Assembly: GCA_030068145.1 (NCBI GenBank)
Contig: JAPJBO010000367.1
Coordinates: 124,001 to 188,000 of the forward strand
Direction: 5' to 3'
Source: Diplonema papillatum
Lineage: Eukaryota; Euglenozoa; Diplonemea; Diplonemida; Diplonemidae
DNA length: 64,000 bases
Under the pieces are notes generated by a model. The model was not told the origin of the DNA. It ran no database searches and saw only the letters and a list, made by a program, of their open reading frames with translations. This document shows, in pieces, positions 1 through 64,000 of this stretch. The stretch's first letter is position 1; each line of letters starts with the position of its first letter. A program made the position numbers and the translations under genes.

Positions 1-718
1 CCGATCGCGGTGTGCACAGAGCACAGCACGACGAAGTGCGGCGAGTGCAAGACGGCGGCGGCGTGTTGCCGCAGCGGGCGTCATGCCTGCCGCACGCATG
101 GCAGAGCCACCTGCCAAGAGTGCAGAAGGCTCCCTACGCTGACGCAGAGGCGACCGGCGGCATGTTGCCCGCGGCCACCACCAGTCCAACAAGACGAACG
201 TCCAGTCAACCCCCGGACGCAGCAAGAAGAAGAGGCCCTCCTCACCCACCCAGGTGAGTGTACAGCGGGAAACGCCAGTAGGAAAGCGAGCGGCGCGAGC
301 GCCGCTCGCGGCAACGAAAAAGGAAACAGCGTCGACCGGACGGGCAACCAAGAGGCCGCCACCAACGCCAGGAACCAGCGAACGACCAGCGCGGAAGAAG
401 AGGGTGCTCGGCACCCCGAAGGAAGGCCCGATCGCCGGCCGCAAGCGGAAGAAGACGAAGGCGACCACACCCGACTCAGCGGTGCATCGAAGGAAGAAGA
501 AGGTACCGAGGGCAAGCAGCTCTCAGAAACGACCGGGGACCACGGGCACACCAATGCCCTCGAAAGTGGAAAACGGGCACTCCTGCCCGCCATCGTACTC
601 GCCGACTCAGTCTTTGGAATCGCAAGAAAGCCAAACCCCGCTAGCTCCACAAATGCTCGACCTTGACGACGCAATGGCAGGTGACGACGTCATCCGATAA
701 CCTGACTTTCAAGGCAGT
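1..718 (+). mobile_element. 3' part of a LINE-2 retrotransposon copy (runs off the window start)
   Basis: This stretch is nearly identical to 19,844-20,540. It carries a Cys/His-rich segment (C-x2-C, CC, H-x-C-x2-H, C-x2-C spacing, about positions 10-170) followed by a long Lys/Arg/Pro/Thr-rich tail. The tail frame ends at a TAA at 698-700 and is followed by a short 3' UTR. The Cys-rich frame and the basic-tail frame are out of register in this copy, so a small indel near 170-220 has broken the ORF. I call it part of a LINE because the related copy at 19.1-20.5 kb has upstream protein sequence sharing the motif ELAIDFELFSGL with ORF2 of the intact LINE at 6.3-13.9 kb, and because it sits between direct repeats there. 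The left end lies outside the window. Confidence 0.6.
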
Positions 719-850
719 GCATGCTAATCCATGTGGTTCATGTACTTAAAAGAACTCAATGCTTAACGGCTTATCACGTGGGCGGCCCTGAGATTACCCC
801 CTCAGGTGACACCACTTTATCTTTAGCCATACTTCAACTCTCTTCCCGAG
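719..850 (+). repeat. Target repeat of LINE-2, right flank
   Basis: The sequence right after the LINE-2 tail (from GTGCATGCTAATCC at about 719) matches the repeats flanking the other LINE-2 copy (19,124-19,176 and 20,541-20,593) and an unoccupied related copy at 15,030-15,080. Beyond about 785 it continues with the same sequence as 15,083-15,130 (CCCTGAGATTACCCCCTCAG, then TCACC-type palindrome and CATACTTCAAC), so it is host repeat and not part of the element. Confidence 0.55.
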
Positions 851-1057
851 AACACAGCCAAAGGATGTGGTAGTCACGCCGCAGCAGTTCCCATCGCGCT
901 GTCTACCTTTCCCGAGAGAGAGTGAAAAGGATTTACCAAAGAATCAGTGCTAATACTGCGGCTGCTCCTCCGAACAGCGATTTTGAACCGAACACACCGC
1001 CGTCAGGAAGATACACACCGACGGGCACAAAAATAATGTGAACACGCAGCGCAGTGA

Positions 1058-2356
1058 ATGGAGCTCGCCGTCGTGAAAGGCGAAGCGGCGCACGACGCCG
1101 CGTCCGGCTTCTTCTTGCTCCGCACGGCGGGCGCCGCCGGCGCCGGGTCCGGGGAGAAGAAGACGATCGTCTGCAGCAGCTGCAACCCGCTGCTCCACGC
1201 CGTGTGCCGGCAGCAGCACCGCCCCCCACCCCTGCTTCCGTCTCCGCCCGCTCGCCGGTGCTCCCTTGACCAGGCCCCCGGCCCTCCAGCAAAAGGGAAG
1301 AGCGCGTTGGAACCAAAACCGGGCGAGACCCAGACTTTGCTCCGCTCCCCCTTACACTCTCGGATCCATGGGTCGGCGGTGGAGTGTGTGTACGTGCCGC
1401 CCGCCGTCAGGCTGCGGAAAGCGGGGGCATCGGAAGACAAAAGCACAAACAGCGGCCGCCGGGAAACACACACAACCGGGCATCTACCCACCGTCGCCGT
1501 GCAGGCGGCGGAGGACGACCGGATGCTGGACGGGGAAGTAGCAGCAGCCAAGGGAGAGGGCCCCGGCGCGACCGCGAATGAGACCGCGCCGGAGCCGAGC
1601 GGCGGCAGCGCGCCGCCGGCCGGGAAAGGGGGGAAGAAGCGGGGGCAGAAGAAGCAGGCGGCGCCGTGCGCCGAGGCCGCGGGCGGCGCACCGGCACCCG
1701 GTTACGCCCTGCGCTGGGCGCCGTCGCACACCGCGCTGGTCACGATCACGGAGCAGAACCGCCCCGGGCTGGTCCGCGACGTGACGGCCTGCACCGAGAA
1801 GCAGGGCGACGGTTTGACCGAGCACGGGTTCACCAGCTACCTCCGCCGGTTCGCCTATTCAACCGCACCCGCCGCAAAAGAGCTCTGGCTGGGGGCGAAA
1901 GCGCGCCAAGCCGCGTGGAACGCTGGGCAAGCCGTGCTGTTGACTGAACGGTACTGCGACGACCCGGAGAAGCTGGAGGAAGCGTTGGCGAAGATGCAGT
2001 CGGAGGAAGAGGGAGGGGTGTCCCCTGACGCCATCGTCGACGAGCTCGCGGCTTTGCTCGCCCTGCCGTCGACCCGCGCCACCTTCGCGGCGCAAGCTTT
2101 CTCGGCGTTCGACCCGCACGAGACCGGTTTCATCCAGCGCGCGGACGTCTCGGTCCCTTCCGACACCCGCGGGTGCTTCGCCCTCCGCGCTTCGACGCTG
2201 AAGCGCGTTTTCGCGGACCACGCGGGCGTCTACGAAGTGCCGTTCCCCGGGTTCTGCGTGTGGCTAGCCCAGGACCCGGACTTGCTCGCGGCGTTCGTCG
2301 GCGTCCTCGTCGACTTGCCCCGCGCCGCCAAGAAGAAGGGCAAGAAACGGCGGTGA
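1058..2356 (+). CDS. Unrecognised protein with low-complexity N-terminus, weak EF-hand-like segment and basic C-terminus
   Basis: An open frame of 432 codons starts at ATG 1058 and ends in a TGA after a KKKGKKRR tail. The first half is Pro/Ala/Gly-rich with one CxxC (CSSC, about residue 39) and Lys-rich patches near residue 195. From about residue 215 to the end it looks globular, with balanced charged and hydrophobic residues and GC-rich third positions. Around residue 350 (FSAFDPHETGFI) the spacing resembles a degenerate EF-hand loop but lacks several ligands. I do not recognise the family. The true start may be an internal ATG or an upstream exon, because the N-terminal third is poorly protein-like. 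It is the only gene seen between the LINE-2 fragment and MCCC2. Confidence 0.5.
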   Translation: MELAVVKGEAAHDAASGFFLLRTAGAAGAGSGEKKTIVCSSCNPLLHAVCRQQHRPPPLLPSPPARRCSLDQAPGPPAKGKSALEPKPGETQTLLRSPLHSRIHGSAVECVYVPPAVRLRKAGASEDKSTNSGRRETHTTGHLPTVAVQAAEDDRMLDGEVAAAKGEGPGATANETAPEPSGGSAPPAGKGGKKRGQKKQAAPCAEAAGGAPAPGYALRWAPSHTALVTITEQNRPGLVRDVTACTEKQGDGLTEHGFTSYLRRFAYSTAPAAKELWLGAKARQAAWNAGQAVLLTERYCDDPEKLEEALAKMQSEEEGGVSPDAIVDELAALLALPSTRATFAAQAFSAFDPHETGFIQRADVSVPSDTRGCFALRASTLKRVFADHAGVYEVPFPGFCVWLAQDPDLLAAFVGVLVDLPRAAKKKGKKRR

Positions 2357-2454
2357 GCAGTGTAAAAAGAGACGGCGTGCGCCACGGCGTCGGACCCTCA
2401 TTCACAGGAGTGGTTGTTGCTGCACGGAGAGGATTGGGGTGTGGGGCACCTCGC

Positions 2455-2817
2455 TGCGTCTGAGAGGCCAGCTGTCCCAAGGGTGCTTGGGGGCCCTCCG
2501 AGCCCCCAATTTACATTTGCGCCGGTAAAGACCGGCGCCCAGCGAGACTAGAGGCAGCAGTTAAAGTTTGGGAAACAGCAACGTTCGGACGAAGCTAAGT
2601 TCGGGAGAAGCAAAGCAGAGTTCGGGCGAAAGCAAAATTCGGGCGATGCTAAGTTCTGGTGAAGCAAAGTTCGGGCAAAGCTAAGTTCTGGTGAGGCTAA
2701 CTTCTGGTGAAGCAAAGTTCGGGCGTGGTAGACCGGGGTGACCAAAAACCGCGAGACATTGAGAAATCACTGCGTCTGAGAGGCCAGCTGTCCCAAGGGT
2801 GCTTGGGCGCCCTCCGA
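2455..2817. repeat. Direct repeat pair around a short-period minisatellite
   Basis: A 45-bp sequence (CTGCGTCTGAGAGGCCAGCT...) occurs at about 2,455-2,500 and again at 2,773-2,817. Between them, 2,560-2,735 is an irregular array of roughly 12-15-bp units of the type GCAAAGTTCGGGCGA / GCTAAGTTCTGGTGA. No coding potential. Confidence 0.7.
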
Positions 2818-3220
2818 ATACTTCCTTCCCAAAGAACCTTTACCCTGAAGGATCATCCCCCGGAGACACCGTCGTTCTCTTCTTTAGTTTGCTCAGTTTA
2901 TATTCCCGTTGCCCCCTGATGGACGCTTTTGCGTACTAGCATGCCGGCAAATTCGAGAACACTTCCGTGTTGTCGATGCGTCGCTTATGAACCGAGTGCT
3001 CCTGATCGGCGCTTCTCATCCATTTCAGCGTTTGTGCGTTAACAGTTGCGAGAGCGAGTCGCACGTGGCAGCAAGCGAAGAGCCGCCGACACACAAGCCT
3101 ACCGGGTGAGGAATCTAAACCCTCCGTAGCAATCCCCGTGTCTCAACCCCTCCGCATCAGTTCATCCAACTGCATCATCTCCTGCCTCCGGCCTAATATA
3201 AAACCAAGTTTTTTAACAAC

Positions 3221-3345
3221 ATGCAATGTGTGAGGAAACTGAACCGCCCAAGTAGGACCTTCTGACCATGATCATTTGCCAATTTGCCACCTGAAACCAC
3301 GTCCAGGATTTGGGCTCAGGGCAGTGCGGTCAACGAAACCCCTTC
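3221..3345 (+). repeat. Interspersed repeat family B, partial copy
   Basis: Starts ATGCAATGTGTGAGGAAACT and runs through CCAGGATTTGGGCTCAGGG. Related copies, all in the same orientation, are at 25,144-25,330, 34,676-34,850, 45,411-45,490 (partial) and 46,210-46,385. Fuller copies end with a pyrimidine-rich block and CTCTCGCGGTGTACGG. Confidence 0.75.
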
Positions 3346-3716
3346 ACTCGTTCGAATTAAGAACATCCTTTCCACATCAACCCCTATCAGCTATCGACTG
3401 AGCGACGATCGCCGAAAAGAATTAGCCCGGAGGTACGATGAACAACAGCAAACAGGGTTTGCGCTGTCACAGGTAGGTAGGACGCGGTGTTGAGCACGCA
3501 ACACGTGCTTGCATTGTACCCAAACCCCGTCAGCACTCAACAGGTGGTGCGCTTACCATGGTGCCAGAATTAGAGCGTTCCAAAGTTGTCCTAACTGAAC
3601 CCGAGACAGGAAACGAAAGGAAGTCGAAGACAACAGACAGCACGTCAACCCCCGGTTGACCGTCGGTAAGAGAGAAGGGCGCGGGGCAAGAAAGGCGCAA
3701 AAGGGATCCGCTTACG

Positions 3717-6700
3717 ATGTCGAGTATTGCATCCGTTTTCCGCTCCCAGCTCGACCCGGAGGGCGAGGCCTACAAAGAGAACCACGCAAAAATGATGGTC
3801 CTGGTATGCGACTTTCGTTTATTTGGCGTGTGCCTAGGCCGTCTTACAATCCAGCCACGCGTCTTTGTATCTTTTTGGTGCTAACAATCTTGCGGGTTGC
3901 CCTTCAATGTATTGTGCAGGCTAAAAAGACGTAGAGCGTGTTGTGGCGGTTGATCAGAATTCCTTACCTGAATATACACAGGGTGAATACAAGCGGGAAA
4001 AACGATCAATCGGCACGCACAAACAAAAGTTCCCGTAACGACGAAAAGGTCACCCGGAGACTTTACAATCCCGGAGTTTCAAGCGAACTTTTACTCTAAA
4101 AGAATCTTAAAAATGGCTGAGCTGCTCAAGTCGAAAGACGACTGCGTCCCGGATGCCGTTGACTGGGAGGAGGTCAGGTTGAAAGCCTTCCCGGAGAACG
4201 TGGCTACAGCGGCGAGGGATGGAGACTGCGTGTTCGCGGACTGCTCCACGGGCCGGATAGCCCGGCTTGTGCTGGGCTGCACGGCAGCCCCGGAGACTAT
4301 GCAACTGCTGGTAGTCGTTTGAACCACCTTCTTGTCGGCGCAGTCTTCGCCGGAGCAGAGCAGCCCGGCAATGGGTGCGTTGTTGTTCGGCGAAGCACCC
4401 TCGTCGCCGTCGACGTCCTCTTCTGAGGGCGAAGCATCGCCGTCGACGTCCTCTTCTGAGAACGAAGGGCTCCACTTACCGGGGTCGTACTCAAAAGCTG
4501 ACGGAAGCCGGTGCTCAAAGTGCCGCACCTGTCGTTCTTGCACTGGATACTCCACAGGACGTACCCCTGCTCCGAGCGCCACCAGCTGCTTGACGTGCCG
4601 GTCGGTTGCACTTCCGATGGTAACCCATGACGAACATGAAGAATTGTTGGAGAAAGGAGAAGCTCGTCGCCGCAATTTTCACTTGCGTCCTGAATCCAGC
4701 TTTACGTAAAAACGATCAGGCACTGCGCTCAACGAAAACAACTCTCTCTCTCTTCCCATCATCATCATCATTAGTTTTGTATCAGCCGCGGTTGTGCGAG
4801 TGACGAGCTCTTATTTTCCGATTTTGAAACCGGTGTCCAACACCTCCCTGGTTTGCGTTTCGTTGGCGCTTAGCATCCTTACGATGAATCGACATACAGG
4901 TGGATGATCTTCAGGCAAAGCTAGCTGCGCATACGACAGAAGGATCTGAAGCATCTCTGGCCAAGCATAGGTATGCTTGCGATTCGGACGTACCCAGTGC
5001 AATACACCCGCCGGACCTTCCTTACTGCAAGGTAGGATAGTTGTGAACCACCGATCCTCACCACGTCGCAAGTTTAAAAGCCCCCGGGACGACGAAGGAA
5101 GGGGGGAGCCGGGCAGTGAAGTACCGAAGCCCGCGAACAGTGGGTGGTGACCGCTTCGAACAGCCTCCCTCCCGGGCAACTCACTCACCCTCCGCCGTGT
5201 AGAAAAAACAAGTCCAGGGTGGGGGGTTTTGTGAGTCTACCTGGGCAATAGCAGCCACCCACTCAGCCTCCACTGTGTACCAAAACAAGTCCAGGGCGGG
5301 GGGTTTTGTGAGTCTACCTGGGCAATAGCAGCCAGCCACTCAGCCTCCACTGTGTACCAAAACAAGTCCAGGGCGGCCGAGTCAGCGAGCGACAACCTGG
5401 GCAACTCACTCAGTCTTCACTGCACACAGAAAGCGGGGCCAGCTCCCAGCTCGCGAGCGTTTGGATCTGCTTCTGGACGAGGACAGCCCATTTCTAGAGC
5501 TCCTGCCGCTCTGCGGCTACGGTCAGAAGGACTGCCCGCAAACGATGATTCTGGGAATAGGCCTCGTCGCCGGAGCCGAGGTGTTCGTTCGGGGAGACGT
5601 ATGTGAAAAACACACTTTTTTTTGTATGAGCACCTGGAAATACTTGAGACTGCCAGTTCATCGGCATGCCGGTGACTCCCCACTATATCGCAACAATATT
5701 CCAATCTCGAAGGAGGTAAATGTGCTGCAGCCCACGAAACACAGGTAAATCTGGGTTTAGTAGTGGCTGGCGTAAGCGTTCAACAAACCCGACTTGACGC
5801 TGCCAGTTGCAAAATCTCAAACATCACCCACTTACCAGCAACAGTTGCTACCGTCAGGAGACAAGCTCGGCGAACTCTGATGCTGTATCGTGGCTCTGAG
5901 CCCCACCGAGGGCAAAGCGCACAAACACACAACCGCTTTCCCAAACCAAATCATCAAGGCAGGATACGGCAAAGTATAGCACCGCCACCTCTTTCTATCT
6001 TTCTACAATGTAGTCTATTCATGAACACCAACTACATATGAGACGATGCCAAACCCCCCCCCCTTTGCACTAATAAAAATCTTTTTGACGTCACCCCATA
6101 CTGGCCCCGAACCCCCGTCTGCGTGGCCCAAAACGGGTCCCAAACGGTTTTTGACGGGCTGAGTCGAGGTAAAGGGGTCTCCGAAGGTCCACGAATGGGC
6201 CCAGGTGGGCCCCGGAGCGGGCACTCAGCGCGAGGGGGAGAGCCCCCCAAAATGGGGTCATTTTCGGGCCTCGCCACTATTCAAGCTAGTCAGGGACTGG
6301 GAAACAAGAAAATCACACAAACGATTATCAACATGTCTGCACCTCCGAGCGGTGGTCCTGGGCAACGCGTTGACTCTGATGAGACAATGCGGCCGACGCA
6401 GACAAAGGCGGAGGCCCCATGGCAGTGGGTGCCAGCGAAGAAGAGCAAGCAGCATGCCGAGCTGCGAAGTGAGGACTGGGACGTGCCGGTCGTCGACGTG
6501 CAGGCGCTGCAAGGTTGTATCGTAGGCGTTGCCATTGCGAGTCGTGCGGAGACGAAGAAAGCCTACGGTGGAGGCGTGCGAAAAGGAGCATGCGCGATGG
6601 TGGTGCTAGGCGCGGTGCCAGAGCTGGCAGGCCTGAAGGGGCACACAAGCCCGGTCGTAATCAGACGAGGAACCCGGGTTGAGACGACGACGGGGACCCT

Positions 6701-9700
6701 CTTCCAGCTGGGAGAAAAGCCAGTCAGTTCGAAATTGACGATGAGGGAAGCGCCAATGCCAGACGCGCGTGAGTGGGATGACACCCATCGACTGTCTGTG
6801 CATGTTCCCCGGCAGTACACAACGCCGGGAGAGTGGGAAGAGGCGACTAGCAACCTGCGAGCTTACCTTCAGCGATTCGCAGGGGAGGCGGGCGTTGACG
6901 GCCGAGCCATCGGGATCACCGGTGTTGAGACACGCGGTAGAGCCGAGGACCCGGCGCGATCTATCGGCGCACTTTTGCGTGTTACCGGCGAGCAGGCGAA
7001 GACGCTCGAGGCTGCATCGGGTCATCGCGGCGTTTTCGTGCGCGATAAGAAGGACGCAGGGCCGATCGTCTGGCTGGCTGCCAACACGACCCTCCCTGAG
7101 GCAAGGGAGTTAGCAAGGCGCCTGCAGGCACGGAGGCTGGCGGCCAACAGGCGCGGGCTCGGGCTTCGGGTGGCACCGGAGGCCGAAGAACGCGTCCGGA
7201 CCGCGGTGGGAGAGAAGGCCGTGCCAAAAAGGAACGGGATGCCGTGGGACGTCTACGGATTTGCAAAACGGACCACGGCAGCCCAGGCTGAAGCCTTTCT
7301 GAGAACGGCAGGGTGGGAGGGGGTGACTGCAATCAAAGTCATTCCGAAGAGAGGAAGGGTGCTCGCAGTGGTGAGGGGAACGGAACCGCCCTCATGGGTC
7401 TTCGGTGTTACCGGAGGGGGAACACGCATCGAGGTTTCCTCAGCCCGGCCGATCTCCGAGACCGAACAGAGGTGGGTGCAAGCAGCGGCACCGGAGAAGA
7501 GACGAGACCCTGCAGAGGTCGGCTCAGTACGGGAGCAGGAAAGATACACCTGGGCGGAGTTTTTGAGCTGCTACGGAAAGAGAAAGGGAATCGAACGATG
7601 GCGCGAGGCTGGGAAGCAACTGCCCGAGGGAGGGAGTGCAGCGAAGGGTTTGAGTGGCGGAAAGAAAGGCAGTCCTATGAAGGGCGGTAAAGGCGGGAAG
7701 GACTTCAACATTGAATCGGCCACTGGGCCAGCAGGCCCTAATCCAGCCGGCACACCAGAAGCAACAGAGATGGAGGAGCTGCGCGCACAGCTGAAAGAAG
7801 CTCTTCGCCAGATCGAGGACCTCACCAAGCGACTGGCGGAAGTGCAGACAAAGCAGGCCGGAGCACAGAAGTCGCCGTCACCGCGGCGACAGCCGAGTGC
7901 GGACCGCGAGGAAGGGAAGACCAAGAAGACGAAAGGCACCAAGCCGGGGGGCCAGAAGACGGGGGCGAAGAAAAGGGCGAGGTCCGGCACCGAATCGGCG
8001 TCTCAGGAACGAAACGAGGCAAAGCCACCTGCGAAGATGCAGAACTCCGCTGCATCCATGACAAAGAAATCGGACAGGCAAACCTGGTCGGAGGAGGGGA
8101 CGTAACAGGGACGGCAGATGACGACGACACCGACTATGAGTGGATGGAACGAACGGCGCGCGGTATGTGCGCAAGGTACATCCAAGTTCCGGGAGACGGG
8201 AATTGCCAATTCACGGCAATTGCGGACAGCTACGGCGGAATCGACGCAGGCGCATTGAGGGAGCGAGTGGTCCGAGACATCGAAGCGAATACCGCAAGGT
8301 ACTATGACTACTTGGGAGGAGAAGAGATGGGGCAGTACCTGCAGAGAATGGAAACTGACCGAACATACGGAGACGAGCTGACTTTGAATGCAGCAGCACA
8401 GGTGCTAAAGTGCAACATCTGGGTGGTGAATGCCGCCCATCGTGGAGTGATAAAGCGGTGGAGGTCAGATGGGGCGGACCGGACGCTAGTGATAACCTAC
8501 CAACCGTTACACTACGACCGACTCCAGCTCCCCTTACAAAGCCTGCAGTTGCTGGAACAAGCAGACACCAATACCGTGCCCCTCGCGAGGCTGTTAATCG
8601 CCCAGCGAAGAACACCGCCCCCAAACCGACAACCGCACCCGTGCCACGAGAAGTCGACCTCGCAGCCACGGCAGCCGCCGCAGACGCTGCCCTCACAAAG
8701 ATCGTCGACCTCGCAGCCACGGCAGCCGCCGCAGACGCTGCCCTCACAAAGATCAAGGCGAACGACGACCCGGCCGAGGGGGATATCAGTCGCGACGGTA
8801 AACGTGACTTCCTACCGGAAGCACTACCTCGACGTCGCCACGCTTGACGCGGACTTCATAGCGATGCAAGAACTTCGGCTGGATGCACCGTCGGCAAAAG
8901 TGTATGAGCAACTTGTCCGAAAGGAATTGGGGGGACGGCTGTGCACGGCGAAGCCACAACCGACGACCAAAGCGGCGAGAGGCGGGACGCAGACCGCACC
9001 TGGCGGGGTGGGGTTTTATATCCGAGCGGGGGAAGGAAAGGTTTGGATTCCTGGAAAAGACCATGAGCTGGAAAGGACGTTGTGGGATACAGGAAGATGG
9101 CACCACGTGGCCACACCAATTGGAGGAGGAAGGAACATGCTACACATGATGACAGTATACGGGCATGCCGGCAAACAGGAGTCGAGAGAGAGCTTGTTCG
9201 AGAGGGTGTTCGAAGCCGCTTCTGCTCTCGGCAGCGTCCCCACCCTTATCCTAGGCGACTTCAACACGACAGTGGAAACATCGCGGACCCTGCGAGCCGC
9301 GACTTCGATTGGGCAGTGGACCGACGTGGCTCACCATGTCGCCATGCGAAACGGGACGTCGCCAGCAAAAACATGCTGGCAGGCAGAGGGAGGAACGCGG
9401 ATAGACCTCGTTTTAGCCAACGAGGCTGCCATGCAAGCAGTCGAAAGCGTAGAGGTCGTGGAGGTCAAGCCGATACCAACGCACCACGCGATTGTCGTCC
9501 GAATGAATCTGGAAAGGTTCCAGGACCGGCAAAGAACAATGGTGGGGCCGGCGGCTTTTCCTAGAAGAATGCCAAACCTGAGCGAGGAAGATGAGAGATC
9601 GCTCGCCGAGGAGACGCTGGCAAAGACGAGAGATAAGCTTGCGCGGGCCTTGGCCAGGAAGGCGGTGGAGGAGACGTGGAGACTGGCGTCGGGACCTGCG

Positions 9701-12700
9701 GAGGAGTATCTGGCGAGAAGGTCCGAGAAGTTGGAGAAGAAGTTTACAGGCCGGACGAGAGAAACGAAGATCCAAAGTCGACCAACCGCAGCACCGCAGG
9801 GGAGACGAACCGGAGTGGCGGCCAGCGTAGAAGAACGCTCAACCTCACGTCTCCTGAGGCAACTGCAGGCCATTGCCGCCGACGGGGAGAACGGACCGGC
9901 CAGCATGCAAACCGATCGGATGAGAAAGCGACGATGGGAGAAAGCAAAAAGGATAGGAACACGCCTTATGGCTGAAGGGCCGTACAAGGAAGTATGGGGG
10001 AGACCAAGCCCACCTGTAGGGGCGGACCTCATGCACATGATGGAAGGCCTGATAGGATGTCAGGGTAAACTCGCCGAGAAGGTGAGAGACGCGCGCGTAC
10101 GAGAATGGCGAGACCGCATGCAGCTAGCGGTTAAGACGAGACCCGGGCGGATTTTCTCATGGCTGAAGCAGGAAGACAGGAAACAGGTGAATTTCATCAA
10201 AGACGAGGATGGGAATGTTACATGGAACCCGGAAGAGATGGACAGGATCCTACGTGGGCCAAACGCGTGGGGGGGAGTTTTTCAGAGACACTTCCGGAAC
10301 TCGGCGCCGCGATGGGATGACTTCAAGGAGCAGTTTGAGGCATCTATCAAACGGACAGAACCGGTTGCACTTGCGCCGATAACGAAGGGAGATCTCTTGA
10401 AAACTCTTACCAAGCTGGGCAAGGAAACGGCACCGGGGGCAGAAGGCTGGCGAGTCCACGAATTGGCGGCGCTGCCAGATGAAGCGATTGAGCGGTTCGC
10501 GCAATTGTTTAGGGTAGTCGAAGAGACTGGCCGTTGGCCTCGGACACTTCTGACGGCGTTGATAACTCTCATACCAAAGAATGAGGGAGAGACGGGACCG
10601 ATGAACTTGCGCCCAATCTCGGTGACAAGTGCTGTCTACCGACTCTGGGCGGCGACGCGGCTTCGGATGCTGGGCGAGTGGGTCTGCCAATGGATACCCG
10701 ATGGAGTACGCGGGGCGGTGCCTCTGAGAGGGGCGGACGACGTCATGTTCGAAGTAGCCTTGCGGATCGAGCATGCAATCGAGTGCGGACGGCCTTTGTA
10801 TGGGCTGTCCGTAGACTACGAGAAGTGCTTCGATCGCCTCCCTCACGACATAATGTTCAGACTGGTGGAGTACATGGGAATCGACAAAGGGGTCCTGAGA
10901 GCGCTAAGAGGAGTATACTCTGCCATCAGGAGACACTTTAAAACCGCGGGCGGAATAGGGGAAGCCTTCAACGCAGCAAACGGCATTTTGCAGGGGTGTC
11001 CCTTGAGTGTCTTGCTGCTGAATGCGCTTGTTGCAGTATGGATCCGAGCGGTAGAGGTACTCGGAAGCGAGGAAGAAGTTGTACGTGCATTGGCCTTCCT
11101 GGACGACACCCAGGCCATGACGAGCGACAAGAAACAGTTCAAAGCGGCCACACAGACAACAACACGATTCGCGAATGCGGCAGACTTGGGAGTCGGAGCC
11201 GCCAAGTCCTACTGGTACACAACGTGTGAAAGCCGTGAGAGGGCGGTGAAAGTGCAAGGGAAGACGATAGAGAGACAGCAGGCTTTCGACGTGTTGGGGA
11301 CGATGCTTTCGGTAAGTCAAGGATCGCCGAAGCCGAGCAAGCGCATAAAGGGGCGACACGAAAAGGCACAAGCCATCGCCCGCCGGGCTCGACACCTCCC
11401 CGTACCGATGGAAGAAAGGGAGCGATACGTGGCCGCTGCAGCAACGACCAAAGCGCTGTATGGAACCGCCGTGTGGCAGCCACCTAAGAAGTACGTTCAA
11501 GCTTTGATGAGAGCAACAATGGCGGGGATCTGGTCCGGAAGCCCACGCCGGAACGGCGCAATAGTGCTGAATGTGTTGTGCCGCGGACACCGGCTGGACC
11601 CGGCTTCTGTCGTTTTGCATCGGCGGCTGCTCACGCTCGGGCAGCAATTAGGCAGACGACCACGACTCAGGCGATTGGCAGAGGAGGTACGAGCAATAAG
11701 GCGCGAAAGAGAGGAGCGCGGAGAAATCAACGCGAAGAAGAAGGGGCCGGTAGCCCTGTTCCAGGAGGCTGTCGAAGAGGTAGGCTGGACGTGGACTGAG
11801 CTTGGACGTCTACGAGACCCGGCGCAACCGGAGGAATGGAACCTCTTCTGCGACACCGACGCAGAAGACAGGGGCGCAAAGAGGCGGGCGGCAGTTGCGA
11901 GAGACGAGTTTCAGCACGCGGTGAGGGAGGCCGTCCGCACCAGCAGATATGCGAAGATCGTGCGAGGACAATTCGAGGGGATTATCCACGGCATCGACGG
12001 TCCGGCGACACGACGATTGTTGACGGAAGGAGGGCTGACCGGATACCAGCAAGGGCTGGTGCGCGCAGTCATCACTAACGCTGTTTTGACGGGAAAGCGG
12101 CTTGGGCACGATGTCTGCAAGTACTGCGACGCGGGGGTACCGGAAGACGAGCACCACATGTGGTGGGACTGCACGAGGTGGACAGCAATCAGGAATGAGT
12201 ACCCGCACCTCGTCGCCAGTCTTCCGAACATGCCGAAATGTCTCGCTCTCTGTGGCGTCGTGCCGAAACAGGCGCAACACGACCAAGCGGCGGACATGGC
12301 AGGGTCGATTCAGCTAATGTGTGCGCGCATTCTGCTCGACCGACAGAAGGTGGAAGGATTAGTTGAGAAGGATTGTCGGAGAAAGGAGTTTTCTGTCGAC
12401 ACCTACCCGTGGGGATGGTGCCCGAAACCACCGACTGCTGTGTACCCCATCGATGTGCAGGGAGCCCGGCCAAGCACCACAGCGTGGCCCGACTCGCAAG
12501 AGATGCTCGTAGCGATGGCAAAATGGAGCTCCTCGAAGCGATGGGCGGAGCAAGGAGGCGACGCCTCTGCGACGTTCTTTGAACTCGCAATTGACTTCGA
12601 GCTTTTTAGCGGCCTGACGCTGACGCCGCTCAAAACTCGGCGTCGAGAGAAACGCAACACGGAAGAAAGAGAGAAACAGTGGCTGGCGAGGGACGAACTG

Positions 12701-15700
12701 CCCGAACCGCTGACAGCAGTCTTCTTCGACGGCGGCTCGCGGAACAACGGGACGCGTGGGGCCGTTTCGGGTGCAGGAGCCGTATACTACCTCGCGGGGA
12801 AGAAACAATGGGAGATTTGTGCCCCGATCGAAGAGCGAGCGACAAACAACGTCGCGGAGTACACGGCTCTGATCAAGGCACTGCACCGACTCCAAGACCA
12901 GCCAGGGCTGAGCGGAGAGCTGGTTGTTCGGGGGGACAGCGGACTTGTCGTTGACCAGATGACAGGAAACGCGCGCTGTTCCGAAGCTCTGCGACCGTAC
13001 AAGACGAGGGCGCAGGCAGAGGTGGCGGAACTGCGGCAGAAAGGCATCGACATCAGGTTGGAGCACGTGCCGCGCGAGCAGAATATCGACGCCGATGCTC
13101 TATCGAATCGTGCGATGGATGAAGTCCAGAGACGAGCGACAGCCGAGTATCGGGACTCGGCGACCGCGAAATCGTACGCGATGAAGAGCGCGATGCGACG
13201 GCTGACGAGTATCGTGCAGACGCCGATTCACCCGGCGCTTGAGATGCAAGTCAACGTCCTGACGTCTCTCGGAGGCGGAAACATGGCCGGACTCAACAAG
13301 AGGCCACAGATGGCGAGCCAGCAGGCGTTTGAAGCCGTGATGCGCGCCTACGAAGCCGCCGCACGAGAGCAGACGGCGAAGAAGGCCGGCGACAAGGTGC
13401 GAGCCATACCGCAGGCTGGGCTCCGCAAAGCTGCAACACTGAATGGCAGTTTTCGACCGCAGACGCACTACCCGTCGGGATGGGAGCGCAAGCAGGCTCG
13501 ATGGAAGCACGAGGTCAAGCAGGAGAGACGAACTGCGCAGACTGAGCGCAAGACGTGCACCAAGGGCAGACCAGGACGTTGGGACCGTGCGAAGTCGAAG
13601 AAGGAGTCCAAAAGCGAAGCAACAACACCAACGCGGAAACGCAACCCGAAGGCAGCCAAGCGGACCTCCCAGGGCAGGGGGGAACCTGCGGCAGTGAAGT
13701 AACGAAGCTCATCCGAGTGTCCGATGAAACCCCTTGTCAATACCACCCAACGACTGCGACGCGCGTGCGAAATGTCGGACGTTAGCGTCTGTCAAGAGCA
13801 TGCGCGACTCAGCCGTGTTTTAAAGGTGAGATGAGAGGCATCGGCTCACTCTGTCAAAGGACCATACCACTATTCAAGCTAGTCAAACACTTTCTGGCCT
13901 CCAGCGGGAAACCCAGACTTCAAAACGACAAGATCGGCTGTGTTCAGCCGTAGATAGCCACCAGCGGGTCCTCTTGAAGCCGAAGAATGCTCTCGGGGGT
14001 CACAGTTAGCCCCATGTGTGCAGCGCCAGCAGTGGGCAGGCACACGCTCAGAATGTGTGGTATGCAAGTGCACCCTGCCTAGAATCCGGCTTCACCCGCT
14101 TTTGAGAACACAGTGCTTACAAGGAAAACGCAGAATATAAGGTGGAAAAATTCAAAAGAACCAAGATGAGGACTGTGGGCCCCCCCGCCAACGCCAATCT
14201 CGGCAGCCTTTCCCCGGTTCTTTCAGAGATTGTCACCACCATTCCAACAGCCCTGTACCGGGCACGTGCCCAGTCCAAACCGCTCACGATGCGTCGCCGG
14301 CTCGCCTCGTCGTCAAGGCTGTTGAAGGCTTCTGAAAGCCTACCAGAAAGGCGCTTCCAGATGTCAACGTTCTCCTCCTCTGTCATTAGGGCGAGAAAGA
14401 AACCGATCAGGTCCTCACCAGACCCCCCTCAGGTGCTGACACCACTGTAGTATCTTTATCCATACTTCAACCTACTCGTTCTGTGAAGTGTATTTCTCCC
14501 GACAGGTCCCGACGATGAAGGGAGGCACGACGAATGGGTCGATGATAGACAAGATCCTCCGCGGGCAAGAGATCGCGCGTGAGAACCGGCTCATGACGGT
14601 GTCCCTCACGCAGAGCGGCGGCGCCGATCTGCGGCAGCAGGAGCGCGTGTTCCACGCCGGCGGGCGCAGCTTCGCGAACCAGGCCCGCGCCTCGAAGGCC
14701 GGCGACACGAGCGTTTCGGTGGTGTTCGGCCCCTGCACCGCGGGCGGCGCCTATCAGCCGGGCATGTCCGACTACAACGTGTTCGTGAAGGACGCGGCCG
14801 CGTACCTGGGCGGACCCCCCCTCGTCAAGATGGCCACCGGCGAAGTCGCCACGGACGAGGAGCTCGGCGGCGTGCTGATGCACAGCGTCCTCGACGAGCG
14901 CCACGCTATCCGCGTCGCGCGCGAGTTGGTCGCGGCGCAGGAAGCTCACGCCAGACAATGTAGTCTATTCATGACAAGCAACTACATGTAAAAGGTGTCA
15001 CGGTATAAGCCGGCAGCCGCTGCTTAACGGCAGTGCATGCTGACCCATGTGGTCCATGTACTTAAAAGCTCCCAGTGCAGTAGCCCTGAGATTACCCCCT
15101 CAGGTGACACCACTGTATTAGCTATAACCATACTTCAACTTACTTTGTTCTGTGAACAGCTGCGCCTCAACTGTATTTCTCCCGACAGGTCCCGACGATG
15201 AAGGGAGGCACGACGAATGGGTCGATGATAGACAAGATCCTCCGCGGGCAAGAGATCGCGCGTGAGAACCGGCTCATGACGGTGTCCCTCACGCAGAGCG
15301 GCGGCGCCGATCTGCGGCAGCAGGAGCGCGTGTTCCACGCCGGCGGGCGCAGCTTCGCGAACCAGGCCCGCGCCTCGAAGGCCGGCGACACGAGCGTTTC
15401 GGTGGTGTTCGGCCCCTGCACCGCGGGCGGCGCCTATCAGCCGGGCATGTCCGACTACAACGTGTTCGTGAAGGACAGCGCGGCCGCGTACCTGGGCGGA
15501 CCCCCCCTCGTCAAGATGGCCACCGGCGAAGTCGCCACGGACGAGGAGCTCGGCGGCGCGCTGATGCACAGCGTCAAGAGCGGCGTCTCCGACTTCTTCG
15601 CCCTCGACGAGCGCCACGCCATCCGCGTCGCGCGCGAGTTGGTCGCGGCGCAGCACCGCCGGAAATTCACGCCGTATCCCAGGGCGCACCTCGCCTCCGC

Positions 15701-16499
15701 CGTCGAGCCTCCCGCATACCCCGCAGAGGAGCTGCTCGGCGTCTTCGACGGCGTCCTCAAGCAAGCGTTCGACATCTCCGAAGTCATCGCCCGTGTGGTC
15801 GACGGGAGCCGGCTGACCTTCTTCAAGCCGGAGTACGGGAAAACGACCGTCTGCGCCTTCGGCCAAATCCACGGGTTCCCGGTCGGGTTCATCGGCAACA
15901 ACGGTGTGCTGATGCCGGACTCGACGCACAAAGCCACGCAGTTCATTCACCGGTGCAACATCGAAGGCAAACCCATCGTGTTCCTGCACAACATCACCGG
16001 GTTCATGGTGGGCACTGAATCCGAGCAAGCTGGGCTCATCAAACACGGGTCCCTGCTGATCAACGCTGTTTCCAACTGCGTTGTGCCCATCATCACGATC
16101 ATGGTGGGTGCCTCTTACGGTGCCGGCAACTACGCGATGGCTGGCAAAGCGTACAACCCTCGCTTCATCTTCTCGTGGCCCTCCAGCAAGTGCGGCGTCA
16201 TGGGGCCGGAGCAGCTTTCTGGCGTGCTGGACATCGTGCAGAGGCGAGGGTTTGACAAGAAGAAGGCCGCAATGACCGCGAAGCAGGTGGCTGCCGCCGA
16301 AAACCGGTTCGTCGCGACCAGGGAGGGCTTCCGGAAGCAGGTCGAGATGACGACGGACGTCTACTACGTCTCTTCGCGCGCCATCGATGACGGCGTGATA
16401 GACCCGAGGGATACGCGCAACGTCCTGGCGTTCACGCTGTCCGTCATTTACAACGCCGACGTCGTTTCTGGAGGGGTTTGGGGCGTCTCGCGCATGTGA
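3717..16499 (+). CDS. MCCC2: Methylcrotonoyl-CoA carboxylase beta (carboxyltransferase) subunit, four exons
   Basis: The product is the carboxyltransferase half of biotin-dependent 3-methylcrotonyl-CoA carboxylase, which acts in leucine breakdown, normally in mitochondria. Exons 3717-3803, 4900-4970, 5430-5598 and 15189-16499 join in frame (1,638 nt) to a 545-residue protein, close to the family length. Exon 1 encodes the N-terminal KENHAKMM segment, exon 2 the helix before KRGQLPARERLD, exon 3 the DEDSPFLEL block, and exon 4 the rest, including CTAGGAYQPGMSDYN, KSGVSDFFA, GNNGVL, NITGFMVG, GASYGAGNYAM and the MGPEQ motif. Donors are GTATGC, GTATGC and GTATGT. No clear mitochondrial presequence is visible, so an upstream exon or another location is possible. 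Intron 3 is 9.6 kb and holds a complete LINE and a damaged copy of the exon 4 start. A propionyl-CoA carboxylase paralogue is less likely from the motif pattern. Confidence 0.93.
3866..4020 (+). repeat. Interspersed repeat family D copy in MCCC2 intron 1
   Basis: Contains TGCTAACAATCTTGCGGG, a pyrimidine-containing stretch and TTGTGCAG, that is, a branch-point-like TNCTAAC followed by a good 3' splice site, then CTAAAAAGACGTAG. Other copies, same orientation, lie at 24,845-24,995 and 45,068-45,265. Confidence 0.75.
4020..4720 (-). other. Intron sequence with an open minus-strand frame of unknown nature
   Basis: Inside MCCC2 intron 1, 4,091-4,675 is open for 194 codons on the minus strand. 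The protein is Ser-rich, and a 33-bp direct repeat (about 4,417-4,482) gives two acidic SEEDVDGD units. The ATGGCTGAGCTGCTCAAGTC segment at about 4,110 recurs near 45,270, next to a family D copy, so part of this belongs to an interspersed repeat. I see no known domain, and it may be a transposon relic rather than a gene. Confidence 0.3.
5200..5429 (+). repeat. 77-78-bp tandem repeat reaching the 3' splice site of MCCC2 intron 2
   Basis: Units start AACAAGTCCAGGG at about 5,207, 5,284 and 5,361 (period 77-78 bp). The last, partial unit carries CACTCAGTCTTCACTGCACACAG and ends at the acceptor of exon 3. The equivalent part of the complete units (CACTCAGCCTCCACTGTGTACC) resembles a decayed acceptor. 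Confidence 0.75.
5613..5785 (+). repeat. Interspersed repeat family A copy just inside MCCC2 intron 3
   Basis: It starts 15-20 nt after the donor of exon 3 (TTTGTATGAGCACC) and includes the family A core GGAGGTAAATGTGCTG, CACAGGTAAATCTGGGTTTA and GGCGTAAGCGTTCAACAAA. It carries an internal insert with a TCATCGGCATGCCG palindrome, also seen in the copy near 36,018. About 13 family A copies occur in the window, all in this orientation. Confidence 0.8.
6274..6292. repeat. Left target-site duplication of the full-length LINE
   Basis: CCACTATTCAAGCTAGTCA is repeated exactly at 13,867-13,885. The 7.6 kb between the two copies is the retrotransposon, so this is a 19-bp target-site duplication. Confidence 0.93.
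6333..8105 (+). CDS. LINE ORF1 (Gag-like nucleic-acid-binding protein)
   Basis: ORF1 encodes 590 residues from the first ATG inside the element (MSAPPSGG); an in-frame ATG at 6123 lies outside the target duplication and is host flank. ORF1 proteins of LINEs bind the element RNA and form the retrotransposition particle. The central 350 residues show two weakly repeated alpha/beta-looking segments but no motif I can name with confidence. A heptad-patterned helix (MEELRAQLKEALRQIEDL, about residues 480-500) should form a coiled coil, and a Lys/Arg-rich C-terminus follows. The stop is TAA at 8,103-8,105, and the ORF2 frame is open beneath the last 415 nt. Confidence 0.88.
   Translation: MSAPPSGGPGQRVDSDETMRPTQTKAEAPWQWVPAKKSKQHAELRSEDWDVPVVDVQALQGCIVGVAIASRAETKKAYGGGVRKGACAMVVLGAVPELAGLKGHTSPVVIRRGTRVETTTGTLFQLGEKPVSSKLTMREAPMPDAREWDDTHRLSVHVPRQYTTPGEWEEATSNLRAYLQRFAGEAGVDGRAIGITGVETRGRAEDPARSIGALLRVTGEQAKTLEAASGHRGVFVRDKKDAGPIVWLAANTTLPEARELARRLQARRLAANRRGLGLRVAPEAEERVRTAVGEKAVPKRNGMPWDVYGFAKRTTAAQAEAFLRTAGWEGVTAIKVIPKRGRVLAVVRGTEPPSWVFGVTGGGTRIEVSSARPISETEQRWVQAAAPEKRRDPAEVGSVREQERYTWAEFLSCYGKRKGIERWREAGKQLPEGGSAAKGLSGGKKGSPMKGGKGGKDFNIESATGPAGPNPAGTPEATEMEELRAQLKEALRQIEDLTKRLAEVQTKQAGAQKSPSPRRQPSADREEGKTKKTKGTKPGGQKTGAKKRARSGTESASQERNEAKPPAKMQNSAASMTKKSDRQTWSEEGT
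7946..7952 (+). promoter_or_regulatory. Possible -1 ribosomal slippery site between ORF1 and ORF2
   Basis: In the ORF1 frame the bases read G GGG GGC, which fits the X XXY YYZ pattern for -1 frameshifting. ORF2 is in the -1 frame relative to ORF1 and stays open from 7,691 onward. I did not identify a downstream pseudoknot. Reinitiation at ATG 8144, 39 nt after the ORF1 stop, is an alternative. Confidence 0.3.
8144..13702 (+). CDS. LINE ORF2: OTU protease, AP endonuclease, reverse transcriptase, zinc finger, RNase H
   Basis: 1,852 residues from ATG 8144. Domains in order: OTU-like cysteine protease (residues about 8-130; GDGNCQF with the catalytic Cys, and HYDRL with the His); Pro/Gln-rich linker with a 51-bp duplication; AP-type endonuclease (about 215-460; VNVTSY, QELRLD, LILGDFN, RIDLVLAN, THHAIV); reverse transcriptase (about 740-1060; GAEGWRVHE, LRPISV, LSVDYEKCFDRLP, GILQGCPLS, and FLDD as the catalytic motif in place of the common FADD); zinc-binding CKYC...HHMWWDC (about 1324-1345); RNase H (about 1520-1665; FFDGGS, NNVAEYTAL, RGDSGLVV, NIDADALSN) with all four acidic residues. 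The C-terminal 180 residues are basic. The protein makes and inserts cDNA by target-primed reverse transcription; the OTU domain presumably trims proteins or ubiquitin. No stops or frameshifts are seen. Confidence 0.96.
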   Translation: MERTARGMCARYIQVPGDGNCQFTAIADSYGGIDAGALRERVVRDIEANTARYYDYLGGEEMGQYLQRMETDRTYGDELTLNAAAQVLKCNIWVVNAAHRGVIKRWRSDGADRTLVITYQPLHYDRLQLPLQSLQLLEQADTNTVPLARLLIAQRRTPPPNRQPHPCHEKSTSQPRQPPQTLPSQRSSTSQPRQPPQTLPSQRSRRTTTRPRGISVATVNVTSYRKHYLDVATLDADFIAMQELRLDAPSAKVYEQLVRKELGGRLCTAKPQPTTKAARGGTQTAPGGVGFYIRAGEGKVWIPGKDHELERTLWDTGRWHHVATPIGGGRNMLHMMTVYGHAGKQESRESLFERVFEAASALGSVPTLILGDFNTTVETSRTLRAATSIGQWTDVAHHVAMRNGTSPAKTCWQAEGGTRIDLVLANEAAMQAVESVEVVEVKPIPTHHAIVVRMNLERFQDRQRTMVGPAAFPRRMPNLSEEDERSLAEETLAKTRDKLARALARKAVEETWRLASGPAEEYLARRSEKLEKKFTGRTRETKIQSRPTAAPQGRRTGVAASVEERSTSRLLRQLQAIAADGENGPASMQTDRMRKRRWEKAKRIGTRLMAEGPYKEVWGRPSPPVGADLMHMMEGLIGCQGKLAEKVRDARVREWRDRMQLAVKTRPGRIFSWLKQEDRKQVNFIKDEDGNVTWNPEEMDRILRGPNAWGGVFQRHFRNSAPRWDDFKEQFEASIKRTEPVALAPITKGDLLKTLTKLGKETAPGAEGWRVHELAALPDEAIERFAQLFRVVEETGRWPRTLLTALITLIPKNEGETGPMNLRPISVTSAVYRLWAATRLRMLGEWVCQWIPDGVRGAVPLRGADDVMFEVALRIEHAIECGRPLYGLSVDYEKCFDRLPHDIMFRLVEYMGIDKGVLRALRGVYSAIRRHFKTAGGIGEAFNAANGILQGCPLSVLLLNALVAVWIRAVEVLGSEEEVVRALAFLDDTQAMTSDKKQFKAATQTTTRFANAADLGVGAAKSYWYTTCESRERAVKVQGKTIERQQAFDVLGTMLSVSQGSPKPSKRIKGRHEKAQAIARRARHLPVPMEERERYVAAAATTKALYGTAVWQPPKKYVQALMRATMAGIWSGSPRRNGAIVLNVLCRGHRLDPASVVLHRRLLTLGQQLGRRPRLRRLAEEVRAIRREREERGEINAKKKGPVALFQEAVEEVGWTWTELGRLRDPAQPEEWNLFCDTDAEDRGAKRRAAVARDEFQHAVREAVRTSRYAKIVRGQFEGIIHGIDGPATRRLLTEGGLTGYQQGLVRAVITNAVLTGKRLGHDVCKYCDAGVPEDEHHMWWDCTRWTAIRNEYPHLVASLPNMPKCLALCGVVPKQAQHDQAADMAGSIQLMCARILLDRQKVEGLVEKDCRRKEFSVDTYPWGWCPKPPTAVYPIDVQGARPSTTAWPDSQEMLVAMAKWSSSKRWAEQGGDASATFFELAIDFELFSGLTLTPLKTRRREKRNTEEREKQWLARDELPEPLTAVFFDGGSRNNGTRGAVSGAGAVYYLAGKKQWEICAPIEERATNNVAEYTALIKALHRLQDQPGLSGELVVRGDSGLVVDQMTGNARCSEALRPYKTRAQAEVAELRQKGIDIRLEHVPREQNIDADALSNRAMDEVQRRATAEYRDSATAKSYAMKSAMRRLTSIVQTPIHPALEMQVNVLTSLGGGNMAGLNKRPQMASQQAFEAVMRAYEAAAREQTAKKAGDKVRAIPQAGLRKAATLNGSFRPQTHYPSGWERKQARWKHEVKQERRTAQTERKTCTKGRPGRWDRAKSKKESKSEATTPTRKRNPKAAKRTSQGRGEPAAVK
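8653..8754 (+). repeat. 51-bp in-frame tandem duplication in the ORF2 linker
   Basis: The 51-bp unit starting GTCGACCTCGCAGCCACGGC occurs at 8,653 and again at 8,704, giving two 17-residue SQPRQPPQTLPSQRS-type repeats between the OTU and endonuclease domains. The copies are near identical, so the duplication is recent. Confidence 0.85.
13867..13885. repeat. Right target-site duplication of the full-length LINE
   Basis: Exact second copy of the 19-bp sequence at 6,274-6,292. Confidence 0.93.
13886..14423. other. Remainder of MCCC2 intron 3, no feature recognised
   Basis: Host intron sequence between the LINE and the duplicated exon. Short open frames on both strands (about 90-100 codons) have no protein character I recognise. 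Confidence 0.4.
14424..14990 (+). pseudogene. Defective tandem copy of the MCCC2 intron 3 end and exon 4 start
   Basis: Sequence equivalent to 15,100-15,650, including the acceptor TCTCCCGACAG at 14,505 and the first 430 nt of exon 4, is repeated here at an offset of 683 bp. Compared with the real exon it lacks one codon in VKDSAAAYL and 27 nt encoding KSGVSDFFA. It then runs out of homology after AARELVAAQ-type sequence into unrelated DNA and a stop at about 14,989. Because acceptor and frame are intact, splicing exon 3 to it would give a truncated subunit without the second half of the active site. Confidence 0.85.
14993..15135 (+). repeat. Unoccupied copy of the LINE-2 target repeat, with terminal inverted octamers
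   Basis: GGTGTCAC at 14,993-15,000 is the reverse complement of GTGACACC at about 15,103-15,110, so this 118-bp unit can fold back. Inside it lies GTGCATGCTGACCCATGTGG...TACTTAAAAG, related to the sequence flanking both LINE-2 copies. The part after CCCTGAGATTACCCCCTCAG matches 785-830. Confidence 0.6.
15189..16499 (+). CDS. MCCC2: MCCC2 exon 4 (last exon)
   Basis: This exon carries most of the carboxyltransferase fold. It begins at GTC after an acceptor ending TCTCCCGACAG and ends at the TGA at 16,497-16,499. Both oxyanion-type glycine motifs are present: GGAY in the first half and GASYGAGNY in the second. Its first 450 nt exist as a second, defective copy 683 bp upstream, and its last codons are the start of a 120-bp tandem repeat array. 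Confidence 0.93.
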   Translation, partial: VPTMKGGTTNGSMIDKILRGQEIARENRLMTVSLTQSGGADLRQQERVFHAGGRSFANQARASKAGDTSVSVVFGPCTAGGAYQPGMSDYNVFVKDSAAAYLGGPPLVKMATGEVATDEELGGALMHSVKSGVSDFFALDERHAIRVARELVAAQHRRKFTPYPRAHLASAVEPPAYPAEELLGVFDGVLKQAFDISEVIARVVDGSRLTFFKPEYGKTTVCAFGQIHGFPVGFIGNNGVLMPDSTHKATQFIHRCNIEGKPIVFLHNITGFMVGTESEQAGLIKHGSLLINAVSNCVVPIITIMVGASYGAGNYAMAGKAYNPRFIFSWPSSKCGVMGPEQLSGVLDIVQRRGFDKKKAAMTAKQVAAAENRFVATREGFRKQVEMTTDVYYVSSRAIDDGVIDPRDTRNVLAFTLSVIYNADVVSGGVWGVSRM

Positions 16500-16855
16500 T
16501 GACCAGATTGCATCTGGGCAACCTCAACTTTCTGCGCTCGCGTTGAGACGTGCGAGATGCGACGTGCTCCTCTCTTCTCGACGGAACCAGTCTCCTGAAC
16601 TGTTCGAAGACGCATGTGATGACCAGATCGCATTTGGGCAGCATCAAACCTTTCTGCGCTCGCATTGAGGCGTGCGAGATGCGACGTGCTCCTCTCTTCT
16701 CGACGGAACCAGTCTCCTGAACTGTTCGAAGACGCATGTGATGACCGGATCGCATTTGGGCAGCATCAAACCTTTCTGCGCTCGCATTGAGACGTGCGAG
16801 ATGCGACGTGCTCCCTTCTCGACGGAACCAGTCTCCCCTGAACTGTTCGAAGACC
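16494..16855 (+). repeat. Three 119-121-bp tandem repeats covering the MCCC2 stop codon and 3' UTR
   Basis: Units start at GCATGTGATGACCAG (about 16,494, 16,613, 16,734) and end GAACTGTTCGAAGAC. The first unit overlaps the last codon and stop of MCCC2. An AATAAA lies at about 17,004 and could serve as the polyadenylation signal. Confidence 0.85.
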
Positions 16856-17019
16856 TTCTCCCTTTTGCTGCGCGCATGCGCGGACCTCTTCGTGGACAGT
16901 CCCTTGTCCGATGGTACGGCGCATGCATTCGTTATGTCGTCAGAAATGAAGCTGCCAAGACTGTGTCCGCCGCGCTGTCGATGTCGCGGCTTCGGCCTGT
17001 GCAATAAATGTTGTTTGAA

Positions 17020-19080
17020 CACAAGTCCGGTTTGAATGGAGCAGTGTCAATTTCTTGGAAACAAAACGAACTGGAGCCCGAGGGAAGACTAAGGATGTTA
17101 GTCTAGCAGGAACACGAAGTTTTTAGCATCCCTTCCAGACCAGGGTCACTCCAACGTCCTGACGAGCGGAGACAGGAGCAGTGAATGTCCTGGTCTGGGG
17201 GACGAACGTCGCTATGTCTCTTCCAATCAGACGGCGTGATCGATATCCTCTATTCCCAGCTTCCTGATCGTCAGTGCGGAGCGGAAGGAACCGAGCTCAA
17301 GTCGCTTTGTGAAGAAAGCTGCACACGAATGTCTCGTGGAGAGATAGCAGACTGTTGTTGTTCCACCACCGTCTGCTGTCTGTCACTCTCTACGCCGATG
17401 TCGTCACCACAAGGGATTTGACATGTTGCCGTATGGCAACCAACATTCAAGGGGCCGTCGGTAAGAAGCACTAGGGACGCCAGGAATAACACCGCCTCTT
17501 AAATAAGAACGTGGAGACGCGTTCGCCCTGTCTGTAATGGCCACTTGACACGGCGGAGTCCAGCCTCAAAGGCTGGAGTAAAAAAGCGGGCGTGACGTGT
17601 GCATGTGCATTTCCATTTGCGTTTTTGAGTGTGACACACCCTATTTAGCTCCAGTTTCTGAGGCTCGACTCCACGGTGCATGCAAAGACGACTTGTCCAG
17701 AGTGTGCGCTGTACTGTGTTGGTCGGCGGCTGGCGCAAGCTAAAGCCATGCACGTGGCTGGCGGGCACCAGCTGTGACCTTTCTGTATCGAGTGTTGTGC
17801 GGTTCTTTGTGTTCAAAAAAAAGTGGATCGAGCCCTCCTTCCAAATACCCCTCCCACGTAAACGTAAAACGTAGCTGCCGAAGACTGAAGCGCCCGTTGC
17901 CTTTACAGGCTTTTTTTTAGCGCCGGTGCAGGAGCCTGTCTCATCGAGTATCTGCGGTCGTCAAGCGCATGAGTGGGCATGGGTTTGTCCGTGTCCTTCA
18001 ACGGTTGAGTGTCGCTTGAAAACATATTCTCTCAGACTGCGTTCGACTCATCGCTTGCTGACCATTATCGATCGAGTCGATCCGGTTTGTGTGGGAATAT
18101 GGCGGTACATGCTTGAAATCGTGGGTCCGAGAACAAGCTTCACAGAGCTTGGATCCTTCAAGCCATGGACACAAGACAGCTATCTGAGTCTGGTTCTGGG
18201 GGCCAAAGAGAGGAAAGTCTTTGCACGAGGGCTTCTACGCGCCAGGATTTCTGACCGAAATACCAGTCGTTCGGCCGTTTGCGCGGTGTGGTGCTGACAG
18301 ACCGGTACACAACGGCTGGGTTAACCAGAGTGTATTTCTTGGCAGACTTCTCCCGCTCTCCCAGTGTCCGCAGATATCCTTTGCGTTGCCGTTTTAAGTC
18401 GTGTTGAGTTCTCAACGCCCAGCTCGCTTCGCGGTTTTGTTCCCACGCGTCCAAGTAAGTCGTTGCTTGACAACGCAAGGTGGTGTGCCATGAGCCTTCG
18501 CTCCCGTTTGCCCTCCGTCCTGCAGCGGCCCACGGGTTAGGTTCCGTACCTGAATCCAGTAAAAATTGACACGGATCGACAATATCTGATAATCTGCGAG
18601 TCAAGTAACCCAGGGACCCTTGTGTAAGGTGAGAAACCAATGGATCGACAACTTTGGTGCCTCTGGATTGGCAAGATTTAGGGAAACAATGAATCGATGT
18701 TCGAAGCCCTGTGGATCGACAAATTTGTGAGGTGTAGAAAGTAAGGAACCTATGGAAAGGCAAGTGAACAAGGAAAAGAAAAACAGAGAGGGAAAAAGAA
18801 AAACTCGAGTCTGCAAAACTGTCCTTGGGAAAGCGGAGTCATAGCGTATGTAGATGCATGCGAATGTGATTCGGCTTCAAAGCAGCTCGAAAGGAAAATA
18901 TTGCCACGACGGAATTAGCGAAACGAGCTGTCCCGTAGCGTCGCCAGAAAGACGACGAATGCGGGAAGGCTCCAAAATAGGCAGAACCCAACCTCGGTTG
19001 GAGTGCTTCACCCGGCGAGCTACGAGGGTGGAACCACGTATTTTGTATCAGAAAATGCCAAAAAAAAAAAAAAAAAAAAA
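17020..19080. other. Intergenic, no gene recognised
   Basis: Only short, biased open frames are present. About 17,540-17,630 resembles 39,470-39,545 (GTCCAGCCTCA, GTGCATTTCCA) and is probably another repeat family. At 18,640-18,735 a unit with TGGATCGACAA recurs. A run of 22 A lies at about 19,059-19,080. Confidence 0.4.
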
Positions 19081-19123
19081 CGCGAAAGGAAGGTACGGCA
19101 TGATTCGGCAACCGCTGCTAAAC

Positions 19124-19176
19124 GTGCATGCTAATCCATGTGGTTCATGTACTTAAAAGAACTCAATGCTAAACGA
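19124..19176 (+). repeat. Left 52-53-bp direct repeat of LINE-2 (long target duplication)
   Basis: The sequence from GTGCATGCTAATCCATGTGG to CAATGCTAAACGA is repeated at about 20,541-20,593 with two differences. The bases to its left (CCGCTGCTAAAC) match the left side of the unoccupied repeat at 15,020-15,030, which shows the repeat is host target and not element tail. Confidence 0.6.
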
Positions 19177-20540
19177 CCACCCCTTTGCGCGGATTGCCCC
19201 GGCATGGACGTGGGAGCGGAACAAGACCTGGGGACTACCGACGTTTTATGCGTTGGTAGCGTGGCTGTCGGACACGCAATGGACCGAGAACGGGCAGGCG
19301 TCAATGCTAGAGCTTGCGATCGACTTTGAACTCTTCTCGGGCCTCAGCATGCCGCTGCACGGGAATGCGCCGAAGGGGGTGAGAGAACGGGGAAACGTCC
19401 TGCGCTGCATGATGGGCGCGTTGGACAAGCTGGCGGCACAGCAAGGGCTGGGAAGCTGCATGAGAGGAGAGAGGGTACGCCCGACGACGTCGCTGTCGTT
19501 CATGGGCATCTCGGGTATATCGGGTATACGGCCTAGGCCACGCTTTCGCGAGGCACACACGGGGACGATACTTGAGGAACAAGTGAAAGGAAGCGATGTA
19601 GGGACGCAGTGCCCGACGTACCCTGACTGGACGATCGGGAAAGCGGCGAGGTAGGCCCTGCCTGCACCACCACAACTGCACCCAGACCCCGTGCATATGC
19701 CGGGTGTCGGTATAGAGAAGGCACTCGTCACGTGCGCGACCCATCACAAAGGGAGTGCAGAGCACTCGTCCGAAGGGACGTTCCCACGGTAGAGATGTGC
19801 TGTCGGCACCATCACCACGCGAACGATGGGCAGCCGATCGCGGTGTGCACAGAGCACAGCACGACGAAGTGCGGCGAGTGCAAGACGGCGGCGGCGTGTT
19901 GCCGCAGCGGGCATCATGCCTGCCGCACTCATGGCAGAGGAACCTGCCAAGAGTGCAGAAGGCTCCCTACGCTGACGCAGAGGCAACCGGCGACATGTTG
20001 CCGCCGCGGCCACCACCAGTCCAACGAGCCGACAACCCCCGGACGCAACAAGAAGAAGAGGCCCTCCTCACCCACCCAGGTGGGCGTACAACGGGAAACG
20101 CCAGTAGGAAAGCGAGCGGCGCGAGCGCCGCCCGCGGCAACGAAAAAGGAGACGGCGACGACCGGACGGGCGACCAAGAGGCCGCCACCAACGCCAGGAA
20201 CCAGCGAACGACCAGCGCTGAAGAAGAGGGCGCTCGGCACCCCGAAGGAAGGCCCGATCGCCGGCCGCAAGCGGAAGAAGACGAAGGCGACCACACCCGA
20301 CTCAGGGGTGCATCGAAGGAAGAAGAAGGTACCGAGGGCAAGCAGCTCTTAGAAACGACCGGGGACCACGGGCACACCAATGCCCTCGAAAGTGGAAAAC
20401 GGGCACACCTGCCCGCCCTCGTACTCGCCGACTCAGTCTCTGGAATCGCAAGAAAGCCAAATCCCGCTAGCGCCACAAATGCTCGACCTTGACGACGCAA
20501 TGGCAGGTGACGACGTCATCCGATAACCTGACTTTCAAGG
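19177..20540 (+). mobile_element. 5'-truncated LINE-2 retrotransposon copy
   Basis: The element lies between 52-53-bp direct repeats. The open stretch 19,166-19,654 encodes a segment with ELAIDFELFSGL, which is also in ORF2 of the full-length LINE (about 12,580-12,615), placing it in the region before the RNase H domain of a related element. Downstream, 19,732-20,352 encodes a Cys/His-rich cluster (CCRHHHH, C-x2-C, CC, GHHAC, C-x2-C) and a Lys/Arg-rich tail. The two stretches are in different frames. The tail frame has a TAG at 20,350-20,352 where the copy at 1-718 reads CAG, so this copy is dead. Confidence 0.65.
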
Positions 20541-20593
20541 CAGTGCATGTTAATCCGTGTGGTTCATGTACTTAAAAGAACTCAATGCTAAAC
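20541..20593 (+). repeat. Right direct repeat of LINE-2
   Basis: Second copy of the 52-53-bp sequence at 19,124-19,176, differing at two positions, immediately after the element tail. Confidence 0.6.
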
Positions 20594-20943
20594 GAACATG
20601 ACGTGGCATAGAGAGAGTACGACAACTCTATGGCAACATAAAGTCCAGAAAATCCATGGTGAAGAAAGAACCCCAAAGATACCGTCACTAAAAGGCATGA
20701 AAAGACGCTGAAAGTAAATAATGTTGTCGACAACGAAAAGCAAAAGAATAGACCAAAACTACGCATCTCTTTCCACCTGCCTCCCATCCTCAATGGTCAA
20801 CCGGAGACTCTAAAACATTCGACCTTTAGGACCCCACCCCCTTGCCGGTCAACCGGAGACACAAATATCCCCGGCTTCTTGCAACTCGAAGAAGCAGTTT
20901 TAAAGGAAAAGAAGGCGACCGACCAACCGGGGTGCCCGCTACA

Positions 20944-23900
20944 ATGGCCGCCCGGCTAATACCGGTGCTGTCGGTCATGTGGGTGTGCGCAGACGGGGCT
21001 TCGATAGCCCTGCAGAAGACGGGGACGACGACGAGCGAGGTGGGGGACACCGTGAGGATCGGGCTGAAGGCATCGCAGCAGCCGACAGCGGATCTGACGA
21101 TCATGCTGTCAAGCTCGGCGGCGGGGGAGGGCACCTTGTCGGTTGGGCACGTCGTGATCACACCGGAGAATTGGGAGTTGGTCGCTTCGGTCATAGTGAC
21201 AGGCGTGGCGGACGGCGTCGTGGACGGGCCGCAGACCTACAACATCCTCGTCGGCCCCGTGGTGTCCAGCGACGGCAATTTCACGGCTTGGTCGGACACG
21301 ATCCAGCTGACGAACACCGACGAAAACGCGTACGAAGTCCGCTTCTCGGCCAGGGACAACCTGAAAACCGACGAAGCCAGCGGGGCGGAGGCGAAGTTCG
21401 AAGTGACGCTGGGGTCTCGCCCGTCGGCCGACGTCTCTTTCTCCCTCACCAACACAAACGAGGACTATGGAACCGTGGTCCCGGACACCATCTCCTTCAC
21501 CCCCGCGCAGTGGAACACACCGCAAGTAGTCACTGTGACCCCTGTTCCAAACGACTACGCCGAGCCCAAGGATGTGGTTTACGACATTACCACCAGCCTG
21601 ATCACTTCCACCGACACGGACTACTCGGGTATGGACCCTGGGAAAGTCACGATCACTGCTGCGGGGAACGACGACGAAGTCGGATTCGACGAGAGTCCCA
21701 TTTGCAAGCTGGTAGTGTCTATTTCCGAAACGCAAGTGATAGAGAATGAAGACACGGAGACGTTGACAGTGCAGCTCACGTCCAAGCCGCTGGCGGACGT
21801 GACCGTGTCGCTTACGGTGCCGAACGGGCAACCGGGCGTGATGGATCCTAGCACGCTGACCTTTACGGTTGCTACTTGGGATGTCGTGCAGTCTTCTACT
21901 CTAAAACCTGTGACCACCGCGACGATTGATTGTTACGCGACGTATTACATCAGCCTGAAGGCGACATCAACAGATCCAGGGTACGATGGGTATGAAGAGA
22001 CTGACGTCGCGCACGCGATGACGATTGACGACACGACGGGGTACTGCATTCACGTCTTCCCGCTGTGCCTGGATGTCACAGAAAAAGACAACTCGGTGGT
22101 CGAATTCGAAGTGTGGGCAACCGGAGCAGACCCGATACCGTCGATGACGGTGCCGCTTTCGACGTCGGATGACACGGAAGCCACCGTTTCGCCGTCCTCC
22201 GTGACGCTGGCTGGCTCGGCGAAGCAGAAGGTCAGAATCACGGCCCCGGACGACCAGCAGGATGATGGCGACCAGCCCTTCACCATCACCGTGGGCCCGA
22301 GCGAAAGCAGCGAAGCTGCGGCAAGTGACCTCATGGGTGCAGAAGTCACCGGCAGTTCCATCGACAGCCACACTTCGAGAGTCCACGTCGCCACCTCGGC
22401 GATCCTGGTAAACGAGGCCGGCTCGACATCAGGTACCACTGCGTTCGCACTCTCGACGATCCCGTACGAAGACGTAACGGTCAACTGCGAGGGCAGAACG
22501 ATGAGCAACGGCCCGGCACCGGACTTCCTCGTGAGGATGACTCTGAGCGCCGCGTCCTTTACTTTCACGGCTGCAAACTGGAACGTGCCGCAAACCCTCA
22601 CGTTGACCGCCATCGACAACCTCATAGACGACAACGACAAGGCTTACTACATCGTTTGCGATGGCACTTCGACGGACGCTAACTACGAAGGAACGCGAGG
22701 TATAGTGAAAGCAGACGTTATTAACGACGACACCGCGGGTGTTACCATCGTCATGGATCCCAGCGACACGGATCCGTTCGAACTCGAAGAGGTCGGCACC
22801 ACTTCAGTCACCGCGGCGGTCTCATTAACCTCGGAGCCCCTCGGCAACGTTGCCGTCACCTTCCAGCTTCCGGAGACGGGGATCCCGTACACAGGCGTCC
22901 TCCACGAAATCCTCCAGCGGGAGCTCACGGTCTCGGCCCCGAATTTGACTTTCACGGCCGCGAACTGGGACACCCCGCAGACGCTGACCATCATGGCAGC
23001 CGACGATTCTCTCGCGGACGGGCTTGCTACGTTGCCTTGCCAGTTCGTGGTATCGACGGACGACGTCGCCGAGAACACGAAGTACGGCACGGCCGCTGCG
23101 GCCGCGTACGACGACGTTAAAAAAGTGTACACTTTCACGGTCGCGGATGACGACCAGGCGGGCGTCACGGTGCAAGCCGTCGACGGCAGCCTGCCGCCGT
23201 TTAAAACCGAGGAGGCGAACGCCGGCGGAATCGTGCTGACGGTCGCGCTGGCTTCGGAGCCGATGTGCGGGTGGAGCTTGGACGCGCTGACCGTCGGCAA
23301 CGTGACGGAGCTGAAAATGACGGTCGCGTCGAGCGACGGGAACGAGGGCGTCGTGACCGGGGTGCCGGCTGCGGGCTTCACGTTCACCCGGGGCGATTGG
23401 AACGTTCCGAAGACTTTTACCGTCACTGGCGTTGACGACGAGTCTAGCGATCCGAGCCCGTTGGCGCCGTACACGATCGACTTCGAAGTAACTGATTCGT
23501 GCTACACACCGCCGATTCCTTACATTGCGACAGTCCCGGCACCGGCTGACGCATACCTGAATCATAAGGTTTCGGTGCAAATGGTCAACGCCGACAACGA
23601 CGTGGTCGGCGTTTTTGTGAAGGTCAACGGCCTGCCCGAGACATCCGAGGACGGCCTGTCTTGCGTGCTGACCCTTTCGGTCGGCTCGCAGCCGGTCCCG
23701 TCTGCCACCATTACGGTGACGGTGTCGGACGCCAACGAAGCGTCGCTGTCGTCGGCGTCGTTCACGATCACGCAGGACGACTACAAAACCCCGCGCACCG
23801 TGACCGTGGAAGGGGTCGACGATGAGCTCGCTGACGGGGATGCCAACTACACTGTCAGCTTCACAGCCACGACTTCGGCCGACGCAGCGTATGCTGCGTT

Positions 23901-26900
23901 GCCGGTGACGGAGGTCAAGCTGGTCAACCGGGACAATGACAAGGCCGGCATTTCGATGACGCCGTCGCACGGCATCTCGACCCACGAGGGGACTGGCCAC
24001 CCTCCAGCGGAGGTGACCGTTCGTCTCACAGCCCAGCCTGAGCAAGACATCAGCATCACCCAAATCAAGTCGAACAACACCGACGAAGCTGTCGTCGTGG
24101 GCCCAACCGAGATGCTGTTCACGCCTGGCAACTGGCGGACGGCGCAGACGGTGACCGTCAACGGGGTTGACGACGATTACGACGACGGCGACGCGCCATT
24201 CCGCATCACGATGGAGCTCGCCGCCTCTGGAGACCCCGTCTACGCTGAATTCGAAGGCACGCACACAGTCGCTGAAGGGCTCAACATCGACGATGACCAA
24301 GTCGGTATCACCATCTTCCCGGCCTCCGGCTTGGTCACGACCGAGCCAGGAGGCAGCGACACCTTCACCGTGACCCTCTCCGCAAAGCCGTCGGGTTCTG
24401 TCTCTTTCGACGTTTTCTCCAGCGACACATCGGAAGGTCTGCTGCTTTTGGTGTTAAACAATGCATTGTTGGTCCTACGAGCGTAGCCCACATGAAACCC
24501 ACCAAGCAGGCGAGTTCCGCTCGTGCACATAAACAATCTTCCACCCCCCTTCGTGGAAAACAGCGGATGCGCATCTGTTTTGCAGGAAATACTTGAGGAG
24601 ACTGCCAGTTGCGAAATCTCAAAGGAGGTAAATGTGCTGTAGCCCACACGAAACACAGGTGAATCTGGGTTTAGTGGCGGGCGTAAGCGTTTCTCAACGA
24701 AAAAGATCCACGTTGTACTTGTATTGTTTTCTCCCCCTCTCGCCTCCGTCGAAATGAGCACAAGGCAGTCCTCGAGTTTTTCCGCCAAGAGCTGAGGATC
24801 AACTATTCTCGGATCTTCAACGTGCCCAAAAAACACGCTTTTTTTAGTACTAACAATCTTGCGGGTGCCCTTCAATGTATTGTGCAGGCTAAAAAGACGT
24901 AGGCAGCGTGTTTTGGTGGTTCATCAGAATTCCTTCTTTGAATATACACGGGTAAATAAGTGGGAAAAACGATCAACCGGCAACGAAGCGCCTGTCTTTT
25001 TTTTTGTATAAGCACCTGCTTTGGCCCTCTAGCCTCCGTCGCAATGAACACAAGGCAGTCCCCCGAGAATTTCCGCCAAGAGCTGTGGATCAACTATTCT
25101 CGGATCTTCAACGTGTCCAATAAACACGCTTTTTTCTTTTTAGCCACATGCAAATTGCATTGCAATGTGTGAGGAAACTGAACCGCCCAAGCAGGACCTT
25201 CTGATCATGATCATTTGCCAAATTTGCCAACCACGTCCAGGATTTGGGCTCAGGGTAGTGCAGTCAACGAAAACTCTAGTTTCCCTTTTCTACTTTCTCC
25301 TACTCTCGCGGTGTGCGGTTTTTGCCTTCCACCGTAAAGATAGGGTTGTACTCGATGGAACTTCCACAGGTCTGGTGACGCCCACGAGTTTGTCGTTCAG
25401 CGTTGCGGGGTGGGATGTGCCGGCAACTCTGACGGTTACCGGGGTTGACGACGACTTCTACGACCGTGACCAGTTGTACACGGTGCGGTTCACGAACGTC
25501 GCTTCGTCGGACCCCGAGTACGCTGGGTACAAATTCGAGAAGTACGTGATGGTAATGAACATGGACAACGACACCTCGCCGTGCAAGAACTTTGGGGGCC
25601 AGTGCGCGGATGAAGCGTGCGACGTGTGCTGCAGCGCGACGTGCGGCGTCGAGTGTTCGCCTTTCGACTGTACGGACGAGGAGGACGAGTGTTGTGGGCG
25701 GACGATCGAGAAGAACGTGAAGGGCGGGTTTGGCCTGTGCTACGAGACGCTTCAGGCGCCGTGCGTTGTGCACAAGGTGCCGACTCCGTGCGACGCGTAC
25801 GGCGGGGTCTGCTCGGACAACACTTGCACAACGTGCTGCGAGTTGTCCTGCGGTGACTTGTGCGGCGCTCCGAATTGCGCGGACGGCGGCGCCAGCAAGT
25901 GCTGCCCCGACGTCATCGGGAAGAACGCGACGGCCTGCTCGATGGCCGCCGGGGCGCCGTGCCAGCGGCCCAACCCTTGCGGGGCCTTCGGCGGGATCTG
26001 CCGCGACGCTACCTGCAGTGAGTGCTGCGCGGGGACCTGCGGCGCGTGTGGAGGGACGGCCTGCGCCGAGGGGGACGCGTGCTGCGACGCGAAGATCAGC
26101 GGTGGGCAGCTGTGCGGGGCCGGGGCCACGGCGCCGTGCGTCCGGGTCGACAAGTGCACCGAGTACGGCGGCGTCTGCGGCGACGACGACTGCAGCTCGT
26201 GCTGCACGGCAGGCTGCCCGTCGTGCACCACCACCGTCGAGGGCGTGTCGTGCATGTCGAGCGCGGCCGAAGAGTGCTGCCCGCTCGCCATCAGCTACAA
26301 CGCCCGCTTCTGCGGCCCCAACACGCCCGCCCCGTGCCTGCGCGGTATGCCTCGCAGAAGAAGAAGAGAGGAGAAACAAAAAAGAAAAAGAAAAAAGGCC
26401 GCACCGGGTTCCAGGAAGCGTGATAGTCAAACACAGCTTGCAAAGCTTGAGGGCAAAGGCGGCACAGTGAGTGCTACAACCCCGTCCGCTCTGCCCTGTG
26501 GCTGACCGTGTCTACTGTTCAGCGCACGCGCCATGCCCGAAGGTGGCCACGCCTTGATGCTTTAGTTTGGGAAATCGGTAGCCACTTGACCTGTAGGCCC
26601 GTACTGCAGTACCGCCGAACACATGAAGCTTGGCTCCCGTGCATTCCGAAGAAGACTAGATGCTTGCATTAAACATACATGAGAGACAAGATTCTGCCTG
26701 AGCGACGTGGGGGCGGTTGAGGGGTGGTGGTAGCGCGCTACTTGGCCAGCACGAAGCAGTCGTTTTTACCGCGGCTTCACCCTTGGACGCACAGTGTCCT
26801 CCAGCTGGTTCTGATTCCTTCGGCGCATTGTCTCCCGTCCGTAACGAGTTACACTGAGGTCTCGCCCCCCGGGAATGGTCGTTCCTGGTCGGGATTTCGC

Positions 26901-29900
26901 TCACGCAGTTTAAACAATCCTTCAACTCAGTGGTGGCAAGCACCACGCGCTCTTCATACCCAAGAAATATGCAACCAGCAGCTCAGTTAAGATATTGATC
27001 ACACCACAAACAGTATCGAAATGTAAGGCGTACGACGGCATTTGCAAAGACGAAGCTTGCACAGTGTGCTGCATTGCCGGAACGTGTGGCTCCTGCGGCC
27101 ACGGACACTGCAACCCGAACGCCATTCGTCCGTTCGATGATGAGTGCTGCGACGTGGACATCGTCCAAGTGAAGGACTACTGCAGCGACACTGTCTCTGC
27201 ACCCTGCATCCGCAGTATGCTTCCGTCTATTGTCATTAGAAACCTTCAACCACCCCAAAAAGGACAGGCTCTTCTTTTGGGAAGCGGGTGCTCGTCCATG
27301 TAGTTCGCGCACACTATCACAATGCTCAACAAGAGATAACCAACGAGAGACGCCAGCCGGCAGTGTTCAACACGCAACTCCAAGCGTCAGCACACGAGTG
27401 CACAGCCAAGAACATGAAGCATTTTCAGAAAAGCTGCGAGGAGTGGGAACGTCTCGCAGAGGACAGGAACTGCAATCGTACAGCCAAAGACCTTTGTGGC
27501 TGGTGTGGTATGGTAGTGAGCCGATGCCTCTCATCTCACCTTTAAAACACGGCTGAGTCACGCATGCTCTTGACAGACGCTAGCGTCCGACATTTCGCAC
27601 GCGCGTCGCAGTCGTTCGGTGGTATTGACAAGGGGTTTCATCGGACACTCGGATGAGCTTCGTTCCCTGCCCTGGGAGGTCTGCTTGGCTGCCTTCAGGT
27701 TGCGTTTCCGTGTTGGCGTTGTTGCTTCGCTTGCCCAAGACCTTCGTGACGAGTGTGGGAAATAATTGGGGTGCAAAACTGCAGGCTGGTGAGCTTAAGA
27801 AGGCAAAGAAGAGGGCAGCAACAGCGCCACCTATCTGTACACCCACACGGGATTGTCGTAAAAAAAAAACACAAAAAGGACTTCCAAACGAACTCTTTCA
27901 CTCTGAAAAATATCAACCTGCCCACAGTCGACAAGTGCGCTCGGTACGGCGGTATTTGTGCTGATGAAGCCTGCGCCACGTGTTGCCCGAAGAGCTGCGG
28001 TGAATGCAGCAAAGCGGAGGACGGCATCGACCAGGCGTGCGCCGGCTCCAAGTCGCAGAGCTGCTGCGAGCAAAATCTGCTGCAGAGCGCCCCTTCGTGC
28101 TCTGAGTCGGGCACGGCGCCGTGCGTCCGATGTATGCGCAACATTTCTTTTTTGTGTAAGCACCTGCTTTGTAGGAAATGCTTGAGGAGACTGCCAGTTG
28201 CGAAAGATCAAAGGAGGTGAATGTGTTGTAGCCCACACGAAACACAGGTAAATCTGGGTTTAGCGGCGGGCGTAAGCGTTCAACAAAAAACGACCCACTT
28301 TGTAGTTGTATTGTTTATTCCCCCTCTAGCCTCCGTCGAAATGAGCACAAGGCAGTCCCTCGAGTATTTCCTCTCGAGACATAGCAATGTGTGCCATCGG
28401 TTCAGTTTACACACCTGTGCTCCACATGGAGATCCCGAACACGAGCCAACCGGGCGAAAGGAAAGACAGCTAGCCACGGATTGTTGGTACTAAAAGTCGT
28501 AGTTGAAGCGTACGCAACATGACTACGGAAAACGTAGAAGAGGTCAAATGTTGCGATCCAAGCTCTGTCCACGTGCGTAAAGAAACCTGGCACGAACCCG
28601 GCCCGGCGCAAACTCGGGAGAATCTTGAATCTAATCGCGCCGAATATATTCACTCTAAAACTCCTCTCCTCACCAGCTGCGGCATGCGCGCCGTTCGGCG
28701 GAATCTGCGAGGACGACGCGTGCGAAGCCTGCTGCGCTGCCACGTGCACCAGGTGCGGCGGCGAGTTGTGCGAGCTGGAAGGCACCGCCTCCGAGTGCTG
28801 CCCGGAGGCCATCCTCGCCAGCTCACCCGTCTGCGACGACGCCGCCAGCGCCCCGTGTGTTAGAGGTATGACCTTTCCCTGCGAAGCCGGGATTTCAATT
28901 CAAACTGCAACTACGAGCAACACTACAATGAGCCGGTCCATCCCCTCTTGATAGACCGTTATAGTTCGAATAATACAGCACCGGGCAATTGGATGCAGCG
29001 GGGATGGACCTGATAGACCGTGGTGGACCGTGATTCACTTTGATAAACAGCGGCAGGCACTTCGATGCAGTTTCAAAAGATAGGGACGGACCGGCTCATA
29101 CAAGATCCACCCAGTATGCACTGCAGGGAGAAGGTGTTGTTCATGGTGCGTTGCACCTCGCATTTCTTTCGTATAAACTAAGAACGAAAGACAGCGCTGG
29201 CAACGTGTTTGGGAGAAGAAAACGTAGACGATCACTACTCTCGTCGGCGGCTTTAGATTTACATCTGAATGACACCTCAGCACGAATCAAGTTGTCGACA
29301 ACTAACAAGTAAAAGAGTAAAACAAAACTATGCATCTCTTTACGCCACCACCACGACCACCCACAGTGAACAAGTGCGAGGCGCAGGGGGGAGTGTGCAA
29401 CGACGAAAGTTGCACGGCTTGCTGCGACGCCGGCTGCGAGTACTGCGGCGGGCCCATGTGCGTTTGGGACGAGCTGGGCAGGGACAAGTGCTGCCCGGAG
29501 ACGTTCGCGAACTCGTGCGCGGCGGCCGGCGCGCCGTGCGTGCGGAGCGACGCGGCGGAGAAGTGCGCGCCGTTCGGCGGCCGGTGCAAGGACGAGGACT
29601 GCGTCGTCTGCTGCGACGCCCGCTGCGGCACCTGCGGCGGGAACCTCTGCGACGAGGATCCTTTGGGCGCCGAGCTGTGCTGCCCGAGTGCGATCTTGCG
29701 GGCCGGGGCGAAGCCGTGCACCGGCAACGCCGCGCCGTGCATCCGCGTCGAAACGTGCGAGCCCATGGGCGGCGTCTGCAATGATGCGGCGTGCTCGACG
29801 TGCTGCGCGAAGGGCTGCGGCGTATGCGGGGGGAGAGACTGCGAATCGGACCCCCTTTCGCAGGACAAGTGCTGCCCGGACGCCATCCTCGGGGTGCAGC

Positions 29901-30496
29901 CGATGTGCGACGACGGCAACGCCGCGCCGTGTACTCGGTTCGCCCCGGACAACGACGATGCCGACGACGAGGAGTTCCCGGGCTGGGCTGTTGCGCTGAT
30001 CGTTCTGCTCCTACTCAGCGTCGTCTGCCTGATTGTGTTCATGATGTGGCGGTCGAAGAAGTCGAAGGGCGGAAATGACGACGACGACGATGATGGTTTC
30101 AAGAAGTACCGGAAAGCCAGCGACGGGGAGGACCACGAAGAGATGGCGACGACCATCGTGAAGGAAGACGACATCTTCAGCGAGCGCGAGCCGCAGCTGT
30201 CGATCCAATCGCCCGTCAGCGAAACGCAAGAGCGCTCCACGCCGCCGTCGTTCCCGTCGACCACGAAGCGTGACGACCACCACTTGGGCTCCTCCATCGG
30301 CGCCCTGAACCGCTCCACCACTTCGACCGGCTCCCACATGGCCCCTCGAACCCCAACCAGCCCCTTGACCCCTGGCGGCCGGACCGCGCCCCCGCGCCGA
30401 GGCCGACGCGGGGCGCCTTCGGCCGCCAAGGCTCCTCCAGCAGCAGTGCCCATAGCAGCAGCAGCAGCCGAGATTGACGAGTCTGCCGAGATTTAA
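20944..30496 (+). CDS. Giant surface protein: Calx-beta-like repeats, 12-Cys modules, membrane helix, cytoplasmic tail (six exons)
   Basis: Exons 20944-24436, 25370-26344, 27014-27214, 27928-28131, 28677-28865 and 29367-30496 join in frame to 6,192 nt (2,063 residues). All five introns are phase 1 and exons 2-5 are multiples of 3. Start ATG 20944 gives a signal peptide (MAARLIPVLSVMWVCADGAS). About ten beta-sandwich repeats follow, each with an (F/V)T..xW..PqTvTVtgvDD...DGD..Y signature like Calx-beta domains. Then come ten modules of about 60 residues with 12 Cys (C..GGxC.D..C..CC...C..C...C...CC...C...PC). A 22-residue membrane helix (WAVALIVLLLLSVV..., 29,984-30,048), an acidic stretch and a Ser/Pro/Ala-rich tail complete it. 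The role is probably adhesion or cell-surface/Ca2+-linked; that is inference. Intron 1 has a GTCTGC donor; the others are GTATGC/GTATGA. Confidence 0.87.
24437..25369 (+). repeat. Intron 1 of the giant gene, filled with repeat families C, A, D, A, B
   Basis: Order: C (24,452-24,535; AACAATGCATTGTT palindrome), A (24,580-24,800), D (24,845-24,995; TACTAAC box), partial A (25,005-25,100), B (25,144-25,330), all sense. The intron is flanked by a 7-bp direct repeat, AGGTCTG, at 24,435-24,441 and 25,368-25,374, and it interrupts the last Calx-beta-like repeat. Confidence 0.85.
26345..27013 (+). repeat. Intron 2 of the giant gene with family E copy
   Basis: Family E (about 26,355-26,640) begins within 15 nt of the donor GTATGC, with AAGAAGAAGA, AACACAGCTTGCAAAGCTTG and CTGCAGTACCGCCGAACAC. 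Other sense copies: 31,735-31,990, 33,935-34,140 and 60,425-60,695. The rest of the intron (26,650-27,010) shows nothing I recognise. Confidence 0.75.
27288..27508 (+). pseudogene. Possible decayed Cys-rich (PSI-like) exon cut by a LINE insertion
   Basis: In intron 3, the + frame reads about 70 protein-like residues with Cys spacing C...C-x10-C-x7-CGWC (ending DLCGWCG), reminiscent of PSI domains. The reading ends at the insertion point of the LINE fragment. No good splice sites were pinned down, so this may be a relic exon of the giant gene or chance. Confidence 0.25.
27509..27733 (-). mobile_element. 5'-truncated LINE copy, minus strand
   Basis: Reverse complement of the last 250 bp or so of the LINE at 6.3-13.9 kb (end of ORF2 and 3' UTR), a few per cent diverged and with a 21-bp internal deletion around the ORF2 stop. 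It is flanked by a degenerate 25-bp direct repeat at 27,484-27,508 and 27,734-27,758 (CC[A/C]AAGACCTT...GTGTGG, 20 of 25 identical), taken as the target duplication. Confidence 0.9.
28132..28676 (+). repeat. Intron 4 of the giant gene with family A and C copies
   Basis: Family A (28,150-28,372) starts about 18 nt after the GTATGC donor. A short family C-like piece (TTGGTACTAAAAGTCGTAGT) is at about 28,484-28,515. TATTCACTCTAAAACTCC, a motif shared with 4,090, 34,327, 36,670, 37,998 and 52,112, precedes the acceptor. Confidence 0.75.
28866..29366. other. Intron 5 of the giant gene
   Basis: Donor GTATGA, acceptor CCACCCACAG. It contains short GATAGACCGT and GGACCGTGATT motifs, and near its end a stretch (29,290-29,340) resembling 20,720-20,775. 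No gene seen. Confidence 0.5.
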
Positions 30497-30504
30497 GCGC
30501 GCGT

Positions 30505-30660
30505 TTTTTGTTTTGTAAAAGCACCTGCTTTGTAGGAAATGCTTTTGAGGAGGCTGCCAGCTGCAAAAGATCAAAGGAGATAAATGCGCTGTAGCCCACA
30601 CGAAACACAGGTGAATCTGGGTTCAGTGGCGGGCGTACGCGTTCAACAAACGCAAATGCG
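30505..30660 (+). repeat. Family A copy in the 3' flank of the giant gene
   Basis: Begins 10 nt after the stop codon (TTTTGTAAAAGCACCTGC) and covers the 5' two-thirds of family A up to GGGCGTACGCGTTCAACAAA. Confidence 0.75.
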
Positions 30661-31560
30661 CTGGGCGACAAGGACCGACGCGGAAACCGGTCTTCAATGT
30701 TCTCCATTGAATATTCGCTACTACAACCAAGATCTGCACTCATCCACGCTCCATCGAGGCTCACGCCAACGACTTCGCGGCGTGGACCACGCACTCCTAC
30801 GCACGCCTGGCTTTGTGATACCAGTACGCGGCCAACTATGGGTGGATCGCTTGAGCATCATCCATTTTCGGGACCGGTGCATTCGGCAGGTGAGTTGTTA
30901 CACACTCATTATCGGATGCCGACTTCCATGGAAGAGGTACTCGTCGTGAAGGCTCGCCTACCCTGCTGGACCAAGTTCCTTCGTGCTCGCCGTCATTCTG
31001 CGCTCGAGGGGCCTTTATCGAACCTGGCGCTCGTTTTAATGGGCTCGTGGTGGTTCGAAAGTGAGCGGAACGGACGTCTTAGTTGTCTGGCTCTCATTTC
31101 CCCACGGAGTACGCGTACCCAACACGTCGTCACCGACGAGCGTGACGAGAACAGTTACTCCTTTCCTCGGCGTGCGAAACCAGGCTATCCACACTGCGTC
31201 GGTCAAGGATTGCGGCTCCAGCCGCAGTTCCCGGTGTCAACATACGAAGGAACAGTAGAAGGGGGAAGGAGTTACAAGACCATTTTACGGCTCGTGACGT
31301 TTCTTGCGTGGCCTCTTACCCACCTCGAAAAAAAGTGCGTCAGCTTTGCTCTGGATCGAACCCGGGACATGCTGCCAACGATACAAACCCTCGGGGGGCT
31401 CGACCACTCGCAAGGGCGCAGACTCTCCTGTGTGCTGTTTTTTGAACCCCGAGCAGACTGCCGCAGTTCCCATCGAAAGCCACTACGGCAACCCTCCAAA
31501 GGGTTCGGCCCCTCGCAAACGTTAGCCGCCCAGCTCCGAAGCTTCTGACCGCTGCCTTTT
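30661..31560. other. Intergenic, no supported gene
   Basis: A 283-codon frame (30,697-31,548) is open, but its composition does not resemble the confirmed exons and no domain is visible. Treated as non-coding. Confidence 0.4.
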
Positions 31561-31570
31561 GCCAAGTTAA

Positions 31571-31724
31571 AGGGGGGGTCGAATAATAACACCTGTGTTA
31601 TTATTCGATTTGTCGAATAAAAATAAAAGTTCCGGGTAGCCGAACAGTAGCAGGATCCAATGGTGGTAGTGTTTTTAGACAACCAGACGTGTGTCAAATA
31701 ACTGTTATTATTCGACCCCCCCCT
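31571..31724. mobile_element. MITE with 22-24-bp terminal inverted repeats and TA target duplication
   Basis: Left end AAGGGGGGGTCGAATAATAA, right end TTATTATTCGACCCCCCCCTT, flanked by TA. The unoccupied sequence TTGCCAAGTTAGCTTCA exists at about 32,020-32,036, so the insertion point can be read directly. The inner end also holds the perfect palindromic segment AATAATAACAC/GTGTTATTATT. The TA duplication fits Tc1/mariner-type non-autonomous elements. Confidence 0.8.
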
Positions 31725-31734
31725 TTAGCTTCAG

Positions 31735-31990
31735 AAGAAGAAGAAAAAGAAAAAGGCCGCTCGAACGTGACGGTCAACCACAGCTTGCAAAGCTTGAGTA
31801 CAGTGCTACAACCCCGTCCGCTCAGCCCTGTGGCTGACCGTCTTGAGCTTGTGTTCAGCGCGAGCGCCAAGCCCAAGGTGCGCCACGCCTTGATGCTTTA
31901 GTTTGAAATCGGTAGCCACGGGTCAATTGACCCGTAGGCCCGTGGCTCTGCAGAACCGCCGAACACGCGAAGCTTAACTCCCGTGCAGCA
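31735..31990 (+). repeat. Family E copy
   Basis: Same as the copy in giant-gene intron 2 (AACCACAGCTTGCAAAGCTT ... CTGCAGAACCGCCGAACAC), interrupted upstream by the MITE at 31,571-31,724. A short piece recurs at 32,010-32,045. Confidence 0.75.
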
Positions 31991-32219
31991 GGCTTTCCGG
32001 GTACCTAAGCCATGCCTTTTGCCAAGTTAGCTTCAAGAAAGCGAAAAAGTCTGTCAACCAGAACGCTCCCCCTCGGCTGCGCCTACATCGGTCATTGCTC
32101 AGACACGGTCGTAAGGGCCTTCTCCCCGTGATGGATTCGCCTGTGCTCTAGTAGCACGGGTGGTCCTGGCTGTGACGAGCTACGAACAGCCGCCTGACAA
32201 ACCAGACTCGCACCGCAGT

Positions 32220-32545
32220 CCTGTCTGCAGACACTCAGGTACCGCGCTGATGATGGTGTTTGTATAAGCACCTGCTTTGTAGGAAATACTTGAGGAGGCT
32301 GCCAGCTGCAAAAGATCAAAGGAGGTAAATGTGCTGTAGCCCACACGAAACACAGGTGAATCTGGGTTCAGTGGCGGGCGTAAGCGTTCAACAAAAAAGA
32401 CCCACTTTGTAGTTGTATTGTTTCTCCCCCTCTAGCCTCCTTCGAAGTAAGCACAAGGCAGCCCCTCGAGTATTTCCGTGGCTTAAAGGACCGCAACACG
32501 GCAGACGGGACCAGTGCGGTGTTGAGCACATACCCATTCCAAGCA
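32220..32545 (+). repeat. Family K repeat interrupted by a family A element (32,257-32,475)
   Basis: TGTCTGCAGACACTCAGGTA and CGCGCTGATGATGG before, and CCGTGGCTTAAAGGACCG after, match a nearly uninterrupted copy at 51,583-51,720. The extra DNA is a complete family A unit from about TGTTTGTATAAGCACC to CTCGAGTATT, which fixes that family's ends to within a few bases and its length at about 219 bp. Confidence 0.8.
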
Positions 32546-33190
32546 CGTTCTTGCAATCCCCGGCTGCGCCTACATCGGCGCCGTCACCCCACTGTAGCGA
32601 GTCCGACGCAACGACGTATAAACCCGCCATCGTGGTCCGGGGTGGTACGGAGGCGACCGGCGGGCCGCTGCACTGTAACACGTCTCACTCGTCTCCTTCT
32701 CTCTCTCTCTGTCTCTCTCCCTGTTATTTTCGTTGTGAGCACATCTACGGCACAGGTCAGCCGTGGCCAGCAAACTGAATGCACGCAAAATCGAAAGCGG
32801 CCAACGGTGGAGCTGCCGAAAAGACCGGCAATGCCGTCTTTCGACCCCCACGACGCAGCAGCCGGAAACCCGCGAAAGTCGATCGAGCGAAGCATCTTTT
32901 GGCGGCAAGCGGGCGGAACGAATCGCCGGCATGAAGACTTATTGTCGGTTCAACCAGGTCTGGGTTAAAACTTGTTGGAGGTATAGCGGGATTCGCCAAA
33001 GCTAGGAACCGGCTTGTACACTACACTGCGCCAGTTCTCTGCACTACCACGCTGCACTAAAAAAGAGCTGCTGGGGTTTGACGGCAAAACCCAAAAAACA
33101 ACCGGGAATAGAGCTTTACGAACAAGTCCTAACTGACCCCAGAACGAACGGAGAAAATGAAAAAAGGAAGACCACAAAATCTCCAACCTT
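32546..33190. other. Intergenic, no gene recognised
   Basis: Contains a CT-rich microsatellite (about 32,695-32,722) and overlapping short frames without protein character. Confidence 0.4.
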
Positions 33191-33194
33191 TTTT

Positions 33195-33310
33195 TGTGTT
33201 AACAATGCATTGTTGGTACAAAAAAATTAGTAGTTGACTGCGTACTACATGAAACTTACCGAAGCAGGTGTGTTCCGCTAGTGCGCACAAACAAAAGAAA
33301 GCGCCATACT
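33195..33310 (+). repeat. Family C copy
   Basis: GTGTTAACAATGCATTGTTGG at the left end (AACAATGCATTGTT is a perfect palindrome), then ACTACATGAAACTTACCGAA and AAAGAAAGCGCCATAC. Other copies: 24,452-24,535, 46,382-46,500, partial at 28,484. Confidence 0.7.
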
Positions 33311-33909
33311 AATTTTTAGTGGTAGTTGGTGGATGGCAGAGAACCACGACGTTCCAAAGGTTTGTGTACCGTGATTGCGCGAGTGTTACGACATCGAACC
33401 TCCGATGCGGAGAGTGCTGGACCGAACCCAGCAGGCCCTGAGCAGGCTTGTCTGATTCAGTCTGCATTCGAATCTCCCAAAACGAATTTGAAAGCGGGGG
33501 GAGTGCGGGAAAATACTCAGCGACAGGAACGAACATGTCCAGGCGCAAAGCGAGCCTCTCTTTTTACTCCAAAAACAACGGTCGGCGGTTTTCGGGAACT
33601 CCATGACCTACCCCTACTGAAAATGGTTCGCGTGTGCGACCTGCTGCGCCCAGTTCGCAGGATTCGCCGAAGGACCCAAATCGCGCAAAAAAGGGGTCAT
33701 CAAAAACACCCGACTAGCACCCAGCCTCCCCCTGGGTACCCAAAACAACCCGGAAATTCTGAGAAAGAGGTCGGAATTCGGTTCAGACTCAGGAAATGGC
33801 CGGAAAATGCGAAACCAAGAAAACATTCACACTGACTAACAACCGCTCAAAAACATGTCCGCAGACTCTCAGGTCGATGATAGTCCGCCCAGGTGTCAGG
33901 GGACCTTGT

Positions 33910-34140
33910 AAATAGAAGAAGAAGCAGAAGAAAAAAAGAAAAAGAAAAAAAGAAGAAAAAGGCCGCTCCTGGTCCAGGAGGGTGACGTTCAACCACAGCT
34001 TGCAAAGCTTGAGTACAGTGCCACAACCGTCCGCCAAGCCCCAAGGTGCGCCACGCCTTGATGCTTTAGTTTGGGAAATCGGTAGCCACTTGACCCGTAG
34101 GCCCGTGGCTCTGCAGTACCGCCGACACGGAAGAAGCTTC
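33910..34140 (+). repeat. Family E copy with A/G-rich head
   Basis: An AAGAAGAAGAAAAA-type head (33,910-33,965) precedes the family E body, ending CTGCAGTACCGCCGACACG. Confidence 0.7.
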
Positions 34141-34675
34141 ACGTGTTCGGCGGTACTGTAAATAGAAGAATGGAAAGATTTCCCTCAGGAAACAATGCAG
34201 AGCACGGCTGGCATGGCATAGTCGGCCTGAGCGCGCGGATGTCACAACCCCCGAAAGCAGGACTATAAATCCGGTTTTCCGGATTTCCCAACCCGGAAGT
34301 ATCCGGTTTGGCAAGTACCAAGAACCCTTCACTCTAAAAAGGGTTCGACGGTGGTACGACAAAAGGGGTCCTATACCAAGTAGAGAACGATTCCAGAAGT
34401 TTCGATTTTTTTCTGGTGCAAGTTTCGAGTAAAATGATCCAAGCAGGAAGCTGTGGAAGTCGTGGTCTACTGAAGCTCACGCATTTACAGATTTATAGGC
34501 TGTTTCTTGTGGTATCAACACACAAGTATCAGGTGAGGACCTTGGGTTGTGTTGGGAGAGTCGACTCAGGCGTGTAGGACTCTGACGTGCACGAAGGAAG
34601 GACACCGCACGCTCCTTCAACCGTATTAGGGGGTTTTGGTGCGCACAAGTGGCGTGCACAACCGAATTTCTTTTT

Positions 34676-34850
34676 AGCCACATGCAATGTGTGAGGAAAC
34701 TGAACTGTCCAAGTAAGACCTTCTGATCATGATCATGTTTGCCACCTGAAACCACGTCCAGGATTTGGGCTCAGGGTAGGGCGGTTAACGAAAACTCTAG
34801 TTTCCCTTTCTACTTTTTTTTACTCTCGCGGTGTACGGTTTCTTGAAAGT
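34676..34850 (+). repeat. Family B copy
   Basis: AGCCACATGCAATGTGTGAG through CTCTCGCGGTGTACGG, same orientation as all other family B copies. Confidence 0.75.
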
Positions 34851-35499
34851 ATGCTAATACTGCAGGGAACAGTTGACTAGACCTCTTGAGTTTGTGCTAA
34901 CCACGATTTGGGGAGTCGGGAGAACCTACAAAGCCAAAAGCAGGACCGACCCCCCCGTTTCGTGAGATAAGGCGAAGAATAAAAACACCTTCTTTTTTTC
35001 CATCTGTCTTTGTCAAGAGCTGCGATTCAACTATTCCTCCAAGCACACACAGAAACTAGCTGGACTCATTCAGTGTCTATACTTCCCATCAGTTTCGCTT
35101 GCTCATCACATGCCCATGCGGGGTCGTAGGAAACGCACCCGTCCATTTGACGAAGTCCTGAAAGCCCCGGCGCAATAGTACTGAGGCCAGCTGGAAGCAG
35201 ATCCAGCGAGCTGGACTCCTAGCAGAAAGTGCTAATTTGCACGTGTGAATTAAACCCTGTTTTACAGGGACGGCCGGCCTGCTGGCGAAGGGGGAAAACG
35301 TGAGGAGAGAAGGAAGATAGAAAAAGAAATCGACAGTATCACGAACCAATGCTTGCCTTTGGGATCGTGGCACAGATCAAACATTTAAAATACTCGACGT
35401 AGCTGCTTCGACTCCGAATGGAAGGGAGGAAATATAGAGGTAAGGCCCCACTAACTACTAAGGGGCAACCCCGGCCTCCCTGCTCCACTTCATCCGCTT
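34851..35499. other. Intergenic, no gene recognised
   Basis: No frame with protein character on either strand. Confidence 0.4.
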
Positions 35500-35690
35500 T
35501 TGGTCTTCACTTGTGTGTTGTTTTCTCACTCAGGACTTTGACCTGTCGTGTTTGTGTGATTTGTCGTTTAGGGGGTAGACCTCACAGGGGTTAGGCCTCA
35601 CGTCCGTTCAACACGTGGTTCGGTAGTTACAGCACTCGGGACCCCTTCTGTTCTTTGTCGGGCAGCATGGTCGAGCATTTCCTTTCAAGC
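35500..35690 (+). repeat. Family F repeat, forward copy
   Basis: About 165 bp including TGTGTTGTTTTCTCACTCAG and GAACGTG-type TTCAACACGTGGTTCGG is found inverted at 50,965-51,130. Confidence 0.75.
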
Positions 35691-35929
35691 TGGCGCTTAT
35701 GTAAAAAAAACAAGGGTAGTGGGCGCAACCAACTGTGCGAGATCCCAAAGCCATCCCCTGTTCCGCTTTCCATTTTTTTGTTGTGCAAAGAGCACTTACT
35801 CACCCCTCTTGCCCTCCCGGTTTCGGGGGGCTAGACTCCCCCGGCCCACGGTTGCGTTCAGAAGCTCATGGTAAAAGCAGGCTTGTTTTCCATCAAGCAT
35901 GCAATGCACAAGAAGCACACCCTATCACT

Positions 35930-36195
35930 CGTCCTGAAGCAAACCTTTGGGGGTTTTTGTACAAACAGGGAAATCCTTGAGGAGGCTGCCAGTCGTGAAT
36001 CTCAAAGGTGTGGTACTCATCGGCATGCCGATGACTCCCACTATCGCAACAATATTCCAATCTCAAAGGAGGAAAATGTGCCGTAGCCCACACGGAGGCA
36101 AGTAAATTTGGGTTCAGTGGCAAGCGTTCAACACAGAGACCACTTTGCAGTTGTATTGTTTCTCCCCCTCTGGCAGCCCCTCGAGTATTTTGCGT
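35930..36195 (+). repeat. Diverged family A copy with palindromic insert
   Basis: Carries the insert TCATCGGCATGCCGATGA (36,018-36,035, a perfect 18-bp palindrome) plus CTATCGCAACAATATTCC, as in the MCCC2 intron 3 copy. It is flanked on both sides by AATCTCAAAGG, suggesting insertion with duplication inside family A. Confidence 0.65.
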
Positions 36196-36401
36196 CCATG
36201 CAACAACTCACGCGGAGTTTTAGTCGTAGGTTGTGATCGAAGGTGTAGTTTGGGTCAGAATGCAAAGAATCTGTGGCGATAATCTGCATCGCCGGCGTCG
36301 CGGTTATCTCTTCGCACGTGATGGGTCATGCTTTCGCCTCTTAGGCTCGTCTTGATCGTCGCGCTCAGGCGCGCGTTAGGTGCCTTGCTTCTCCTTCGAT
36401 T

Positions 36402-36620
36402 ACGGCGGCGCTTGGGCGATGACCGCGTCGTCTTCTGTGGTGTTGCCGAGGTTGATCGTCGCTTCTTCGTCTTCGCTCTCGAGATTGGGGGTTCGCTCTT
36501 CGTCTAAGGGTGTAGTGTGGCTTTGCAGAGAAACCGTCGCCAGAGCGCAGCATCCTGCCAAGAGAACTGCCCGCACGCGTTTGCGAGCAAACCCAAAACG
36601 GGAAGAACGAGACCCGTCTC
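36402..36620 (-). CDS. Possible minus-strand exon with signal-peptide-like start and acidic tail
   Basis: Read on the minus strand, about 36,600-36,402 gives basic residues, a hydrophobic run (VLLAGCCALATVSLQ) and an acidic stretch (ESEDEEATINLGNTTEDD) before a TAA. There is no ATG in frame, so an upstream exon would be needed. It would be the only host gene on this strand. Weak support. Confidence 0.2.
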
Positions 36621-36639
36621 CCGTTAAAAACCCGGAGAC

Positions 36640-38370
36640 TCTCTAAAATCCCGGATTCTCAAGCGAACTATAACTCTAAAAAACTCTTTCATCCGGTGTT
36701 TGTTCATTGAAGACTTGGGGTCACAAGTCAGGGGTTGAGTTAGTCCGGTTTCCCGGCTCCCAAAACCCGAAAGGGTCTCTCGCGAAATGTTGAGGGGGTG
36801 ATTTTCTGGCGTGATCCGCAGTAGAAAACTCAGCTTTCCATGAACCTACTAAGTACTTCCCCAAGTACTTCCCAGGTACACCCCAAATAGGGTAAAATGG
36901 CGATTTCTGGCGATTTTTTGCATTTGGTACTTCCCGTGAACTTCCCGAGTACAGCCCTTGTGCACCCAAGTAAGGCCACCGGATCACACCATTTTCGATG
37001 CAAAACACCCCCTGCGGGGCTCGGGCGGTGGGGAAGGAGGAATCCGCGTTCGGTTTGCCAGCGCGCCCTGCAGCAAAACCCTCCGGCGTTAACGGCGGCA
37101 AAGGGTCGTGTTAGGAAAAGCAGCACCCAAACACCAAACTAAAACGCCCCCCCTGCCGTGCACGAGGCAGTGTTCTTTCTAAATATCAACCTAAGATCTT
37201 CCCCCCCGGGACCTCTGAGGGGGATTTTGCGAGAGCCCTGCCGGCAGGTTTGTTAAGAAAGTAGAAAGCCTAACTCTCTACCCCATGATAAATTTTCGGG
37301 GGAAAGAAAAAGTCTTTTTTTTGGACAGCAAAAATTCCCCCCCACCCCAGGTTCGCCTGATTCACTGGTGTTGGCAATCATCAAATGTGCGTAGGGGCAC
37401 CCGCGCGAGCTTCATTCCAGGGGTTGGACCGTGACATTATGGCAAGTACTGACCCTCCTCCACTTGTTGTACAAATAACAAATGATTTCACAAGTTATAT
37501 TGATGGCTTGTGAAACCTATTGTTACACAACAGGCGACACATCGTATGTTTGCTGTATTCACGTGAGACCGTCTTCTCACAAGCTGCGTCACATGTTGAA
37601 AACGAAAGACAAGACGCAGTACTTGATCGTCGGTCAGACTAATGTCCGGCCGAGTATGGGTGTGCGTCCGGTGGTGTGCATACGCAGCGGTGTTGAGAGG
37701 AGTGCTGCAGCACGGAGAAGGTCAGACAGAATCCTTGTACGATCGTGTCCTCGTCCTGCGGCACGTTGTTCTGTGTCACACACAGCAGTCAGCAGGCAGT
37801 CGGAACACTTAACCCCGGAGCAGGTTCGATACATAGCCTCCCGAAAGTGTTGGGCTGGGCATGTGGCGCGCAGAGACAAGTCACCCCGCTCGCAGCAGAT
37901 ACACAAAATCTTCATGTCCTCAAAATCCGATGCAGATCAGAATATTCACGACATTCACTGTCTTTCACTGTAAAGATATCGCAGAACAAAAATTCAAGCG
38001 AACTTTCACTCTAAAAAAAGTAGCGTCCTCGAAAGCAATTGACTGAGCAGATGACTCTTGCCGAAACCACACAACAGCAACCCTCCGCCGGTAGAGAAAG
38101 TCCTGCTTAAATGAATCAGCCGCCATTGGGTGGGCTAATTGGACACTCGCTGTCGGCGGGGGGCGGCGGTTAAAAACAGCGTAAACATTTGCCGTTTGGC
38201 AAGCGGTAGCCAATTCGGATCGAATTCGTTACGGCTTCAAGCAGCGGCGGTCAAGATTGCGGTAAAGTGACGAACTACAGGAGAAACGGTTCTGCCTCGT
38301 TGCGCTTCCATTTCTTTTGTGCAGGCTCCTCCTCCACATCGACCAGCAAAACACAATGCGTTTAATTCAA
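36640..38370. other. Intergenic, no gene recognised
   Basis: Includes direct repeats of TAAGTACTTCCC/AAGTACTTCCC (about 36,845-36,875) and a CCCCCC-rich stretch near 37,200-37,345. No supported gene. Confidence 0.35.
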
Positions 38371-38381
38371 TTCGTAGTTAA

Positions 38382-38637
38382 CCACTTAAGGACGGAGGGG
38401 GGGGAGAGTTAATTTGGGAAAAGGGCGGGCTCCATAGCAAACCTCAGGTATCCGTTGAGAGCTCGGAGCAGGATTTCTGCCCGACGAAGGACGCATTTCA
38501 AAGATTTGTGTCAGATCTATCCAATAAAGCAAACGGCGACCACTCTCGACCATTGTTTGGCCTCTCACCCGCGAACTTGACACCCGCGAACTTTCTTGAG
38601 TTAACTACCCCTATAGTGGTAGTTCGTCCTCAAGTGG
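38382..38637. mobile_element. piggyBac-type MITE with TTAA duplication
   Basis: CCACTTAAGGACGGAG at 38,382 and CGTCCTCAAGTGG at 38,625-38,637 are inverted repeats (one mismatch in 13 bp), flanked on both sides by TTAA (38,378-38,381; 38,638-38,641). Exact TTAA duplication and CC-starting ends are the hallmark of piggyBac-related elements. At 256 bp it is non-autonomous. Confidence 0.75.
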
Positions 38638-39199
38638 TTAAACGTTTTGCCAGTCGGTGCCCCAGGAAAGATCTTCGGAAACACCAAAGAGAATGCGTCA
38701 CAAATCAAACGGAGACTTCAAACTATCGACCGCTTAACACAAGAACACAGTGTAAAGCAATAGGCTGCAGAGCTACAGAGTACCCTATCAACCAACAGCG
38801 CGGACTACGAAGCCCCAAAAGAACACGAGAAGTGTTGGTCAATCGATATAGAGTTGATAGACCGCTACAGCGCCATACGGAGGAGGCCTACCGTATGTAC
38901 AGTATGTGGATAATGACCGAAACTGCAAACCTAACTAGCAATGATCTTTCACCGACACACGCTCTTCACGTGTAGCCGCCACCTTAAACAACGCGTTGCG
39001 AATAAAAGACAATCCCATTGCCCGGGGGTCACCTGAAAAACTTTCCATCTAAAAAGAAGACAGCAAAAATCAGAGTGGCCAGGGGGTGTTCCTTCTCTAC
39101 CGGTTTGTCTGTTCCTGTTCGTTTTCTTTTGTTTTCCGTTTCCGCTCCCGCTAGTCTCTTTTTTTTTTTTTTTGCGGGGGTGTGTCGAACTGCTGCTAT

Positions 39200-39430
39200 T
39201 CTCTTTTTGGAATAAGCACCTGCTTTGAAGGAAATACTAACCGAGGTAGCCGCCAGTAGCGAATTGCAAAGGGGGTGGTGCTCCCGGCGAACGCACACAA
39301 AATACGGGTGTATTGGGGGGGGGGATAGCGCGGGTAGAAGCGTTCAACAAAACAAGCTTGTTTTGGAGTTGTTATTGTTTCTCCTCCCCGCTCCTCTTTT
39401 ATGCCTGCTCTCTCTTTTCCTTCGCAGAAG
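39200..39430 (+). repeat. Diverged family A copy
   Basis: GGAATAAGCACCTGCTTTG at the left, GAAGCGTTCAACAAAAC and TATTGTTTCTCC inside. A second fragment of its 3' end is near 39,640-39,680. Confidence 0.65.
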
Positions 39431-40300
39431 AGTTGGTGCCAGCATGCATGAGAGGCAGCGTCCTGCATACACGGTGAAGTCCAGCCTCAGAAGCGAGTTG
39501 TAAAAACGGGTGGCACGCCCGCTTTCGGGTGCATTTCCACGCGATTTGGCTATCGCAAACCAGCTTTTCGGGTGTGGCTTGGGCACCCCCTCTTTAACAC
39601 CAGCTTCTCAGTACACATTAAGCTAAGAGTTTTCCCCCTAGCCTCCTTCGAACTAAGTACATGCGGCACCTCCCAGTATTTCATTTTTTTTTTTTTTTTT
39701 GCACTCAGTTGCGATCCCTAGCGAGGCAGATGAAGCACCCTTGTGGGCTCTTCTTCGCCCTTTTCGTTACTTCAAGCTGTTTCTTGTACGAACACCATCG
39801 CTCTCGACGGGGAAAGCAAAACGCCAACCAACGCAGCCAAGCCAACCCTGCGTATAAGAACAGGCCGGAACAGCTGGAACGGCGCGTCGCCGCCGTCCTC
39901 TGGCCATGACGGAGCGTTCTTTGTTTTTTTTATACCCATATTTCTGGCATGTAAAGGTAGTAACAAAGTGCTGAGGTACATCTCTTTCGTTCTTTCCCTC
40001 TGCCTTCGAGAGACGCGGCGCTGGCGTCGTTGCGGTCTGTATCCACCTGCTGGCCAAACAGTAGTCAAGAAAACAATGAGATGCGCGGGTAAGCGGTAGT
40101 AAAATGCGACCCTCTTCAGGTAGCCGTATAGTCCTCTTGTGTCATGAACCACTGAGTTCCTTTGGTATCTACCTACCCGATCTTCGAAGTAGACGCTATA
40201 ATCGACGGACTCAGCAACTACCAGGCTCTGCAGAGGTTTCAGGCTTTGTGCAGGTGCAGAATCGAAAGGAGAATTAAAACGAGCTCGAAGATCCGTAACT
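39431..40300. other. Intergenic, no gene recognised
   Basis: Overlapping frames on both strands lack domain signals. Confidence 0.35.
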
Positions 40301-40339
40301 CCACCAGCCGTCGCCTCCTACGCCGATGCCTCCACCGCC

Positions 40340-40730
40340 GATGCTGCCGCCTGACTGGACTCTGTTGTACGTTCATGAGTACGCTACCAACACACTCCAG
40401 TGTAAGGAGGGGCACGTCGTGATGAGCACGCATCTCATTGAAGTTTGCGCTGAAATCTGCGACGACATGCAGGTGGGTTGGCAGGGGAGCAGCCAAAGCG
40501 ACAACAAGTCGTGGCTTATCCGTTTCCGGCGACTAAATGGGCTTCGGTTCAGCGAACGACACTCAACAGCTTTTCTTTCATTCTGGGCGCATGTCAGCCG
40601 TGGACCTTGGGAGACAGAAGGTGCTGCAGCCAGTCCGCGTGCCGGGGGGACCTGTGCTGGCTCAAAGCGTTGGCAAGCACCAAAGTTGGAGAAACAACCC
40701 GGTGAAGTCAATTCTCTAACGGTTAGCTAG
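40340..40730 (+). CDS. Possible upstream exons of the 40.75-kb gene
   Basis: A frame ending GHVVMSTHLIEVCAEICDDM-Gln at about 40,472 followed by GTGGGT, and a second one after an acceptor at about 40,550 (CTTCGGTTCAG) reading NDTQQLFFHSGRMSAVDLG and VRVPGGPVLAQSVGKHQ, look like real protein. I could not fix consistent phases. Family not recognised. Confidence 0.3.
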
Positions 40731-40752
40731 TAGAAACAACCCACAACCTGCG

Positions 40753-42453
40753 TTGTTCGTACGTGCACTTCCGCACCTCCTCTGTACACCGCAATTGTGC
40801 GTGCAGTTGAGCCACGGGTACATGGTACTGCCCTCGCTGGGCTTGCACGCGTTTTTCCAAGGGATGCGTGCTGTTCGCGAGTTGAACCTGAATCGTTGGG
40901 CACACCGCCTCCGGGCGTTCTTTTTTGTTCGAGTTTTTGCAATTCGAGTGTCACCAGTCGCTGGGGCCATCGCGGAAGGGGGGGAGGGGTACCAGGGCGA
41001 AATGCTCGAAGACGGCGCCAACGCGCTGCTGGACCCCGCCCACACAGTAGAGACGCGGGAGGACTTTGCGAAGCTTTTCTCGGTCCCCCCGGTGAAGCAG
41101 TACAGAGCGGGCGACGACCCCGCGGCCGGCAGCGCACCCGACGGGGCAGGGGCCAGCCGGTTCGGCTCCGGCGCCGACGAGGCAGTGCAGCAGGCGCGAG
41201 CCAGCCTGCTCCTCGAGTGCCTAGACGACCAGAGGTCGGCCCGGTTCGACGTGCTGACCAGCCCCGTTCCCCTGCGGATCCTCCACGATCCGGACCGGGA
41301 AACACCTGAGTACACGCGCGCCTGCGACGAACCGATTTCCGACGACATTTTCACGGCGCCCGCTCCCCCGTGCGCTAGCGCCCAACCGGAGCCGAGCCCC
41401 GCGGAAGGGGATGGTGTGAGCACCGTGGATGACAATGCGAGCACGGTGTCCGTTGGGGGTGCGACGACAGCGTCGCTGTTGGACGGAGCGCACGCCGAGC
41501 TCCAAAGGGACGTGCAGTTCGACAACTTCGTGGACCCGGAGGAAAGCCTCGACCCCGACGACGTCTCGGATCTCGACAACGCGGAGTGGCACCACGTTTC
41601 GGGGCCCCGCCAGCCCCAAGAGGAGGCGCCGCCCGCCGAAGCCGCCGCCCTGTGCGGTGTGCAAGCCCTCAACCGCGACCGCGGGACGCTGCGGTCCGCG
41701 TTGGACACCGAGCCGGCGGAGAACAAACCGTTCATCGGACCGGCGAAGCCCGCTCCAAAACTAGGGTACTCGCACGCGCCCGTGGCGGCGGCGGTGAGCG
41801 GGGCCGACCGGAGGATCCGGACGTGGCTGGGGAGGGTGCAGAGCGCCGCGCTGCCGCCTGGTTGGAAGGTCGACGCGTCGTCGATCAAATCGGTGCCGCC
41901 CGACGTGGAGGCCGACCGGCCGAGGGTGGAGGACGCCGTGCTGGCGGACGACGTGCAGCGGCTGCACCACGCGCTGGTGTCCGGAGAGGAGGGCCTCCTC
42001 CGCAGCGAAGCCGAGCGCACCAATGGCCACATCGCGACCGACGCGGACTTGTACCTGAGCCACAAAGAGCGCCAGGCCGCGCAGGCCGAGCGCCCGGCCA
42101 ACCCCAACCCAGGCCCCAGCCCCGGGCAGCTGCAGCTGGCGGCCGCCAACGACGAGCTGTTCTCGTCGCTCAACGTCCCCGGCGCCGCGGCGTCGTCGCT
42201 GCACGAAGCGGTCTACAGCTGCCCCGTCGCGCGCGCGGTCGTCGACGAGCACACGGCGGACCTCGCAACGGCGCGGGGCGGCGAAGCCGCCGAAGCATCG
42301 CCCGATCCTCCGGCCCCGCCGGCGGCGGGTACCGCGCCGCCGGACGCGACGACGTGGCACGAGGAAACAGAGCCGTTTGCGCTGGATCCCGACTTCGACT
42401 ACGACAACATCGTGAACCCAACCCCGAAGCCCAGGACGCCGTGGGAGGTTTAG
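40753..42453 (+). CDS. Unrecognised acidic, Pro/Ala-rich protein (3' exon)
   Basis: 566 open codons; the first part may be reached by an acceptor at about 40,806 (GTGCGTGCAG). The N-terminal 70 residues are hydrophobic or amphipathic (LSHGYMVLPSLGLHAFF...). The rest is acidic with several segments that look conserved: FDVLTSPVPLRILHDPDRE, VQFDNFVDPEESLDPDD, and FALDPDFDYDNIVNP near the C-terminus. The D-N-[FI]-V-[DN]-P pattern occurs twice and may be a short binding motif. No known domain seen. The end of this exon plus 3' UTR is repeated in tandem downstream. Confidence 0.55.
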   Translation: MFVRALPHLLCTPQLCVQLSHGYMVLPSLGLHAFFQGMRAVRELNLNRWAHRLRAFFFVRVFAIRVSPVAGAIAEGGEGYQGEMLEDGANALLDPAHTVETREDFAKLFSVPPVKQYRAGDDPAAGSAPDGAGASRFGSGADEAVQQARASLLLECLDDQRSARFDVLTSPVPLRILHDPDRETPEYTRACDEPISDDIFTAPAPPCASAQPEPSPAEGDGVSTVDDNASTVSVGGATTASLLDGAHAELQRDVQFDNFVDPEESLDPDDVSDLDNAEWHHVSGPRQPQEEAPPAEAAALCGVQALNRDRGTLRSALDTEPAENKPFIGPAKPAPKLGYSHAPVAAAVSGADRRIRTWLGRVQSAALPPGWKVDASSIKSVPPDVEADRPRVEDAVLADDVQRLHHALVSGEEGLLRSEAERTNGHIATDADLYLSHKERQAAQAERPANPNPGPSPGQLQLAAANDELFSSLNVPGAAASSLHEAVYSCPVARAVVDEHTADLATARGGEAAEASPDPPAPPAAGTAPPDATTWHEETEPFALDPDFDYDNIVNPTPKPRTPWEV

Positions 42454-42619
42454 CCCGTGCTGGCGCGATCAGAGCCGTCTTCGTTTTCCTCGAAGCCAAC
42501 AGCCGCGGCAGTTTAGGGGTCGTTTGCACAGACTACGAGTCAACACCACGATTGGACTTCATCGAGCCCGGGCCGCTAGAGATTCCGCTTTCCTGAGGTA
42601 GACTCCAAGTCAACGGCGG

Positions 42620-43640
42620 CAAAGCTGCAATCGGTCGTCGCTCAACGTCCCCGGCGCCGCGGCGCCGTCGCTGCACGAAGCGGTCTACAGCTGCCCCGTC
42701 GCGCGCGCGCTCGTCGACGAGCACACGGCGGACCTCGCAACGGTGCGGGGCGGCGAAGCCGCCGAAGCATCGCCCGATCCTCCGGCCTGGGTATTGTGCC
42801 GCCGGACGCGACGACGTGGCACGAGAAAACAGAGCCGTTTGCGCTGGATCCCGACTTCGACTACGACAACATCGTGAACCCACCAGGACGCCGTGGGAGG
42901 TTTAGCCCGTGCTGGCGCGAACAGCGCCGTCTTCGTTTTCCTCGAAGCCAACGGCCGCGGCAGTTTAGGGGTCGTTTGCACAGACTACGAGTCAACACCA
43001 CGATTGGACTCCATCGAGCCCGGGCCGCTAGAGATTCCGCTTTCCTGAGGTAGACTCCAAGTCAACGGCGGCAATGCTGCAATCGGTCGTCGCTCAACGT
43101 CCCCGGCGCCGCGGCGCCGTCGCTGCACGAAGCGGTCTACAGCTGCCCCGTCGCGCGCTCGTCGACGAGCACACGGCGGACCTCGCAACGGCGCGGGGCG
43201 GCGAAGCCGTCGAAGGGCTGCCGGATCCTCCGGCCCCGTCGGCGGCGGGTACCGTGCCGCGGGATGCGACGAGATAACGGAGCCGTTTGCGCTGGATCCC
43301 GGCTTCGACTACGACAACATCGTGAACCCAACCCCGAAGCCCAGGACGCCGTGGGAGGTTTAGCCCGTGCTGGCGCGATCAGAGCCACCTTTGTTTTCCT
43401 GGAGTGGATTCGAAGCCAACAGCCGCTGCAGTTTAGAGGTCGTTTGCATAGAACCCCACAATTCGACACCACTGAGCGCGGGACGCTAGGGCTTCCGCTT
43501 TCCTGAGGTAGACTCCAAGTCGACAGCGGCAACGCTGCAGTTTAGTGGCTGTTTTCACAAACCTTGAGGCAACTGATTCGACTTCAACGAGCCCAGGACG
43601 CGAGGGAATCCAGCGTTCCTGAAGTAGACTCGAAGTCAAC
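42620..43640 (+). pseudogene. Two to three decaying tandem copies of the 3' end of the preceding gene
   Basis: The segment starting TCGCTCAACGTCCCCGGCGC (42,165 in the parent) recurs at 42,637 and 43,088, with offsets of about 471 and 450 bp. Each unit ends in the same 3' UTR sequence (TTTCCTGAGGTAGACTCCAA at about 42,590, 43,043, 43,500), and a shorter remnant ends near 43,635. The second copy has an indel after the SPDPPA codons and a shifted frame; the third lacks part of the TWHEETE region. These are fragments without the N-terminal part. Confidence 0.85.
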
Positions 43641-44300
43641 GTTCTTGTCGGCAGCCGCATGATCAGTCGCTTGACCCGTTTACGGTGAACGCCAATCCAA
43701 GTTCTGTCTCTCAAGACCACCGCAGCCATTCGTAGCGCTGACTTCGTAGCTTAAATAGAGCCCCCTGCTTGCCTCATGTAGCTCGCATGATCTCTTAATT
43801 CGACCTGCTTGCATTTTTTGAGCCTCTCTCATTCCGATGTGCCTCTGCGGAACTTGGCTGCAGTCGAGGCGCGTCTTTGTTTGTGGTTCGTTTTTTGGGT
43901 GGTACTTCAACTCATCATTAGCAGACCACGCTGTTTGTGGCCAACACCCATGGTACTTGGCGCCTTGGATCACAATAAACCTCCGTATCGGGGTGAACTG
44001 TTCCACGGGGAGAAAATCAAAGACACGGGCAGCGCGCTTTTTTTGGCGGACGATCACAATTCCTGGCCTGAACAAGAAACCGAGGGAAAGAAGACAAGAG
44101 GGGACGGAACGAACTGCCTGCCATTTCTTGCAACACAGGGAGCAGGGGGGACGGGGGGGGCGTGCACGCGATGAAGAACGACAAGTTGCGAGGTCCGAGC
44201 CCTGTGGAGGTCGTAGAATCGTATGCATAATTCTTGAACTTCTTTTGCTGCTTACCGTTGGCACGCGGGCCCGAACCAAAACTCCGGGGCAGGCCAGTGA
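43641..44300. other. Intergenic, no gene recognised
   Basis: A 233-codon minus-strand frame spans 43,680-44,381 but shows no domain or credible composition. Confidence 0.35.
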
Positions 44301-44302
44301 TC

Positions 44303-44376
44303 GCAGTAAACGCTTAGTAAACGCGTTTACTCCGAAATGAGTAAACGTAAACGTTTGTAAACGGTAAACGCTTACG
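44303..44376. repeat. Cluster of GTAAACG motifs with a 16-bp palindrome
   Basis: GTAAACG or its complement occurs six to seven times in about 70 bp. AGTAAACGCGTTTACT at 44,316-44,331 is a perfect palindrome. A weaker cluster lies at 44,800-44,860. Confidence 0.6.
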
Positions 44377-44554
44377 TTCACTTGGTCTAGCCCCTGTGTT
44401 GGTCAAGGCTTTTGTTAGTTTCTGCTTTGCCGTCGCAGCAGTGCTGTTCAGCGTCTGAACAAGATCCTCATTTACCTTCTCAGTCCTTACCCTGGGTACA
44501 GCCGCTGAGGGCGCCGGGCAAGTGAATCGGCAGAAAGAACGTGAAGGTACCAGG

Positions 44555-44770
44555 TGGAAGCCTGCTACTACCGCCAGCACCCAGACACACCACCCGCTGA
44601 CCCCGCTCGGGCTGAAGCAGCTCCTCACCGCCGTCGCGTTCCCGGGGTGTTCCGCGAGGAACATCAACAAGTACATCTTGGACCCCCTGCCAACCGACGC
44701 TTCGGGCACCGTCTCCGAAGAAGGCTTCGCATCCTGCGTCCTCCGCATCGGCATAGCGAGGCTGTGCTGA
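44555..44770 (+). CDS. Short frame with degenerate EF-hand-like segment
   Basis: Between the two GTAAACG clusters, a frame reads LTPLGLKQLLTAVAFPG, NINKYILDPLPTD and ASGTVSEEGFASCVLRIG before a TGA at about 44,769. Helix-loop-helix spacing resembles an EF-hand, but ligand positions are poor. It may be a relic exon; not linked in phase to the transporter gene downstream. Confidence 0.3.
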   Translation, partial: WKPATTASTQTHHPLTPLGLKQLLTAVAFPGCSARNINKYILDPLPTDASGTVSEEGFASCVLRIGIARLC

Positions 44771-44949
44771 GGCCCGTATACACGCCTCACCCGAACGCTT
44801 ACCAGCGTTTACTACAACGTTTCCTATAAAATGAGTAAACCTAGACGTTTACCGTTTCCTGCCATCACTGGGCTAGGCGGGCATCCAAGCGTTTTCTAAT
44901 GCGCTTCGCCTGACGCCCCCAAAATGCACGAGCCTCACGGCTTTTCTAG

Positions 44950-47900
44950 TCATCTTTCAAACCAACTTCAGCAGCGACGCGATCGTCAATGAAAAGAAAG
45001 AGCCGGAAGAGCGCGGCCCGCTGAGCCACCTGAAATACGGCGAAGCGGTATGTCGTCCAGCTTTTTTTTTAGTACTAACAATCTTGTGGGTTGCCCTTCA
45101 ATGTATTGTGCAGGCTAAAAAGACGTAGGCAGCGTGTTATTGGTGGTTGATCAGAATTCCTTACCTGAATACACACAGGGTAATCAGAATTCCTTACCTG
45201 AATACACACAGGGTAAATCCAAGTGGGAAAACGATCAACCGGCACGCACAAACTTAGAAATAATCTTAGAAATGGCTGAGCTGCTCAAGTCGAAAGACGA
45301 CTGCGTCCCGGAGGCACGCACAAACAAAACGAAGCGCCTGTCTTTTTCGCGCTGAAATGACACCCGCTGGCTAAACTATACTAAGATGCACCCCAAAAAG
45401 GAAACGGAACCGTAGTAGGACCTTCTGATCATGATCATTTGCCAAATTTGCCAGATGTGCGCTCAGGGTAGTGCGGTCAACGAAAAGTATCGAAAGTGTT
45501 GCATGCACGAAATAGTTGACTCGACGTCTTGCAGGGGCGACTTTCCGGTTTCCAAAACCAGTTTTGGCCCAAAACTGCATGGGTTCGGAAAAAGAAAATA
45601 GGAATTGCCTCAGCCTGGAACCGGTTTGTACACTACTGCTACACTGCACTACTCAGGACTACCACGCTTTATTGCAAACCGGGGGTGAGGATCCACGAAA
45701 TCATGGCAAGGCGGACAGCGGTCCACACGCATTTTGGCAGCTTTGGGTTGCAAGAAAGAAAGCTTGCTCAAAGCTCCCAAAAACACGCCACGGCCATGAG
45801 AAAGAGGTGGGGTGGCAAAAACCGGCAAAACCGGGAACAGAGCACAGCAGAAAATCCTAACCAAACTCCCCCGGATCGTTGAGTATCGGAAAAGGATACG
45901 CTACAAAACACAGGCGGGGTCGGCGATCACCGGGTTTCTGACCGGATTCCTCGGGTCGATGGCTGGGGTCGGCGGCGGCCCGTTCTGCGTGCCGCTGCTG
46001 GGCTGGCTCTTGGGCCTGAGCCACAAGAAATGCGTCGGGACGTCGATTCTCTGCGGGCTCACGACGTTGATCGTCGGAGGGCTGACCGCGTTTCTGAGCG
46101 CCTCGTCCCTCGACATCCCGCTCCTCCCCATCTTCGTCCTGGCTGCCGTGGCGCCGGTGTTTGGGTATGTTCCTTACTCTGCCGGCGGCTTTCATAAGTT
46201 TTTTTTTTAGCCACATGCAATGTGTGAGGAAACTGAACCGCTCAAGTAGGACCTTCTGATCATGATCATTTGCCAAATTTGCCACCTGAAACCACGTCCA
46301 GGATTTGGGCTCAGGGTAGTGCGGTCAACGAAAACTCTAGTTTCCCTTTCTACTTTCTCCTACTCTCGCGGTGTACGGGTTTTTGTGTTAACAATGCATT
46401 GTTGGTACTAAAAATTAGTAGTTGGCAGCGTACTACATGAAACTTACCAAAGCAGGCAACTTCCGCTTGTGCGCACAAACAAAAGAAAGCGCCATACCAA
46501 CATTTTTCTCTTTTCGAGAGGAAACCCACAGCAACCTTGCTCTCGCAGGGCTTTATTATCTTGTATAAGCACTTGCTTTGTAGGAAATGCTTGAGGAGAC
46601 TGCCAGTTGCGATAGATCAATCAAGGTAAATGTGCTGTAGCCCACACGAAACACAGGTGAATCTGGGTTTAGTGGCTGGCATAAGCGTTCAACAACTAAA
46701 AATACCCACTTTGACACAATTGTATTGTTTTCTCCCCCTCTAGCCTCCTTCGAAGTAGGCACAAGGCAGCCCCTCGAGTATTTCCTTCTCGAGAGGAAAC
46801 CCAGCGACCTTGCTCTCGTCAGGGCTTTATTATCCTGACGCAAACAGGTTACCACCCGGGCACCCAGGGCTGTAATGTTCTGCAGCCCACACGAAACACA
46901 AGGAAATGTGGGTTTAGTGCCGGGCGTAAGCGTTCAACAAACAACGCCCCACTTTGAGTTGGTCGTTGTATTGTTTTCTCCCCCCTCCAGCTCCGTCGAA
47001 AAGAGCACAAGGCAGTCCCTCGAGTATTTCTGACGCAAACAGGTTACCACCCGGGCACCCAGGGCTGTAATGTTCTGCAGCCCACACGAAACACAAGGAA
47101 ATGTGGGTTTAGTGCCGGCCGTAAGCGTTCAACAAACAACGCCCCACTTTGAGTAGGTCGTTGTATTCTCTTCTCCCCCCTCTAGCTCCGTCGAAATGAG
47201 CACAAGGCAGTCCCTCGAGTATTTCCAGCCGACTTTTCAAGCCAATGCGCAACCACGCGCAGGTATATAAGTGCGAAGATGTCCAACAGCATGTCTCCGG
47301 TCGTTCTGAAGCAAATATTTGCGTGGTTTCTGTTCTTCACCGCGGTGCAGATCATCTGGAAGATGGCTTACTCCCCGACAGGCGTCGAGGGGCACTGGAG
47401 CTACACGCTCGAGGACAAGGACGGGCAGAACCAGAGGGACCTCGTGTACGAGATCGAGCCGGCGAATGGCGAATTGATCTTCCGAACAGAGCACTTCGGA
47501 GGCATTCTGCAACGGGTGACGGCGGACGTGATCAACGCGCGGCACGGGAGGCCCATCCCGACTGATTTTGAGGACGGTTGGTACACGGTGCTGCGGAGCA
47601 AGAAAGTGGAGCTGATCGGCATCGTGGACCAGATCAACAAAGGCACGATGTGGGTCAAGGTGCTCGACAGGGGCACCACCATGGTGACCGTGTACGAGAG
47701 TGACAACCATTTGAACGCAGCCGTCATCGCCACGCGGGTCAAGTCTTGGTTCGCGAGCCTCTGCGCGGACATGGTCCGCTCGGAAACCGGAAACGCGTTG
47801 TTCCATCTCGGCATTGCGCTGATCGCGGGAACGGCCAGCGGGCTGCTTGGCATCGCCGGTGGTTCTGTTGTGGTGCCGCTGATGTCGCTGACCGGGGCGT

Positions 47901-49216
47901 TTCCTTGGCAGGTGGTGACGACGACGTCCTTGTTGAGCATGATCCCGACGTCGTTCACGACGTGCTACACGCACCACTTGAACGGTAACGTTGCGCTTCG
48001 ACTGGCGCCGGGACTCGTGATGGGGACCATCGTCGGCGCCTTCACCGGCTCGCGGCTGATGGCGTTCACGACCGAAATCGTGCGGAAGACGTCGTGCGCC
48101 GGGGTCCTGATGTTCACGGCGTGCATCATGCTGTACCAAGGGATGGGGAAGTACTTCGCCGGCGAAAAAAGCTCGACTTTCCAGTTTTTGCGGCTCGCCG
48201 GCGCGACCATCTTCTTCCTGAGCCTCGGGACGGTCGTGACCGAAAAGGTCTTCAACCGCCCCGACGCCGCCCACGAGTACATGCTGACCTTTTCCCAGAA
48301 GCTGCTGATCAGCCTGTTCGCCGCGTACGACCTGCGGTTCGGGCGCAAGGCGCTCCATTCGTCGCCGACGGCGTCGTCGCAGGCGACGATCCCGCAGAAG
48401 GACGAATCGCTGGGCGACCGAAAGCCGCCGGTCCTTGTGTACCTGGGCCTCGCCGCGTTGCTGTCGACTGCCGCGTTTGCGACGGGCATCGCGTCGAAGC
48501 TGCTCGACTTCTCGACGCAGGCCGCGCTGAAGAGCGCGAAGCTGCCGCTGATGATGGTTTGGCGCCTCGCGTTCCTGCAGACCGCCCGCCGGCCGAGCCT
48601 CGCGGAGTGGGTCTGCGGGCTGGGTGTGGCGGTTGGCTTCGCTATGGTGTGCACGGCGGGCGCCACGGTTGAGAAGGGGTTGACCACCGACGACGCCGCC
48701 CAGGGGGTGCTCCTGCTCATCATCGCGCTCGCTGCGGACGCGTCTCTGTACGCACTCGAGGAAGGCGTCGTCTTCGGGAAGTACAAAGCCGACAAGGTCG
48801 AGGCGATGCTGTACATCTCGACGCTGTCCCTCCCGTTCTGGTTCGCGATGCTCGTGCACAGCGGCGCGCTCTCGCTCGCGAGCATGTGGACCATCGAATG
48901 GAAGTTCCCCACCATCGTCATCGCCTCCGCGGCGGCGCACTACATCGGTGCGAAGCACTTGCTGCAGATCGTGCAAGAGTACGACGCGAACATGGCCATC
49001 TTCGCCACAACCTTCAACAAGCTGGTGTCTGTCATCATCTCCTTCTCGCTGTTTCCAGCTCCCGTGACCCTGATGCACGTCGTCGGCATCGTCGTCATGG
49101 GTTTCTTCTCATACGGCTTCATCACAAGATCCGACTTGACTCCGGCTAAAGACAAACTCGCCAAAATCGAAGCTGACTTAGAAAGTGGCGCACCGCCCAA
49201 CGACCAGCTGCGATAG
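44950..49216 (+). CDS. Fused transporter: TauE/SafE-type exporter joined to a UAA/SLC35B-type transporter
   Basis: Exons 44950-45047, 45851-46164 and 47263-49216 join in frame (at least 787 residues); the 5' end is not found. Exon 2 holds the first TauE/SafE repeat (GFLTGFLGSMAGVGGGPF, VPLLGWLLG). The junction gives VFGYISAKMSNSMSP-VVL, the usual end of that repeat. About 130 soluble residues follow (GHWSYTLEDKDG to SETG). The second TauE repeat is GTASGLLGIAGGSVVVPL. From about 48,180 a full set of membrane segments matches the UAA family (SLC35B1-B3 type): TQAALKSAKLPLMMVW, the AADASLYALEEGV helix and AHYIGAKHLLQIVQEYD. TauE/SafE proteins export sulfite or organosulfonates; SLC35B2/B3 carry PAPS. 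A sulfur-linked function is attractive but inferred. Introns start GTATGT. Confidence 0.85.
45048..45850 (+). repeat. Transporter intron with families D and B
   Basis: The family D copy (45,068-45,265, TAGTACTAACAATCTTG) starts about 20 nt after the GTATGT donor and has an internal 32-bp duplication (GAATTCCTTACCTGAATACA). A copy of the ATGGCTGAGCTGCTCAAGTC segment (45,271) and a partial family B (45,411-45,490) follow. Confidence 0.75.
46165..47262 (+). repeat. Transporter intron made of families B, C and three A copies
   Basis: B 46,210-46,385; C 46,382-46,500; A 46,562-46,790; two further near-identical A units at about 46,870-47,035 and 47,075-47,230 (tandem). All sense. GGTAT is repeated at the two intron ends (46,164-46,168; 47,262-47,266). 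Confidence 0.85.
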
Positions 49217-49515
49217 ACCGTGGCTTCCGAGAGGGGGTTTCGGCATTGTTGTCATGGACCTCTTCTCGTCCGGCTTCACCACAAGATCCGACTTGATTCC
49301 GGCCAAAGACAAACTCGCCAAACCAACCTCTAAGCTGACCTGACCATCTGCGATAGACCGCGGCTTCCGCATTTCGGCTTTGTCATCGCGTGGCGCCTCA
49401 TTCCATGACCAGCTGCGATGGACCACGTTTTCATCAGTCGAGATAAACTTGCAAAAACTCTACGCTGATGCGCAAACCCGAGATCTCCATCTGCGCTAGA
49501 CCACGGTTTCCGCCA
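49085..49515 (+). repeat. Decaying tandem copies of the transporter gene 3' end
   Basis: The last coding codons (GGCATCGTCGTCATGG..., CAAGATCCGACTTGACTCCG) recur from 49,241 at an offset of 157 bp. The 3' UTR motif CAGCTGCGATAGACCG recurs in altered form at about 49,345, 49,410 and 49,490. Confidence 0.8.
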
Positions 49516-50200
49516 TCTTGCGCACGACGCTGACGTTTGCGGCAGGTTCTGTGGGTGTTCAACCGTCGCGTTATTGTTTGGTGGTGGCACCCAGGCGACC
49601 GCCCTTGCCTCGTCCAAAAGTCTCACCGCGACAAGCTACGCACGTCCTACCTGCAGACGCCCAGGTCCCGTGCCAGTGAAGGTCCGCGATGCAGATAAGA
49701 CACAGCGATGAGCATGCAAAGCACGTTCACGAATGCTCGCTGATGACACAGGTCTGGCAGTTGATGTGCCTACGCATTGAGCTCACGCTGACAGGCTGCA
49801 TATACTATCAAACATCCGTAATCCGAAGCCGCCGCCAAGGCCCGATACGAGCCGGCGCCCCATGGAAACGCCATCCTACGATCCACCGTTCTCCAACATC
49901 ATGCCGAGAGGCTCCATCTTCCTAGTCGTGACACCGACTTCCATCCGTCTCTAGCCTCTTCGCACCTCTGTCTCTTCGAAAGAGAAGAGAGAGCGAAAAA
50001 CAGCGAACCTGGCAAAAAGGCACCCAGGTTTGCAAAGAATGTACACATTCGTCAGGTGGCACAATCTGACGGCGATCGTTTCTATTTTTGATAGCATGGT
50101 AGTCGTGCAGGAAATAATTGACTAAACTTCTTGAGTGTGCAATCCACGATTGTGGGAGTCGGGAGAATCTTGTCCCGCCTACAGCAGGACCGACCCCCTT
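49516..50200. other. Intergenic, no gene recognised
   Basis: No frame with protein character. At 50,105-50,200 the sequence resembles 34,880-34,960 (TGTGGGAGTCGGGAGAA, GGACCGACCCCC), another diverged repeat. Confidence 0.4.
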
Positions 50201-50204
50201 TCGC

Positions 50205-50520
50205 TTTGCAGGGAAATACCCAAGGATTGCAAAATCTCAAAGGAGGAATCACAGAGACCTGGGTTTGCAGTTGTATTGTTGCACCTCCTCTGGCTCCAAC
50301 AATGCACCTGCTTTGTAGGGAATACTTCAGGAGACTGCCAGTTGCGGAATCTTAAAGGATGTAAATGTGACGTAGCCCACACAAAACACAGGTGAATCTG
50401 GGTTTAGTGGCTGGCGTAAGCGTTCAACAAAAAACGACCCACTTTTGTATTTGTGTTTTTCTTCCCCTCCAGCCTCCGTCGAAATGAGCACAAGGCAGTC
50501 CTTCGAGTATTTTTGAAGAC
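50205..50520 (+). repeat. Family A copies, one partial and one complete
   Basis: A shortened copy at 50,210-50,290 is followed by a complete one at about 50,300-50,520 (GCACCTGCTTTGTAGGGAAT to CAGTCCTTCGAGTATTT). Confidence 0.75.
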
Positions 50521-50639
50521 ACAACACAAAGGCGTCGCCAATGTAGGCCGTGCCTATCTATCTACGTGCCCGTGCCACGCTCCGACGAAACGACTTCCGC
50601 CCACAGAAGTATGGGGTAGTAGCGAGGCGACCAGAAACA

Positions 50640-50880
50640 CCCCGGAGAGATGGTCTCTGCGAACTCGAACTTGTTACCTATGGTGACGGGTGTTATTGCC
50701 ACACCCCAAATCGCCGACGGTGACGAAGAAGAAGAGAACCCGTTTTTAGAAACTGTGAAGATGGTGGTTGTGCACAGCTGCGCGCAGGGTTGGTGAAACG
50801 CTCTGTGGCTTGCAGATACCCCGGCGGGATCATCGGAGGAACCCTGTGCGCCGTAGAAATGCAAGCACAGTAAGTATCGC
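50640..50880 (+). CDS. Possible short exons, unrecognised
   Basis: From ATG 50,650 a frame reads MVSANSNLLPMVTG, TPQIADGDEEEENPFLETVK and VVVHSCAQ. After a possible acceptor at about 50,816 a frame with YPGGIIGGTLCAVEMQAQ runs to GTAAGT at about 50,870. Protein-like, but the splice phases were not verified. Confidence 0.2.
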
Positions 50881-50964
50881 AGGCACTCGCTTCCCGGGCC
50901 AAGGAGGTCGGAAATTCTCCCGCATTTGCTGCCTCCATTTTTCACAACACGAAGAGCCTCCAGG

Positions 50965-51135
50965 CGAAAGGAAATGCTCGACGATGCTGCCCGACAAAGA
51001 ACAGAAGGGATCCAAAGTGCTGTAACTACCGAACCACGTGTTGAACGGACGTGAGGTCATGCGGGTCTTCCCCTACACGACAAATCACACAAACACAACA
51101 GGTCAAAAGTCCTGAGTGAGAAAACAACACACGGT
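50965..51135 (-). repeat. Family F repeat, inverted copy
   Basis: Reverse complement of 35,500-35,690, about 165 bp with scattered differences. Confidence 0.75.
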
Positions 51136-51484
51136 GGTGTAAGCGAAGAAAGGCAGGTATCGAGGTTTACTCTCCACTATGCCACCGCATAGCAAAAAGA
51201 TAAGCCAGTGCGCAAGGGAGTCAGTCTGAGCTTCTTAGCTGATTGCTCAGGAACGGCGGCAAGAGGTCTCCATCGTCCAATGTGCTTTTGTAGTATCGTG
51301 GTCCGGGCACGGAAACAGTGGACAGAATCGTGTGGCAGAAGCACATGGGATACCCTACTGTTGCTAATGCAATAGTACTAATGCAACAAATTTGCTACCA
51401 CTGTTAGCGCACAACGCCGCAGTGGCACCGCCGGCCGAGCACGTTTCACAATCTTCGCTCCTTCCCCATCCAGACTCACACCGC

Positions 51485-51720
51485 TGTCTGCAGACACTCA
51501 GGATGTTACACCGTGTGTCTGTGAACTGGTTCGGGGTTGAGAACACAACCACTCTGAGCACGTTATAGCACTTCCCTCCCTCGTTCTGTCTGCAGACACT
51601 CAGGTTCCGCGCTGATGATGGTCCGCCTCATGTGTCCGTGGCTTAAAGGACCGAAACACGGCAGACGGGACCAGTGCTGTGTTGCGCACATTCATTCCAA
51701 GCATATCCTTGCAATTCCCC
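51485..51720 (+). repeat. Family K repeat, copy without the family A insertion
   Basis: TGTCTGCAGACACTCAGG occurs twice (51,485 and 51,586). CGCGCTGATGATGG is separated by only 13 bp from TCCGTGGCTTAAAGG, where the copy at 32,220-32,545 carries a 219-bp family A element. Confidence 0.75.
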
Positions 51721-51879
51721 GTTCTGTCTAAGCATTAAACCAATATTTCTCCCCCATCGAACGCATTCATTCCGAGCATTCTTTCACTCCCTCCACCCAA
51801 AACATATCGTTCATCACGAACGCACCATCAGCAAGGGTACGTGGGGGGCGCAGAACACATCGTCTTCATTTCTTTTTTA

Positions 51880-52330
51880 GAGCACCGGTAGTACATTAGT
51901 ACTAAAGGGAACCTTTCCGGAACAACGGTGCACATGATCAGTTAAACGAAGCCAGCGCAACACAGTGCTCGTGCAGGGGGCTCCCCGCACAGAGGTTTAT
52001 GCCCTGGACGCGCGACAAAAACCCCACACCCACATACCCCTAACTTACTCAAAGAGATCCCATTTAGCAAGGGTCACCCGGTGATCCTAAGGTTCCGGAA
52101 TCTCAAGCAAGCTTCAACTCTAAAAAGAACCTTCTACTTATCATTTTCCACATGATTTGAGCCAATTCACCCTCTGCCCGATCGAAACTCGAGCTCAGGG
52201 CGCTCTCAGGGGATGTGGTGAATTGGCTCAGGACTTCAGTAGTTGATGCTGTTCGTCCGGTGCTTCGGTTATCAATGCAAGCCCTAATTCCGGAAGGTGC
52301 ACCTTTTCGAAGAAGCTGCTTAGTACTTGC
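51880..52330 (+). repeat. Family G repeat with an inserted hairpin element
   Basis: Similar to 54,290-54,530: AGTACATTAGTACT head, TTTCCGGAACAACGGT, GAGAGGTTTAT-type block, and GTTGATGC ... CAATGCAAGCCC tail. This copy has extra DNA around 52,020-52,235, including a fold-back at 52,158-52,230 with 14-bp perfect inverted ends TGAGCCAATTCACC. Confidence 0.65.
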
Positions 52331-52704
52331 CTGCTCTGCGGGAAAATACCTCGAGGCGACCACCAGTCGCGAACTACTACGAATTTCAAAAAAAAAAAAA
52401 AAAAAACAAGATAGCGCAATCGGCGTTGGTTCTGACTCTGATGATTCTGCTTCTGATTATTGCGCACCCGGCACCGGCTCATTTGTTTCTCTCCGCCGAC
52501 GCAGTCGCTCCCTTCAACTGCCGCTTCTCGACATGCCGCGCGGCAAGCAAGGCTTGTTCATTCCGATTTTTGATTGCGAACCTGTCCCTGGCGGCCAGAG
52601 CAAAAACCTAAGCCGTGACGAAAAGAGTGACTTGCGGGGTCACGTATCCGAAAAGGCAGGCACGGCGTGGGTACGCGTGGCTCCCCCACAAACGCAACAA
52701 GAAC

Positions 52705-52867
52705 GGTGAAGTAACGAAGCTCATCCGAGTGTCCGATGAACCCCTTGTCCATACCACCCAACGACTGCGACGCTCGTGCGAAATGTCGGACGCTAGCGTC
52801 TGTCAAGAGCATGCGTGGCTCAGCCGTGTTTTAAAGGTGAGATGAGAGGCATCGGCTCACTCTCGTA
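52705..52867 (+). mobile_element. 5'-truncated LINE copy, plus strand
   Basis: Matches the last 160-170 bp of the LINE at 6.3-13.9 kb (GTGAAGTAACGAAGCTCATC to GGCATCGGCTCACTCT). It is flanked by 19-bp direct repeats with one mismatch, CCACAAACGCAACAAGAAC (52,686-52,704) and CCACACACGCAACAAGAAC (52,868-52,886). Confidence 0.92.
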
Positions 52868-52889
52868 CCACACACGCAACAAGAACCCG

Positions 52890-53960
52890 AATCCGACGGG
52901 AGGAACTGCCCCACACACAGCCTAGGCGAATCCATGTTTTGTGCGAGGCGGGAAGCGTCCAACAGCCGGGCAGTCACCATTTTTGTATGTGGTTGGAGTT
53001 TAGGTATGGGTTCAGCGTTAAGTATAGGTTGCTACGCATACTGTACACAGACCACCTCCACGTCCCGCCGTCGTGGATGCGATCAAAAAGTGTCCTCGCT
53101 AGTTTCGGCGCCGGTGTGCAAGCACTAGGGAGGGGCACAGATCCGACTTTGAGTTCGAGAGAGACGGTGTCGCCCCCGTGTGCAGCATATCTGCCGACTT
53201 GCCGGCCGCCGTTGGAGTCTCGAGTCACTGCGCTAGCTTTTTAAACCGGGGAGTCTCCTTTCGTTTGCCGTTCCTGTACACCTTGGGGGTCTGCGGAGCA
53301 GTTCGCCCAACGAGGGGGAAAAAACAAGAGAACGCTCATCATTTCCAAACCCAAGCAAGCGCCTTATGGTAGTGACCCTAGACACGAAAAAAAGCTGTCG
53401 TCGGGGAAGGGGGGGACGCAAAGGATAGTCAATTGGCACAGAGGGCGCCGCACAGCCCACCAAGGCCGCGCGAACTCAGTTTTCTTTTTGTTCGCTTTGC
53501 ACGCATGTCTTCTCCCTCTTCCTTTTTTTCTTAGTCGCAGCTCGACGCTTGTTAAAAACGACTGCCAAGACTTCGACGTCTCGCTATGAAGGCCAAACGC
53601 GGCGTTGTGGAGAAACGGGCGGAGCTGCCCTGCGTCTGCAAGGACGATGGAGCTTCGGGCTGAAATCGATATTTGAGTTGGCTCCACGCCGGCGCTGGTG
53701 GTGTTCCAAGTGAAAAGCGGGAAGCAAGCAGTATCTTTGGCAAACAACCGGCCGCCCTTTTCCGCAGTTCACCGTTCTCATACGTGTCCGCTGGGGGAGA
53801 AACAGTCGTCTGTGTTTCAGGGAAGGGCTGTTCCCTTGCAACCGCGTTGCCTCAAGGAGTGGCGTTGACGAAAGACAGGCCTCGGCCCGCTCCCCGCACC
53901 TGTCTTAGACTCTCCTCTCTCGCAGAGCCTGTCCCTCAAACCCCCTTCAAAACACAAAAA
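52890..53960. other. Region upstream of the ACBP gene
   Basis: No protein-like frame was found. The last part should contain the ACBP promoter and 5' UTR; I see no clear TATA box. Confidence 0.4.
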
Positions 53961-53961
53961 A

Positions 53962-55932
53962 ATGTCGACGCAAGAGCTCTTCGAGAAGGCATCGTACCTC
54001 GTCAAGCACGCTCCCGCCAAGGTATGTTGCGCTTTCTCTGGGGCACATCAAGCACTGGCTGCGAACGGGAACCCCCGCGCGGTGCATGGTCTGGTGTGGA
54101 ATATGCAAACTCGCCCGGCGAGGTCTTGAGGGCGAAGGCAACCTTTTCATCGTGGGCTGGAACTAATCTGCCCTTGGAGTTTCTGCTCTTCGTATTGTCT
54201 GACGAGAACTGCCCAGAAGAAAGGGAGAAGTAAGAACACGTCCTTGTAACTGATAGCACTAGCGCAGGGGAATGTCGACTGCCTTTTTTTTCTTAATAGT
54301 ACATCTGTACTGACGGGAACATTTCCGGAACAACGGTTGCACATGAAAGAGAAAACGAAGCCAACGAAAAAAGTGCTAATACAGGAAAACCCCCAGAGAG
54401 GTTTATACCCTGTACACGCGAAGAACAAGAAACTTTTGCCTTATCATTTCCATCACCTTTGGTCAGTTGATGCCGATCGTCCGTTGCTTCGTTTATCAGT
54501 GCAAGCCCCAACTCCGGAAATGTTCTTGAACGGGAAAAACACGCAGTCTTTTATCCCCGAGGTTGTATTATCCCGCAATCGAACCAGGTTGTAATACCTA
54601 AGCACATACACACCTTCTCCGGTAGCTCCCGGCTCAGCCGACTCTCGCGGCCTTCTTAAAAGGTCCCAGTGTCCTTCCGCATGGAGGCACACGGAAGAGC
54701 TCCCCCGCAAGGGTGCTTACCCCCGCGAGTAAAAGGGTGCTTCTTTCCAGGGCAGGTATTCTCATCTTGCAAGGTGGCCGGTGCTTCCTCACGGGCCCCG
54801 ACGCACGCCTGCGTCCTCTCCATCCAACCCTCTGCTTTTCTTCTTTCTCTGTATCTCCAAGTCATCCCCTCGTGCTGGCACCATGAAGCGAGGTCCGTCG
54901 CTGCTAGCGGGCCCGGAGAAGGAAAATAAAACACAGATTTTACAAAACTACGCTGAAGGCTGTGTGAAGTTCTCTAATCGATGCAGATTATCGCTACAGA
55001 TTCTTTGCATTCTAACCCAAAACTCTAACCGACTTTCGTGGTGCATCAACTCCCTCAGTGAAACTGTGAGTGCTTACTTACCACTTGTAGGCCTGATCCC
55101 GCTAGCCCAGGACCCCTGAATCGATGCACACCGATATCGTGACTGTGCCACAACTGTGTGGTTTCTTGATTTAAGCATCAACGTTGACATGCTGCGCCTA
55201 TCAACGTCCGAGGTTCACAACTCGCCCCTGCCAGTTTCCATGCTTGCGTTTGGGATTCGAACAGTTTCGAACTGGGAGTTGCAAGTTCAGCACATAGCTC
55301 GATTAGCTTACTTGACGCGAGCAACCACTTTTAGTGCCCGGGCCCCTTAATCGAAGCAACACCGACATCGCGACTGTGCTGCCACAACTCCGGTTTCTTG
55401 ATTTGTGCATCAACGCTGACACCACGAATGTGGCCCCCATTGATGTCAAGGTCCCGAGGTTCACAACCCGCCCGGCTAGCTTCAATGCCCGCGTTTAAAA
55501 GAAAATTAAAATTAACAGTTTGGAGCGAAGAGGTTGCCAGTTCGGCAACTAGCTCGAACCGCGACAAACATCCTGAGCAAAAAAAAGCAAGCGCAAACCA
55601 GGGTTTGCGCGAATAGCCGCAGTTGACATCGTGTGTGCGCATGTATCGTTTATCATCGCAAGCTTCCAGCACACGCATCCCCATACACACATCAGGAGTC
55701 GACCAACGAGGAGAAGTTGAAGGTCTACGGGCTCTTCAAGCAGGCTACCGTCGGTGACGTTGAAGGCAGCCAGCCGTGGGCTGTGCAAGTCGAGGCGAGA
55801 GCCAAGTGGGACGCTTGGGCCGCCAACAAGGGCATGAGCAAGGAAGACGCGCAGAAGAAGTACGTCGAGCACGTTGCCGCCGGCGACGCAAAGTGGCAGG
55901 AGCACGAAGTTCTCAAGAACTACAGCAAGTGA
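53962..55932 (+). CDS. ACBP: Acyl-CoA-binding protein, two exons
   Basis: A small cytosolic carrier that binds long-chain acyl-CoA esters and buffers or delivers them to lipid metabolism. Exons 53962-54021 (20 codons, donor GTATGT) and 55696-55932 join in phase 0 to 98 residues, the usual length of a single-domain ACBP. Signature features: FEKASYLVKHAPAK (helix 1), KVYGLFKQATVGDVEG with the YxxFKQATxGD ligand-binding motif, AKWDAW, SKEDAQKKYVEHV. ATG 53962 follows an A-rich leader. The 1.67-kb intron contains a family G copy and a diverged 200-bp tandem duplication. An A-tract follows the stop by a few bases. Confidence 0.95.
54290..54530 (+). repeat. Family G copy in the ACBP intron
   Basis: TAGTACATCTGTACTGACGG, TTTCCGGAACAACGGT and CAGTGCAAGCCCCAACTCCG, matching 51,880-52,290 without the extra fold-back sequence. 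Confidence 0.65.
55105..55565 (+). repeat. Diverged tandem duplication in the ACBP intron
   Basis: About 200-220 bp starting CCCCTGAATCGATGCA (55,110) recurs from CCCCTTAATCGAAGCA (55,345): shared ACCGATATCGTGACTG/ACCGACATCGCGACTG, GGTTTCTTGATTT and AGCTCGA near the ends. Identity is moderate. Confidence 0.7.
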
Positions 55933-55936
55933 AAAC

Positions 55937-56400
55937 AAAAAAAAAAAAAAAACGCCGCCAAACGTAGCAGGAGGCGCCTTCGGCTGAAAACGAAGACAAA
56001 AAAACCCCCCGAAATGAATGAAAGAGGCGAGTGAGCACGCATGGTCTTAGCTGCTTGCCACTGCACTATTTTGAAAGTTTTGGTTCGTTTTTCTTTTTGC
56101 CAAAGGTCCGGTATTCTCAAATGACATAGCTCAAAAACGATGCCGGGACTGAGCTGGTACTGCACCTTCCCTCCTGCCTTTTGTTTTTCCTCGCCCATTG
56201 CCGTCTGCCAGGCCTCTGCAGTTCTACACGGGAAGTGAAAAAAAAAAAAATAAAAATAAAAAAGCAGCACGCATTCACAGGCGATCGGTTGCGAGGGGTA
56301 CAAACCCACGCCTCGCAATTCACAAGACCTTTGGGGATTCCTTCGAAACAAATGAACGTGTAGACTGCACACACAAGGCTGCAGACGACATGTCTATTTT
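55937..56400. other. 3' flank of ACBP, no gene
   Basis: A/T-rich tracts (A-runs at about 55,937 and 56,239) and no protein-like frame. Confidence 0.4.
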
Positions 56401-56401
56401 T

Positions 56402-56635
56402 CTTTTGAATTAAGCACCCGGGTTGTAGAAAATTCTTGAGGAGACTGCCAGTTGCGATAGATCAAAGGAGGTAAATGTGCTGTAGCCCACACGGTAACAC
56501 AGGTAAATCTGGCTTTAGTGGCGGGGCGTAAGCGTTCAACAAAGAATACCCACTTTGTGTAGGTGTATTGTTTTCTCCCCCTCCAGCCTCCTTCGAAATG
56601 ACACACAAGGCAGCCCCTCGAGGATTTCTTTGACT
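56402..56635 (+). repeat. Family A copy
   Basis: TTAAGCACCCGGGTTGTAG to CAGCCCCTCGAGGATTTC, with the usual GGAGGTAAATGTGCTGTAGC core. Confidence 0.8.
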
Positions 56636-57300
56636 GCGCACCGGCTTTGCACGAAATACTCGAGAAGACTTCCCGTCGCACTAAGCACCGGGCGGTGCCT
56701 CCGAGTGTTTCGGTCTCTTCTTGTGCCGGCCTTCCCGTTTCGCTTCGTTTTGTACCTTCCCCACGTGCTCACGGCTGCCTGAAAACGACTCCTACCAGAA
56801 CGGGGCCCGGCCGCGGTGGGGCAGGGTTTGCAGGAGGGCGGGAAAGGCCGTTTTTTTTTTCTTCTTCTTTTTGTGCTTGCCTGCCTTTCTTTCCCATTTT
56901 CTTCTTTAAAAGACTGTGCTTTGCTTCCCGCACAGTTTTCCCCACCCCCCCTATCCTCCTCTTCGTTGTGCTGCCTTGAGCGCCGTGTTGAAAAACGAGC
57001 TTTCTCCTCCGTTTTTGCATGTTGCTTTACGTCTGGGACTGGGGAGGAGAGAATACGGACCCCCTCGAGTACTTCCCATGACAGGCGACCCCCAGCAGTT
57101 GGCTCTCTGGAAACTTGCACACCAAGAATGCTGTCGCGCTTGGAGGCAGCCCAACCTCGTGAAATGCACACCACATGCCACATCTCTCGGCGGGTTTGCG
57201 GGGAAAGATGGTTTCGCGCGTTGGAGGAACGGCTGAGTGAAATGCTCTGGCCGGCTGACGGCGATGTGTCCACAGCAGAATTGGCGGGTGGACTTTGAGG
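56636..57300. other. Intergenic, no gene recognised
   Basis: T-rich tract at 56,850-56,870. Open frames of 100-260 codons on both strands overlap and show no domain. Confidence 0.35.
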
Positions 57301-57309
57301 GGATGAGAC

Positions 57310-58190
57310 CTCCCTCAGTGATGACACAACCGTCGCAGAGAAAACAGGCCAGTGGCACGAACGTAATGAGAGCGATCACACCGTCGCACAGAAGGGTAAT
57401 GACAGAGCCCGCTCGCGCAGAAAGTAGGCCGGCGGCACGTGATGAGAGTGATCGCACAGCCGTCACAGAGAAAGATGGGCCAGCGGCACGAACGTGATGA
57501 GAGTGATCGCACAGCCGTCACAGAGAAAGATGGGCCAGCGGCACGAACGTGATGAGAGTGATCACACAGCCGTCACAGAGAAAGATGGGCCAGCGGCACG
57601 AACGTGATGAGAGTGATCACACAGCCGTCACAGAGAAAGATGGGCCAGCGGCACGAACGTGATGAGAGTGATCACACAGCCGTCACAGAGAAAGATGGGC
57701 CAGCGGCACGAACGTGATGAGAGTGATCACACAGCCGTCACAGAGAAAGATGGGCCAGCGGCACGAACGTGATGAGAGTGATCACACAGCCGTCACAGAG
57801 AAAGATGGGCCAGCGGCACGAACGTGATGAGAGTGATCACACAGCCGTCACAGAGAAAGATGGGCCAGCGGCACGAACGTGATGAGAGTGATCACACAGT
57901 CGCACAGAAGGGTAATGACACAGCCCGCTCGCGCAGAAAGTAGGCCGGCGGCACGTGATGAGAGTGATCGACACAACTGTCACAGCGAAAGCGGGCCAGA
58001 GGCACGAGCTGATGAGAGTGATCACACCGTCGCATAGAAGAGTAATGACAGATCCCGTTCGCACAGAAGGTATGCCAGCGCTGTCGCAAAGAAGAGTAAT
58101 GACAGAACCACGTCACACAGAAAGACCACCGGCATGCGATGAGAGTGATCACAACGTCTACAGATAGAAGGGCAATGACGGAACCGTCCA
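57310..58190. repeat. 55-bp minisatellite
   Basis: The unit GCACGAACGTGATGAGAGTG...GATGGGCCAGCG repeats with an exact 55-bp period (57,541, 57,596, 57,651 and so on). About eight near-perfect units run to about 57,890, with diverged units on both sides. 55 is not a multiple of 3 and the units hold stops, so it is non-coding. It ends 120 bp before the next gene start. Confidence 0.93.
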
Positions 58191-58313
58191 ACATTTCCGA
58201 CGGCGAATCGCAACACCCACCAGGCACGGGCCGCGCACGGCGCCCCTCAGAATCAGAAAGAACCCAAAAAAGAAAAAATATATCCCACCCCCCCCTGAAG
58301 AAAAAGGCACACC

Positions 58314-59225
58314 ATGCAAGAAGCGACGCCGACCTTCCGGAAGGAGTGGCTAGCAGGAGCCGGCGGCGCCGGGGACGGGCGGCGCGTGACAGTGAACGAC
58401 CTGACGCAGCGCTTCATGACGGGCCGGTCGCACACGGCGTGCATCACGATGGTGCCGGGCGCGTGGGAAGCGTGCAAGAGCAACGCGGAGAAGAAGCAGG
58501 TGCTGTCGATCGCGGTGCAGTGCCTCTGGGACCTCGACAAGACGGCCGCCGCGGGCCTGCTGCCGAAGTGTTACGGCGCCACGTCCACGAAGCTATCCCT
58601 GCCGCTGGACCTGGTCAGACTGCAAGCGAAACTCCTCGTAGCGCAGCAGCACCACGACGAGGCGAAGAAGCTTTGCGTGGCGTACCTCGCTGCGAGCAAA
58701 GCCGAGCCAACGGCGTCGTCTCTCGACTTGCTCGAGGTTTTCGTCACCGAAGTCCTCTCGCCGGCGGAGGCCGTGAAGTCGCTGGACGTGCAGTACTTGT
58801 CGTACCTCATCGTCGACCCGACGCGGGTCGAAAACTTACGCTCAACCGTCAAAGCGCGGGAAGCCGAAGCCTCGGCCGGCTCCAGCGGCAGCCACCGCCG
58901 CCGCGCCGCGACCCGGTCCGCCGATCAATCGACGCGGAAGCCGTCGCCCCCGCCGCCGAACGGCCAGCTTGCTGCGGCAGCGCCGGCCCCGCCTGCGTCC
59001 CACGCGGTGGCGGCAGCCTCCACGCAGCCCGAAAACCGGTCGCGCGTCGTCGCCGCGCCGGCGTCGGGCCTGGTGCTGTGGGGCAGCCAGCTGCTGGCTT
59101 CGTCGGCCGAGGCGTTGGGGCTCTCGAAGCAGGCGGTGGCGTCCCTCACCGCAGCGGTGCTGCTTACCGTCGTCGTCCTCTTGAGCCGCAGGCGCGTCTC
59201 GGCGCGGCACACCATCCAGCTCTAG
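58314..59225 (+). CDS. Tail-anchored helical protein, candidate PEX26/APEM9-like peroxisome factor
   Basis: 303 residues from ATG 58314, single exon. Residues about 25-190 look all-helical (LSIAVQCLWDLDKT, RLQAKLLVAQQHHDEAKKLC, LLEVFVTEVLSPAEAV). A Ser/Pro/Ala-rich linker (about 190-265) follows, then one hydrophobic helix (SLTAAVLLTVVVLLS, about 277-291) and a short basic end (RRRVSARHTIQL). Length, helical N-domain, linker and tail anchor with basic C-terminus match PEX26, which docks the PEX1/PEX6 ATPase on peroxisomes; sequence similarity is only suggestive. Other TPR-like tail-anchored proteins (FIS1-like) are possible. The C-terminal half and 3' flank are duplicated directly downstream. 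Confidence 0.6.
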   Translation: MQEATPTFRKEWLAGAGGAGDGRRVTVNDLTQRFMTGRSHTACITMVPGAWEACKSNAEKKQVLSIAVQCLWDLDKTAAAGLLPKCYGATSTKLSLPLDLVRLQAKLLVAQQHHDEAKKLCVAYLAASKAEPTASSLDLLEVFVTEVLSPAEAVKSLDVQYLSYLIVDPTRVENLRSTVKAREAEASAGSSGSHRRRAATRSADQSTRKPSPPPPNGQLAAAAPAPPASHAVAAASTQPENRSRVVAAPASGLVLWGSQLLASSAEALGLSKQAVASLTAAVLLTVVVLLSRRRVSARHTIQL

Positions 59226-59460
59226 CCGCGCCGGGCGGCCTCAACCACGTTTGTTGGTTGGTAACAGGACAGACAGTTTCCGTTTGTTGGTTGGTCACAC
59301 GGCAAACGGTTTCCGGCTCTCTTGTTCTCTTCCGATTGCAATTCTCTGCGGAAGCGACTGCAGCATCAGTCAGGCCGTGGAAGGCACTGGTGATGTGGAT
59401 CCACCAACTGCACACATTCACCCAGCGTACAGCTGGCACTGGCGAGAGCTGTTGCTTACT

Positions 59461-59938
59461 TGAGGTTTTTGTCACCAAAGTCCTCTCGCCGGCGGAGGCG
59501 GCGCAAAGTCGCTGGACGTACCTCACCGTCGACCGGACGCGGGTCAAAAACCTGCACGCAGCCAGTCAAGCGCGGGAAGCCGAAGCCTCGGCCGGCTCCA
59601 GCGGCAGCCACCGCCGCCGCGCCGCGATCCGGTCCGCCGATCAATCGACGCGGAAGCCGTCGCCCCCGCCGCCGAACGGCCAGCTTGCTGCGGCAGCGCC
59701 GGCCCCGCCTGCGTCCCACGCGGTGGCGGCAGCCTCCACGCAGCCCGAAAACCGGTCGCGCGTCGTCGCCGCGCCGGCGTCGGGCCTGGTGCTGTGGGGC
59801 AGCCAGCTGCTGGCTTCGTCGGCCGAGGCGTTGGGGCTCTCGAAGCAGGCGGTGGCGTCCCTCACCGCAGCGGTGCTGCTCACCGTCGTCGTCCTGTTGA
59901 GCAGGCGCGTCTCGGCGCGGCAAACCATACAGTTGTAG
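59461..59938 (+). pseudogene. Tandem copy of the C-terminal half of the tail-anchored gene
   Basis: Begins at LEVFVTKVLSPAEAA (parent: LLEVFVTEVLSPAEAV), offset 727 bp, and keeps the frame through the linker, the membrane helix and a TAG at 59,936-59,938. It lacks the N-terminal half. The sequence between copies (59,226-59,460, with TTGTTGGTTGGTAACAGGAC) recurs after the second copy at 59,945-60,145, so the unit includes 3' flank. Confidence 0.88.
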
Positions 59939-60424
59939 CCGCGCCCGGCCTCGACCAACAGACGGGTTCCGTCTGTTGGTTGGTAACAGGACAGACGGGT
60001 TTCGGCTCTTTGTTCTTCTCCGATCGCATGTATCTGCGATTCGCAGGCCGGGGCAAGGCACTGGTAATGTGGTCACCAGCTGCATACATTCGACTGAAAA
60101 TGAAGCCCGCGTACAGCTGGCACTGGCTCGGCGGGAGCTATTGCCAAATACACGCGTGGACACAGTTGTGCCGTGGCGGTGAAGGCCCGCTGCACGGGCG
60201 GTTCCAACGCCCGCTTTAGCTCCCCCGTGCAGTTTTCCCCCGTGCGGTACCCCCCAGCACGCTTCGAACATAACTCGAACACAACGGCGTCGGGGCCTTC
60301 AACCTGGCGACAGGTTGCAGGGAAAAGCCACGCCGCACCGTGCCCGCTGCCTGTGAGTGATGGGGCTGGCTGCTGTGGGATACGATAGGGCGCACGCCGT
60401 CTGGCAGAGCCGCGGGTTGATCTC

Positions 60425-60695
60425 CCAGAAGAAGAAGAAAAAGGCCGCTCCTGGTCCAGGAACGTGACGGTCAACCACAGCTTGTAAAGCTTGAGTCGGA
60501 GGCAGCACAGTGCCACAACCCCGTCCGCTCTGCCCTGCGGCTGACCGTCTCGACCAGCTTGTATTCAGCGCGAGCGCCAAGCCCAAGGTGCGCCAAGCCC
60601 AAGGTGCGCCAAGCCTCGATGCTTCAGTATGGGAAATCGGTAGCCACTTGACCCGTAGGCCCGTGGCTCTGCAGTACCGCCGAACACGTGACCTC
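60425..60695 (+). repeat. Family E copy
   Basis: AAGAAGAAGAAAAAGGCCGC head to CTGCAGTACCGCCGAACACG, sense orientation, with an internal 17-bp duplication of GCCAAGCCCAAGGTGC. Confidence 0.75.
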
Positions 60696-60699
60696 CCAA

Positions 60700-62330
60700 A
60701 AATATCAAGGCACGGGGAACGCTTCCCCTGAACTACGAGTCTGCGAGCCAAGGAACTACCACCACAGACGGCTATCGGCAGAATGGATGGGCCCTGAGCT
60801 TGAACCGACTCTAGTTACGAACGCACTACGCCCTTTGCGACGACTCTGCGTACGATTCTCTGTGTCTCTCGTATGAAACTGCGAGAGGCAAGAACCAGTA
60901 TTGTAGAGACTCCCAACCATCAGAAGCTCCGGGCACGGCCGTCGCGATGCGGCATTGCAGGTGCTTCTCTTCGTCTTTGTGTGACTGCGAGTGAAAAACG
61001 GGTTGGCGATGAGACTCCAGCGATCCGTGTCGGCTGCTTTTGGCGGAGCACGTGGCATACTGCCATGCTCACGTACGACGAGGCTGTCATTTTGGGGCAC
61101 CAAAAGGACCCGATACCCTTGGCAATGAACTGATTCCATTTGTGCTTCCTTGTTGATCCCGGATACAAATCCAAGTTATTTGATGACTTGACTCTGCACG
61201 CTTAACACGCGTTGGCGGATATCTAGCCATCCCTTGTTCTAAAAAATGGAGGGTCGTGTTGGGAACATTATTGGAGTTGCGGTCATGCGGTGACAAACAA
61301 AACGGCCGGCGATCGGCATGAATGTGTCGGGAGGAAAAAGGGCCTCCGTGGATTCGTTCAACATTCTTATGTGCAGCCGTTGTCCCCTTCAGTACAATGA
61401 TGTTTTTAAGAGACTCGTGTCTCCGAAGACTACCACCGCCACCGAAATACGACCAAACGGACAGAAACAGACTATGATCATGCAACGATGCTTTTGCGGT
61501 CGCCGGAGGGCTCTTAAAGAAATTGGAAACTTCAGCCGAACTTTCACTCTCCAGAGAGAGCCACGAACGCAACGAGGCGCGCCACCACAGAGTGCCAAAC
61601 AGAGAAAAATAAGAGGGGGGTTAGCCTCCTGGCTTTTCCGTCTCCCCCACTTCCTCCCTGCTTGCTTCTTTGTCTTCAGAGGTCTGGTGGCACCGCTTGG
61701 CAGCTTCCTTGAGTCCGCCTTTCGCCGTCCTTTCATGCAAGCGCACGACACACTAGAGTGAGCTAGCCGCACCAACCTGCGCGGCAGGGAGTGGAGACGA
61801 GGTGATGCAAGACGAAGGGGAAGCGCGAAGCGACCAGCCCGGACGGACCAGCAAGACGCAAGACCAGGCGACGAAGAGAAGGAGGGGGACGCGACCCTCG
61901 AGAGACCCGGGCTAAGTAGCCTGGAGCTAGTGTGATGGACCCTTCTTCGGAGGGGCTCACGCACTCAAAGTTCGACTTATACGCACACACCTGCGCAACC
62001 TTCCGCCGGTCGGAGCGGCTAGTTTCACGCGTGTAAACGTGAAGACCCGCCTAGTGCAGGGTCTTCTTTTCAGAGAAGTCGTAGTGTCGTCTGAGTAAAC
62101 CGGAGCAGCATTGCCATTCTCGAAGCCATGTGCTATGACTCGGTCGACCTGTTTCATCCACGCCGCCGCGCCGAGCGTTGGTTCTTATCTCGGTCAATCG
62201 TATCCACCTCGACCCCGCGGTTGATAGACCCATGCAACAACGTGAACCTGAAACACGAAATGGTTGGATCCCTCCGACGCTTGGGTCATTAGGTTTTCGA
62301 GGCGGCTAGGGAAACGTGTGGGCAAGGCAA
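60700..62330. other. Intergenic, no gene recognised
   Basis: Only overlapping short frames. GAACTTTCACTCTCCAG at about 61,540 is a variant of the TTCACTCTAAAA motif seen near other repeats. Confidence 0.35.
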
Positions 62331-62414
62331 TGGCGGTTACGCGTTGTTGGTGTTCAAAGGAACAAACCACCACACCACCCAGGGTAGAGGACAAGGGAGG
62401 GGTGGAGGCCAATC

Positions 62415-62708
62415 ATGGCGAACCAAGGGATCGTGCGGCACCTCAACGACCTGAAGAAGAGGGTGCCGGACCGGATGGTCAGGAAGCGGCTGTCGCAGGC
62501 TGTCGAGTCGATCTCGAAGTACCCGCTGCCCATCGAAAGCGGCGCGAAGGCGCGCGACCTCAAGGAGTGGATCGCGACGCGCATAGACCAGCACCTCCGC
62601 AGCGAGCTGCACACCGGCGTGGCCCCGTCGGCGACGTCCCTCATCAAGGCCCACGCGGTCCTCTCGCAGACCGTCGAGCCGCTGTCGCAGCGCTCGGCTT
62701 GGGGTTAG
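62415..62708 (+). pseudogene. First tandem copy of the 5' end of an HhH/SAP gene
   Basis: 97 codons: the helix-hairpin-helix region, ending in a new stop (SQRSAWG). A 9-nt deletion replaces LNGVGEW by LKEW, removing the GVG hairpin that contacts DNA. It carries its own copy of about 75 bp of 5' flank (CCACCACACCACCCAGGG). Confidence 0.8.
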
Positions 62709-62833
62709 GTTTCCTAGGCCGAAAGCGTCTGGCTGAGGAAACGTGCCGGTGCGCTTTGTAAAAATACTTTCGTCAAAGGAACACACCACCACACCACCCA
62801 GGGCAGAGGACAAGGGAGGGGTGGAGGCCAATC

Positions 62834-63136
62834 ATGGCGAACCAAGGGATCGTGCGGCACCTCAACGACCTGAAGAAGAGGGTGCCGGACCGGATGGTCA
62901 GGAAGCGGCTGTCGCAGGCGGTCGAGTCGATCTCGAAGTACCCGCTGCCCATCGAAAGCGGCGCGAAGGCGCGCGACCTGAACGGCGTCGGCGAATGGAT
63001 CGCGACGCGCATAGACGAGTACCTCCGCAGCGAGCTGCACACCGGCGCGGCCCCGTCGGCGACGTCCCTCATCAAGGCCCACGCCGTCCTCTCGCAGACC
63101 GTCGAGCCGCTGTCGCAGCGCTCGGCTTGGGGTTAG
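62834..63136 (+). pseudogene. Second tandem copy of the 5' end of an HhH/SAP gene
   Basis: 100 codons with the hairpin LNGVGEW intact but the same early stop after SQRSAWG. It is offset 419 bp from the first copy and 428 bp from the third. It could make an isolated HhH peptide if expressed. Confidence 0.8.
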
Positions 63137-63261
63137 GTTTCCTAGGCCGAAAGCGTCTGGCTGAGGAAACGTGCCGGTGCGCTTTGTAAAAATACTTTCG
63201 TCAAAGGAACACACCACCACACCACCCAGGGCAGAGGACAAGGGAGGGGTGGAGGCCAATC

Positions 63262-64000
63262 ATGGCGAACCAAGGGATCGTGCGGCACCTCAACGACCTG
63301 AAGAAGAGGGTGCCGGACCGGATGGTCAGGAAGCGGCTGTCGCAGGCTGTCGAGTCGATCTCGAAGTACCCGCTGCCCATCGAAAGCGGCGCGAAGGCGC
63401 GCGACCTGAACGGCGTCGGCGAATGGATCGCGACGCGCATAGACGAGCACCTCCGCAGCGAGCTGCACACCGGCGCGGCCCCGTCGGCGACGTCCCTCAT
63501 CAAGGCCCACGCCGTCCTCTCGCAGACCGTCGAGCCGCTGTCGCAGCGCCCAGCTTCATCCGGCGGCGGGGGCGCCGCAGCGAAAACCCCAGCGGGTAGG
63601 GCCCCCACGCAGAGGGCGAAGCCCGCCAAAGGAGGGGGCGGCGGCGGCGTCGTGCGGCCTGAGTCCGCTTCGTCTTCCGCCGCCTCTTCTTCTTCTTCTT
63701 TGGCGTTTGAAACGTTCACGCTGAACCAGCTGCGCGTCTTCTGCAAGAGCAAAGGCGTGGCCACCAGCGGCTCGAAACCGGAGCTCTTGAAGCGGTGCGT
63801 GGCCTACCAGCAGCCGGCGACGAGCGGGCCGTCGCCCCCGTCGACCCGCCCCGCGGCGCTGCACTTCGACGCTGAGTTGACAGCCGCGGACCCAGCGAAC
63901 ACACACCGTCCAGGCTCCGCGCCGCCTGAGGGTGCGCAAGACGCCGTGTCGAAGCTGACGGCCTCGAAGCTGCGAGTGGCGCTCGCCCGGTTGAACCTCG
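63262..64000 (+). CDS. MUS81: HhH and SAP domain protein, MUS81-like (continues past the window end)
   Basis: Third and only continuing copy. Residues about 5-70 form a helix-hairpin-helix domain (SISKYPLPIESGAKARDLNG then VGEWIATRIDEHL), best matching the N-terminus of MUS81, the nuclease subunit that cuts branched DNA. DNA polymerase X enzymes share this fold, with YPxxIxSGxEA. After a Gly/Pro/Ser-rich linker comes a SAP DNA-binding motif (LNQLRVFCKSKGVATSGSKP, about residues 150-180), and another begins at the window edge (KLTASKLRVALARLNL). The nuclease domain would lie beyond 64,000, so the name is provisional. SAP motifs are unusual for MUS81. Confidence 0.6.
   Translation, partial: MANQGIVRHLNDLKKRVPDRMVRKRLSQAVESISKYPLPIESGAKARDLNGVGEWIATRIDEHLRSELHTGAAPSATSLIKAHAVLSQTVEPLSQRPASSGGGGAAAKTPAGRAPTQRAKPAKGGGGGGVVRPESASSSAASSSSSLAFETFTLNQLRVFCKSKGVATSGSKPELLKRCVAYQQPATSGPSPPSTRPAALHFDAELTAADPANTHRPGSAPPEGAQDAVSKLTASKLRVALARLNL

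Follow-up and report, generated by a model that had tools for sequence, protein, structure and literature searches.

Tandem copies of gene ends in Diplonema papillatum and their excess at coding edges in a sample of the genome

Introduction

'Repeat-bounded gene structures' have been reported from the published genome of Diplonema papillatum (280 Mb), where 'dozens' of gene models are affected (Valach et al. 2023, PMC10161547, Fig. 2 legend). The arrays analysed here resemble these structures as they are set out in the sections of that paper covered: part of the 5' UTR and CDS is tandemly repeated upstream, or the 3' end of an exon is repeated into an intron or the 3' UTR, and the degenerate copies adjoin the parent. 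The published SufC array has a unit of approximately 400 bp in 12-13 copies; according to the same sections, PacBio data support the array and RNA-seq indicates that it is absent from mature mRNA (PMC10161547). Titles and abstract openings in the literature on partial tandem duplication yielded no protist precedent, and the passages of PMC12621601 that were covered do not mention gene-end copies.

Since the SufC array and the 'dozens' of gene models are already in print, this kind of structure is known, and the window (the whole 64-kb stretch of DNA that was analysed) adds further members. A terminal gene part in tandem beside the gene, which defines the class, was found for five genes of the window and for 8 of 37 gene-like clusters in random stretches of the same assembly, and the copies are degenerate and of varied divergence.

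Methods

The assembly comprises 271 Mb in 2,910 contigs. A 22-base stretch, which we take to belong to the diplonemid spliced leader, was used as a genome query and gave 608 exact matches in the assembly, with 0 for the reversed control and none within the 64-kb window. As a positive control, SufC was located at C37:309421-310137. An array was found upstream of it at C37:304026-309538, with 13 successive shifts 358-476 bp apart in the 6.6 kb examined, and it terminates within coding sequence at 309538. The spliced leader and the SufC array agree that the genome is almost surely that of Paradiplonema (Diplonema) papillatum or, much less probably, that of a close sister species.

For the survey, 160 random positions were drawn by script and the first 25 were used, at 10 kb each (250 kb), from contigs 1-340, which are the longer ones. 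Coding sequence was called with a seven-state model that started from four window genes and was self-trained on the 26 sequences to which it was then applied (the 25 stretches and the window). Arrays with a base period below 150 bp were excluded and one composite array, in stretch L023, was split by hand. The null test considered units of at least 250 bp and used 20,000 random placements; stretch L035, with histone genes in a whole-gene array, was excluded from it.

Results

Five genes of the window had been described in the first-pass annotation as carrying tandem copies of their own ends, and all of these copies were present by self-BLAST and TRF. The features are as follows.

14424..14952, + strand: upstream copy of MCCC2 (self-BLAST and alignment; the end at 14952 was set by eye, the BLAST end being 14940)
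15095..16499, + strand: MCCC2 parent, large exon with the end of the preceding intron (Pfam, whole-genome search)
16491..16854, + strand: MCCC2 3'-end array, unit of about 120 bp in 3.0 copies (TRF, self-BLAST)
42163..43539, + strand: 3'-end copies of the 40.7-kb gene, three units of 472, 452 and 453 bp (self-comparison, alignment)
49083..49513, + strand: TauE-UAA transporter gene, decaying 157-bp 3'-end copies (self-BLAST, Pfam)
58727..60144, + strand: tail-anchored gene, 3' half in two copies with a 728-bp shift (self-BLAST, alignment)
62279..63556, + strand: HhH/SAP gene, 5' end in three copies (TRF, self-BLAST, Pfam)

MCCC2 has arrays on both sides. By self-BLAST, 14424-14940 aligns with 15095-15653, and by eye the alignment extends to about 14952 and 15660. 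The upstream copy comprises the 5' part of the large exon, the 3' splice site and approximately 95 bp of intron, with deletions of 3 bp and 27 bp; its ORF matches Pfam Carboxyl_trans (E 1.1e-25), as does the parent at 15156-16496 (E 1e-100). The 3' array begins at the very end of the CDS, in the final two codons with their stop. The copied segment had been named as the start of exon 4: the copying of an exon start stands, and the exon number could not be confirmed, because the carboxyltransferase domain had no match on this contig for its first 60 positions at E <= 0.5.

The parent unit of the 40.7-kb gene consists of 291 bp of coding and 181 bp of non-coding sequence, and an older 104-bp repeat lies beyond the array and reaches 43640; for the longest frame, Pfam gave one weak match only, below its cut-off. 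Copies of the TauE-UAA gene, whose parent ORF matches Pfam UAA and TauE, follow a 157-bp shift, with 88% over 83 bp in the best piece and 66.7% for the whole array. The CDS of the tail-anchored gene, which had no Pfam match, occupies 58314-59225, and its copy is a diverged unit with a clean core of 252 bp. The HhH/SAP array has a shift of 418-428 bp, and its third copy (ATG 63262) runs on into the gene, which matches Pfam HHH_8 and SAP; among solved structures, the sequence matches are to DNA polymerase beta and MUS81, in their HhH domains.

Further arrays of the window, at 46505-47225, 55107-55557 and 57317-58185, lie away from coding edges, so that placement at coding edges is an excess and not a rule. 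A 51-bp in-frame duplication was also found by TRF at 8653-8754.

Tandem matches were absent from three dinucleotide shuffles of 314 kb (the window and the 25 random stretches) at the thresholds that gave 54 arrays in the real sequence. Certain copies, in stretch L023, are 99.8% identical, as might be expected if repeats had been made or miscounted when long and short reads were joined. This explanation is nevertheless highly improbable: 12 of 17 comparisons show 2.3-7.4% divergence in their coding parts and coding indels occur in 13 of 17, differences that an assembler would not invent. PacBio support for one array, that of SufC, is given in the covered sections of PMC10161547, and the SufC array was reproduced here.

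As had been claimed, copies lie in direct orientation beside the parent and include non-coding flank. Intron, upstream flank and 3' flank lie within the copies, so they are copies of DNA and were not derived from cDNA; retrocopies of mRNA ends were therefore rejected. When the 5' segment of the HhH/SAP gene was searched as DNA against the 271-Mb assembly, only its three tandem copies were returned, and dispersed gene fragments were rejected for this segment, which was found only in its own array.

An excess of gene-end copies beyond the window had been set beforehand as a test, and it was borne out in the sample of random stretches. In this small survey, in which some genes account for more than one array, 11 of 16 long-unit arrays straddled a coding edge (3.15 expected, P 1.5e-4), and the result was similar when arrays were placed within their own stretch (3.94 expected, P 2e-4) and when each gene was counted once (8/13, P 1.1e-3). 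At stricter identity, 10 of 13 arrays straddled an edge at >=80% and five of six at >=88% (P 0.0035). The number of coding-internal arrays, 1/16 against 2.4 expected, was not significantly low (P 0.28), so that any filter on such duplications rests on frame and not on count. The genes touched amounted to 22% of the 37 gene-like clusters, with 95% intervals of 10-33% for 8/42 and 15-46% for 8/29 (gene totals estimated by eye and from gene density as published).

Profile searches were also made for two conserved families. Cpn60/TCP1 gave 40 matches, by eye about 15 loci on 14 contigs, at which profile overlaps never exceeded a few positions except for one whole-gene pair on contig C50. The proteasome profile gave 26 matches, spread over 15 contigs; on C859 and C970 profile ranges overlapped by 27-30 positions, which may reflect partial copies or the effect of introns. 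The end of a domain is not the end of a gene, so such searches count end fragments poorly, and they give no support for a frequency above that of the random sample.

Coding and non-coding lengths were tabulated by hand for 15 gene-end arrays (four from the window and 11 from the random stretches). Units measured 286-728 bp, with a median of 469, and comprised 172-500 bp of coding and 88-323 bp of non-coding sequence; the lengths for MCCC2 depend on the treatment of its 143-bp spacer. The coding share lay between 0.45 and 0.80 in all 15 units, a spread narrower than that expected of random breakpoints (KS P 0.003; P 0.016 when only the 11 random arrays are taken). Arrays at both ends were found for genes in stretches L013 and L028, for the cupin gene of L023 (Pfam Cupin_5) and for MCCC2, where one array lies at the start of an exon and the other at the gene's 3' end. 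The 5' end of the cupin gene has a 116-bp array and three additional copies at 99.8% identity, and there is also a copy of its 3' end.

Copies have decayed unequally, as had been noted. Across 17 parent-copy alignments, differences ranged from 0.3 to 7.4% in coding parts and from 0 to 21.5% in non-coding parts, and older copies retained 66.7-75% identity overall. The claim that deletions are often in frame did not hold, since 14 of 34 coding indels were multiples of three, near one third. This gives no sign that copies are kept as protein, and retention as protein by selection was rejected. Differences were clustered beyond chance in 5 of the 17 comparisons (P 0.0002 to 0.040) and not significantly so in the other 12. 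Examples are the 252-bp clean core of the tail-anchored gene (P 2e-4) and the MCCC2 copy, in which 286 clean coding bases stand against 10 differences in the 95-bp intron edge. The clean patches probably arose by partial homogenisation, with sequence exchanged between copy and parent; the remaining 12 comparisons call for no exchange.

Periods were multiples of three in 6/6 coding-internal arrays and in 3/15 gene-end arrays (Fisher P 0.0015). The internal arrays, six in all, come from a hand-made list (stretches L018, L025, L023, L030 and L035, and position 29372 of the window). Two L035 arrays of equal period were counted once, a 3-bp coding repeat in L032 and the 51-bp duplication of the window were left uncounted, and a 48-bp array in L023, which the model calls non-coding, was counted as internal and lies inside a long open reading frame that encodes 16-residue repeats. 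It would appear that selection eliminates duplications that break the frame inside genes and disregards frame at gene ends.

These observations bear on whether survivorship is sufficient, that is, whether duplications fall evenly over the genome, only those that destroy genes are lost, and gene-end copies are conspicuous through their coding sequence and the conserved half of the parent. The in-frame periods of the listed internal arrays and the lack of constraint on the copies agree with this, as does the divergence of non-coding parts, which exceeded that of coding parts in 9 of 17 comparisons, in several by two-fold or more. However, most long-unit arrays should then be non-coding, and 4 of 16 were, against 10.4 expected (P 1e-3 for the 25 random stretches). 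The discrepancy persisted when the 10 edge arrays at >=80% identity were set against all four non-coding arrays at any identity (P 2.3e-4). Survivorship of this simple kind is thus unlikely to be the whole explanation. It accounts neither for the scarcity of non-coding arrays nor for the steady coding share, which suggests an added bias of duplication towards coding DNA.

Inverted self-copies were detected in two genes of the random stretches, in L013 and L023; inverted repeats of at least 60 bp within 4 kb were not found in the window, and were rejected as a component of its arrays. In L013, coding sequence at 4170-4378 has an inverted match of 83.7% at 5330-5528, beside the 3' copy of this gene (209 aligned bp at 84%). 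The source of this piece ends at most 4 bp from the start of the direct unit (4374). The interval 4170-4917 is self-complementary at 67% over its whole length, so this inverted piece also lies within the parent's own 3' flank, and the single strand of 4160-4930 has a predicted fold of -533 kcal/mol (z -24 against 20 shuffles). In L023, a segment at 1839-2041, which is coding over roughly half its length, recurs in inverted orientation at 3508-3707 (93%).

The inverted copies and the flanks raise the question of function: copies might be retained as spare trans-splice acceptors, as a longer 3'-UTR or as a source of RNA for RNA interference. All eight tabulated 5'-type units at gene starts (SufC included) contain at least 130 bp of upstream flank, in a table made by hand in which the start at L025 8491 was taken from the edge that the coding model set. 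This leaves room for an acceptor, given 5'-UTRs of approximately 70 bp in the covered sections of PMC10161547, where a full RNAi gene set is also reported, and the 3' flank in L013 holds its inverted self-copy. Half of random breakpoints would yield as much flank, however, which weakens the argument for acceptors. Copies also decay without keeping frame, their number and position differ between genes, and the published SufC array lies outside the mature mRNA (PMC10161547). Retention for any such function is therefore improbable as a general explanation, but selection may act to keep extra trans-splice acceptors or longer UTRs. The proposal of selection on spare promoters or terminators finds little support. 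According to the same sections, D. papillatum genes form unidirectional clusters that are likely to be co-transcribed and essentially all mRNAs carry the spliced leader (PMC10161547), so single genes would be without promoters of their own. With this mode of transcription, and with SufC repeats outside the mature mRNA, selection for spare promoters is unlikely.

Discussion

The reading that we favour, with a probability of about 0.6, is that local tandem duplication of coding-rich DNA is frequent, that selection filters its products so that events at gene ends survive, and that copies are sometimes patchily homogenised. Duplications with a unit of approximately 0.3-0.7 kb, covering DNA with coding sequence, would arise often. 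A duplication with both ends in coding sequence would wreck the gene unless its length were a multiple of three, and one that straddles the end of a gene or exon would spare an intact copy and survive. The surviving partial copy would sit upstream (5' type) or downstream (3' type) and decay without coding constraint, and exchange with the parent, perhaps by gene conversion, would sometimes re-homogenise patches of it. The diplonemid genome is reported to be haploid. Several observations stand against this reading: coding-internal arrays were not significantly few, the scarcity of non-coding arrays requires the added assumption that coding DNA is prone to duplicate, differences were not significantly clustered in 12 of 17 comparisons, the gene-end coding share of 45-80% is not fully explained by the model, and end fragments were few in the two conserved families covered by profile searches.

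A recurrent mechanism at gene ends had also been proposed. Its recurrence beyond the window is upheld by the excess in the random stretches. As to the mechanism itself, DNA-level template switching or slippage is consistent with the copying of intron and flank, the local placement of copies and the inverted pieces in two genes. Microhomology-mediated or fork-stalling template switching leaves copies nearby, direct or inverted, whose junctions share little homology. The arrays fit this description, with 0-4 bp shared or a short filler at the readable junctions; these are few and were read by eye, and template switching would be a candidate for the molecular step.

A bolder and improbable extension is that the coding DNA of diplonemids is a hotspot of tandem duplication in units of a few hundred bases, with copies of their own ends at about a fifth of genes, and that the inverted copies, by rendering the transcript of the gene self-complementary as in L013, could feed RNA interference and silence the parent, as a self-made evolving element. 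A unit of a few hundred bases corresponds to approximately two to three nucleosome lengths.

If roughly one gene in five carries fragments of its own ends, this would systematically affect gene models, the mapping of RNA-seq reads and the counting of copies in a group of very abundant marine protists, and the genome would preserve a natural record of the sites at which tandem duplications begin and of those that persist. Non-coding arrays of equal length are scarcer than simple survivorship would predict, and a bias of duplication towards coding DNA thereby becomes directly testable against the annotation in print.

The habit itself has been described before; what is new here is that the excess at gene ends was counted in a sample and compared with chance placement. 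The covered sections of PMC10161547 give neither a count against chance nor a mechanism, and do not mention arrays at both ends, inverted self-copies or the contrast in frame, to which the present analysis adds the count and these three features. A further likeness is with the small tandem duplications of Drosophila, which, in the parts of PMC6380325 covered, arise often, include duplications that cover UTRs and are filtered by selection. Those duplications are polymorphisms, and 5'-UTR duplications are less frequent among them than 3'-UTR ones (PMC6380325). In D. papillatum, by comparison, the duplications are visible in the reference assembly, affect both 5' and 3' ends and are often present in multiple copies.

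Repeats within and between genes of the window

A dispersed repeat of 164 bp (family D2) is present as seven direct copies within 32 kb of the window, with 63-85 % identity to the reference copy.

Copies of the 164-bp dispersed repeat in the window
24571-24734, direct
28160-28323, direct
30523-30686, direct
32268-32431, direct
46569-46732, direct
50304-50467, direct
56414-56577, direct

Positions 20000-20400, and likewise 189-488, are portions of a high-copy element. The former had at least 41 matches, with 40 scored of 1375 first-look candidates, and identity among the matches listed, apart from itself, was 95-98 %. At 57317-58185, upstream of the tail-anchored gene, a minisatellite of ~8.6 near-identical 55-bp units is nested within an older 130-bp repeat; this array stops ~130 bp before the start codon.

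Repeats were also located inside coding DNA. A perfect 51-bp tandem duplication (8653-8754), of a length divisible by three, falls within the long open frame 7742-13702. Related cysteine-rich units (family D20, 25978-29942) lie near 26.0, 28.7 and 29.4-29.7 kb and include an in-frame tandem unit of 189 bp at 29372-29942 (64 % identity). In the TauE-UAA gene, a single 676-codon open frame (47186-49213) carries transporter domains of both the TauE/SafE and the UAA type and has the appearance of an unusual fusion.

An inverted self-copy outside the window

In L013, a random 10-kb stretch of the same assembly, coding positions 4170-4378 recur in inverted orientation in the 3' flank of the same gene (both within 4170-4917), with 83.7 % identity measured against the copy at 5330-5528. 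A transcript spanning the coding stretch and the inverted piece would thus make a long hairpin, and the fold had a z-score of -24 against 20 shuffles. Dicer-like and Argonaute genes are reported for D. papillatum in its genome paper (PMC10161547).
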